This document shows positions 1 through 64,000 of a DNA stretch of 64,000 nucleotides, one piece after another (position 1 is the first letter of the stretch; every line of letters begins with the position of its first letter). Source of the stretch: Mesaphorura yosii. Its lineage: Eukaryota > Arthropoda > Collembola > Poduromorpha > Tullbergiidae. The position numbers and the translations under genes are program-made. Location of the stretch: the NCBI GenBank assembly GCA_009869945.1, contig WIXG01000034.1:124001-188000 (forward strand). Direction: 5' to 3'. The notes under the pieces were generated by a model. That model did no database searches. It was not told where the DNA came from and saw only the letters and a program-made list of their open reading frames with translations.

Positions 1-3000
1 CTGAGATAACCCTTTTTAAAATGGCTAAACACGAAACAGGTCGGTTGGTGGTTGGCTCATTTGGGAATTGCAGTCTGACACAAAGGACTGCCGACCAGTG
101 CCAGTTACTTTGTATAGCGCATTGACATGGCAGATTGTAACATTTTTTGCATAATTTATTGTAAATGCTCGGGCATTAGAGTTCATATCTCGGAGTAATA
201 ATAATTTAGAGCCTGCTTATTTATGGCAAAGAATTTATAATACTTATGTACACGTATATACTAGTACGCATAGCACAGTCCTCAGTGCGTACGTAATAAG
301 GCAAGCCCCAAAATAGTCGCACTGACTGACTTCCGTAGCACCGCACGGCTTAGAATGGCATGGCGGATTGAACTGACGGACATACTCAAGTGTAACTAAT
401 TCATTCATAAATAAAAGTCTCGGTGTAATAAGCACAAGTCTCGATGCATAGTCGTACAGTTTAATCTCAAACTTCAGATTGTTGTGCCTTCGCTCTCATA
501 ACACGGCGCAATGCACTGCGCGCGTCACTCTGCTAAAGTTGCTCAGCCAGCAGCACACTTTCATTTGCATGACATTGAATCATGATTATTGCAAAACATT
601 AAGAGATTTGAATCTCGTGAAATATTATTTCATTCCGAGTCTTCAGCGCATGCTTTGCTTTGGGTATGCAGAAACAGCAGTCACTTTCTCTCGGCTGTAC
701 CGTTGAAATGTGGGGCTGTCGTTTAAGCTGAGCTAAACTGTTCTAGTTTCAATCTCATTCCTCAACACACGTGAACACTGAACACGAACTCAAGTGCCGA
801 ATTCGGAGTCCAGGATGTGGAAAAGTTTAGCGATACAAGAACAAAACACAATTGTGCAAACACAATTAAAGTTGTTGCTTTGTTCAGCAGGCCAGACAAG
901 GCAAAATTAGAAATAACAATGGATAAAAATATGCGCCGCGTCTTGAAACAAGTGGACTTCGTCCAAATGGAGTTCGTCCGGTTCTTGACTTTCATATTAG
1001 ATTAAGTCCATATTTATTTACAACATTGGAGGAAATGGAAAAGTAAATTAGAGGCTCGGCAAACAAATTGATTTATACACTTTTCCTTTCAAGGTCCTCG
1101 TCGACTCGTCTTTTTTGCGTCTGCCCCACTGCACTGGACCAAAGACTCAGACCAGAACCGAGGTCCTCGTCGTCAATGCAATAATCATATGGGAAAGGAA
1201 GATGAATTAGAGTTCAAAAGGTTCAACACAATTGACTTGAGAGAGTCTTGCGGGAAATGCAACACAACAAAGAACGAACGTGAAAAATTATAGAGGAGAG
1301 AGACAAGAAATAAAATTGTGAGCCCAATCATCATCCAGAGAACTGTTCAAAGAGGAGAAATAACGCCAAGACGAAGAAACCAAACCAAACCAAGTTTGAT
1401 TGTGCCCAAGAAGTAGGAAACTTTCCTCATGTCTCGCACAGCCGTGCTCGGGTCTTCTAGTTTGAAATTCTATAGCTACTTGTGCACTTGTATCTTCATT
1501 CCATCATAATCATGCCGTAATATATTACCCGAGCGTGTATTTCGATAAAGGAATTCGGCAATCATTTCTTACTACATTTTTCGTACTCGTGAACTTTTTG
1601 GCTTCCAATAACAATAGAAATAATACAATAATTGTACTCTGTGAAATATTCAATGAAGGAGAAGACTGAATGAGAGGGTAGACTTGGGTAGAATGGTAGA
1701 AAGAATAATAACGATAATCTCGCGTTGGGTTTTCACAATTCACGAGCAATAACAGGGAATAATAATAAAAATATACATTTACGGCGGATTCATGAGTCGA
1801 GTCGAGTCTCGAGCACACAAACACGTGAAATTTGTTGCTCGTCGGACGGAAGGAGTCACTCCTCACGTTTTCATGTCTCATTTTTTTCTTGTTCTTGTTC
1901 TCGCACTTTTGTTCACTTCTTTACTTGCATTTAATGTTCACGCACCATCGTCGTTTGTTGTTATTGCCTTTACCATTGCTTTTGCTTACTCGAAATCGGA
2001 ATTCAATCATGATTAGCACCTTTTGGTCTTTCCTTTCGAATTTTCGCCTTTAATCACAGAAAATATCTTACTCATAAGAATGATTCACCGTGGGTTTAGA
2101 AACCAGTAATCAGCATTGCATTCATTTCTGCCCAAACTCGTGATTATTGACTCACATTTCAATGAAGAAGAGTCACACACCAGAATTCCGCTCAATATTC
2201 AGTGCGGCGCGCGTGAGAGACGAAATCAACCCAAACAGACAGATAATCTGGTTTAGGCTCCAATGATTTGCAAATTCCCATGTGTGCGTTCACTGTAAAA
2301 ATTCGCCATTAAATTTCTGTACTCGGAAAGTAGGCCAGTCTGGAATTATGCAAATTAAATTTTATGAATGATTTTGTTAGTCCACGATTGCATTCCGAGG
2401 CCTCCCCGATGATCCTCCTTCCAATTCTGCCCAGCACTAAGCCTTTTGTATGAAATGGAGAATAGAAACACGATTCACGCTACGTTCAAGTGTTAAAGCT
2501 CGTCCACTATTCACCCGCGCCAGCAGTAATAGGAAAATAATTTATGAGATAAGACCAGGGAGTGTCTTCCTCATTGTGTTGGTAAATATAAAAAACACAG
2601 AGTCATCTTTTTATGTTAATCATGTTGTGTTTTCCTGATTATCTTTGACAACAATGTTCGTATGATAATCCCATAATATATGTTACAGTCTAATATTAGG
2701 ATACTAAATTATGTTGAGTGCAATGGCTCAGGGTGGGCCGGACTTCATTCCTCGTGGAAAACAGAACAACATTCGCTTGGACCCCAGCTTCGCGTTTAGG
2801 TTCGTTTTTCTCATTGCACAGCACAAACATGAATTCATTCCACGTAAAGCGTAATTATGAATGTTTTGACATTTATTCAAGTACGCACTGGCGAGCCGAA
2901 TCTGTGTGCGAATTGGCATTGTACAAGGTGAGCAAGACGGCAAGATTTACACTGCTCCCGGATCCGCCTCGTTGCGGTCACCGCATGCTGGAACTCTCGT

Positions 3001-6000
3001 GGTTAGTATTGCTTATCATAATTATGGTTTATTGTTATGCATTCTCTCATCTCTCCATGCTATTAATTCAAATTTTCACTAATTGTCTTAAATTATCAGC
3101 CTCAGAGCATATTTTGTATGTACAATGTGTCTGTTGCATGTCTGTTGTCTCTCCTGCCATGCGAGCCGCCGGTCGAGTCAAGATGTGAAGAGTATTAAAA
3201 ATAATTACAATCATGCCTTTCCTTTTCCATCGTGTTTTGTGCAGCAGCGTGTTGCGCTGCTTTCAGCTGGCCTGGTCTGCGTGAGGCCTCACGGAAAGCG
3301 ATTCACGATTATAAAGAATATTTCGCATTTCTCGCAATAAAAAGACGTCTCAGAATTTTATAAAAGCGACGCTGCGTCTGCACGGCTTTCGGAAGAGTTG
3401 CACGAATCCGCAATCTGCTGCTTTTGATGATTATGTAGTCATTGTACTCAGCTCTCGTGTTTTGCATGGACAGGGATGGTCATTCTCTTGACTTCATTTA
3501 CATGCGTGAATGTGAATGCAAAATGCTTCTTCAAGAAGATACACACGTAAAAGCGCCAAACGCGATGCGTGAAGCAGAAATTAATGGGTTTTGGTCTTTC
3601 GATGATTGATATCTAAATAAAATGAAGAGTTCAACATAATTATTACTAAAATATAGCACAACTTAACGTATAAGGAATTAGGCTTAAGAATGAGATACAT
3701 TCTGGAGTAACCTGTACTTATTTTCTCAGTTCATGACATGGCAAGTGCCTATTATCCAAACTCAACTCTATTTACAAGTTGTGATGTAAAATTTTATTTG
3801 CGATCGCACGGCCGGTCAGAGTCAAGCCGTCCGGGCGCGTGGAATTGTTTGTCTTCGATCCTTTCTCAGATTCGAGTGCCTGCCTGCTTAACAAGCCGAG
3901 ACTAACGAAATGCTTGCACGCATGCAAGATGTGAAAAGCCACAGCGAAATTCATGTGACCAAAGCTTCACAGCAAGACGATCACGAATTTATTTAAATCA
4001 CACAATAAATTACTCACAGGCGGTTGCATAATTCTATGGCTGGGCCAGCATGAAATATGAAAGCAACAAATCTAATTTACATCAACAACAGACAACAATG
4101 AAATGACTTGGATTATAATAACGGTATCAACGTGAGACCGATAACGCCGAAGATAATTCTGGGTTGCAGGTCTGTAAGGATTTTGAGAAATCTGGTAGCA
4201 GGTATTTGGCTACCAATTCAGCTCCTGAAACCTGACTCGTGATCTTGCGTGTAGTCTCATTGTTATGATTGCCACTAACTGGGTAAGGTAAATACGCAAG
4301 TGAAGTGAAGCTTTGTGTTTTGACAGGATATGAATTTTCTTCGTTGCATTGTCATTAAATGGAAGGGTTTTCAGGCAGAAGATGGAAATCAGTTTAAAAC
4401 CACAGGAAAATGTAGGCTGGGGAACGGATGGGTGCTACATTTTTATATAATGAAATTTTTTTTACTCTTTTCTACTTGCCCGGCTACAAAAGCGCACTGG
4501 AGCAATGTTATTAGATTACATTTTTCAGCTCTCCTTTCCCACCGTGTCAAGAAGAGATGAAAATAAACAACAACAATGATAGGTGAATCCTTCCTCCAAA
4601 TTCACTCATCTTATTATTAACTGCTGCTCGGATCAACATCAAATTAAAGTGTCTCCTCAACACATACCCGTCTTGTTAGGGCTCATGCGCCCTAACACGA
4701 TATAATCCGGCTTCGGTCTTGGTGCATTTTTGACGCGTATCATTCGGAATCGAGGCAAAGGCGAGTCAATGATGATACCACAATTTATTAATACGAACAA
4801 ACTACACCGTCATTATTACGCTGCCTTGATGCATTTAACCGTTGGTGCACTTAATGATTCTCTTTCCAGGTTGGCTTTAAGGCTACTTTTAAGGTTACTT
4901 TTATTGTATAGTTGAAGAAAACGTACACCACATGGCTGGCTGACTACATGGCTTGGCTTCGACTTTTTATGCTCTCGTTTCTGGCAAAGTCGAAGGGTTC
5001 GGTTCAACTTTTAGTCAGACCGGCCAGTGCCTGTGATCATTTCAAAACTAATAGTAGTGCACTTTATATTTTCGAAAAGTGAAGAATAATTTATGACTTT
5101 AATGCCTAAAAAGATTTCTTGAATATAACACGAACAAAAACGAAACACCAAAAGTCGGAAGACTGCTTCAGGGTTTGTTTACTCTTCTTGTCATGTTTTT
5201 ATGACTTGGATTACACAACACGAGAGAGAATGGGCCAGACCCAGAAAGATGAGCTTAGTGTTACACTTATACCCTTGTACATTTATCCTTCCTTTTTGCT
5301 GAATTCTAAAGCGCTCATGTAAGAGAAGATTTCTTTCGCCAGCGAAGTCGAATCAAAGTCACACTTGCGGTGCGTGCTCTGTGCTTCTGTTGGGTGAAAT
5401 CAAACATTTATTGAAGGCACGCATAATAAATCCAGTGAAATCTGTTCTGTTTCTTGTAACCATCATTTAAAATTAATGACATGTTACAATTCATATTTTG
5501 TTCACCTAACTCCTGATTCTGGACCAGGTTATAAATAACGTGAAAAAAGTCGGGAGCCAAATCTGGGATGCCTTACCTTTTGCCTGAAGCTGAGAGATTC
5601 TTGCCTTCTTGCTACCGCAAAATATATGCACAGAATTTTAATAAATCAATAGTGGCAGCATTTCCATCCAATTTTAATTTGAAGCAAGCAGGGAATGCAC
5701 AAGATTGTGGCGAGCTTTTGGCAAGTTGTGCAATCATAATAATAACCAACAAATAAATGCGAATGTTTACCGATTGCCCAAGAAAGTCAAACACTTCACG
5801 ACACGGCACATTCCGAATTAATGAAGAAAAGTTCTGGTTCACATCGATTAAAATTACGGTGACAATAACTTATAGCTCGGCATGCCAAATGCCAACTTGC
5901 GTCAACCTCAGGTCCCGTTTCGCTCTCCTATTTGTCAGTGCTGCGTGCTTAATTAGCACGGTCCCCATTCATTTACGAAAGCGCATGCAAAACTGAAATT

Positions 6001-9000
6001 ATGATGGTCATAACAATAAATAATGTAAGAACAAACGCAGATTAAGGCAAGACCGTCCCCGAAAGTAAGCACAAACTAAATTAATACGCTTTCACAATTC
6101 GGCCCCAATTTATGACGAAATAACACGGCATGGTCATTTCACAAAAGCATACGCTGGGCGTATGCATGACGTAGTGTGCGGCCAGCATTTGAGGTCAAAG
6201 CATAAACAAAGTTCAACTAAAGCAATGTTCGGGATGGTTAGGTAGCTACTGTCTGACATTTGCAGAATGTCAACTTCATGTCGGTTGACTTGAGAGCCTC
6301 AATCTTACGCAACTTTTGCGCTAAGAGTTTACCCAAAGGAGTGGTTCACTTCAGACCTTGAGTTTACCGGTGCCTTTTGAACTTTGGTCACAGTGAATTG
6401 CCACCAAAAGACAAAAATTCAACTTATTGAACCAGTCTAAGGTCCAAGTTGAAGATGCATCACGAATGGCATTATTTCTTTGGTTCAAGAATTCTTGAAT
6501 TGTCCAAATAAAGGCGGACCAGTGCATAAATACAAACTCATGCTGATGTTGGGATTCCATTGCACAAGAAACCAATATTTGAATGATTTATCATAGAAAT
6601 GCATTTGGTATAAACAAAAAATGTAAGGAATTCCTAAATTGATATGTAAAAGAAGTTCTAATCTTAACTGAGCACGGAAATAGGCTTCTTGTGTGGAATA
6701 ATGTGGGTATAACCTTAAGCAAACAAGAAGCACACTAGAAGCAGTAGCGCTGTGACTCTGACTGGGTGGCTAAATAAAGAAGACAAGCCTAGGATTTTAA
6801 TTCCTACCTACGATAGCCCATGGCTCATAGGCTTTCTCCAGACCCGAGATAAAGTGAGCATAATTTATGACCTTGCAGCTCTGAATTTAACTGCATGCTT
6901 TGCTTTCCATGTTCGACTCTCGCATAAATCATAGGAAGTTTATCTCAATAGTTCCTGGCTGAACAAAGTTTGGATTCAAGTTTAACCTGGCGATAATTAC
7001 GGAGAAGAATTCTTCAAATAAATCAAATTCGACGTAAACGAGTAACCTGTGATATCTTCATTTTCTACACCACCACTCGCTGTACATCTGGATATTAAAT
7101 TAGAAGACTGCAGGAGTAATTCAAGACGAGTCTCGGAGGTTCAATCGCACACGTCTGCTTGAGCCTCGTCTCGTGATATTTGCACTGACGTCCAGCGAAT
7201 GCGATCAAATGTCCAATTCCTGCGTGTGCTTGTTGGACGTTCGCGAATTCATGCAGTGGATTGAAACGGCAAAGGCGATGGAAAAGCATTGTTTGTTCGA
7301 CTGGCCACTACATGGTGCATTAATCCTGTTTATTTTGGACGATAGAATCCTACCGCTTTCTACGTGCTTCACGTTAATATGATTTCGCTATTCGCTGCGC
7401 ATTTAATTCGACTCGAAGTGCTGGTCTTATTTTAAAATCAGTTTGAAAGTAGTGCGGCGGCGACTTACGCTTGAGTTGATTAAACTTTTCCAGGCAAGGA
7501 TGGAAGGAATCGCTGGTGTTCTGAAGAGCCGTGTATATTTTTACGCATTACTGTTCCGATCTACGTTAACTCTGTTTAGTTTACAGATCACAGCAACCAG
7601 ATCGCAATCACACGTTCCAAACTGGCAGTAGCAAAGCGATAGAGAAGAATCAAGTCTCAAGAGTTGGTTGTGCCGTTCGTCGTGTTGTACTGTAAAATGA
7701 ATTTATAGATTATTTGGGACGAGGAAGAGTTTGCAGAGGCAGAGACACTTGATCTTATTATTCGTTGGCGATAAACGGCAATGCTTCGCTCGGGTTCGCT
7801 TCAGTTCGTTGTCTTCGTCCTCGCGGAGGATTGAAACCATTGTTAACAGTGGAAATGAGAGAAAACAGGCTCAATGAATCGATTCACATTATTTCGTTGA
7901 GTTGGCGGCCCCGACGGTACACTTTTATTTGACGGCACAGTACAAGCTAAATTTGGCGAGAGAAGGAAGCAATCGACCACGAGAGATCGAGATCGTGCGA
8001 TTTCTCTTTGAGGTCGAACGACGAAACGAATTAAAATAGAAAAATGGTTTCTAAACTTACGTGCAAACTTCAGCATCCAAAGGCGGTTTGGTCACATTGA
8101 TTTTGCAATAAAGCTGTAATTAGTTGAACTGCTTCCTAATTGATTTGTTCTCCAAATTATCAGGTTTGTCAGGTAATTGTAAATAGCAGCATTTCGCGGC
8201 ACATAACGTGACTCGACACATAGTAATTAATTATGCATTTTCGAAAAGTAATTGTGATGTGCAACGCAGGACGCAAAATTTCAGATTTTAATTTGTACTG
8301 GTGCAATTTCAATTTGATTGACATGAACGAATGCTAGTTGATTTACAATTGCAACTGCAGTGCTGCAGCAATGCACGGATGGGCTGAAGGCCGAGATGTG
8401 AAATTTCCATTGCGGCGGCGCTACCGTTTTGAGCATGAAAGTGCAGATTTTAATCGAAACTTCCAATCATGGGTCGAGAATGAGTGATTTGGTGATTGAA
8501 ATTGAATAGAAGCGAAACCACGAATTTATTTACGCAATGTTTACATTCAGATCAATGTTACAATGTAAGCCTTTCTGTTACATCCACGTTCTATTCATTC
8601 TCAAAGGTGCAACTCACCAAAGGATAAGAATAACATTGTTTTCATCATTCAACTCTATTTATGCGTATCATCTAAAGAATTCAAAGAAGGCCCTAAGCAT
8701 ACTGGATGCAACGGGGCCCAAGCCACGATAAGCATTTCTTTTAATTTTTTTCATTTGAGGTGCGATGCGATGGATGATGATGCACAACTGACATTAAAAG
8801 CGTGAGATTTTCGACAGGAATCTTTCAAACATTTTATTATTTGTACTTGTGTGTGAGGAGTGTTTGGAGGCTGTGGCTGTCAGAATCAGCAAAGTAAAGG
8901 CAAAGGAAAAGAAGAAAGTTGAGTGAATGAATCTGACTCAAAAAGGTAGATGAAGTACAAAAAATTTGATTGACAGGTTGAATAATAAACGCAACCTTTG

Positions 9001-11580
9001 GCTTGGGTTGGCTTCTCTCACTCGTACTCGTCTTGGTTTATCCCATATTTCCCATCCTACAGTCTAAGAAAACGAGCACTCGTTCTCGAGTACGAACGCT
9101 AATAACAATTCAACCCTTGTTTGCATTTTTGAAACAAAAAAGTTGAATATTGAATACAGGCTTCAGTATCATGCTGCTTTTAAATTGCTTTATTGCATTT
9201 GCATTGTTTTTATTATTGTGTTACAGGCTGGGTGTCTACTTGCCGTTCCTTTTTGCAATTTGTAAATAAACTGATAATTATTTTCTCAAAACTCCCTTCT
9301 GCTTGTTCCTGAGTCTTGGGAAACAAAATATACTACAAATTATAAGATTTTTAATCCCATCCTCATTCCTCTTGCGCAATTCAATTAACGATGCATTATT
9401 TTATGTGTTCACGCATTCCTCGCAGTCTGTTTACAGGGTTTTTGTAATTAATGATTACCTACAGTCAGACTCCTCTGTGATTGCGATGATAAGCATGGAA
9501 GCAAATGCAACACAGCGCAGCGCAGCAGTCAGCCACAGTCAGGCAAATTTTGCAATCTTTCTCACAGGATGAGCCAAGAAAGCAAAGAGGAGGAACAGAA
9601 TTTTCTTAAATACCATAAAATCATGTCGTGGTTTTCTTTTAATCATAATTGAATATCAGGTTCAGATCTTTAACAGCGCTGCTGCCTTGGCCGTTACTGT
9701 TACTGTACGTCTGACCTCCGCGTAACTCGTACATAATCATAGGATTGGATCCACATTATTACAAGGGAGGTGGTGTTCGTTTGACAGTATTGTGACGGGC
9801 TTAAAGCTTGAGCGGTGGAATGATGACGAAGTGGAAACACAAATCAACTGAAACGAGATGGACGAGACTTTCACTCATCGTGCAGTGCAGTACGGTGCAT
9901 TCCTTTCGATACACCTCCAAACAGGGCTCTTTCAAATAAAATTGGAATATAAATAAATAATTATTGCCATGTCCGAATAAAGGTGTGTGAGTTGTAAATG
10001 CACCACAACAATCGCGTGTGTGCCTAATTTTAAGTACGCTTATGCGTACGGATACAAAACCACAAACACAAACATGACCAATGACTGGGCTCGGAGTCAA
10101 ACGCATTCAAACGCATCTCGCGTCCAAGTCCCGACCTCATGCCGCGTTGCATTATGGGAATGAGATTTCTGACTTGCAGCGTTCTTGGCTTGACTCCGTA
10201 GGTGGTTGGTGTAACTAACACCTCGAAATGAATGACCTCACACATGTTACACTGCTCTGCTGCAGTGCAGCGTCAGCGCAAGAATGTATCATGACCAAAG
10301 GAAATGATGGCCCGAAGAGATGCAAATGGTAAGTGAGAAATGTGGGATTGGATTGGAAATGTGCAGCACCAAAATCTCAAGCTCACTAGTTAAATTCAAA
10401 GATTCCTCTTCAGCTGCATCGGACATAATGCTTAAGTTGAAATAAAAGGCCAAGGAAATGCATCTCACATAATTTTTAATTTTGTTGACTCGTTGGCTGC
10501 TTGCTGTCTGCCTCAGTCAGATTTGAATTGGGCAATTCGGCAACTGTTTATGCACTTGTAACAACAATTTCAGAGTTGGCTAGCGTTGGTTCATTGTATT
10601 GTATAATTCTATGGTCTCAGGGATGTTTATCTGGGCGCTTTCGTTTATGGAATCTGAACGTGCATTTGGAACGTACTTAGTTTCCCATTTTCTCATTTTA
10701 TTGTTGTTGTTTGTGGCTTTTGACTCCAGTCTTTCTGTTAAAGCTATAACCGTATCTCATCCAAGAAAGAGCAACATGCAGCGTACCCGCCGCGTCTTGC
10801 CATGTTCGCTAGTATTTATGATTATGGTCACCTCGAGCACGAAGCTTATGCTTGGGCCGGGATAAAATCAAGTGTTGCCTCCTCGTCAGCGCCAGACCAA
10901 ATATTCTGCTACTCGCTTGGAATGCCCGAAATTGTGCGAGTCCAGACCCTCTGCATAACACATTTCCGCGTTCATTTCCTAGCCATGCCGCCATGCATTA
11001 TTGATCTCAATGCTATCACAACTTTAACCCTTTGGTAAGTATTTCTGTCTGGTTCAGGTTCTCGAAAACTGGTTAAATGCGTTCTTTCACCGCAAACGCG
11101 ATTTGGCCAGGATTCCTCTCAGCCATCTCGGCCCGGCGCAGCTTGGATGCAAAATAAGGCTTAGAATTAGGTCACGCAAATCCATCACTGTTCATGCAAA
11201 TGAAATTCCGTAATCTGTCTAAATAGTAAAGAGATCGACGCAGGGTTTCACTTTTACACTAAAAACCATCAAACGATCAGCCATCCAGCAGCGTTCGCAA
11301 ATTGGTATTTCCTTGTGACACTTGATGTTTACGTATTTTCAATAATTAAGTCGAAGACAAGGCACGAAAAGCAATTTGATTCCATTGTGGTCATGAAATT
11401 TTCCAAAACGACTTCAAATTTACTAAAATCCATAAAACAGTTCGCCTCTTTTGTGATTTTGTTGTTAAAACGGTGTTCACGCAGTTGCATTAATTGAAGG
11501 CTTTGAAAGTGGTTCATTGGTTCATGATTTCGTTGCTTAATTAATTTCCGTGTTCTGAATATCACTATACACTTGTTTAC
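1..11580 (-). other. Presumed first coding intron of gene A (partial), no recognisable exon
   Basis: The stretch lies downstream, on the minus strand, of the gene A signal-peptide exon whose donor is at 11579-11580, so I infer it is intron running off the left edge. I see no exon with a good acceptor, donor and coding texture on either strand. The longest open frame (2718-3188, plus strand) reads like random sequence. I found no good minus-strand juxtaposed acceptor/donor site here, unlike in the intron of gene B. A 16-bp perfect palindrome sits at 6484-6499. If gene A has a short second intron or ends nearby, part of this stretch would instead be intergenic. Confidence 0.45.
6484..6499. repeat. 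16-bp perfect palindrome TTCAAGAATTCTTGAA
   Basis: The sequence equals its own reverse complement over 16 bases and contains two overlapping TTCnnGAA units, a spacing seen in heat-shock-factor sites. A third correctly phased unit is absent, so a functional heat-shock element is not supported. Confidence 0.4.
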
Positions 11581-11659
11581 CTGTTTTGAAGCTCCCCACG
11601 ACCGACACAGCGAAGAGTGCGTTTAGAATCCACAAACGCTGAAGTATTTTGAAAGCCAT
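11581..11659 (-). CDS. Gene A: start-codon exon, signal peptide (5' part of a secreted or membrane protein)
   Basis: The start codon is at 11659-11657 and the exon encodes 26 codons plus one base before a GTAAAC donor at 11580-11579. The peptide runs MAFKILQRLW, then a hydrophobic core (ILNALFAVSVVG), then SFKTG: a short basic head, a roughly 12-residue core and a small-residue end, as in a cleavable signal peptide. The intron is phase 1, usual after signal peptides of extracellular proteins. The peptide start, the FKTG end and the splice junction match gene B at 19102-19198, including the shared string CTTCAAAACAGGT, and this is the main reason to believe both. An in-frame ATG at 11725-11723 lies inside the upstream acceptor region, so I did not use it. 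The mature protein is outside the window and its family is unknown. Confidence 0.62.
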
Positions 11660-11702
11660 GATTGCGTAAGGGCGTTGTGATTCGTTCAAAGGTTCCGTGT
11701 TC
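11660..11702 (-). other. Gene A: 5' UTR part of the start-codon exon
   Basis: Reading the minus strand, a pyrimidine-leaning tract ends in GTTTGCAG just before position 11702, a good 3' splice site. The 43 bases from there to the start codon hold no other ATG. The 5' UTR of gene A would therefore be split by an intron, with its first exon further right (higher coordinates). If the acceptor is not used, the exon simply extends upstream. Confidence 0.5.
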
Positions 11703-13224
11703 CTGCAAACAAATTGCAAAATCATGAAGCGGTTTTGTAGATACAGATTTTGACTAATTATTTCTCTCGCGAGTTTCTATTTTTGCAACGTGAATAATAT
11801 TCAGGATTAATTTTAACAAATTCCACTTTCAGCAGCCGAATACAAATGAATGTAGGCTGCTCCCGCGAAGAATGTGGAATGAATGAAATATTAGCGAAGC
11901 GCAAAGGATTCTCCTCCGTGCGATTCGAGCAGAGATGAAAGTCGAGCCTGCTCGACTGATGCTGTGCCAATGCCGTACTGCAATCTGCAATTTTAGCACT
12001 CTGGCTCTCTTTCCCTTGCAAATTACAGATTTATGTCAAAAATTCTAATGGAGTATTTGTTTAGGTTCAACAAAATGTAGCCCCACAGTTACGAGTGTGC
12101 ATATATAAATCACAAATGCCACTAACGGCCTGGCTTGACTTGCTTTTGCTTCTTTTCACAATGCAGCTTGCAAAACTCTTCGCACAAGGCGCACTTTCTT
12201 TCTACGCGGAAAATATTATTATGTATTCTTTGAGCAGAAATTATTATGGATTCTGCTTGGGTTTGGCGGTGAAATCTCGTTCTTTACACCACACACAGCA
12301 GAGCCACTTTGTTCATAGTCTTATTCGACCGGGCCACGGGACCGGCAACTATTTCTAAAGAATCCGTGAATGGATCAGCAAAACTTTGGCTCGTTTTTCT
12401 TCGCCGGCAAGCGTAGACATGCAGGGCGATGCAGTGTAATGTAGAAGGCAATGGCAGAATCTCAGCTTTGCGGCTCCTAACCATCTTGCACCGCTCTGTG
12501 GAGACTGAGACAGAGATTTGCTGTAACTGCATAGTGTACCAGCAGCGATGGGATGCGTATTTTACATTAAATGAGTATGCTGATGTAATTCAAAGGTTTA
12601 ATGTGATAAATTACTCTCGTAAATTCGTAATGGTTTCACTACGCACAGGAAAGAGTGCCATTGCTGCCTTCGCACTGGCAGCGGCAGTGAATGCATACGC
12701 ATGCATGGAGGATCACAAGGTTAGTATTATAGCAGGGTTGAATTCTTTATGCGCTATGCCCGCTATTCATTCAATTTTTCACAAAGTAATTGTGTCTTAT
12801 CGAAACTCAATTCTTCCACAGCTGTATTTGGGCTCCTTAAGAGTTTTAATTATTTAAGGTACTTCCTCGCCTCGTTAATTCGCTTTTAACTATTCACTGG
12901 TAACTTCAGTGTTGTTTCTTAGTGGTGAGCACTGAGTTTTTCAGCAAGTCGTCCTGTTCGCTGCTCAAAAATCAAGAAACTGTCGTTAGTGAAATAAGTT
13001 GTGAAGTGACGTCACTGTGTTGCAGAACGCTCTCCCTTGTCTCGCCTCGTCTTTGCTGGTTGAGCGCAATCTTCTTTTGGGCCTTCAAGGCCTGTCATCT
13101 GTTGTTTAAGATGACACTGCACACCACTGTGCGGAGCCCGCACTACAATGATCAGGCTCTTCGTGAGGGATGATTGTTCTATTAGCTTTTATGTCCAGTA
13201 CGATTATTAATGTGAATTCAACCC
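11703..13224. other. Shared 5' region between genes A and B, left part
   Basis: Probably a 5' UTR intron or upstream region of gene A. The one thing of note is a plus-strand frame (12630-12719) that reads like a signal peptide and ends at a donor-like AAG|GTTAGT. It lacks support and is listed only as a finding. Confidence 0.35.
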
Positions 13225-13745
13225 TCATTTAAGGCCGGATCCACTACGATGTCCAGTCCCGGAGCGTCACCACTGCCGTTCCCCAACCAATTTCATTCTA
13301 CAACGCATCAGGCGGCCGGCGCGTGGCTTCGAAGTTGACTGGGTCTCCCTATAGGACTCGAACTCTTCAAACCAGCGGTGCACCCCAAGTACTCCAAGGA
13401 TGATGTAGGAGTGCCCAGCACGTTACTGCAGTCCTCGGGCCTACAATTTTCCGCTTCAACGAGTGTCACTTGCCATTCAGCGAGGAAATGTGGCCTCTGT
13501 CCTTGGCACGCTGCCAGCTGGTGCTGGTTTCGATGAGGCCTCTGTGATTTAAACTTTCACCCTCAGCTGTTCGTGATTTTATACTTATCTGTTCTTTTTA
13601 ATTCTTAGCTTTTATTCCGATCTTTGTGTAGACTCGGTTTTTTTTTTCATGTGCTCATTCCCTGCGTTTCCACAGCGCAGTTTATTAAAATTACTTTCAT
13701 GTGTGTAACTTACTCTTGGCGATAATGCAATAAATTCAATTCAAG
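13225..13745 (+). mobile_element. Broken 3' remnant of a reverse-transcriptase element, probably non-LTR (LINE)
   Basis: This GC-richer island in AT-rich surroundings ends with AATAAA (13729-13734) and a short ATTCA-type tail (to 13744), as non-LTR retrotransposons often do. Frame 13439-13552 closes with RVSLAIQRGNVASVLGTL and a stop shortly after. I recognise this as the C-terminal tail of a reverse-transcriptase protein family widespread in crustaceans and cnidarians. Only the last part of the ORF and the 3' UTR remain. The frame is broken more than once and the copy looks old. AATTCAA occurs near both ends and could be a target-site duplication. The clade is not determined, and assignment to LINE rests on the tail form. 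Confidence 0.5.
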
Positions 13746-14452
13746 TAATTTTCTCTCGTTGGTAAAGATCAGTAATTTCACCTCCCCAATGTACTATGAA
13801 AAAACTAAATCCCATGGCCCATAGCCGGCGACAATCATCTGTGCTGTGTGCCCCGGGAGTTTCAGTGCGCTATTAATACGCGAATACGAGCCGCGGAAGA
13901 CGGAAGCAAAAAGAGCAAAGAAAAGTATTCCCGAAAAATGTGTGGAGAACGAGCAAAAACGGCGAAAAGCGCAGTCAAGTTTGAAAATCTTTCAACTTTC
14001 AATTTAATTTTGGTTTGAAATAGAAGAGTTTTCTTATTACATAATGCTGCAGGAACCAAAGAGAATGCCAAACTTGAAACTCGGGTGAAAAGTACGAGCA
14101 AGATGAAAATCTATTAAGATATGGTTCGCATTTCAGTTCCGCCGTTCTTAACCTTTGTCTCTCAAACAGGAAGAAATGAAATGAACAACGACCCGGATAT
14201 TATAAGAAATGGGGCGCAAGAGTTCAAAGCAGTTCAGCAGCGCAGTTAAAAACTCGCAACTGCAACTTTTTCTACTTTCTTTCCTTTGCCACTTTGCTCC
14301 CGTTCCATCTGGATCTCCGGTTCCTTGTCGTTCGTGTCGCTTAAGTAAGAAAGATTATTATTTGAATCAATACGAGGCAAGTTGCAAGTCGAGAGTACGC
14401 TAAAACGCTATGCTAAATGAGAGATGATAGAAGTGAAAAGTGGTCGACTTAC

Positions 14453-14640
14453 TTGTTCACGGCCTGCAGTTTGCACGCGCACACAGAAAGAATCGACGAA
14501 AGAGGTTTTTGTTTCTTGCTTTCGTCGTCTGGGCCTGGCTGATGGTGATTACAGCAATTCACAAGTTCACGTAGTACAATTACACTAACAAGAGCTCAAC
14601 CGCTCAGCGTTCTGACTGGCTGCTCGGGTCGGTTGCGGGT
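14453..14640 (-). other. Candidate noncoding first exon of gene A (5' end unknown)
   Basis: On the minus strand this stretch ends with GTGAACAA followed by a near-consensus donor GTAAGTCG at 14452-14445. It is GC-richer than its neighbours and could splice to the acceptor at 11702, which would give a 5' UTR intron of about 2.75 kb. The upper boundary is a guess. No clear Inr/DPE pair was found for it. Confidence 0.22.
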
Positions 14641-15257
14641 CTGGATTCTTTCTGAATTAATTATTCACAAAAAGAGGCCAAGTTGAATAAACTTGACAAG
14701 AACAGTGCAAGCACGAGCACGGGCACGAGTCTGAATTAATATTATACGATTATGCCCTTAAATTCAAGATGACAATTCCAAGTACAAGTTTAAAACTATT
14801 TTTCTACCACTCCCTCAAACACAATAGTAAAAATGCCAAGATTAATATCTCGTGTACACAGTCACTGTGTGTGGCTCACATCTTTCTTCTTCTGACTGCC
14901 TTTCTCCAAAAAAGTATCCAGTGCAATAAAGAGAGGAATGTTGCAAAATAATAACGCAATGGTAATGCGTCCAACTTTCGCCGAACGAAACTTTCTTTTG
15001 TTGTTGTTGCTGCTACTAGTGCAGTTGTGTTATTGACCCAATACAATAATATTAAGTCAAGTGTGGAATACTATTATTTCGTAATATAAAGTTCTGGGTA
15101 CTTGCCTCGGCTGCTGCTTGAATATTATGTGCACTATTCACTTGAGTAAAATATTTTCAATACAATTTAATTTGTCTTGTTCTCGAAAGTATAGTAATTT
15201 GGATGGCGCCAGCAATTCCGGACTGTGGTGAAAGCGTCCGCAATAAAGGGAACTTAC

Positions 15258-15295
15258 GTTCATGTACACACTGCGCGAAGTTGATGAGCTGTTGG
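15258..15295 (-). other. Possible 38-nt noncoding exon, minus strand
   Basis: On the minus strand an acceptor CTTTTACAG is followed by 38 bases and then by the donor AAC|GTAAGTTCC. Both splice signals are good and correctly ordered, but such a small interval could arise by chance. If real, it would be a 5' UTR exon of gene A and would carry an upstream ATG near its 3' end. Confidence 0.15.
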
Positions 15296-17700
15296 CTGTA
15301 AAAGTTTGTTTGCTATATTTGCAAAAAGACCTCGAGCAAAGTGACACTGGAGTGAAATATCGGAGAAATCTATTATTATAGATGATAATGTCTTGCTGCT
15401 TCAAAAGCGTGGGTTTTTTTTTTACTATGCGATGTGCGAAATTGAGAACTTTCTTCTGGCTTCACCGCAGTTGATTTCTGTCTTGTCTGGAGCACGCACA
15501 CGCACGTAGCAAAGTGAAAGTATGCCGGGTATTAAAAACAGATACAAACGCTTCGTTGAGAATTTGCTGAACGCTGTGGGCACAAAATTAGCTGTCCAAT
15601 TGTAGCTTACACTGATTTACACAAGCGAAAGTTAATCCGAGCCCAATTTTTCCAGTCAGGAATCAATCTCACACAAACTTGAAGCTTGAATTGGTGTGTT
15701 TGAAAGTGTTGATGCTGATTTAGGGTGTTACACACAATTGAATTTAATTATCAGCAAATTCGACGATCGAAATAATTGCTACACGATTTGGGTGAGAAAT
15801 ACACACCTATTCGTTCAAAACAAAAATTCCAGCAATGGCAGCTCCTGCTTAATTCGAGAAATTCCTTCCGTTCCAATAGTTCAACGCCAATTTTTTGATT
15901 GCAATCGACACCTTTCTGCAAAATGAATGAAACAGGGTGTAAATAAATCAGCACGTGTTATATAAGAATATTGGTTTGATTTGAGACAAATTGTAAATCT
16001 AACGCAGGTATTCAAACAAACGAGAAACGCGTACTTCTCCGGTTCGGACTGAACAGAGTGATAGAACCTCTCACGATGAGCCCACGACCACAACTGAGCG
16101 GGGGTTGTTGTGAGACGCGAGGTGTACATGTGAGAGTGAATGATCTCATCAAACAGCAGAGAACCTCGCTTGGCTTGGCTCTAGCTCATACAAGTGAGAA
16201 AAGCGAGCTTTCAAGGCGACGCTACAAACGTAACATGCTGTCCACCGCGTTTAGCTTTGTAACGTGTGCTGTAGAAATTCTAGCGCACGGCTGATCATAC
16301 ACTAACGTCATACATCATATAAGACTAAATAAAGCTGATACTAAATTATTTTAAGGCTTGAATTTTGCAAAATGGAAAAATTTCGATACTGATAACGAAT
16401 TCTCAAGGACATGCACATGAACACTGCACTGGCAAAATTTTATTTAAAAATTTAAGCAGCCTCTGCACTTGGACGGATTCCAGCTTTTCGCTTTTTCACG
16501 TCAAGCAATTAATTTCTTCAGTGAGGCATTAATTAGAATTGTGAGTGATAACCTGCGAATATAGAGTTTCAATATTTGCTTGATGCAGATCGATTTCGAT
16601 TAATTAATAATACTCGGCAGTGTGTGTTGTGTGTTCTGGACTCCGGACCCCGATTCTGAGTAAATGCAATTTGGGTCGGATCAACGCGACACACGGCTTC
16701 AGTTTCAAGCCAATTCCGCACTGTAATTGTACTTAAAATTAGTAGTTCAGGCAGAGAATCACAGAATGCTTTTGGAAATCAATGAGCTCGCTTCGTTATC
16801 ACTTTCACCAGCCCGTTGTTAATTTTAATTAATCGTTAAACAAAGCTCTCTAGCTAAACTATCAGGTTACAAGTGCCTAAATAACGCAGAGCACGATAAA
16901 GTTAATTTCTTCTTCTTGTGTTCATAATAATCCGAACGAACGGAACCTGCCAGCAAAGGCAAAATGTCTTCTTCAATAACGGTCTTCTAGAATTTCCTTC
17001 CAGAAGATAATTAAACTAATAATTATTGTAGTTAGTTAATCTGTTTACTTTTAAATCAAGTCATGACATTATAAACTAAGATTGTTGCATTGTGCCAGCA
17101 CTACCCGAGCCCGTGACCTGTGCCCAATATTACACGTCGAACTTCTAATAGTCATTGGACAATGCTTTGCATCAAGCCTTTATAGCCAAGATCATTAAGA
17201 AATTTATCACCGAAATCTCATATTGTGACCAGTGAGATGGAATTTAGATCAATGTGAACTGGCATAATTCTTCTCGGCTCTGAAAGAATCTCGAAAATGA
17301 GAACAGGCAGACCTCTTCTGACTGTATAAAAGTATCGCAGAATTTATTAGTAAAAGTTGAGAATTTCCATGTTTATGAAGTTTTGATCTGTTCAACTCAG
17401 GCAGTTCCTACATTTTTTCTTGGAAAAGTTTTTGAACAAAGTCCAAAAAGTTTGAGGTGAATCAATGTGCTTCTTCAAACATCTTGACTTGGTTCTTCAG
17501 AATTTTTATATATCTCAATCTTTTAGTTCCTTAAATTCTAGCACATCAGAAACCTTCCAAGGTAAAACTCACAAATCCTCCGATAACGGTTAACTGCTAA
17601 CATTCAACCAATTCAATTCGATTTTTGAAGTAATAATTCAAGCGGACGAGCTAGTAACAAGTTTGGATTACATTACCAAATTAGAATACACTGAATTTTG

Positions 17701-17739
17701 TCTAGCATCAAATCGCAGGACGGCAATCTTGATGCTAGA
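17701..17739. repeat. Perfect 11-bp inverted repeat, 17-nt loop
   Basis: TCTAGCATCAA (17701-17711) pairs perfectly with TTGATGCTAGA (17729-17739). It is the first of three perfect hairpins within 185 bp, about 1 kb upstream of the gene B promoter. Confidence 0.6.
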
Positions 17740-17836
17740 ATCCTCTGCTACCGTACTGCGGATTTTCCCGCAGGCTCTCGACTAGTGACCCAAAAAACTC
17801 ACGGGCCGATCCGGTACTTACTTAATATGCTATATC

Positions 17837-17862
17837 TGCTTACTGAATATGCTTACTGAATA
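17837..17862. repeat. Two perfect 13-bp tandem units (TGCTTACTGAATA)
   Basis: Positions 17837-17849 and 17850-17862 are identical. The second copy runs into the hairpin that begins at 17859. Confidence 0.6.
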
Positions 17863-17884
17863 AATCTTCAAGGAAAGATTTATT
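17859..17884. repeat. Perfect 10-bp hairpin, 6-nt loop
   Basis: AATAAATCTT (17859-17868) pairs perfectly with AAGATTTATT (17875-17884) around the loop CAAGGA. A further 6-bp hairpin (CTGCGG/CCGCAG) lies between this and the 17701 hairpin. The cluster could be the relic of a small transposable element or a structured RNA end. No terminal repeats bounding all three were seen. Confidence 0.6.
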
Positions 17885-18719
17885 GGTCAGACTTGTAAAA
17901 ACAACTTTAAAATAACAACTGCGTAATTCTGCTGGGCACAGAGTACAGACAATGAACTCTTTGACTCTTCGAACACGATAGTATTAAGGGAATAAGACAA
18001 GTTGCAAGAGCTAAGGCCGGGTGCTCCAAAGAAATTTGCATAATATGAAAGTTTGGGTTTTTATTGATGCTTCATGGAATCATGAGATATTTTATGAGGA
18101 AAGTTATAAATCGCATAAATTTGATAGCAGGATCATAACAATGAATTTTGTAAGTATTTCCGATATTCGAAACTGGGCAAGATTTAAAGCACTTAAGAGA
18201 GCTCAAATAATGTTTCAAATTACCGACGATGTGGAGTCTATGCAGTTGGCAGACTCGGATTGATTTAAGTTGTTCTTGTCGGCCAAAGCGGCTTCATAAC
18301 TTCTGCGATTGGATCAGGAAACCGCGAGTTCAATTTATTTAATTATGATTAATTAATTTATAAGGATTTATTGACAGTACTAGATTTATTGCGATGTTCT
18401 AGGCTGGAATCGATAGCCACTAGAATGCTTCGCTCTCCTTCAAGCGTGCGACAACACTTGGGAAGTTGTGACCCCGGATTTTGGGAAGCTGAGTTAGAAA
18501 TCAGACTTTGTTCATCCGGTCGCGTCGTTGCTGCGTTTGTGGCGCGTAGTCACAAAAGTGAACGAGATGTGGTGCTGTATTCTCCACCAGCTTTTCCGTG
18601 CCTTCTCCACTGATCACACTGAGAGCCGCTCTGAGTCTTGGCTCTACGTGTTCGTTCATTCACTCATCGCACACAGCCTCGTGAAGTCATTTCACCCCTG
18701 CCGCTAGCACCAAACCTGC

Positions 18720-18754
18720 TCAGTTGTTCACTTCACTTCGAGCAGAGAAGTTGT
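18720..18754 (+). promoter_or_regulatory. Gene B core promoter: Inr plus DPE, TATA-less
   Basis: The Inr TCAGTT at 18720-18725 is an exact match to the arthropod initiator (TCAKTY), which places +1 at the A at 18722. The DPE AGTTGT at 18749-18754 matches RGWYVT at all six positions and falls exactly at +28 to +33, the spacing such promoters require. No TATA box stands 25-35 bp upstream. It lies 380 bp upstream of the gene B start codon on the same strand. One or two such pairs are expected by chance in the whole window, but rarely this close to a first exon. Confidence 0.6.
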
Positions 18755-19101
18755 GTCGCATTTTTGTCGTGCATGCACCTTGTGGTGGTACTGTTTCACT
18801 GATTAAATCTGAGAATCTGTGTTTCATTGACAAATTATTCATCGAAATTCACTCATCCATTCACGTTCGCATTTTGCATGAAATAAAGTGAAAGAAACAT
18901 TGAGGCTTGCACGTTGTTATTGCATTTCGGGTGTAAAGGACGCCGGTGAAAGTTGAGACACCAATAAAAAAAGTTCACTTCCGGCGACGGATCGATTTAA
19001 TTACCAGTTCGGAGACTTTTACTTGGTGACATTTCTGACTGTGTCGAACATCAACTTCCAATCTTAAAGGAAAAGACGGAAGCGGAAGCCAAATTGTGGC
19101 A
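18722..19101 (+). other. Gene B 5' UTR with two short upstream ORFs
   Basis: It runs from the predicted start site to the base before the ATG. It holds a nine-codon upstream ORF (18773-18802, MHLVVVLFH) and a two-codon one (18878-18886). These would be expected to lower translation of the main frame. No clear splice pair was seen inside, so I treat it as one exon. Confidence 0.5.
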
Positions 19102-19198
19102 ATGGCGTCAAAAGGAATTTGTCAGCTTCACTTGAGTTCCCGGAACTCGCTGATTCTGCTGTTCGTCTCCTTCTGGATTGTCTGGAACTTCAAAACAG
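19102..19198 (+). CDS. Gene B: first coding exon, signal peptide (5' part of a secreted or membrane protein)
   Basis: The ATG at 19102 sits in a good context (GGCAATGG). It opens 32 codons plus one base before a GT at 19199. The peptide begins MASKGICQLHLSSRNS, then a strongly hydrophobic stretch (LILLLFVSFWIVW), then NFKTG. If unspliced, the frame would stop at 19216-19218, so splicing is needed for a real protein. The donor CAG|GTTCGC is weak on the intron side but has a perfect exon side. Phase, splice position and the FKTG end all match gene A on the opposite strand, supporting paralogy. The mature protein lies beyond the window. Phase-1 introns after the signal peptide followed by giant introns are known in arthropod neural IgSF adhesion genes and in ligand-gated channel subunits. 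Neither can be chosen from this exon alone. Confidence 0.62.
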
Positions 19199-22100
19199 GT
19201 TCGCAGTTGCACAACTGAAACATTTCTTGCTTCTTGCATGAATTAATTAAATTAAGACCACGTCAAGCGTGTGAGACGAATTAAAAGCTAGACTAGACTA
19301 ACAACCTTCCCCATGCATAATTAAGTTGAAAATCTCTCGCCTCGTTGTAACTTAGCACTTGGAAGGATTCTCTTAATTTCCGAGATTCAGACACGGCCAG
19401 TTATGAATAAAATATTCTCCTGTTCGCTGTTCTATTCTAATCTCTTGTGAAATTCGAACCTGCAAAAGATCTAACAAGTGTGACTATGCTCATTGCATAA
19501 ATTTTCTGCAAGAACTGACCTGGTTTAGTTATCACACAAGTTTAGATATTTCCAGCTTATGTGACAGTGCGAGCCGGCTTAAACGTGAGGAATTCAACCG
19601 AAAATCCTTTAAGCTCCCGTCCCGTCTCGACATTGCAGATTGCATTATCCTGAATGCATTTCGTAACGAACCACAACTTGTCTCACGTCGAGGAGAGGGC
19701 TTGAAAACAGGAATGGAAGACGTCTAATTCGTGTTGAAATGAGAAATTCTAAGATTTACTTCCACCTTAATTCCTGTGCAGTGTACAGTCGAGCGCTTTC
19801 CCTTTATCGTAATCTCATTGTAGTCGTAGTCGATGCAGCAATTTAGCCGTTAAAGTTGATTTCATTCGGGCCTCGTTTGATGCATGCAACCGGCTTAACT
19901 TGCAATTGCAATTGCAGGACGAAATTGATTGAAAACGAAAGGATTTACCTTGAATCTTTTTACTCATGAGCGGACATCACACGTCAGCGAGCCTAATTGC
20001 TTAAACCCACCACGTAGCATATTTTGACACAATCAGTTGTCACTCATTCTTGCATCGCGGCGTTGGCATTCATGAAAACGAGCACACAGTATTTTGTCAT
20101 TCATTCATATTTGCGGTGCAATATGAGAAACCTTGAAGACCACAATGCATGAACACTGTTTCCAGTAGTTGGGAGCTGGAAAGCAATTCTGAGCCATGTA
20201 TACATGCATTCAAAGCATTACCGCACGTTATGTCAAGTCTTGACAGAAAATTAAGCCTCTCTTTCTCAGCTCAGTCGCACACCTTGCTTGTGATTGTAAT
20301 ACAATCGTCTACAGCAGCAGATCTTTTTGTGGTACCATCATGTTTAAAAGCGATGCATTCTTTTTGAGGCCGAGACTGCGAGGAGTCCTTTGAAGGTGTG
20401 AATCTGGAAGAAGGATCAAATTCATGAATAATACAACACGAGCATTACCATTACTATCAGTAGTCGTAATTTTTTATGAAAAGGCATGGAATTAACTATA
20501 TTATATTTTTTTTTTGAGATTTGATCCCTTGTAATCCGCAATTCAATGCAATGTTCATGACACAATGGAACTAAATAGTATGGGTGTTTATGCCCATGTT
20601 CTTCCATTCTCATTCCGGTAGATATTATCCAGAAAAAAGAGTACATTGAGCAAAACAAATCATAACTGGACTTTCATTTCTTCACGCGGGGTTTACGCAC
20701 TTTACAAGTTATGCGATGTTCATCCCGACAGTTCAAAAGACGCAAACTCTTATGTCCTAGTTCTCTTAAGCATTCGGCCGGCTTACCTGAACGAACGAAG
20801 TTCTGAATGAATCGTGCTACTCAATTCATTTCAGTTACCACCAATGATAATTCTTTAGTACGCACCGAAAAAGAGATTCTGAAAGATTATCATCGCGTTT
20901 CTGGTTTCTGTCGAATTCATAATTCGGTCTTTCTCATCTGCGCTTTCCCACTAACACGCTATGTCAGGCGGAATCGTAAAAGGTGCCAAGACTTAACCTT
21001 TGACAGTAGTTCAATGTTCTTAAACTTTGAAACCTGAGCTGAAGCTGAACGATGAGGTGCTCCTTTAAAGTAGCCAGCTTGCCACACAGCAGCAGTGGTA
21101 GTACAGCATCGGGAAGTAAAGGGTGCTGACGCTGGTCCTGGCTTTCTGGCTGTCGCAGGGATTATCTCTTGACACATTTAAACTTTGTGAGAAAGGCGAG
21201 GAAAGACCATCGGTTCCATTTCCAACGTTTTGGGTGCCCGGTCTGTGTAAAAACTGAGTCTCACACGCTTCGAATTGAAGTTACACAACAACCATAAATC
21301 GTTTGACCAGGTTCCGATACACTAATTATAATTTATTGCCTTCTGAACTCCTATTTCTGCCCTTACCCTTATATTGAGCGAACTCGCAGACGTCCTGTGC
21401 CTTTTTTGTCGCACGTATCGTATTTAAATTGACAGAAATCGGTTCAGTTCTAACGAGCAAACCAAGCGACGCAGTAAAAGCATCTGATTTAATCGGGGCG
21501 GAGTAAGACGTCTGAGCTTGTGAATTGTGGAGTATTTTCTCATAGAATTTTAAGTTGAGAAAATATGAGGACTTTGGGATTTCACGAGAGTACGCACATC
21601 TGAGACCGAGACTAACCTTCCGCCACCACCGCCACGCTTGGCCATGAAGCCATCGTACGTAGATACAAGATAAGGATATTCCGAGGTCACAGACTTTTTT
21701 ATTATTTTCAAGAGCATGCCATTCGAGCCCATACGACCGAAATTGTTCACTTCAGTTTGGCTTTCGCTGGAAACTGGAAACATGGACTAATAATAATACT
21801 CCATTTGTCCCAAGAGGAAAATATGAAACTAGTAAAAAGGACAAACCGAACATTATCGTAAATACTTCCAGAAATGTCTAGTGCGAGCGGAGGCGAAGGA
21901 AGGAAGGCGGAAGTATGAAATATATCTCGGGAAACGGAAAAATAGAACTCGAAAAGTTGATCACAAAGCTGGAGTCGGAGCTGGGCGCTGATGCACTGGA
22001 TGGCGGATGGCCTCGTTGATCTAGTTTTAGTCTTTGGAACATGTACTCGTTTAATTGCTCTTGCGTTCGCTCGGGTTTCCACAAACGTTTTCAGCCTCAG

Positions 22101-22500
22101 TTTCTTGAGTCTTCTTTCTACTGTATGATGCCACTACCACCAAATGTAATTGCCGCCGCGGCGAAAAATAATGGCTTGGATCAGGCAATGAAAGTAGCAT
22201 TTAACATTTTAATGAGTGCAGCGAGTCCATAACTCGTAAAATCAATTTGCTTTGTTTGAATTTAAGAGCATGTATGCATGAAAGAGATACGGTAATTTCT
22301 TGAGCCCCTTGGCAAGCGGGCAGGCAGGCATCAGACACGGTGACGTTGCCGTTGCTGTACCCTTTGCTAAGGTCAGCATTAATAATACCCACAGCATTAA
22401 TTCCAACGTATCATCATGAGTGAGCATCCCCGCGGATCGACACATGTTTCTTTCGTAAGATTAGTGTCCATAAAAAAGTAAACTATCACCGATTAAAATT

Positions 22501-22524
22501 CGAGCCGAGCCGAGTCGAGCTCGA
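22501..22524. repeat. Short CGAGC/CGAGT pentamer tract
   Basis: Four consecutive CGAG[C/T] pentamers followed by TCGA. A related GAGTC run occurs near 1796-1812. Confidence 0.5.
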
Positions 22525-25500
22525 TTCCAGCTCTTTAGCAATCTTTCATTCCGCATTTGCCTTGGTCGTCCGATCTTGAGAGATCAGAGATTGTGTTCCA
22601 TTCTTATGTAAAATTGCTGCAGTCGAAGTCGAAGAATGGGAAAACACGAGACCAGTTAATAGCCCAAAACGGAATAAATGCCTGTGTGTTTGCTTTCGTT
22701 ACTCCACTACAAGTTTAAATGTTGAAATTGATCCAGGGGGCCTTCGTTATTACAAACCAGTAAAATTCTCGTTATTAGCGCTTAATGGAGTCGCACAAAC
22801 ACAAGTACCACGTTGTTTCGCCTTTTTATTGTTAAGAAAATATATCATAAAATAAATTTTATGCTTTGGGGTACGTGCTTCGAGTCTTGGAGAATAATAA
22901 AAGCAATGCTGACACAATCCGCTTGTGCTTGGGTCGGAATTCTTCGCAGCGTCTTGGAATGCGCCACGCCACGTCTCCGACTTGCTCTTTAGCTGCAGCA
23001 ACATTTTGTCACGTAAAGCACCGCGTAGCAGAATGCAATATTCAGTTTTCAGTGAGTCAAGTACGCGCAACGCGTCTGAAAAAAGTGCTTTGTATTCCCT
23101 CCGTGGAAAAGATGAAGAGTGCGAAAGCTCAAAAGTCAGCGGAGAGTTTTTTTTATCAGAAAATTACTCATGATACAATATGTAACATAATAGCCTCAGA
23201 GCTCTGCCTTTGGAAATCATTTAAAAATTCACATCATGCATTTTATTGTGTGTAGCATGTTTCATTTATGAATAATTGCTGTTATTAATGGCCTACATCA
23301 GGAGAAAATGAAAGGATATTAGCATTGTATTGGGAGTCGAACCAACGCGGGCACGGTTTGGGTTTGAGGCATTCTATTCTTGTGCCCGTAATATATTAAG
23401 GGTCACTCAGCTGGAGGTGTGTTACTTACACCTTAGCCACCTGTAGTGCGGACGAACCCTTCGAAAGGAACTCGAAAGCCTGTCCTGTGAGCATGCAACT
23501 TTCCTGCGTTTGGACTCTGACTCGGCTGGTTCTGACTCTGGCTCTGGTAGGATTAACAATACAGCCACAGCTCACCATGAGGTCACAACAAACAAAATCC
23601 CAATCTTCCTCTCACCCGTCTTGCTCTTGGCTTTTGCGAAAGGTGTAATTTGGGGATTATTAGTTCCGGAGGTTGCGGTCATTTCCACGGCTTACAACTG
23701 TTTACATTTGGGTGCTGCGGGCCTGGAATTTGTTTAATTGTTACTGCAATGTAAACATGTGTCTCGGCATCAAGAGCGCGGTGGGTGATTTACAACCGGC
23801 TGAGCCGTCAGTCGTTCGCTCTGCGTTTGGCACGTCTGACGTCGGCGTAGGTACGTGTTGGAATTAATGCAGGCCAGATGAATTTCACTTTTCTGAATCT
23901 AGACAGATTGATTCTAACCAATAATCTCTGGTTCGAGTCCCCCTTTTATCCCACGCTTTCACTTGTGAATGATTGTTTTGGCAATCGTCGATTCAGTTTC
24001 GATATCCTTCCTTCACGAAGATGAAACGGAACGCCCGGCGGATTAGCCAGACTACCAGACTACTTACTCCTTAAGTCTTGAATGACAACAATTATGCGTA
24101 AGTCTTGCATGAATCGAGCCATGAATCAATGAATGAATGCATCAAGCGTGTGAATTGTTACACAAATAGCCTCTTATTATGCTATCGAGTCCGCATTGTC
24201 TCTTTGCTTGCTTTTAATATTAGGCGTTGGATCTTCGACTCCTTTCTTCTTATCCCATTGTCAGGCTTTTGCTGAATCACTCTCGAGATTCACGTAACAA
24301 TTGCATTTGCGTTGCTTTCTTTTATTTATTCAGGGATTGTGGCATTTGATTAAAGCACAACTTGAATGTAGGACAAGATAGAAACACAATGCAACGCAAA
24401 GAAGCACATTTCAGGCTACTCCTTTTGTTGTCGCATTGTTGGTTTTCTTGTAATCCAGGAGCAACAATGCTTGAAAGATGAACATGCAGCATTTCGTTCC
24501 TTGATTCCTTCGGAAGCGTGACGTCCGGAAGGCGATGAGGAGGCTTGACTTGGATTTCAAATTTAAGAAAATCAATACCGTGTCATTTGTTAAGTAACTA
24601 GAGTTAATGCTGCTGTAAAGCTCAAGGGTCCTACCAATTAAACTCCATTCGAGTGAACAATGAATCCAATTAATTACTCGAATTATCGAGCTGGTTGTCG
24701 AATCAGATTTTGAACTGTCCACTGTCGGCATTGTGGCGTAAACGAATTTGATCGATTTTAGTTAGCAAATAATTAAATCGAAGTGATACGTGCGAGAATA
24801 GAAATAGGATTAGACAGCCATTAAATATAGTTGACAACCACTGTGCTGTATTTTGGTACTGCGTTGGACGCCAATAACTTGATTGAAATACCCTACATTT
24901 ATGCCTGAAGCTGGCTGGTTTATTTGTTTTCCTGCTTCGACGGGTGATATGAATGAATTACTGGAGGACGTTAATCAATACTATTCAAGTGAAACCACAT
25001 AATTACGAGCATTAGCTTGTCAAGTACCACAAACCGATTCGATTGCCCAAATTGCCGATACCACCACTTTGCAAAAATTGTCCCGGCCCGACTACTGACT
25101 GCGTGTGTGAATGTGAATGAACTTCTTACTTGACTTCCTTCGAACTCCTGTAATGGTGTAATGAAATTATGGGTCGCGGGTCGCGACAGATGATATTTCC
25201 AATTTTATTACCCTGCATGTATTACAATTTTAATGGTGTGAATTTTGACTTTTAAGTCACGGAAAATCAGATACGGATGCGTGGAAATATGAATCCCCTC
25301 CTTCGAAACTACTCACCGATTCACTGATTACAATCTGGCTTTCAACTTCAGTCATAAACTCGTATGAGTGTGTTGTAAATGAGGTTTAATTAAAGTGGGT
25401 GTAATTTAATAGAGTTAATGGACTCGAGGAAAGGAGAAAGAACGAGTCACGCTTTACCATCGTATCGCATTTCTTTTGAGTAAATTAAACCTGAGCTTCG

Positions 25501-26926
25501 TGGCCAATGTACACATTAAACATGCTAATCTTTCGCCCATCTTCTCGATGATGTTAAGATTTGAATTCAGACTCAAGAACTCGAGTTTTTTTTTGGAAAT
25601 CTGCACTGGCGCCCTCGAATAGAGATTTGCCGTTTCGAGCTAAGGGTTAGTATTTGTGCTTTCGAGCTGCTATTCGCCCGAGATCATAAATCTGTTATTG
25701 TGAAACGGTCAAACGGTCCTAAATTTATGGCTTTCCATTACTTTCAAGTTTATTTGTTGCCGTAATGCGTTTTTTCTCAATTATTTACACCTTATCTCCC
25801 TTCTTGTTTTATCGCTGATGAATGGTGGCAGGATCTGCTGTGAGCCGAGTCATTTCGGATTTAGAATTCCGTTTCTTCGATTCGAGTCAAGGTTTGTTCA
25901 GATTACCGATTACGCGTACTTTGTACACAATGCAGCCCAACAACCAGCATACCACCCTCTGCGCTGTTTGTAATTTCCGTGGTATTTAAGGCGCTCGAAA
26001 CTCTGGGTGTCAAAACACCAGCGCTAATGTTCCTACTACCGTTCACGGTTCGCGTTCAGCAAATGAGCCCACGCCACGGTCCAAGGGAAAAAGGCAGAGC
26101 CAAACAAAATTTCAGGTGGAAATGGAAACAGAAAGCAATAATCGTAACGATTCGGGCCGTAAGATTATTAAGGTAATAATAATGAATTGCTAAATGCATG
26201 CAACCAGAATATTCAATAAATTTCTGTGTTCTGTGGGGTTTGTGTTTAGATCCAATTTCACTTCAGGAGGGTGATAAATTTTGCACTTATGCACACTGGT
26301 TACTGGCTGCGTGGACTGGTTTTGCAGCTTAATGAAACCTGAGCTTTGAGCTCCAGTTCTTAGTGACCGACTTATTGCAGCACTGCTAATGCGAATGCAC
26401 GCACTCCTTCGCCTTCATTATGACCATGGCACTCGCTCCAGTTACCTTTGATATGAGTGCACCCTCGTTAGACTTGCTTCATTAGTTGCAAGGACTTTGT
26501 ACTCCTTTCTCCATTACATTGCTTGATTCGATCCAATCCAAAATGACCGTGCCATGCCATTTGATCATAAATTTCAGCAGTAAGAAAACCGAACACGTTA
26601 ATTCGAATCCTGGCCCAGGAGAAAGGAAATGTTTATCTAGACTTCTGCACCATTATAATGCCCAAAGTTTCTCGAATGCGTCATATTTCATTCCCAACAT
26701 GTTTATGCATGTGCGAAAAGTGAAACCATTCTTAATAATCGTAAAATTTCTGAAATCTCATTTAAAGTCGTCGAGCACACAAAGTATGCTGCTAAGTACG
26801 GTGCACTCGTTCGCCTGTGGTATCGAGACCACAGAACACTCACAAACTGGAACCACTTCATAATAATAATATTATTAGTTTTATACGCCTTGGTTTTTGT
26901 CAGATTAAGTTTGTGTATATATTTCT

Positions 26927-26964
26927 CTTGGCTTGGCTGCCTGCTTGGCTGGCTGGCCGGCCCA
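26927..26964. repeat. CTTGG/CTGG simple repeat
   Basis: An imperfect run of GGCTTGG, GCTGCCTG and GGCTGG units ending in GGCCGGCCC. Boundaries are approximate. Confidence 0.45.
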
Positions 26965-29900
26965 AGTTGCGAACCACGTCCGAGCTGCGACTGCGACTCT
27001 GCTTTCGCGTACGAAAATAATAAGAGTCAATTTAAAAATTTATGACCACATAAATTAACAACGTGGTCCTGAAGAAGTGAAACGAGTACAAAGTTTTGGA
27101 AAGAAAGCAAAAAACAAAACACCTCTCGCTCTTTTATATGTAAATTTTTCTCATTTAAAACTGTTCACTCTCATTTGTGCAATGATAAAAATCTTAATAC
27201 GCACGCTCTAAAGAGCTCGTTCTTGGAGGCTTGATCCGAGTTTATCTAGTTTAAAAATGAATTATGGGACACGGGCTTGACATAACAATGCTGAGGAGTG
27301 GAAATGGACACGACTTGCTAACAATGCATGGCAAGGGACCAAGAATATCGAATTTCTTGCGTCTTCGTCTTGACACAATGCACCGCGATAGCGATTTTTA
27401 TAACTTATAAGGTAGGTAGTGTAAACACGCTGCAGGTCATCTTATCTTGTAGTCGAGAAGTTGGAACTCATTACGCATTCTGAGAAGAAAGTCGTCAGCA
27501 GAAGAACAGCGGACCCTATAAATATATTAAATTATAAACTTGTTAAGTAATAAATTTTAAAATGGGTTGGCAAACCTTCCAGAGCAAGTAATAAACGAGA
27601 GATCAGGCACTTGTTTTACTTTTACATTCATAATTTCAATTTCGGAATAAATGAGACTCGACTGACTCGATTCCAAATTATAATTGCACGTGAATGCTCG
27701 CGCTGGGCTTCAGCGTTACGTGATTATATGACGCAATATAAGTGTACAGCCGCTTCAGACCATGCTGGAACCCTGACTTGGAAATTTTCGAAGCCCTTAC
27801 AGCTTCGCTTCAAAGAGCAGAACTTACGTCTTGAGGTTATTAGTCAACGAAATTCTATTCAATCGACCGGCGTGTAATAAAATGATTACTTTGTCGTACT
27901 CAGAACACGATTTCTGAAAAGGTACAATGGTAAAGTGTTCATTGAATCCGTTGATTCGGTCCGAGCTCGAGCCTTTGAGCCTGAATCCTTTTGTCTTGTA
28001 TTAAAAATTGAAGTTTATTAATGCAGTCATGAAGTCATAAAATATAACAGAAGCCCAAGTCCAAGAACAAAAGGAAAAAACAAACAAAAAAGTTCGTTTC
28101 GCGTTCTGGAGCCTGGACTTTGCCGCGAAACGCGTAACGCGTATCCGAACCGAGACTCGCTCGCGTCTGGATCTCTCGGGTATCTGTCAGTCACTCAATG
28201 TATGGAATAGAATAACATGTCCCGTACGAGCACGGCGGGTACATTCTGTGAAGTCAGTCAGTCATGGTTAATACGGTTATTATTATAATACGAAATTTTC
28301 GTCCATGCTCGATATAATAAATTATTTTTCACCCTTTTGTAAGTTTTACTTCCCAGAAAGATCTGCCATGAGCCATCGGTCACAATGGAAGAAGACATTC
28401 GAGAAACAAAAGAAGAGCTTCAAATTTTCTTCGGTTAATGCCAAGGCTGTACACTAACCGTAACATGTTAGTACAGATTCCCAAACCCTTCCCTTTCCCT
28501 CGGTCGTTCCTCAGATGGAAGGATGCGAGACGAACTGACGAACCTAACGTGCCCATATGGCATTTTTCATAACTTCATGCCCGTCTTCCGATGTTTGCAT
28601 TGTCTGGTCTGGTGCCTGGAATCTTTTGCCGTGCCGTGCCTTTCCTCATTCCAGCAAAGGAAATTTGGATCGGAGCCGGAGAGATTAAAAAATGAATTAC
28701 TCTCCAAATTTTCGGCTAACAATAACAAAACAGCATGGACGATGCTCGGACGTGTTGTGTGAGTGTGATAAATATGTGTTGTTAAAATTAATGTGCCGTA
28801 CGCGTTTTTTTCTTCCACAAATTTCATAAATAAACAATGTAAAATTAAAAGAGGGACCCTTGCAGCCTTGCCTCATAGGAAATCGTAAAGCATGTAATCA
28901 CAGCTGCACCAATTTGCTGCGGCGTTGGCCATAATTTGACTGAGTCGAGACGCGACTTTGACAAGCAATTGCTCTAATTGTAAGGGCTCGAAAAATTAGT
29001 TGCCGAAGGTTCGGGACACGAATTCCTATGTAATGACGCCATTTCCTTCCCGAAATTGCTCCGGGTCGATCAATAATGAACCCTTTTCTTCAAATTATGT
29101 ATCATCCGACTTCATTTAAGGAAAGCCATGATTGTCATTATTGCACGTCGAAGTTGAGAAGAAAATTGTTATTACTTCTTATCATGTGGCAAAAGATTTA
29201 TTCACTACATTTCGAAGCATTTGAGAAGACGGAGCGACATCATCCTAATAACTTTGCTCCCGTGTTAGAACCCAGAATGGGCAAAACGCAAAAGTAAAAG
29301 TGTCAGTTTGTAAATTCATTCAGCAAAGTTTATGATTCATTAAAACCCCACTTGTAAACAAAGATTCCCATTTTGACACTGAATACGCCATCATTCTGCC
29401 TGCACAGTAGCACTTAAAATATGCAAAATGTGAGATCTTACAAAATTATAGCTACGCATAGCCACATCATCAGCCGTGTTTCACCGCACGTATCGCACTA
29501 GTGCTAGTGCTCGTGCTGGAATGAAGCCACGATTCTAATCGTAGGATGTCATTTAACGCGGCTTTTATGATTATTATTATTACCACACCACCCTTTGCTT
29601 TCCTAGTCTTGCACTGCGCTGGTGCACTTCCACAGGATGGTTTAATCTTTATGATTCAGTCAAGAAGCAGTATGATAGTTTTTATCGCTCATCCCGTAAT
29701 AATGATAGACCAGAAGCTCCAGTCAAATGAAGCCTGGTTTGGTGGTTTGTAACTCATTTCATTTCATGCAATTCATATTTTCAATTTACATATTTTGCTC
29801 TTCTCCTGCATCGCATCGCTATTATTAAATGCCTTAACCATTTCTGCTTTTCACTTTCCACCATTTCATTTCATTCGTGATTGAGAATTCGTGCTCGAAA

Positions 29901-32900
29901 TGACGGGATGCAATGACAACGCAGGCAGTCGAACGCTAACGCATCTTCATGGTGCTGGCGATGGAACTGCACGCAGGAATTGGTGATAATACGCCAAGTG
30001 AGTGAGAATATTTTCAAGAAATGAGATTAACTTCGCGTGAGGTCTCACGTGAAAGAAGTTGTAATTATTTTTTAGTATTATTATTATTTCGGCTGATGTG
30101 GAGAAAAACAAACAACACAATAAAACAGCGTCCAAATGTGATGCACTTGCAATAATACGTGCGTGGCAGGTCTGTCCTGTGCCTTCGCCTTTGACTTGAA
30201 TGTGTCTTGCACTCCTTTCACGAAGCCTCACCTTGACTTTGACTTGGCTTGTATTTTATTAGGAAGTAAAGTTGTAAATGGTCGCATGTTGAACATTATC
30301 GCATTGTTTCTGGCCTTGTTGTCGTAATAGAAACATATCATTTAAATAAATACCGGGTCTTAATTGTTATCTTAGCGTCACTGAAATTGTTGCTTGCGGA
30401 TTTAGCGTTAAACTTGAGAAATTCAAAGTGACAGCGGAACAGTGAAGCTCTCATGCACTGTCGACTGCTGACTATCTATACGACGCTGTTTCCGGCCTCT
30501 GAAATTATTTTAACTAGCAAATATATCTCTGGCAATGTGATGTTCGAGAAGTTGCTGTGCCGTGTTTAATCTCAATGACGCAGCCCCGTATTTGACTGCC
30601 AAGTAAGGGAATCTTTCGCACGCATTCGAGATTCAACTATCGACTTCAAAGGCAAGAGAATGAAAGATCAACAAAATGTCGTTCAGATTGTGTTGTGCTC
30701 CGTCGGCCCTGAGAGAGAAATTAAGACTCGAAGATGACAAGGTATTGCTTTCCAATTTTGTATGACTGATTGCTTATTGGTTCCCCGTCATAAAGTCATC
30801 ATCTTGAGTACTCTGTCTGGCCTGCATTACGTCGTTCTTCTCCCCAATCGTCCATCAGCGACTCCACTCCGACTTGACTTGACTGGTGACCGAAGTCTCG
30901 TCTCGTCTTGGTGCTCTCAAGAAAATGAGTGATGAGTTTTTCATGATAAATCTCTTTCATCCAGGTCCGTTATGGACTTGTTTATCCTCTTCGGGGCAGT
31001 CACTTGGGTAAAAACTTGGCTTGGCGTGGGGTTGTTTGTCCGAGAGTGCTTTTGTACGAAGAATTAGAATACGTGGCTGGTGCTTTCGGGAGAGTCTTTA
31101 CGTTGGACATATGCTGCCAGGCCACGATTGTTCAAGGTTGAAAGGTCTCGTTCACTCATCGCATTGTTTACCTAGAAGACTTGATTACTGCAACCGCATT
31201 TGAGGGAACCGTCAATTTGACGAGCTATGGCCGACGATGTGGACGAGAGAAAATTGAGACGAGTGACTACGACTGCGACACGACAATAATACTAAGAAAT
31301 CAATTTAAGATGAAAGTTGTGTTTCAGAAAGGCAAAACTGGCTTTTCTTCCACGCGGAAGAATTACGAAAGCTATTTTAAACTATGGCGAGCACATCTTT
31401 GTGCATGTCTGCGTGTCTCCTTCCCCCACACGAGCCGTATTGGCACGGCGGCACAACGACGAACGTATTGTCCTATTATATTTTACGACAATGTACTTGG
31501 AGCAGAAATGATCTGAGGGTGAGTTTCGTTTTATCTTTAATTTTCTGTCTATTGCACTCTTGCAATGCGCTGCACTGCCCTGGAAGAATCAAGAAAGTGC
31601 CGTGTTTTCTGAATTAAGGGTGGATTGAAGATCTGTGCGACTGTCAATAGCATCGGTCTTATTATTTCCACCCGGGTATACTGCAGAGTTCTTCTTACTG
31701 TACAAGACACAAGACACTGCATCACATGAACTATCAACCTCTCATTTCGTATAACAATACCAATTATCAGACCTTTCTTCCCAAAAGTGAGAAAAACGCA
31801 ATCGGTATCGGCAATAATTTTTCCTTCCTTATCCTTTCCAATTTGTTCTTCCAGCGCCGGGTTTCATGTCTCTGTGGAGTCTCACGCGTCAGATAAAAAT
31901 GACTGATTGAAATTGAACGGGTCATCCATCCATAATAAAGTAAACTCAATGACTAGCCTTGCCTCGCCTGGACTGCGGATGACTAATGCACTCACGCGGT
32001 TCTCCATTTCTCAGTTCTCGCCTCACTCCACATTTAGTACCGTTATTCGAGTCCATCGAGCCTATTTATTGACCAGAAGTAATTGATGCGCATCACGCCA
32101 AATAATGAGCTAAAGCTGTAACTCATGAACACAGATGAATGTCAGAACCAGATATGCTCATGCTGCATTGAAAGAAACATACTCTGATGTTGCCCTTTAC
32201 TTCATCAAAGAAGATGAAAATGTAATCGCAGTGATCAGTCATTCGTGAATTTTGATTGAATCGTTGATATAATTTATTTAATTTGAAGGGTACATGCGGA
32301 CTTTTCTTCGAAACTCAATAGCTCAATTGTAAGAACCCGGGAGTCAGAACTTAAATCTACGCCGTTAAAAGTTGAGACAAAATCTCAAATCGGCAGCAGT
32401 TTCTAAGTTTAGTTGTGCGATGTATGCAAATATTTGGGCCATCGGACAACTAAACTGCATCTGAAATTGCTCTGTTTACTCTCCATTATTATTGCATGAG
32501 GCCCATTTATGTATTCTTTTCTCCATCCGAGTGTACTTTTTGACTTTCAGCGAGTGCTCAAGCCTTGAGCGCCCGCCTGCCCGCCTGAATTCAGCATACA
32601 TACATATTTCAAGACAATAAGTTAAGTCCAAAATGCCCTTTGAGATTTACAAAAATAACTTTGGGCCCTGCCATTTATATTACACGCACTAGACACCGTA
32701 CGGATGCATGAAACCGTGCGTACGTACGTCGGCATACAACAATGTAATTTAGCTTTAGCCCAGTTGAGCGATAGCCACAGCAGTCATCATCTCTAAGCCG
32801 TTGAAGTTGGAAATAAATCACTTGGAGAATAACTACTTCGCTGAGCTCACTGTGCCACTGCACGACTGAAGTCACATTTTGTAGAAACTGCTACTAACCC

Positions 32901-33347
32901 AGTACCAATCCACAGAACATTGCCATATTGCATCGGCGCTTGCCGTCGCGCTTAGTGCTGGTTTGCTGACGGTGACTGCTGAAATGACATTATATATCAT
33001 CCAGGCCATTTCTACTTCCTATTGTCTTCATCTCGATGCCCAATTCCACCAAGCAGCAATGCCTTGGAAATCTAGAGAAAGGACGGACGTGAATAATTTT
33101 GCTCTGCTTTCTCCACGTTTGTGTTTGTGAGGACACACGAGATCTCATGCTCAAGTTGACTGCTGTCAGCACTGAATTCTTCATCTACTAGATTTCTTCT
33201 TGTTCTTTTCGTAATAAGCAATGCAATGCGCAAGTCATTCTGACAATTGACACGGGTTCGCGTTCGGTTGTTCCTTTAAATTAAAAACTGGAGACATGCT
33301 ACTGCTGTGAGTGAATTCTCTGGCACCGGTGAGGGGTAAGTGTTAGT

Positions 33348-33371
33348 GACAATAGGACAATAGGACAATAG
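33348..33371. repeat. Three perfect 8-bp tandem units (GACAATAG)
   Basis: The units occupy 33348-33355, 33356-33363 and 33364-33371 without mismatch. They lie just downstream of a donor-like GTAAGTG at 33337. Confidence 0.7.
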
Positions 33372-36300
33372 ACCTGATGAAAAAGGAGCAATAAAGCATT
33401 TTAAAAATGAGAGTAGGAATGCAGAGTTGAGTGCAGAATGCTCTGGGGAATAAAGGAACTCATTTGCATAAGACTGACTGTTAAGATTGACTGCTTCATT
33501 ACGATTTCGTCTTTGTAGACAAAGTTCAGTCTGTCAATGAATGGCACTTCTGTGGAAGTGACGGCTTAATTGAATTGAGCCATTTAATTATTAACAAGCA
33601 CAAAGACCGACAGAATTAATAAGCACAGCAGCAGCATCTTCGAAGTTTGCGCTCCTTTTAAGGAATTTTTTTTACTAGCGTTGTCTGTAAATATTTGAGA
33701 CAACAGAAGTGCAGCCAACACATCACCTCACGACATCAAAAAGACCGGTTCAGATTCTTTATCTTTGCGAAAATTTTATTTGAATAATTTCCTGATGAGA
33801 AATGTGCCGTACGACTTTGTCTAATGAAAAGGTGAGATTTTTATTACTCGTTCGCATATTTTCTGCGCGTTTAAGGAATGATAAATTCCGCCTGGCTAAT
33901 GTAAAGCACTAAATTTTTGTCGGTCATAAATTGTCTGCGTGAGTGCCCCAGCGCCTATGGTCTCCCGAGACGAGCGCGAGTGCCTTTGTCACAATCGGTT
34001 AATTTGACGGAATTTATCTGAAATTGCTTAAGGAAATACGCTCGCTCACTCACTCGTCTTAAAATTCTGTGAGTTCAAAAACTGGTTTTCGCATTGATGA
34101 ATAGCAGAAATAATTTGACAAGATTAAGATTATCGTGTGTAATGCCTCATGTTTGCTGTTGTTTCAAATTAAAGGATGTGGTCTCGTGAGATTAGACAGC
34201 AAGACAAGGGCTGAGAGCAGCGGATTAAGCACCACCTCAATCTTGTAACGAGATTTCTACTGCACATGCAAATATTAGCAGAACGAAATTCGTCTGATTA
34301 CGGAACGGACAGGCGGCCAGCCACGTCGCTCGTAGAGTTAAAGATTTACAGGTTTATCTTGTCTGATTTGATGAATTTATACCATTTTCAATGGAGATTG
34401 ACATTCAGGTATGCCATCAAGCATTCTGACTTTTCTTGATGAAATATGACTTCATTTGAGGAATTATCGGTTGTATAATTGTTCGCTTAAGTCGTGCCTT
34501 AATTTAGGATCAACTTTGACTGCGAGGCATGCGATAGTTCTTGAGCCGTATTTAAAGTATTTATTGAACTTCACTTTACAGCAATTCAGATTTATGTCAC
34601 CACTTTTCTCTGCCCGAAGCTACACTAGCATACCCAAATAAAGGTTACGACGCTGATTCCTGCTCGCTGTGCCCGAGCACGAACAAAATCCTGAATTCAT
34701 AACAAATCAGCACTTGGCTTTTATTGTACCGTACCAACAGCAGCCATTTATTTACAATGCCAAACATGCAAGGCAAGAATTTATGATGAGGAAAGGATTT
34801 AAGGTAATTTGTGGATAATTTGCATTATAAACCCGAAACGCATAAAATATCATAAATCAAATCATGATGACATTTTCTTTTAATAATGTCTCTTTTGTTT
34901 ATTGTTCAACAACACATTATTTTTGAAATATCTTCGTGCAGTTTCTTGTCTACAAGATCACATGCCATTCTTTAATGCGTCTGTTTGTTTTCTTGACCCA
35001 TCGCACCGTAAGCCGTAATGGTTTGAACACGAGTTAACCTGGACGGCACTGAGTTCGAAATCTCAGTCTGCATTCTTCAGTTATGTTTCAAGCGAATCAC
35101 AGGATTCTGTTACACGACTCTCTTGTGTTTCGTCGACTGTTGGCAATTTTGATTTTCCTTGCGATTTCTTTGCACAGCACAAATATCCGATTACAAAGAA
35201 TCGCACAAGATGTTCTTCTGTAAGAAATGTTTACGTTTCACACTGCAAGCCCAATTTGCCAGCGCGAGTCGCCGTTGCTCGCTCCGCTTGCGATTCAGCG
35301 TGAGCACATGCTCGGCTTTGTCCTCATATTTCATATTATATGACTAACGACGAAAGCTTAGGCTTAGCCGTAACGACTTGTTCGTAAACCCCGTTGACGA
35401 CAATATTTCAAATGAATGCACAGAGCGAACGCGAGAGATTTAAAGAAAAGAACAAAAGTAAATAATTTATTCCCATCTTGTATCTAAAAGCCATAAAAGT
35501 CGGCGAAAATGCTACAAATGTACTGTAAGGCAACAGTATGGTTTTGCAGCATAAAGCACACTTTGCACAATTGTTCTGGTGGGCATCTTGTACTTTTCTC
35601 GAGAAGTACCAGATGCAAGCTGTTTTCCGCATGTAAAAACGCTCTAAGACAAAACTCACATTTCTTCACGTTGATAGGTGATGATTTCTGCGGAAGCACT
35701 TGTATTACCCTAAAATTAATTCATTTTCACCTGCACTGCGTTCACAATCCCACAAGGGCTGGACTTTGAGAATGAAAGGATGTCCCCTTCAAGTATCACC
35801 AATCCGGCCAATCCCGTACGCCTTCTTGAGACACCTTCTGCTTTAACAGGAAACGCAATCAAATATTAGGCTCCGCACAGGAGCTTTAAAAACGTAGCAT
35901 TTTAGCCTAGATCCGGTACTTGTTCTTCGTGCATCGCATTGTGTGCACCATCTGGAACATTTTTTTAAGTTCCGACTCACACACTCTCCTTCATGTGTGT
36001 TGATAAACTTGGCATGGCATGTTGTTGTGTGGTACTACTTCATATCATTAAATCTAATTAAACAGTAGTGCGTAACATGGCACTGGCACTTTGAATGCCG
36101 TTATCATGAAAGCGGTGCGTCACGTTACAATTTTTTGTCTTTCCTTTGCACTGCATGTTTGCAACTTTTTACACCATTAGGCTCATTAGTCGTCAGTGCG
36201 GCTGTGGCTGTTGGTCTGAACCAGATCGACGATCATGCATGGCGCGGTTACGAGAAAGAATTCTGGGTGTAATGCGAAATGACACAAGAGTATGAAGTAT

Positions 36301-37395
36301 GGCAATTAAGAGCCGAGCCACGACTCATAAATAACGCGCATTTCTCGTTAATAATTCATATAATCACACTGGCTGGCAGCGCGCAGTTAATTCGCAATAT
36401 TTTAAATGGTACGCGACGGAACTAACAGTAAATGTGAAATATGTTGACTCTGATCCCGAATACTGCTAATTTATTAAGCCCTCGTCGCATTCTTTCGCGG
36501 AAAGTTTGTCACTGGTGCCTTGCCTTGCCTTGTCGCCTTTTTCTTTGCTTCGTCGTCTTTGCACATGCAAAGTACAAAGGGTTTGACTTTCAGTCTGTAA
36601 GAAAGAGACTTTTGGCCTCGGCTTATAAAATCCATCAACTCGTACACGTACGCAAGGCAAGATTTGAAAGAGAATGAACTCAACACTTGTTTTATCCCGG
36701 AATTCTTGCTAACTTGAAACTTCGTTTGTGCTGCAGGCTCACACTGCACTTCATTTGCATTCAAATGTGATGCACTTTTAAGGAGAAAATCCTTCGAAGC
36801 TTAACACTTGAGGTTGGCACGGAATAATAATTGAGTTGGTGAGCAAGGCGTCTTTGTGTGGCATAATTCAATTAGTGGTTTGTTGCACTCCCAATCATTA
36901 TTGTGATTGTGGCGAAGCTCCACATGAAGGCCCCGCGCGACGCAGTGCAGGCATGTCAGGAACTAAGCACTAAATGCTTGATTTTGGACTTGTAATGAGC
37001 AAACCGGCGAAACGACTCACGACACTTGCTGACTTACTCCTTGCTGTTGTATTGCAGTGCAAATGAGACAAGTCAATTCCAAGACATAAAATAGATGAGT
37101 CCTCTGGGATCTCATCTTCTTGCCTGGAATCTTGTTAAAAGAAGATTCATTAGCGTAAAGGGGAAAGCTAGTTTGGAATTTCAGCACATTTCAGATTTCA
37201 GTGCGAGTGCGCGTTGTTTACTGCGCTTGCTAGGCTGAACAAACGCCGCAGAATGAAAAGAAAAGAAATATTTTTCATCTTAGCGCTAAAAGTTGCAAAG
37301 ATAGTCAGCGGCAATGTTGTTGAGTCAAGGTTGACGCACTTGGCGACCAGTTACTGCAATTTTTTTTATTAACTTCTTGTCTCACGTCAAAATTT

Positions 37396-37420
37396 TGTCA
37401 TTACCGCTTTTTAGGTAAAC
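37396..37420 (+). other. Candidate recursive splice site (weaker), gene B intron
   Basis: The acceptor CATTACCGCTTTTTAG ends at 37414 and is followed at once by GTAAAC. The acceptor is good, with a longer pyrimidine-rich lead-in further upstream. The donor lacks the G at +5 and the acceptor is TAG rather than CAG. It is on the strand of gene B, 18.2 kb from its first exon. It could be a chance match. Confidence 0.3.
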
Positions 37421-40400
37421 TGTTGTTTAAATTAAGGCGTAATTGCGGGAAATAGCAATGGCGGAAGCACGAAACAGTCACTAATGGGATTGCCAGTCAA
37501 AATTGCGTCATCATCTGCTAATTGGCAACTTCTGACTTGAGACTAGCTTACTGAGTTCACATTTCTTAAAACAGGAGACTGAATAACTGCTCCAAATGTG
37601 AAGATTGAACAATGCACAATGCGGGCGAGTCTCAAAGAGACCGGTCAATTAGAAATTCCTGTCTTGAATTTTTTCATTATCACACCAAATCCGATAAGCG
37701 ACTTTTGGATTTTTACGCATAAAATCTCACTTAAAACCGAAGCCAACATCTTGGAGACGGCAGATTAGACCCACGATTATTCCTAAACAATAAAAGCCAA
37801 GCAGCAGTAAATTCACTTTCCCAGAATGCGAACACGGCCACGGTCAAAGCAGAGAGGCGTGTTAAGTTCGCATAAATTCTCCACTTTTTATGGCCATAAC
37901 TGCTCACACTTCTTTCTCGCTCGCCTTCGTGCGAAACTTATTACATCCGCCAAAGTCCAATAACTTGACCAAAATTTATACTCGCCAGATTACAAAATAC
38001 GTGCAGCCAAAAACACATAAAGTAGAGAAATTGAAATGGAAATGCAAGGAAACCCGTGGTGTGGTACACGATTTGGGCAATGCGATATCATTTTTCTTTT
38101 GACTCAACTCATTTTACAGGCCAACGGTCGTATTTGTGTTTGCTCCTTCGTGTTCGATATTTTAGCATTACATTTTAGCCTTGCCTTATGCCGAGCCGAG
38201 TCTAACATTTCTTCAGATAAGAAATCGTAGATGACAAATCATATCATGTGGCACGAGTACAAGCAGCCTCTGACAATATATTTAATGATGTCCGCATACC
38301 AAATCACAGCATGTTTGTATTTAATTTAGTATTTACACTGCACAGTGCGTTGCATAGAAAAAGAAAAATGTATTCTGACAGAATGACTGCTTGCTTAATA
38401 AGTTTATGAGTTGCAAGTTATCTGGCTTGGAATCCTCGCACTTGTGCGTCTTGCACCCATTAAGCCGAAACCTAATATCGTTGCACGCATAAACCTCGAC
38501 GAGATTAACTTATTAGCATCGTAACCTTTTCTTGCACTTTTGTAAATAATTCATGCACACAGCTTTCTTCCAGCGAGTGGCGACTCGCGAGTATGTGTGA
38601 ACTGCGCTGACTGTTATGCGATATTTTATTGTAAAACACGCTGCATAATGCATTGTATGCATAACGGCTTAACGTGCACGAATAAAAAGGCAGGCAGGCA
38701 AGCACGGCACGAGAAACGAGTTAGCGTACGAAATCAAGTGGAATAAGGATTTTATTTGAACTTGGGATTTTCTTCATCCCTTCTCACTACGGCGTAGCCC
38801 TGGCCATATGATTATTCGTGTATTATTTAGGCATTCATGAGTACGTGAGGAACGGAGCCGAATCGCGAATGGCGAATGGAAATTGAGAAGAAAGGCGAAA
38901 TTGGAAATGAATACAAATCAGGCAATATAAGATGGAAAGCATGAATGGGGTGTACGGATGCCAGTCTAGTCTGCATACTCAATATTAGTTTTCCTCGTAA
39001 TTCCTAATATCAATATTATAGAATCGTAGTGGCAGGCAGTGGCGGCGGCGACATGGCTGTGCAGTAGCCTCATGCGTCTAGCGCCTAAAGTGTGTTTGAA
39101 TGGGTGGATATATGGATCGATAGGATTTAAATTCTTTCAGGACGCACGTCTCAGGATGTGAAGGTGCTACTGCCACTCTGGCACTATTATGTAACGCGTT
39201 TACTTCACTTTAACTCTTTTCATTTTTTGAATGCCATTGCCCTGCCTCGGCTGCTGGAACTTTCTTTTCCGCGTCGCGTTCATGCAGGCATGGCAAGAAG
39301 GAGAAAATGAGAAAGTGAAAGTGTGATGTGATGATCGAGGCGAGGTGAAAGGCAAGACACCAACACGGGACATGAACGCGTTTCAAAGGTTATGTGATGT
39401 ACATGTGTAATGTGTGCTGAACATGTGACAATGGGGCCCTTTGTCATTTTCATAGCCCCGTTTCTTTTTGTGTCCGACGAACATGTGAGGCAGCTGGTTC
39501 ATGGACTCAGGTAATTCAGGAAGACTCCAAAAGAAATGTCATCCTGTTCGATTTGAAAGGACAATCCCCGAAATGTGAAATGTCACAGGATCTGAAAGTA
39601 ATTTTAATGTCTTCAATTTCAATCAATTTCCGTGAACATTCGCATCGATTTCCTCCGTTATCAATTATCCGTCGAGTCGACTACGTGGAGTCCTTTGTAG
39701 GCATTAGTCTATGGCCTGGTTAATTCAAGTACAGTCAGGTTCCATCACAGCCCGCACCTCATCATTAAAATCACTGAAGAAAGATAATCTGGATCAGAAT
39801 CTTCAAAGCAGAGGAAGCACCTCAATTATTCCAGACAAAGGAATTTCAGCCTGACGGTGACGGCAAGCTGGCTTTTCTTTCGTGTCATTCGCTCACTAAA
39901 ACGTAGAGTAATTCAAGCACTCGGATTATTAAAATCCCTCCGCATTATTCATGCAACATCTGTGAACCTGTTACGTGATACTTTAGAAATTCTTCATTGC
40001 GAGCTTGTCATCAGCTTGTACGTTACCTTTACTACACGCGTTTTGCTTTACGTGCTTTACACACGAATTTCTGTCGTACTTGTGTCTTTTCTCTATTTCT
40101 GTCAACTCATTAAGTAACATTGTTGGAAACCGCCACAATTTTTGTCCTTTATTAAATTGGTCTAGGAGACAACTCACATATTTTACGGGGTCTGAAAGTA
40201 TTCCAGGGTCCTTATTCAGCATTTTACCTTGCGTCATGAGCATGAGCTTGAGAAATGTATTTCTTGTCACAATATTACCCGGTCATATTTTTTTTATCTT
40301 TCCATAATCAACTTTTATGCCCCTTTTTCTTCGGCCACGAAGAATTTTTTAGTTTTACGACAATTCGCTTCTTCTGTGTGCCCTGAGCGGCGAGCGGCAA

Positions 40401-42468
40401 CAATGTTTCATGCCCATAAGCCTCGTACTTACACATTGTTGCAAGCTGAGCCGAACCTCGACGGTGACGTGGACACATATCATCATCGTCGTGACTATAA
40501 GTCATGTACGAAAGGGTTTGTGTGTGGTAGTTCGTTACAATGCAATATAAACGATTTTCGAGTTGTGGACACAGAATACCTGTCGTTGTCAAGTAATAGT
40601 TTGTCCAGTGCGACTGCGACTGGCCGACTCTGACTTTGTCTCTTTTTTTGTTGCGGCGGTGTCCTCAAAGGAGTTGAGAGACACGGAAAATAGGAACTCG
40701 TTCCACGTATTTACTCGATGCGTGCATGCACTGCACGGAAAAATGTGCCTGTGCCTGATTTCAGTGTGTTTGAGAAACGATCTTCCACGACCACATTCTT
40801 TTGTCTTTCGTAATATGTCCGACGTCCGAGTCGTCGTGGTTTTAGTTCTGATTGCACAAGACACAGCGGTGCGGTGAATTTTCTGGAATTGACAGCGTAT
40901 TTGGCGTAACAGTGCATTTCTTGTTCCAGTAGTCAAATGAATTGTGTGCATACTAATTACTACAAGATTGCTGCTGTTTTCTGTTTGGTTTGACGCTCTG
41001 TGACTCCATCCATTAATGATAACATTGAATGGAGCTTGGCTTGAAAAGCTTCGCTGGATGTCAATCTTCTGGTTATCCAGCTTCCTGTGAAGTTGAGAAG
41101 GTCATTTATTTCATTCACCTTTATCTCGATGCCTGGCTGTTTTCATTCATCTCATGAATGATGGGAGCCAGAGAGCAAGCAAGAGCAGACACAAACCAAC
41201 CAGAACAACCTTCAGATTCGAGCGCGGCTCTAATTTATAATCCACATAAAATATAACTTTCGCCTTTTCAGTTTGGTCACATACGCCATTAAATTGTTCA
41301 TAATTTTTCTGTTTACAAGCACGAGACGTCGTTTAGATTGAGCCCTTTGATTATCCACGTTCAAATTTGTATTGGACGGTGACTTGAATGTCGTGGGTGG
41401 AAATCGTAATTAATGCAGCAGTTGACCGGAGCTAACAAGTCAGATCTTCTCTGAATACCAAAACAGTTGGAGTTTGGGCCATGATCTCGTACAAATCTGA
41501 TTGCCTGCTTTGCTTTATGAATTACAATTTATCGGAAATTAATACACTTCACAGAGAAAGAGAATAAATTGTCAAGTTTCTGTTGGAATTGTTTTTGAGT
41601 TATGCCTTCAGGATGTTTATGCGCATCTTCATGAGCGTGTTGCTCCTTAGTTCATACGTGTGTGACTTGGACTCTCGATTTATTATACGAAAGCCATATG
41701 GGGGTTTCCGTTTACGTGGTCTAGTCTGGTCTGGTGTTGTGAAACTTGTAAAATCTGAGATTTTGTGCCAAGTAAAGATTTGCTATCGCGCGTTGGCTGA
41801 CTTTTTATGCATTTTCCACTTTTACTGCTTCTTCCTTCGAAAGCCATGAAAAATTTATATTACCCAGTAAATCATTTCTCAACGAGACAAATATTATTGG
41901 TATTTGTATTTGCAAATCTTGTTTTGAATAGCGCTTTTTACACATTACGCAATTTTATGGCGATATTAAGGAAAGTGAGGGTGGTGAAGGCGTCTGATGC
42001 CAATTTGAGTCGGAACCAATTTTAATGTCAGTTCTAAGTCGTCAAGAGCTGAGAACGCAGATGCTCTGAACGTCTGAGCTCGAAATTTTGGCTGGCTTTT
42101 CTTTGGTTCATTTTAATCGTAATTACTTAATGTGTGAATTTTACGCAAATGAGGTAAACTCTTCATTTACGACACTCGATTTGAGTTAAGTCGTTTTATT
42201 GCCGTCGACCAACACATTCGACATGAAAAACTCAAGCCAAGTCGCAAGCTGACAAGAAATGGGAATGATGATGATGAGAAACATAGATAAAAATCATAAA
42301 ATCTCGAAGCCCGTGAGCAAAAGAACAGCATGAAGTGACAGTAAAGATGAGAAACTCCTCAAGCATGCTGTACAAGTGGGTTATATATGAGCAATCGCAG
42401 TGGGAGACACTCACACACACGCAAAACTTGTCAAAGAAGTATTTGCAACATTAAAAATTGAAATATAT

Positions 42469-42486
42469 CATCATTAATTAATGATG
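42469..42486. promoter_or_regulatory. 18-bp perfect palindrome with inverted TAAT cores
   Basis: CATCATTAATTAATGATG equals its reverse complement. It holds inverted TAAT/ATTA half-sites, the form bound by paired homeodomain dimers. That it acts as an enhancer site is inference only. Confidence 0.35.
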
Positions 42487-44501
42487 CTCATGTTATTACC
42501 CTCCTGCATTTTATTGTTTCTGAGTTGAATAATAAAATTCATGAAGCCTGACGCGAAGCCAAGAGTGTGTATGTGTTTTGCGTGTATAATTCGAGGGAAA
42601 GGCAAATAAAAACTACGGGTTATGGTCTAAACTCCAACATAAATCCAAATCACTCAAAATTCCGGCTTCGCAGTGCAGGCATTACTCACGCACTAAGCAC
42701 CAGTATTACGACTGCATTGCAATGCAAGCGGACACTGAAGGCGTGTTAAACTGATTTTTAATATCTTTAAATTCAATTACCCAAGAGTCATTACACGGGT
42801 AAATCATCATCAGGCGCTGATAGTTGATAGCCTTGATGGGCGATGGCTGGCCTGCTGCACTGTAAATTAAATTATGATTTTGGCCTCATAAAAGCTTGAG
42901 TGTTAAATTAAATTCCAAGATTAAAATGATAATTCCGGACGGCCACGACCACGACGCGACGGGAACGAGCAATTACTTAGAGGTTTATGTAAGATAACGT
43001 GCATTCCTTAATGCATAAGTAATGTGAGCAAATTCTCGACTGCGTTGAGATTCCACGCGCTCAGTTTGGCATTGCGCTTTGCGCTTGTGCCGTGTCACCG
43101 TCTGAATGTTGTAAACGAAAGTCAGCGCCTAGGTTGTAAAAGCGCGGCAGGAAAGATACATGAGCAATGAAGTAATAAAGCAAAACCACTTAAACGATTC
43201 ATGTGAAATAATTTAAGAATAGCGCGACAAAGCAGAAAACAACGAAGTACATTAACAAGAAAGGCTTTGGGCTTTGGGCTTTGGCTTGCATATAAGAAAG
43301 GGAGAAGGTGATGACAACGATGACGGGTTGAGATAAGGGACACGACTGAAAAAAACATGAGCCATTATATTTATTTTTTGTTTAATGCGACAGCGCATCG
43401 GGGAGAAGATCGACTCTTCTCGTAACCCTTGCCTTTTCAGTACCTTCGCTGTGTCATAAATAGACTTCGAGAACAAGTTCCTCTTACAAAGAAAGCACGC
43501 ATGCAAGATGTTTGAGCTGAGATTTAGTGAAACCAGACGGCTTTCATAAAATGATCGTGCGAGTGCTTTGAAATGATCTTAAACTAACAAACGCACGCAA
43601 AGATCATCACCATTAAACACACAAAAGGTAAATATAGATTCACGACAAGTCAAACCGGAGAACGAACCACCACAACCACAAAATGCATACAAATACACGT
43701 CAGTCGATACTATTAACATTTTCCACCACCGTCGCGATACAAGGCAACACCTTGTTATATTTTTAGGACCTTCATTCTTCTTTCTAAATGTGACATTGTT
43801 ACTCTGAAAACATTGCATCATCGCCCACTTGGGACACTGAAATACACGCACACCACACAGAGTGGCATTCTCTCGCCTTGCATGGCATCTCGTGAAGAAA
43901 GCGCCACCAGCACAGCTTCGACACGGACAAAATTTCTTCTTGAACGCCAACATCGACTCATTCTAATTGTCTCATTACATGCACATCCGTGAGTTTGTTG
44001 TTATTTATAATACATCAGGACCACGACTCGACTTGCAAAGGGTTGTTTGGCTGTTGCATGGCTGCATGCTGCATTTCCTAATAGGATGGGAAATTATAAA
44101 AAATTGATGCTATTCCGGTGTGTGCACCTTCCTTGACACTGTCGCCGTGATTTAATGGCAAACGCAGACGTGTCAACGTGGCACCTTGTTCGCATTTATG
44201 CGTTTGTTCTTGCTTTGGCTCTGCTATGTTCGCCCGGGTTGAGGTAGCTTTTTAAAATTCGACACCAGCTGGATGCCATACCACACTCGTTCACTGCAGC
44301 AAAAATGCACACACTGACACACAAGTGAGTCTCCGAAGAAGGGCAAAGGACATCAAGGCAAATTTAAATCATGTACGTTTCGCTATTTGAGTTGGAAAGT
44401 GCAACCATGTTTAATAAAATATGGCTGAAACTTGTTTTTCGTTTTTCCCACTTTACTGCATTTTTTAAAATCGTAAATTGCGGACGAACAGCAAATAGTA
44501 T

Positions 44502-44542
44502 GCAGGCTGGCAGGCTGGCAGGCAGGTAGAAAGGCAGGCAGG
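44502..44542. repeat. CAGG/CTGG microsatellite
   Basis: Imperfect tetranucleotide units (GCAGGCTGG, then GGCAGG) over about 40 bp, interrupted once by TAGAAA. Confidence 0.65.
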
Positions 44543-45085
44543 AACACATTAATAACCCTGACTTTGACTTTGCCTGATGCCTGAACAGCTCGTTCAGTTT
44601 CCGGTTCCATGATTAATAATCTAATTTTTTCTTCGCGTTATGTAATGAGAAGAAATTCCCGACATCACTCAAATGACACTGGCAATGGCAATGGCACAAT
44701 TTGTGCACTACTCTTATTGTCTGGTGTGCCTGTGTTCTGCTTTAATTAGACATCCTTTCCTTATTTATTACGTTATTATTTATTTGGGCAACTTTTTTTC
44801 GTCATGAAGTTTTTTCAGTTTCAAGTCATGCGATCTGAGGACGAAACAAAGTGCAGGGTAGACGGGCACAGAAGACGGAAGGTTCATTCTTCTTCTTTAC
44901 ACTCTGAAATCATTAGAGCACTGTGAACCGAGTCCCGTACTTACCTCGTTAGCTCCAAAAATTGGAGTGTAGAGAATTTTATTGTTACAATAATGAAGAT
45001 AAAAAGCGTAATAAATGATATTTGTTTGGGGGCTGGTATTATGTGAATTTTGTATAATGTAATTATTACGGACTGATGAACTCAT

Positions 45086-45129
45086 AACTAATATGATTTT
45101 TTCTTTTTCTTGTCTCGTTGCAGGTACGT
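45086..45129 (+). other. Recursive splice (ratchet) site, strong candidate, gene B intron
   Basis: A branch-point match AACTAAT (45086-45092) is followed by an almost unbroken pyrimidine tract (from about 45096) ending GTTGCAG at 45123. A donor GTACGT starts at the very next base. This zero-length-exon arrangement is the consensus of ratchet points in long Drosophila introns such as that of Ultrabithorax. After splicing to the upstream exon, the site rebuilds a 5' splice site and the next stretch is removed in turn. It is on the same strand as gene B, 25.9 kb from its first exon. The surroundings show no exon. Confidence 0.6.
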
Positions 45130-45929
45130 AACATTTTCCACTTCCACCACCACTCGTGTCTCTTTTTAATGACAACGGCACGGAATGCTCTTGTACTTGT
45201 GGCTCTTGTTCCTGATGAAGTTTGAAATGGTAAGAAACTGCAAATGGGTCTGCTCCTCACATGGTTGGGATCAAAAGCATAAAAGATAAAAAACGAGGCA
45301 TAAATCACAACTCGAGTTTAATTTCATGGATTTTAAAATTCTGTAATTACAAAAAACGGTTTGGAGCAATGTTTGCTCAAAATCAAAATTAGTGTTTTAG
45401 CAAAGGCAATCAATTTTACAGGTGTTGATAGTAGATAATTCGACATAGACTGGTTGTAGGTTTCGTGGTGCAATGGCCTATCAGGCATCAGCGAAGCGAG
45501 TATCTTACCTTTGTTTACTTTTCTTTATCAGAGATGAATAATTTGGATTTTACAACTTTTGTAATTTATTGTACAAGATATCTCGGCAGGCCAACTGATA
45601 AGGCCTGAAATAAATACTTGCCGACAAATAAAAATATTTCTTATAAACTAACCAGGCACAAAAGACACAGATAGCCAAGCCGGTAGAACGGGAATAAAAT
45701 TGTGATGCACATGTGTACAGAACAGAATCGGTATTGGTATTCGGCATGGTCTTGTTCTGGTAAGAAACTCTCACTGAGATTCAAAGATTACATTATACAG
45801 CGAGGAATCTTCTGCCTCGGCCTGTGCCTGTTTCTTCTCCTAGTTTAGTGTTTTTACAAAAATTAATCTTTTTCCAAGAAAGGCAGAACTTCACGTTTGC
45901 GCGCGCCGAGCAGCAGCCGAGTGTAACGA

Positions 45930-45950
45930 AATAAAGATTTGACTTGACTT
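45930..45950 (+). mobile_element. Possible LINE-type 3' tail
   Basis: AATAAA (45930-45935) is followed by GATTTGACTTGACTT, a short tandem tail of the kind that ends many non-LTR retrotransposons. No upstream element body was recognised, so this may be a heavily 5'-truncated copy or chance. Confidence 0.2.
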
Positions 45951-48900
45951 TTTTATATTTCCTATTCCGATCTTGCATTGCGCCTTGCCTGCGTAACTGC
46001 TGCGCTTCCTCAACAACATAATATTCGGCTCTCCTTCCTGCTCGCTGTCACTGGTAGATTTTATAAGCTGGAACAGAAACTGAGAAACTCCTTTTCATCA
46101 CTTGCGACTTGCTCGGCGAGCAGTACACCAAAGATCGCAAGCAGAGGACATTCTTTATGGCATGCAGCATTTGAGCCTGGAACATTTCAGACCTCATTGA
46201 CTGAGAGACTGATAAATGTTCTCCTGTCCAATTTACTCATTTCTGAGCAGTAGTTACAAGCCTGCCAGCCGAGCCGATGAACGGCGGCGGCAGTGTTTAG
46301 TTTAAATAGCAAGGAAAACGAATCACTGAATAACAGTAAACTTTTTTACTTTTACCCGACTAGATTCAGAAAAATTACGTCAAGTGTAGAAACATGCTTC
46401 TGCTTCTGCCTTTCGCCTTTCTGTATGGGCGAGTATAAACCGTAACTTCTGGTAACAAGTCAAACGCTGCTGGCTGGAATCTTTTCCAGTTCGAGTCGTA
46501 GTCTCGGCTCCAGCGTGTATATTATTTGTATTCAAAAAGTGAAAGATTCACTGCAAGAAAGATACAATCATCACATTTATCTCTTCATTCTTTCTTTAGT
46601 CTCGTACTCGTACGTGTGCATGTTACAATCACAAGGCAGACAGCGACGAGACGAGGAAGCAGGATGAAGACCAGAAGCCGTGTACCGTAGATTTGTATTC
46701 TGTTCCGTGTTTGATCAGAGTTCGAGTTCGAGTCTTTTACTGCTGATAGCCGCCGACTTAGAATCGTATTAGTATTTATTCGCGTTCAGCACACACAAAT
46801 AAATAAATTTATTTATTTTTAGAATTCAATTTCTAACGCGCCCTACGCTGGCGCTGCGCTGCCCAGAATCAATAAGTCTTTTTCACTCAGAATTCTTTCG
46901 CCGTTCGCCCCTGACGTGCTCGATTCGGTGTTCCTGAATGAGGAGAAATTATCTCGCATCACAATGCTGCTAATGTCAAGGGCTGGGTTGTTATTGATGG
47001 GTAATTTCAGCGTTGGACATAAATAACGTTGTCATCATTGTCTGCAAGATACTCGAATGGATTTCCCATTCTTCGCTGTTCGCTCCTTTTTATTGTTCTG
47101 GGCTCGTGAGCGGATTCCGAAGTTGGACTAACGACAGGGACAGCGAAAAGGCCGAGACTTCAACCACAATATGTATTTGTTCTTTGAAGTTTATCTTTTG
47201 TCGATGTCGATGACGGTATGACTTGAGTAATTCATACTTGACAGAAGGCGTTCACTCGACACCACCACAGACAGCACAAGCCCAAGCACGCTGCAGGCTT
47301 TACTCGCTTGTACGTAACACCCTGACAGATCAGTTGAAGCTGAATTCTGAAGCTAAGACTAAAACCCAGGGATTAACTAAGCATAAAAACATGAACATTG
47401 CTGCAGTGCATTATAACTTAAAATGTATTGACAAAGTAAAGAAGCGCGGATCTGCGAATGTCGAAAGTAATTTTGATGGCTTAAGTAAAGGCTTATTTCC
47501 TGGCCTGACTGCTTCTGGTGGTTGCGACGGAGCAAGGCAAGTACAAATGCTAATGAGACATGAAATGGAGTAAACCAAATCTCGCAACGCCAGAGTTCAC
47601 TCCATCAGAAGCATTTCCAGCTCAGCACCAAGTGCTAACGCCTCGAGAATAGATTTAGTTTTAAAACTGAGGATTTTTCAAATGCATTAAGATTATTGTT
47701 GTTGTTTCCGTGAGTAATTAGTGCAGCAAATTATTATTATGGCTGCCTGTGCCTCTGCTTATCTCTGCAAAGGCAGAACTTGGACCGGGCGCACAAAAGC
47801 GGTGGAGTAATTGGAAGTCTTGCTTCTTTCTTTTGTGAGAATTCACGTTCGAGCTCAGCGTTCAGAGAAAGTCGAGAGAAAGCAGAGGTTAGAGGCAGGG
47901 GCATGTGGCCTTTACTTCCCAGCTCTGCCAGACTCCAACTGCGGAACTCTTCAGCCACGTTCCTCAGTTCCTCTGCCATGCTGCTTTCATCCGCTATTCG
48001 ACACCGCACTCGTACAATAAAAGAGCCCGCGCAGAGAGCGTGCCAAAATTTATGGCATGTCTTGAGTGTTCCTGATTGTCAAGATAGGCTAAGGCCACTT
48101 ATTATAGCGAAATGGACACCAACTGCGCTCAAATGTGTGTTTGCGAAGGTTCTTGAATGAGAATGGAGAGTTCTCAGTTGGTGTAAGCGTAAGCTGTTGC
48201 ACTGCTGCGAAGCCGCACTCTCACAGAGCAGAAACGGGGCATTACCTCCGAAATAGTTTGTAGTAGCCCACACTTTACTAGCTTACCAAAGATCTTAAAT
48301 ATATTCTTATTAAGAAACCAAGGAAGTAATAGTTTTCGCAGAATGGCTTTCATTTTCTTTCTTGGATACAGACTCCAAGTGCTAGCACGCTTTCTCTTCT
48401 CTTGCCCGGTTAAGTCTTGTCTCACTTTATTGCACGGATGATTTGGCATCGGCTGGACTCTGAAACTTCCTGCAGACTGCAACTGCAACTCATCCTTTCT
48501 TCCGGCGTTCGAGCGGCGATTTGCTCAACAAGCCAACTATAAATAACTTGAATTTGTCACTGCTTTGCCTGTATCTTTTAACGTTAGTTTTTGGCTTAGA
48601 ACTCGTTGCTGAATTCAATATTATAGCCGGCATTAGCCTAGAAATGCAATAAACCATCCACGTCAAGGCGCTTGAAATTCTTTATCAAGAATTCTTGCAT
48701 TAGGCACTGGTAAATAACAAAAACAAAAGAGATGGCAGTGGGTTCTCGTGAATTCTATGTTATAATTGAAGCACATACGGTGCATGTAACCAGAAAATTT
48801 CTTACAAACAAAGGTTCGAATGTCGGAGAAAGTTCCATTATCAGCGTCGTGATCTCTTATGACTTACACGCATTCGGACTATTCGGTCCAATAAATTATT

Positions 48901-49424
48901 GCTTTAATTATGAAGAAGTGGAGTCCGAGATGAAGAAAAGGCCGAGCCCGACCGAGAAACTTAATAAATATGGCTCCTTTGGGGGTACGAACTGCACATT
49001 TATTCTGCAAACTTATCTTTTCGATTTCTTATGTGAGCCCGTTTAATTTTTCTTTAAGAAACTTTCCTAGTTAACCTCCTTACCAATTGTTTCAGTATAT
49101 GAGACGTGACCGTATGAATATGAATTTAAAAGCACAAAAGGTAGGCAAGGCCGAGTGAAGCGAGTGCACAAGAAAAGAGGGCCATGAAAAAATTGCCTGC
49201 TTTATTTTAGTACGAGCACGAAACATCATGTTCCTGTTCATACAAAAGTTTTCTTATCCGAAGCAACGCACATGCGACGAGAGACCAGCAGTTCTTCAGA
49301 ACAGATTTTCAATCTATTCTTGGTCTTAGACCCTTTCCTCCTGTTGTTCATTTTCTATTGTTTTAGATTTTCATTCTTCCGTGAAAACTTTTCTCTTTAG
49401 TTTATCCCGCGTACAACACATTTT

Positions 49425-49567
49425 AGCCTTAGTCGGCTAAGTTGCTAAGGCTTACATGTATATTTGAGTTGAAGGAAAGTTTTACAACATTTTAATCTGT
49501 TGAACTCCTTGTCTTTATTCTGCTCATTTCCAAATTCGCACAATAAAGGAAGACTTTATTATTATTA
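49425..49567 (+). mobile_element. Possible 3' end of a retroelement: hairpin, AATAAA, ATT tail
   Basis: A perfect 8-bp hairpin (AGCCTTAG 49425-49432, CTAAGGCT 49445-49452) precedes AATAAA at 49542-49547 and a TTATTATTATTA tail. A stem-loop plus short tandem tail is common at the 3' end of LINEs. No coding remnant was seen. Confidence 0.22.
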
Positions 49568-52500
49568 CCATTATAGTGCCGTGGTGGTGCAGTACAGTGC
49601 AGAAGAGTTTGAGTTTAGACCTTTAAAACTTAAGGAAGAGAAAAGTTTTGTGAAAATAAATTAAAAATATAATTTGAGGTTATCTTCAGTCTCATCCTCT
49701 GTGTCGTGCCTATCGTGGTTCTTGTAGCCCGTGACTATTATTATGATGTGGCATGCCTAGACTTATTATTTGATAAACCAGAATCTAATTCAATACACAG
49801 CATTATTAAAATCGCATTATCAGCATATTCTTGAAGAATCTTGCCATCTCTACCTCTATTCATTACTCATGCGGAGAGTGTACATTGTTAACAAACTCAA
49901 TTTACAGATTCAATCAGCAAAATTTGCTGGCTCGACTTCTCGATAAATGAAATATGTGGATTGGCAGAACTCAGACGAGTCGGAGTCGTGACGCAAAGTA
50001 GGCCAGGCTAGAAACGAGAACAGGAAGCCACACAATAACAATACAGCAACACAAATATTAATGTCCGGTCTACTAAACTTTGAAGGACTTAACAATACGA
50101 ATTGCGAATGTGATGATAAAGAAATCTGAGTTGGACACACGAATTAAGAAAATGCGTCAGTTTGCTTTGCTATCGACGAGTTCCGTTTATCATTGAGTTG
50201 CGAGTTCTGTAAGCTCAACTGAAATGGATTTTTCAAGAAATAATAAAACGGATCAGAAAGGCAGAACAAATATGACTGACGAGTTTCAAAGAACCGAACT
50301 TCTGCCTTTGAGACTGCCTCAGTTTCTTGCTGGTCGAATTCGTCGTGGGAAATGATGTGAAGAATTTTGATACCAAGTCATCATTTCATAAAGTAAACTC
50401 GAATGGAAAGTAATCTTGCAATTTCGTGCTGCGGTACTCCATGGTTTCATAATCTTATATCGAATCAAAGCCTCCAATACGCCATTTCGGGTTGCCATTT
50501 GCCCGTGTAGCTGGACTAACCAACTTTTCACTAGTTTAATCGAATCAATTCCTTTCCTTTTTACGCATTGTGCTTTATGTCTGGCTATCAGGCTATCAAG
50601 CAGTAAATTAAATGGCGGGCATTATTTTAGAAGCCAATTCAATTTGGTCAGATTCGAAAGCGGAATAGCGGGCATAGCTGGAATTTTTGTACTTTTACGA
50701 ATTGAAAACGGACATGGTCGCATAACTTTTGTAAATTACCAAATTAAGTTTTACGCCAGTTTGTAGTGCCAAAAGCAGCACAACATTTTGTCAACTGTTT
50801 AAACTTTCTCTGAATTGAAAGCTAAATGAAGTTTAAACTTAAGTAACAGCGCGGCGCACGCATTTTTAAGTGATTGCTTGCGGTTACTTTCATACTCTCG
50901 AACAAGCGCTCGTAATTTCGCGTAATGCGTATTGTTGTTTGTCATCCGACGGCGAATTGGAGCGAACCAGCAAACTCGCTTAGTTTTCTGTGCCTGAAAT
51001 GCAGTACATCATGGATTTGAGGCCGTTTCCTACTCCAATGTCTCACGTTGTGGGTTTTCGAGATAGAAAATACCAACAATAAAAGTATTTCAGGCTGTAC
51101 AATCCTGAGTTGGGCTGAGCCTGAACAAGATGAAGAGACTATCTACGTCGCCTAATGTGAATTGTGAATAATGATGATGAACATTTGTCGTGACTTGAGG
51201 GCTCTTTTTATTCTACGCACAACGAACTTTGCCATGCACTCATATTAAAAGAGAATGCGAGCGCTCTGAATGCGGCGCTGTCCAGCAATCATTTGTCGTG
51301 AGGCTCCTCAAGGCTTTTCTTATTATTTTCCGCTTTTCAATTTTACCATTCAGCCGAACTTGAATGCGATGCTAATTTAGTGCGCTCGAAGTTGATATTC
51401 TCTCCGATATTTGTTTTGCTCCGATCATCGCAATATTCTACAAGTTGTTTGTATTGCTCAGATTTTTCACAAAATCGAACATGTTGAACACGATTTCTTT
51501 GACTATTTTTGGGTTCATTATGGATCAAGCCCTTAAACACCGTGGGAAATTTGGTTTGAAATCGATAATCGATCCTTCGAATTTTCTAAAAGACTAGAAA
51601 AATCATTCACGAAGCTCATCTTGAGATGGGACATTTGAAACTTATCCTGAAGCTTACTTTCGTACTTTTAACGTTTTATGAGTGACGCAGTAGCGGAATG
51701 GTTCGAGAGGAGAAGGTCGTCGTGCTAAGCGGGCAATAGGTGAATCAAGGCTTTGGAGTACCTCGTACATAATAATGAATTTAATTTTTCAATGACAGTG
51801 AGCGGATACATATTAATATTTCATTGTCTACGAGGAACTGTCCGGTGTATATTATTTATGACGGGCAGTAAATGCTGAAGCAGCAGCAATGCCCCAACGC
51901 ACTGCACTGATGTTTGAAATGGTACACGAATTTAGTGCACCAAACGAAATGTTCTTCCTTTTGCAAGATAAAGAACATCCAATACAAGTACAAGCGTTGA
52001 AAGATTTAACCAAGTGAAATTTGGGAATGAAAATATTTATGGCCTATTTGTTTTATCAAGTCTCAACGAGGAAATAATTCTTTTAAAGGATTCTGCGTTG
52101 ATTTCATTACGAGCTGCTAATTCATGTTTTTTACTCTCGAGTTTCGATGTATATGATACATTTCACAAAAGGATTCATTTCATTGCTGAGCGGAGGTTTT
52201 GATCTTGAGATGCTGATCCAAGAATGACACGAATTAAATAAATAAACTCTAGCACGCAGAAATACGTACTGAATTTCATTAAACCAATTCAATGTCAAGA
52301 ATGAAATTCAAACGACGACTCGGCTAGCGTAATTAAATTCTGATGGAGTCAGGAGACATGATTCGCTTCCTGTACGTTTAAAGGAACCAGCACAAGACAC
52401 TGGCTTGTAATTTTGTGTGGTCCTCTTCTTGAAGCTTGGGTTCACTTCTATTTCATTCTACACGAGTCGTATCTGTACAATTTGACCATTTTGGGAAAGG

Positions 52501-55500
52501 ATCAGAATCTTAAATCAGAAACAAACTTCGCCCAGCGTCCTTTAAATCCAGTAGAAATGTTCGTCAACTATCTTAACCTTTTGTGACAGGGAACGCAACA
52601 AACCAAACCACGGGAATGATAATTGCTTGCATTAACCTATAATCAGGGAAAATTACACACAAAATGCAGTTGCAATAATTGGAGCTGTGACAGTTGTAGG
52701 TGCTCCATATTCGTTTTGACCAAAACTCGAGACTTCTTATTCTCAAAATCACGTCGAATCTGATAGCTGAGCTGATTAGAAGAAGAAAACTTTACTATTA
52801 TGAGCATTGTGGATTCGGAATCTGTTATTTGCATAATATTTAAGTACAAGATTCCTTAAAAGGCTAAGAGTTACAGTAACAGTAAGCAGTCGTGCCGGAT
52901 TATTAAGTAGAGCTTTATAATACGGGTGTCAATGCACCTGTGCTGTAATAAGCTGAAGATTGCATCAGTCTTGTCTTGCCATTTGTACGCTGCCCTTGAA
53001 TGGAGAAGGGAGATTAGACCGAAGACTTGCGCTTATTTATAATCCGGCGTGCACGTACACGAGGAGCTGGAAACCCGAGCAGGAGCAGAACAATAACAGA
53101 ACAGAACAGAGTTGGAGATGAGATTAGAGTAAAATGCAGTGCATTGTTGTCAAAGTCGAATTTATGTGGTGTCCATCATCTTGGCATGTTGTTATTGTAC
53201 GCTTTCTTTCTTCTACATTGTGCATTTTGATCTATTTATAGGGCCCACAATCGGCGAGTACAGCATACAAATGACAGTGGCTTGGGCGTTGTTGCGTAGA
53301 TGCAATTGCACTCGCACTGCCAGAATCTTTCTTTCTCTGCATCTTGCAATAACAATAACAAATGGTAAAAATACGTACACTCGAAACATGTGCGGATGCA
53401 CATGCATTTGACCAACTCAATAAAGCAACGCAGGATTGTGCAACGCAGGCTTTATTTATTTTTGTAATCAGACGGAAGAATCTCGCTTTTTATGCTGCCA
53501 CGTTACAACACTTCAAATGATATTAGTATTTGTATTAGTTTCATGACTTGGCGTTTTTATTACAACTCCAATTATGATGATACTCTCCTCCTGCCTGCGT
53601 GCCTGTAGTGAGTATGAATTTGATTCAGAGTCTGACTCGCCTTTCGCGTAGTCATCCGACTCACTTTCACTAATGAAGTGAAACGATAATTTAATGAAGG
53701 AACTCAGCAGCAGTGCAAGTGCAGTGCAGTGGCGATGATGCAAACTTTTTGTGTAGCAATTTGCTGCTGTCTATCAGCGAGCTGCTGCGCTGCATTTTTT
53801 CTCGGTGCAGTTCTTTTCTGGTGCACATGGCCGGTAGCCATCTGAAAGATGTTGGCTACTTTATGTGAGACAAGACGCAGTTTCATGCAATCGATTTGGG
53901 AGCTGCACGCATTACGGGCCAGTGCTAAGCGCATTTTGTGCATCGATGCATCGTGCAACAAGTGCACTTAATTGCGGAGCATGCTGCTGCTCTGCCGCTT
54001 TTGTTTCTGCTCTTGCTTCGTTTTAAAGAATGTAAATATCTCATTGTAAGGGTGATTAATTGCAACCGCATTTACAATGCCCTATGTGGGCTAGCGTGGT
54101 ACGGGCGAGGCGAAGCCGCAAAACACGAAAACACAACCACGCCAGGGTACAAGCTCGTTTATAGCAGCGCGACCCGGCGAGGGCGATTTAACAAGAAACT
54201 GCGAGATATATCGCATTGCATGGTTGTAAACTCAAACTTCTTAATTTAATTAGTGACTACTTGTTTCAGTCATAAAGTTTGTTTATGATGGTAAAAAATT
54301 AGTATGCAGACAATCATTTAAACCATCTCGCTGCTCCGCTCTGCTCTGAATTCTGAGAATGCCAAGCGGTGATGGTGAGCACATTTGCAGCAGCCCTTGG
54401 CGAAGGACAAGGACAATGGACGGAGCCAGAATTGCCAGGATGTCAATGTCTCACAAAAATTAATATTCATTCCCGCAGCATTTAGCAAACATTATGCATA
54501 GAGCATGAATGGCTCGCAAAGAACAAAATGAGACCACGCTCCGATGATTTGTCACTTTTGTAAAATTAGCCGAAAGTAAAAGAAGTAAGCAAAGCACGGA
54601 CACGGAGCGGAAGAGTAAATAATTGACTATGAAATTTATGGCTTGTAACAAAACATGAAGATGTATCCACGCAGCGAGTGACGGGACGAGATGAGACAGA
54701 AAAGCTAACCAGAAGCTATGCAAGTGCAATGCAGTGCGAGACAAGACGAGTATTTTTTCATTTACATCATCTTTGTCATTTATTTTGTGTTAGTCACTAA
54801 AAACTCATCATCTTTCCTCGGTATCTCACTCACATCACATGTGCTGGCTTGGCTTGGTGGTAAATTGCTTTCCATTCCATGCGTAGGCGCACCGACTCGG
54901 CAGTTGAACCTCTTCTTTGATTTTCTCTCGTACCGCTTGCTGTGAGTCGCATTTCCATCCATCATCATCATCTTCTGGTACAGCACGGCTTCAGCTTCAT
55001 TCAGCTGCTGCTGCTACTTTGCTGCTGGGCATTAATTCTGCTAAGTAAATTCAGAAATGAGTGATACGAAATTGGAAGCTGGAGTCTTGCCGACTCACAG
55101 ACACGACTCGACTGTGTACAAAAATTGAAATTGTTGGGCTGCGTGAGTGTAGTGGACTAATAGTCACTTGCGTACACTTTTTTCGTCATTATTTTCCATT
55201 ATAATTTTACATTGTCTTTCGTAATGTGCTGTGTCGCGGTCGCAGTCAGCCTCAGTAAAAAATCAGGAGAATGCATAATGAATACCTGCCTTGGTCGACC
55301 ATGACTCGTTTCCACGTTTTGATGGATGATGGGTAGCCGGAGCAGAAAAGGAGTCGGAGTGCGGTGATAAAATAATGTACTGTAAGTGGCCAAAAGCATT
55401 TGTACGACAAGAGTAATAACACCATAGTCCTGGACGGTCGTGGTGGTATGGTTGATGGTGATGTTCACAAATTACCATTGTATTCATTAAATGAATCACA

Positions 55501-57282
55501 CGAGCTTAACGAAACGATCTAAATTTAGTACAGCATCGTCCCAGCACGCACTACATAGTTCTTTGTGAATTTGTGATGAAGAGTGAGTCTTGCTTCTTGC
55601 AAATTCTTACACTTTCATTGTCTGAGTCAAAATATAATTATGGAACAAAGAGAATGTCTTGCTTGAAGGTGTTTCAGAGTCTGATCTATGAAATGCTCAT
55701 CTTTTATGGAGTTGTTGAGGAGTAGTGCAATTTGCATCGAGACAGGCACGCTAATAAACTAAGAGAATGCAAATAATCATACATGATGCCAATGTAGTAA
55801 TAATTAATCTTCATAGATTTGGAACACAACGAAACAGCGGCAGGGTGAAGATGAACTTCACTTGCCTTTTGTAAAGAGGCTCACTCACAGTTTAGTGACT
55901 CACATCATCAGAATTATTTGAACGTAAGAATTTAATTGCAGGCTTGCTTTGTCTTGCATAAAAATTAAAGAAGTCGTATTGTCATCGAATTTCTATCGTA
56001 CTGGTGTGACTATTTAATTGGAATGCGTAAAGATTCATGTACATCCCATTAAATTATTTTAATTAGAAGGGAGTCAGTCGTAAACTCGTGCAATGAAGCG
56101 GTCCAGCTTTTGCTCCAGCCTCAGCTATTCAGCTATTAATGGGACGGGATGCGTGAGACTTACTAGCACAATAACTGCTGCCCTTGCATTACAATACGAG
56201 TAACTGGTACTTGTAATAATGGTGGTGCGGACAGGCTCGACGGGCGCACAATGTGCGAGTACTTGCGCTTTAATGGAAAAGAGTTGTTAGAATTTTAATG
56301 ATTAATGCGGCTAAGTACCTCCTGCACGTGCAAGGAAGCCTGAAATATCCCTATTGACATTTTGGTACAAATAAGGACGCACTTCAATGCGCTGAGATTT
56401 GGCCACTTAGGTCTCGACAGGCAGGACTCGAGGCGGTTTTCAAGCTGAGTCAGTCTCCGCGTAGCTTTTGACCCCTTGATTTAAGTTGAGCGTAGAGCAT
56501 TAGAGTGTCAGGGTGGTGTTCAGCTAAAATTCGTTTGTCTGACTGCCTCGTGGCTGTAAAACCATAAAATTACATAAAATTGGGAACTCAGCAGTCAAAA
56601 ATGAGTTGCGACTAAACACTTGACCAAGTTTAATGAATAATTTTGCTTACCGTCCATGGCTTGAATGGCTCCATGATTCATAGCAGACACGAGTTTTGTT
56701 TTTAATTTAATATTGGCTTTCATAAATTACCCGTCGTCGCGTCTAGCCTAGCCTTGGCTGTGTATTTTTTAACTTGTGGTTACTCGTGTCCTACAACCAA
56801 AACTAATGCTGTGCAATTTTGTTACTTTTTTATATGCGTCTGTCTCCAGCGTTTAATGTTTAGTTTATTGAATTAAGACTGGTGGTGACTAGGCTCTCAT
56901 GCTCCTACCACCGAGTACGTGTAGGCCAAGCAGACAACCGTTGTGTTGGCTGGTTTGCATCGTGTTCGCAAGCAACGCAGGCTGGCACTTTTTATGTGTA
57001 AAAGTTAGCTCATTCAAACAAACCAGCCTAATTTAATTGTGTGATTTAGGGTTACATGATTATTCCTTCGCAACTTTCTCTCACGCCATACACAAAGTTA
57101 ATTCTTTTCGCTTTCACTTTAAAACACTACTGCATTGCGGCAAAGCAAAGTTCAGCCAAGTGGCTGTCCTCAAAACCCACGTTAATTTCCTTACAGGAGT
57201 GAAAGGGCTGAGCAGCAGTGTCAGCTAGGAATTTAAGAAATTACGTTTACAGTTTACATGCATGTACACACTTACAATACAT

Positions 57283-57309
57283 ACTTGTACAAAATTATTA
57301 TGTACAAGT
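57283..57309. repeat. Perfect 9-bp hairpin near a ratchet site
   Basis: ACTTGTACA (57283-57291) pairs with TGTACAAGT (57301-57309) around a 9-nt AT loop. It lies about 60 bases upstream of the juxtaposed splice site at 57371/57372. Confidence 0.55.
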
Positions 57310-57333
57310 CTTCTTAGTAACAAACTTACTGTA

Positions 57334-57377
57334 CCTAATCATGCTAATTTCGTTTTTCTTTTGCTTTGCAGGTAAGA
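57334..57377 (+). other. Recursive splice (ratchet) site, strong candidate, gene B intron
   Basis: Two branch-point matches (CCTAAT 57334-57339, GCTAAT 57343-57348) precede the tract CGTTTTTCTTTTGCTTTGCAG, whose last base is 57371. The next base begins the donor GTAAGA. Branch spacing (about 24 nt), acceptor and donor are all near consensus and the exon between them has zero length. It is on the strand of gene B, 12.2 kb beyond the 45123 site. Alternatively it could be the acceptor of a normal exon that happens to start GTAAGA. The frame after it (57366-57620) has no recognisable domain and no strong downstream donor. Confidence 0.6.
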
Positions 57378-60300
57378 CCCGAACATTACTTGCCTAGGAC
57401 TGGGAATGGAAATTGGACCATCGTACGGAATGATTTCTCTTTTGCAATAACATTGGCACTGTTTTCAATCGCTTTCTTCTGCATTTCGAAACCATCACTC
57501 TTGCGTCATCATTATCGGAGGATCGTCGTCATGAATCATGATAGATGCCACGGCAGTTGCCAGCGAAGTAGTGTGCAAACTGTGCCGAGGAAGGGAGATA
57601 TTAGTTTTTGTTTCCACTGAATAGTTTTTAAATCGTATTAGGTTGTCTGACTCTTCAATCTCTTCCCGAAACCCGATAAAATGTGCTCACGACGACCCTC
57701 CCTTTGATGTTTTCCTTCAATCTCACTTGTTCTGTGGATTCGATCATTGATTTGGTGTGCAGCAAAGTGTGCTTTCTGATTTTTGATTAAATACACAATG
57801 AAAGAACGTTTTTTCCGAGTTTTTATCAAATTTGTGTTGTACACTTTACGATAGGATCTTTCCGCCGAGCAGAGTACTCGTTGAGGGTGATGGACCGTCG
57901 CCTTCTCTTTTAATGTTCTGCTCGGACCTTTGCAGATTATAAAAGTAGAGCAGCCCAGTGAGGTTTTGGTGGAAAGTGCTTTTGAGTGATGCGTTGACGA
58001 TGAGCAAGATAGAAAACGGCGCGCTAAAGCCAAAAGTCAAAACGAAAGCCAGGAACGGAGTCATCAAGAAAATGCAATAAGTGAAATCCAATTTAAATCA
58101 AGTGAAAAACTGTGTAAATGAAAACACAATTGATTTTTTGTCGCTTTCTCTGCGTGCTTTGAGAAGCCAAGAGTATCCTCGAGACACAAACCAAATGAAC
58201 CATAACTAGACAAGCACAAACGCACGTACGAGGGCACTACGCAATGCAAGAGACAGGGAACAGGAGCAGCCAGTCGGCCGGTCGTTTGTACGAAGTAAAT
58301 GGCAACGAGACAGAAACATAAATACGAAAGTGTCAATTTAGCACCGCGTTTAGTCGCGCGCCAAACGTCCTGGGAGTTGAAGTCATTTCAGCGGCTACTT
58401 GACGGTCGACGACGACGACTCTTCACATTCATCGGCTTTCGCATTTCACTTTCCCCATGGCACGTCTGCATTCGCACTTGCAACTGCCACCAGTCAGTCT
58501 TTTAATGGAAAAGAATCACGCTCGAAGTCGGAGTTAGAAAATGAAGCCGGAGTAATTAACGTCATTTGTCCAATTAGCGAAGTTCCGGTTGTATTTGTAA
58601 TTACGCTCAATTCATTCTTTCTTTTCCGGATTGACGTTTCTCGGGATAAGGTTACATAGGCAGCAGCAGGAAATGTGGAGCATTTATGTCAGGCAGCGGG
58701 AAACTGCGCGAGTAAAATGAGACAGGCGAAAACATAAGGAAGTGAAAAGGATATCATCGTCGTTCCTGAAACTGTTACGCGCGCAGCGGAGCAGTTAACG
58801 TTATCATTATTATGCAATGCGCGGTGTGGCGGAGGCTTCTTGCAGTCGGGCGGCGGAGATAAACACACGTACTCAAACGCAGATGTTCCCAGCGAAAATA
58901 TGTTTAGCCGTGCAGTGGCAAATGAGGATGAGACTTATGATACCAGAATCCATTCATCTTCCGCACACATGATGGCCTGGCCTGAACTGCTTACTGTGCT
59001 GGCCTACGAATTACTAAAAAATGCATGAAACCTGCCCGGCCTAAAGAGACGGCACTGCACTGCGCGACAAACGGCACTAAAAGCCTGTGACTGCGATCTG
59101 CGAGTCTCTACGGGATAGTAAATAATAATACGCGCGGCAACCCTTCCAAAAGTCAGTCTCCAACTTCTTGTTCTTTGCCTTTTGGTTCTCCTTGCTTCAG
59201 TCCCGTCCCGTCTCAGCCCGGCTATTTCTTTGCTTAATGAGTCAAAAAGACACTTATTTATATTTTTCCTCACAAGAAAGGGTGGAAAATTGCTCCCGTA
59301 CAAGCACGCATTCATGTATGGTACATTAGTCAAATTAAATGTAACGAGCTCGTGGGGAAATGCAATTAGAATCCACAGTCCATGTGAACAATTCTGAAAT
59401 AAATACAACTACAACTGCTTCAAATGACGGGAACAATGAGCGCTGTCTTCTTCAGTACGGCATAGTTACCAGATCCAAATGTCTCCTGCTTCTGTTTCGG
59501 TTTCAAGTCTTGTAAAGTCATTACATCACTGAAGGAATGCACGTCTCAGATTTCAGCGGCAAATTTTTCGGAATTGATGAAGCATTGACAAATTCCTGTG
59601 GCTGATTTCTGCCGAACTCGAACCCGAGCCGAACCCTCTTTGGTCGCAGTCGATGTCGTTAGTGTCCCTTATCTTGTCTCATGCTGAGCTTAATGACAGA
59701 CGCACTTGAGTTCTGCTGGAATCACTTGTCTCATTAGTCAGCTCGACAACGAGGTCCGTTTCCAGAATGCAGCGACCCAGCGTCTTGCCGTCTTGCACCC
59801 CTCATGGTTTATTCAAACGAGGTAAATTTATGAGCACCATCGCGCATCGCGCTCTCTTCATAATACGAAATATCAATGGTTATCATCATCAGCCAAGCAT
59901 TAAAGATTTATGAATTAATATATTTCGAAATAAGTTGTGAAGGCCTTAACATCTTACAATAACAACCTCCGCCGCCAAGCCACCACCGCAAGCATTCGCA
60001 GGCAACGCCAAGACAGCATAGCGTAGCGGGAGAGCATCCCAAAATAAAATGTTAATCCTTAAATAGCTATCATAAGATTCACGGAATGAAAATTTATCCC
60101 AAACAGGGAAGAGGGTAACTGGCAAACATTTTATTATTTGTTCTCCCATTGTAAAAGATATCTTGCGTCGCGTTGCGCCGAGGCAGCCAGCTTCAAGAAA
60201 ATTTAAGGAAAGGAAAAGATTTGCAATTCAAATTTCATTTTCCGTGCTCCAACTTCGCGTTCCTCCACCGCCTGCAATTCAGCGGTCCTCCAGCACGGCA

Positions 60301-63300
60301 CAGCACAGCGAGTGAATGAAGGGGGAATATTTTAAAGCGTGCATTATTGCGCGCTGCTCCGCGTGAAAGAGTCAAACTTTACAAAATTTTATAAGCTTCG
60401 AAATGCCTCAAAACTTTACCTTATAGTAAACATTGGCTGGCAAGTTTTTGATCTTTTCAAGTTTGAGTCGCAACTTGCAATATTCTCGCAGCATTTTTCA
60501 AACTGCTGTGCTTATTGCCGTGCCTCCTTCTCATTTCACCCTTGCGCCTTGCCTAAGTCACGGCGAAGGTGAGCCTCGGTTCTTTCTTCGTTCGTGCAAC
60601 TTTTGCTCTTTGTCATTTTAATGCGTTTACTGCATTCACCTTTCCATGCTGTGAAACGACCCAGTCACGAGTAATGCGGCGTCCATGTGCTCGTGTGTGT
60701 GTGGACAGGAACAGCGAAGTGATGACGGAGAAAGTTGCAAAGTTTGCAATATAATAAAAATAATGTTACCAAGTCACTGTCACCGTTCTTATTACTCGAG
60801 ACGTTCGCAGAGCAGATAGTGGGACGATGAAAGAGGATTCTTGAACTAACTGATGAGGCCATGAATTTTTCATTTGTTCTTCATCATGTCATCCAGGATC
60901 AGGGCACAAAGCACGGGAAGCTTACATGCAGTGCTGAGCCATTCAACGCAATGCTTTCGTTTCGTAACTGATGATAGGCTTGCAAAATGAGTAATATATG
61001 GTGAAAGAGGCTTACGAAGATGGAATTATTGTTATTATTTGCATATCGGTACAATGGCTGGGCGCAGAGCAAAGAAAAGAAAAGCCTTTCATGAATGGTT
61101 AAGAAAACTTTGCAATTTATTCTTGAGAAGGATTTACTTCTCCCAAATTTCCTTTATTTGGGCAATTTATTTTTAGTTCCTGCTCTTGTTGATTTCTTAT
61201 GAGATTTTTAAAATGACCTCTTACAGTTGCGTTTCAAATACCAGAACAGCAGTGAAATTCTTCGCAAAATGTGAAAAATTTAATAAGTTCAAGCATCACG
61301 GCCATTCGAGTGCTCTATTACAATTGGCAAGTCATATCATTAGTTACATAAGCACGAGATGATTCGGCACGCTCTTTGAATCGATTAACGTGGATTATTG
61401 GAACTACGTGCGTCAAAACATTTATACTATTTATTTTTCGAGTGTCTTGGGCAAATCAACAGGAGGCCCACTCCAAAATGTTGCCTTATATGTACACAAG
61501 GCATTGGGACTCGTCGAGCCAGACTCAGGCTAGACTTCGCCCACAATAAATTAACAGAGCACGATCTCCACTCAGAGCGATGGTTGTTGTTGTAATTAAT
61601 TTAGAGTTCTGACAGATTCCCACGGACTCGATCCTCACTCATTTTCTTATATTAATATTTATTTTCTGATGACCACAAGATTCATACTCGGAAATCCAAA
61701 TAAGAACTTTAACTCAGACGAAGAGAGTATGACTTTAAATAGAAGCCAAGTCAGGCCTGGAGTCTTTTATTTTCATCCTCGCCTGGACGGATTTTATTTC
61801 CAGCAACTGTCAATAGTGGAATACGATGCGGAATATGGTTTTCAGTTCCAATTTAGATGTAAATTGTATTTGCTTAGATGAGTAATATAACAGCGCGCAT
61901 TAAATCAAGTTTGATTAAGATCATCATCTGGGCTGCAATGTAAGCGTTCGGAAGCTGTGTTATGATATCCAGTTTAAAGCCCCTCTCATCTTCTTCTAAG
62001 CCGAGATTCATCTTCAGCTCGTCTCGTCGTCGTGCGTTCGTGTACTTGCCATTGTTTACACAGAGCCTTCATGTTCATGTTCGATTTTATGCATTTGTTT
62101 CTTGACATCGCTCAAGTGTGCTATTTATATTGCATTAATATCTTGAATTTATGGCAGCCGTTCACATACGCACACGCAGCTGAGTACAATTCGATGCGCT
62201 GTGATGCGGTTACGAGAACGAGGCAGAGCAGAGAGTTTTACTGTTTGCCTTAATAATTGTAAATCTCTTGTAAGCACTTGGAGATTAGATCTTCACGTTC
62301 CATACTATCTTCTCATTCAGTGCAAAGCGCAAGGGCACTTCCATCATATCGCATGCATCTCAGCCCAGGATCCTCAAAAGATAATCAAATAAATCGAAAA
62401 GTGGATCGTTAACATATCATCCATCCGTGCTAACAAATAACGGTAGATACCATACATCAATCTTGCCATCAGAGTACGGTGCATCGCATACTTGCTCGTC
62501 CAGAATGTATTAATCAATCTGGCTTGACAAATATTACATCACTCGCTGCTGCTGCTACTGTTACTGAAGCTACTGGCACTGGCTTGGTACACAACGTCTG
62601 GAAATGAGCGATCTTAATTTATACACACAACACGCAGATCTTGGATCGCTGATGTTTGGCTTCACCCTTTCAAATATATTGTAATCATTTTCATTCTGCA
62701 GATGCGTCTAGCCGCTTTATCTCGTTTGGATTCCACTTCTCACATCTCATTTCTCAGATGAAGAATGTTAACGATCAACGCAATGCTGCGCTTCTCAATG
62801 AAGGGCTGCATTGCATAGTTTCGGTCACTGCATAATAACACCCTTGCATCACCGCTAATGATACATCTTGGTTTCTTTTTTCGTACTCGAACGCGCAGGG
62901 CGCAATATTGAGGCAGGCGGAAGGTCGAACATCGAAGAACACAGCGCTTTTACGCATGTATCCGTACATACATCTCCTTTCCCCACAGCACAATGCATTG
63001 TAATAAGATAAAAGTGACAGTTTGAGACAAATTAGAATGTTTTTTCGGGAATTTATGTGGTATGTAAACGCAAGGCGTACAAAGAGTTATTGGAATTGAG
63101 AGACGAACGGCTACGCCAAGGCAGGACGAGGGGAGAAAATGAAAAATTCAATCTTGCTCCATGCTGAGGCTCAAAAGATAGTACGAGTAACGAGTGCGAG
63201 TACGTGAATACGCGTTCATTCATAACTTAACTCTTCCAGGGCGCAACGCATGCAATGGTGTGTTGGTAATGGGATAATAGCAAACGTTCTTTTTTCAATA

Positions 63301-64000
63301 AAGAGCAAAAACCAATTGGAAAGAATATAATATCTTCAGCCCAAGTTAAGACCATGTGTAGAGTATTTATATTTTCTCATCTTTAAAGCAGACAGACTTT
63401 AAATGGAATGGGCCATGCCTGTCCCGCAGTGAGGCAGACAGGAGAAGGGTAGAGCCATAATGATGATCGTCGCAAGCAGTGAGTCATATTGAACGAATCC
63501 CAACCCATCAGAGGACAATAATTACCCTTCCAAAGTAATAAATAACCAAACGACTGGAAAATGTAATATAATCATAATAATTCCAAAGATAGCTTTCATC
63601 TCGATACAACGCTGAAGCTAAAAAGCAAAGAGTGAAATTGAAATCGTTTTCGTTTCCAGCAATTTTCTTCCTCGTTCCCCGAAATGAGCTTTAAAACGAA
63701 TGTTATGAGGTGTAAAATAAACGTTCTCGATCTAGTTTGCTTACGGTACGGATTCCAGCTTCAATTTGATGAGACCTAAAGCTGGAGCCTAGAACGGTTA
63801 TCACCTCACGTTGAGTGTCAGAGTGTATGCAAGCACGCATGATATGGAACCATTAACTTCAACGCGTGACGATGACATTAAGTGAACTTTTCGTCGTCTC
63901 CCAAGCTAAAGTTTGACTCTTCACCCAACTCTTCATCTTCATTCATTAAGAATAAACTGCTTAAGGTTACATACTGACGCTTGTTAGCTTAGCTTGTTAA
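57372..64000 (+). other. Presumed giant intron of gene B, fourth segment (partial)
   Basis: No convincing exon was found before the right edge. A donor-like CGAAG|GTGAGCC at 60568/60569 has an acceptor-like TCTCGCAG 77 bases upstream. That interval is closed in the phase needed to follow gene B exon 1, so I did not call it an exon. A minus-strand frame (57638-58033) ends with a dibasic/amidation-like motif and is noted as a finding only. Confidence 0.4.

Follow-up and report, generated by a model that had tools for sequence, protein, structure and literature searches.

Two genes, here called A and B, begin head to head in the window, the whole stretch of 64,000 nucleotides analysed here (C34:124001-188000; contig C34 measures 360,078 bp and belongs to an assembly of 93.0 Mb in 1127 contigs). 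Their predicted products suggest that both are klingon-like immunoglobulin-superfamily genes of the cell-adhesion type, and the first intron of each runs out of the window, that of gene A on the minus strand and that of gene B on the plus strand. The sequence taken in comprises C34 downstream of the window and upstream to C34:52001, plus small pieces of gene A beyond that point. The arthropod origin put forward in the original prediction is borne out by 66 matches to Chitin_bind_4. PBP_GOBP gave four matches, all weak, and 7tm_6 gave none, in a search in which the positive control was also silent; no match was found in Rfam at the gathering score or in a tRNA search.

Structure and relationship of genes A and B

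The exons, introns and promoter elements, as predicted from DNA, are as follows, with a slash marking a splice boundary and window-scale positions continuing the numbering of the window beyond its end.

Window 18720..18754, plus strand: gene B core promoter (predicted), a TCAGTT initiator, its A at 18722, plus a DPE-like AGTTGT at +28..+33
Window 18658 (the A), plus strand: second initiator and DPE pair of gene B
Window 19102..19198, plus strand: coding part of gene B exon 1, encoding the hydrophobic, signal-type peptide MASKGICQLHLSSRNSLILLFVSFWIVWNFKT and with the phase-1 end AAAACAG/GTTCGC
C34:143199-203577 (window-scale 19199-79577), plus strand: gene B intron 1, 60,379 bp, of which 19199..64000 lies in the window
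Window 11659-11581, minus strand: gene A exon 1, coding part, MAFKILQRLWILNALFAVSVVGSFKT, ending FKT, phase 1, AAAACAG/GTAAAC
C34:135580 down to 58457, minus strand: gene A intron 1, 77,124 bp, of which 1..11580 lies in the window
From C34:58456, minus strand: gene A exon 2
C34:56325-56125, minus strand: gene A exon 3
About C34:51270-41241, minus strand: gene A exons 4-9, placed from a homology search and small pieces of C34:1-52000 only

The downstream exons of gene B were located with a klingon-like probe, which picked out a chain of plus-strand exons from window-scale 79628 to 85923 in the first 97 kb searched. Gene finding with self-trained hexamers also sufficed to locate the Ig exons. 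Exon 2 starts at C34:203578, after the acceptor TTTTTCTGTTTTTCAG/TC at window-scale 79577, and the 10 exons of the gene give a single open reading frame of 536 amino acids. klingon is made up of a signal peptide, three Ig domains, an FN3 region and a hydrophobic C-terminus. In the gene B product, three stretches each matched Ig_3, I-set, ig and Ig_2 above the cut-off, and both ends read as hydrophobic in the sequence. For fn3 the match is weak: its E of 0.0099 falls short of the curated cut-off, and it is absent at E 0.001. The match to the klingon-like probe covers the Ig and FN3 region. Among solved chains, the nearest are MDGA1 and the Dpr-interacting proteins (DIPs).

Exon 1 of gene B ends in phase 1, the phase that exon 2 requires. 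It is one of 20 candidates in 79.5 kb that run from an ATG to a donor, encode a hydrophobic stretch and end in phase 1, and it ranks 4th among them. We prefer it because of the paired promoter motif in front of it and because its end is identical to that of gene A exon 1, both exons closing with TTCAAAACAG/GT. The initiator motif is TCAKTY and the DPE motif RGWYVT; only 2 of the 193 TCAKTY sites on the plus strand of the first 80 kb (window-scale) have RGWYVT at +28, and both of these pairs are found upstream of the exon-1 ATG, no more than 450 bp away. The donor of this exon is very weak (0.7 bits, 9-mer), and no donor of at least 4 bits was found within 18650-20600. In gene A the exon-1 donor is also weak (3.7 bits, 9-mer), and exons 1 and 2 join in phase 1 as they do in gene B. 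No initiator and DPE pair was found near the gene A ATG in a search of the minus strand of C34:100000-143100; the sole pair there is at window 16095, 4.4 kb from that ATG.

The two genes are clearly related. Exons 3-8 have equal lengths in A and B, and the proteins are identical at 344 of 457 positions (75%). Fourfold-degenerate sites are identical at 66 of 159 (42%), against a saturation expectation of 25%, which indicates that the duplication is old. The next-best match on another contig, C442, is much weaker (E 7.7e-18, 36% identity, with 81 of 116 candidates scored), and A and B thus look like mutual closest copies.

Juxtaposed splice sites in the two first introns

AG/GT sites were scored on both strands with a single generic splice-site matrix of 20 acceptor and 6 donor positions. 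The first scan covered 1058 sites in 236 kb and the extended scan 1301 sites in 308 kb. A species-smoothed matrix, from a training that gave 27 introns, was used solely to cross-check the generic one. Six candidate ratchet sites stand out.

B1: window 45104..45129, boundary 45123/45124 (C34:169123), plus strand, TTTTTCTTGTCTCGTTGCAG/GTACGT, 17.5 bits
B2: window 57352..57377, boundary 57371/57372 (C34:181371), plus strand, GTTTTTCTTTTGCTTTGCAG/GTAAGA, 19.1 bits
B3: C34:198268/198269 (window-scale 74268), outside the window, plus strand, TTTTATTGCAG/GTAAGA, 17.3 bits
A1: C34:106981, outside the window, minus strand, 17.5 bits
A2: C34:88794, outside the window, minus strand, 20.9 bits
A3: C34:71624, outside the window, minus strand, 18.6 bits

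In the first scan, ranks 1, 2 and 3 fell to 57371, 45123 and 74268, with 14.9 bits at rank 4, and the species-smoothed matrix left the same three on top. In the extended scan, ranks 1-6 were three sense-strand sites in each intron, and a gap of 2.4 bits separates the sixth (17.3 bits) from the seventh (14.9 bits). At a threshold of 15 bits, each intron has three sites on its sense strand and none on its antisense strand, and neither strand of the remaining 163 kb has any. The sense-strand density is therefore 6 in 137.5 kb, or 4.4 per 100 kb, and the antisense density is 0.

A ratchet ladder in the giant intron of gene B had been proposed in the original prediction, and it gains support from these ranks, from the strand bias, from the spacing control described below, from the third site and from the paralogue. 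Its details fared unevenly. AG/GT is present at all three of the zero-exon sites that it named, and two of them, 45123/45124 and 57371/57372, are exceptional; the other, 37414/37415, is ordinary. The spacings of 18.2, 7.7 and 12.2 kb give way to segments of 25.9, 12.2, 16.9 and 5.3 kb, the intron continuing past the window end to C34:203577, beyond the stretch on which the prediction was made. The single moderate site reported on the opposite strand, 20786/20787, does outscore every other minus-strand site of the intron (14.1 bits, rank 7). The corresponding segments of gene A intron 1 are 28.6, 18.2, 17.2 and 13.2 kb.

The site at 37414/37415 (37395..37420, plus strand, CGCTTTTTAG/GTAAAC) was rejected as a ratchet site. 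It scores 10.9 bits and ranks 23, or 11 with the species-smoothed matrix. Among 200 dinucleotide shuffles of the intron, a mean of 5.4 sites reached at least 10 bits and 3.0 at least 11 bits, and a site of this score is thus to be expected. Near its mapped place in gene A, the best site within 2 kb scores 8.0.

Chance occurrence of AG/GT sites in long sequence fits 37414, but as an account of the six sites it is extremely improbable. In the same 200 shuffles of the gene B intron, the third-best site averaged 11.3 bits and never exceeded 14.6. A fourth-order Markov simulation of 30 Mb, trained on the sequence of the first scan (236 kb), gave 10 sites of at least 17.3 bits, or 0.020 per 60.4 kb. 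The matrix was already fixed before the four sites outside the window (B3, A1, A2 and A3) were scored, and at the Markov rate about 0.033 sites would be expected in their 99 kb. A3 was first met as one of the 18 matches to a strict pattern described below, whereas A1 and A2 came from the scan alone. Against chance also stand the fact that the top six ranks are all sense-strand sites, three in each of two introns, and the corresponding places that the sites occupy in both.

The spacing of the splice signals is equally telling. At each of the six sites, an acceptor of 9.9-12.6 bits and a donor of 6.3-8.2 bits abut with zero spacing. With a strong acceptor defined as at least 9.5 bits and a strong donor as at least 6 bits, 38 acceptors and 343 donors qualify on the sense strand of the two introns. 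At spacing 0 there are 6 pairs on the sense strand and 0 on the antisense strand; spacings 1-500 give 46 pairs altogether on the sense strand, with a maximum of 1 at any spacing, and 30 pairs on the antisense strand. With 6 pairs at spacing 0 and at most 1 at any other, the juxtaposition itself is the unusual thing. Branchpoint-like motifs lie upstream of the gene B sites (CTAAT at -36 of B1 and at -37 and -28 of B2, TTAAT at -27 of B3), and B1 has no further AG in the 60 nucleotides upstream.

The sites might alternatively be the ends of unannotated cassette exons or alternative first exons, the acceptor or the donor alone being used. CAG/GT is a normal donor context, and a donor of 4.6 bits follows B1 at +106, but this is the only one of the six sites with a donor of at least 2.5 bits at +15..+250 (weaker donors would escape such a search). 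That both signals are strong at all six sites, that five of the six have no such downstream donor and that the flanks of the sites, unlike coding exons, are unconserved between the paralogues make this alternative unlikely, and dual use of each site as acceptor and then donor is the reading that we prefer.

Strict motifs show no genome-wide excess, in keeping with chance. Y8NCAGGTAAG occurs 18 times in the genome, compared with 18 for the reversed-pattern control and 27 for the purine control R8NCAGGTAAG. When Y10NCAG and GTAAG are separated by a variable spacing k, k=0 gives 8 matches versus about 3.3 per other spacing, a surplus that could be explained by the normal CAG/GTAAG donor context; in all there are 57 matches, versus 114 in the reversed-pattern control. 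A stricter pattern gave 1 match genome-wide, with 0 at k=0, versus 3 in its control. Because the pattern YNNYNTTSCAGGTAMG was derived from the six sites, its 6 matches on C34 are circular and only its rarity elsewhere is informative: 88 of its 94 matches lie off C34, with at most 3 on any other contig, and the reversed-pattern control gave 30. Pairs of non-C34 matches no more than 100 kb apart, assessed by eye, comprised 5 on the same strand and 3 on opposite strands, with no clear bias. In total 34 motif matches were scored, namely the 18 to Y8NCAGGTAAG (A3 among them) and 16 of the 94 to YNNYNTTSCAGGTAMG, the latter selected because they formed same-strand pairs or had pyrimidine-rich tracts. 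The five same-strand pairs (C8, C95, C26, C21 and C4) comprise 10 sites, which score 12.5-17.0 bits. By score only, sites of like strength occur elsewhere, at C172:56184-56200 (21.1), C15:229991-230006 (20.9), C53:255136-255152 (20.1) and C205:111695-111710 (20.1).

Positions of the sites in the paralogous introns

The two introns retain traces of colinearity. At E<=1, a blastn comparison of the two introns gave 11 same-orientation and 4 inverted matches, of which a colinear same-orientation chain comprises 9 blocks; in 1000 permutations the mean was 4.6 and the maximum 8. A chain of 12 is obtained at E<=10, with no excess over the permuted maximum of 13, which places the signal in the stronger matches only. 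The best non-coding match between A and B scores 49.1 bits, compared with 34.6 and 37.4 in two controls.

Measured from exon 1, the gene A sites lie at offsets of 28600, 46787 and 63957. Interpolation between nine anchors predicts gene B offsets of 26654, 37884 and 54214, and the observed offsets are 25925, 38173 and 55070. The errors of -729, +289 and +856 bp correspond to P = 2.2e-4 for three random positions; proportional scaling without anchors gives P = 0.037. The test leans heavily on two of the nine anchors: dropping one of them raises an error to 2.7 kb, and dropping the other raises one to 4.9 kb.

The sequence around the sites has not been retained in the same way. Local alignments of the flanks score 10-13 for the three matching pairs, against a null median of 13.5, and the highest score among the nine cross pairs, 18.5, equals the 95% point of the null. 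With flanks that cannot be aligned and fourfold identity of 42%, the motifs appear to outlive their surroundings. Conservation of the sites above that of the surrounding intron is thus seen between two paralogues of one species. Taken together, these observations suggest that the six sites descend from an ancestral gene and have been retained by selection.

Probable recursive splicing and comparison with known systems

Very probably, recursive splicing removes the first introns of genes A and B in four steps, through three ratchet points each, an arrangement that would predate the duplication. Stepwise removal of both introns with use of the six sites is the most likely reading of the DNA. Exon 1 would be spliced to the first ratchet site, whose GT would restore a donor, and the cycle would be repeated at the second and third sites, after which exon 2 would be joined. 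Ratchet sites of zero length would leave the reading frame unaltered, with exons 1 and 2 meeting in phase 1. Both exon-1 donors (3.7 bits in A and 0.7 bits in B) are weaker than the ratchet donors (6.0-7.9 bits), and the first step may thus depend on the strong acceptor of site 1. Only tentatively do we go further and propose that the ancestral three-step ladder has been kept in both copies as true zero-length exons that lack a cryptic downstream exon. Alternatively, the sites could be real and conserved and yet act as splicing enhancers or decoys, the intron being removed in one step. The DNA evidence presented here does not separate binding of the splicing machinery from joining, but Drosophila sites of this kind show sawtooth profiles and recursive junctions in the parts of the source used here (PMC6110457), and we regard removal in one step as very unlikely.

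The mechanism is a known one, and the novel part is the presence of matching ladders in ancient paralogues. Among the titles and starts of abstracts listed from open-licence papers, we found no report of matching ratchet ladders in paralogues. A search of the open-licence literature likewise yielded no paper that ties recursive splicing to klingon, and a search of it for recursive splicing, gene duplication and ratchet returned only unrelated work. A 2026 review, in the portion consulted, lists documented recursive splicing in Drosophila, mice and humans (PMC13149111). If the six sites are used, the two genes would constitute a natural duplicate experiment, in which neutral sites have gone much of the way to saturation and three ratchet points have kept their relative places. 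Such a result would point to selection on the stepwise route itself and would mean that a ladder can reach a great age.

Computed ratchet points (RP-sites) provide one comparison. In the available part of an invertebrate survey, the consensus is given as (y)n ncag/gtaagt, and RP-sites are enriched in large introns of fly, mosquito, beetle, bee and sea urchin but not of vertebrates (PMC2773006). For introns longer than 50 kb, the numbers of RP-sites per 100 kb on the intron strand and the complementary strand are given there as 2.196 and 0.101 in fruit fly, 1.029 and 0.000 in mosquito, 0.807 and 0.101 in beetle, 0.484 and 0.122 in bee and 0.540 and 0.066 in sea urchin (PMC2773006). The sense-strand enrichment in genes A and B is of the same kind, although the survey concerns genomes and the density reported here concerns one gene pair under a different score threshold. 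In mammalian recursive-splicing exons, too, a recognised element has a donor restored at its 5' end. These exons are described, in the portion of the source consulted, as mostly expressed exons (PMC8605326), whereas the sites in A and B have no adjoining conserved exon.

The closest likeness is to the zero-nucleotide ratchet points of Drosophila, those of Ubx, kuz, osp, fz and other genes. According to the sections used here, recursive sites in Drosophila consist of juxtaposed AG/GT in very long introns, are enriched in first introns and are conserved above control AGGT motifs (PMC6110457). Genes A and B share the zero-spaced strong 3' and 5' splice sites, the AG/GT centre and the very long first intron, and all six sites lie on the sense strand of introns longer than 40 kb, as predicted from DNA. 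Recursive segments in Drosophila typically measure about 9-15 kb in the same sections (PMC6110457), whereas those of A and B range from 5.3 to 28.6 kb. The Drosophila model, as outlined in the accessible text, includes a cryptic exon with a downstream donor (PMC8605326), and such a donor is present at one of the six sites here. Positional agreement between ancient paralogues does not figure in the passages of the Drosophila paper used here and is present in A and B. If the six sites are used, this arthropod, with its compact genome, could serve for asking whether the cryptic-exon step of Drosophila is general.

The region between genes A and B

On the minus strand at window 20786, an AG|GT site scores 14.1 bits with the splice-site matrix, ranking 7 among 1058 such sites on both strands of 236 kb of C34. 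It lies upstream of exon 1 of gene A, the minus-strand paralogue of klingon-like gene B; one possibility is that it serves gene A as the splice donor of an untranslated 5' exon. The two genes stand head to head with start codons about 7.4 kb apart (window 11659-19102), and this interval may therefore hold a two-way regulatory region common to both.

Blocks common to the two first introns

Short non-coding blocks occur in the same order in intron 1 of both genes, starting on the gene B side at:
window 26541, 29118, 31888, 38899, 46204, 60216 and 60598

With the threshold relaxed to E<=10, their chain ceases to exceed chance. The blocks are candidate old regulatory elements, retained since duplication.

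Sites and genes elsewhere

Further strong AG|GT sites (19-21 bits) on other contigs of the assembly are, from their sequence, possible additional ratchet points for recursive splicing:
C172:56184-56200
C15:229991-230006
C53:255136-255152
C205:111695-111710
C318:64952-64968
C69:22846-22861
C71:85840-85855

On contig C314, cuticle-protein matches to Chitin_bind_4 form a large cluster, and some of them contain in-frame stops. On the contig of gene B itself, an immunoglobulin-type match (C34:24821-25180, plus strand) is 36% identical to gene B residues 199-321. Gene density along this contig is contrasting, with gene-poor giant introns followed, beyond gene B, by dense compact genes (window-scale 92-97 kb, C34:216000-221000), which presumably include a tryptophanyl-tRNA-synthetase-like and a YIF1-like protein.
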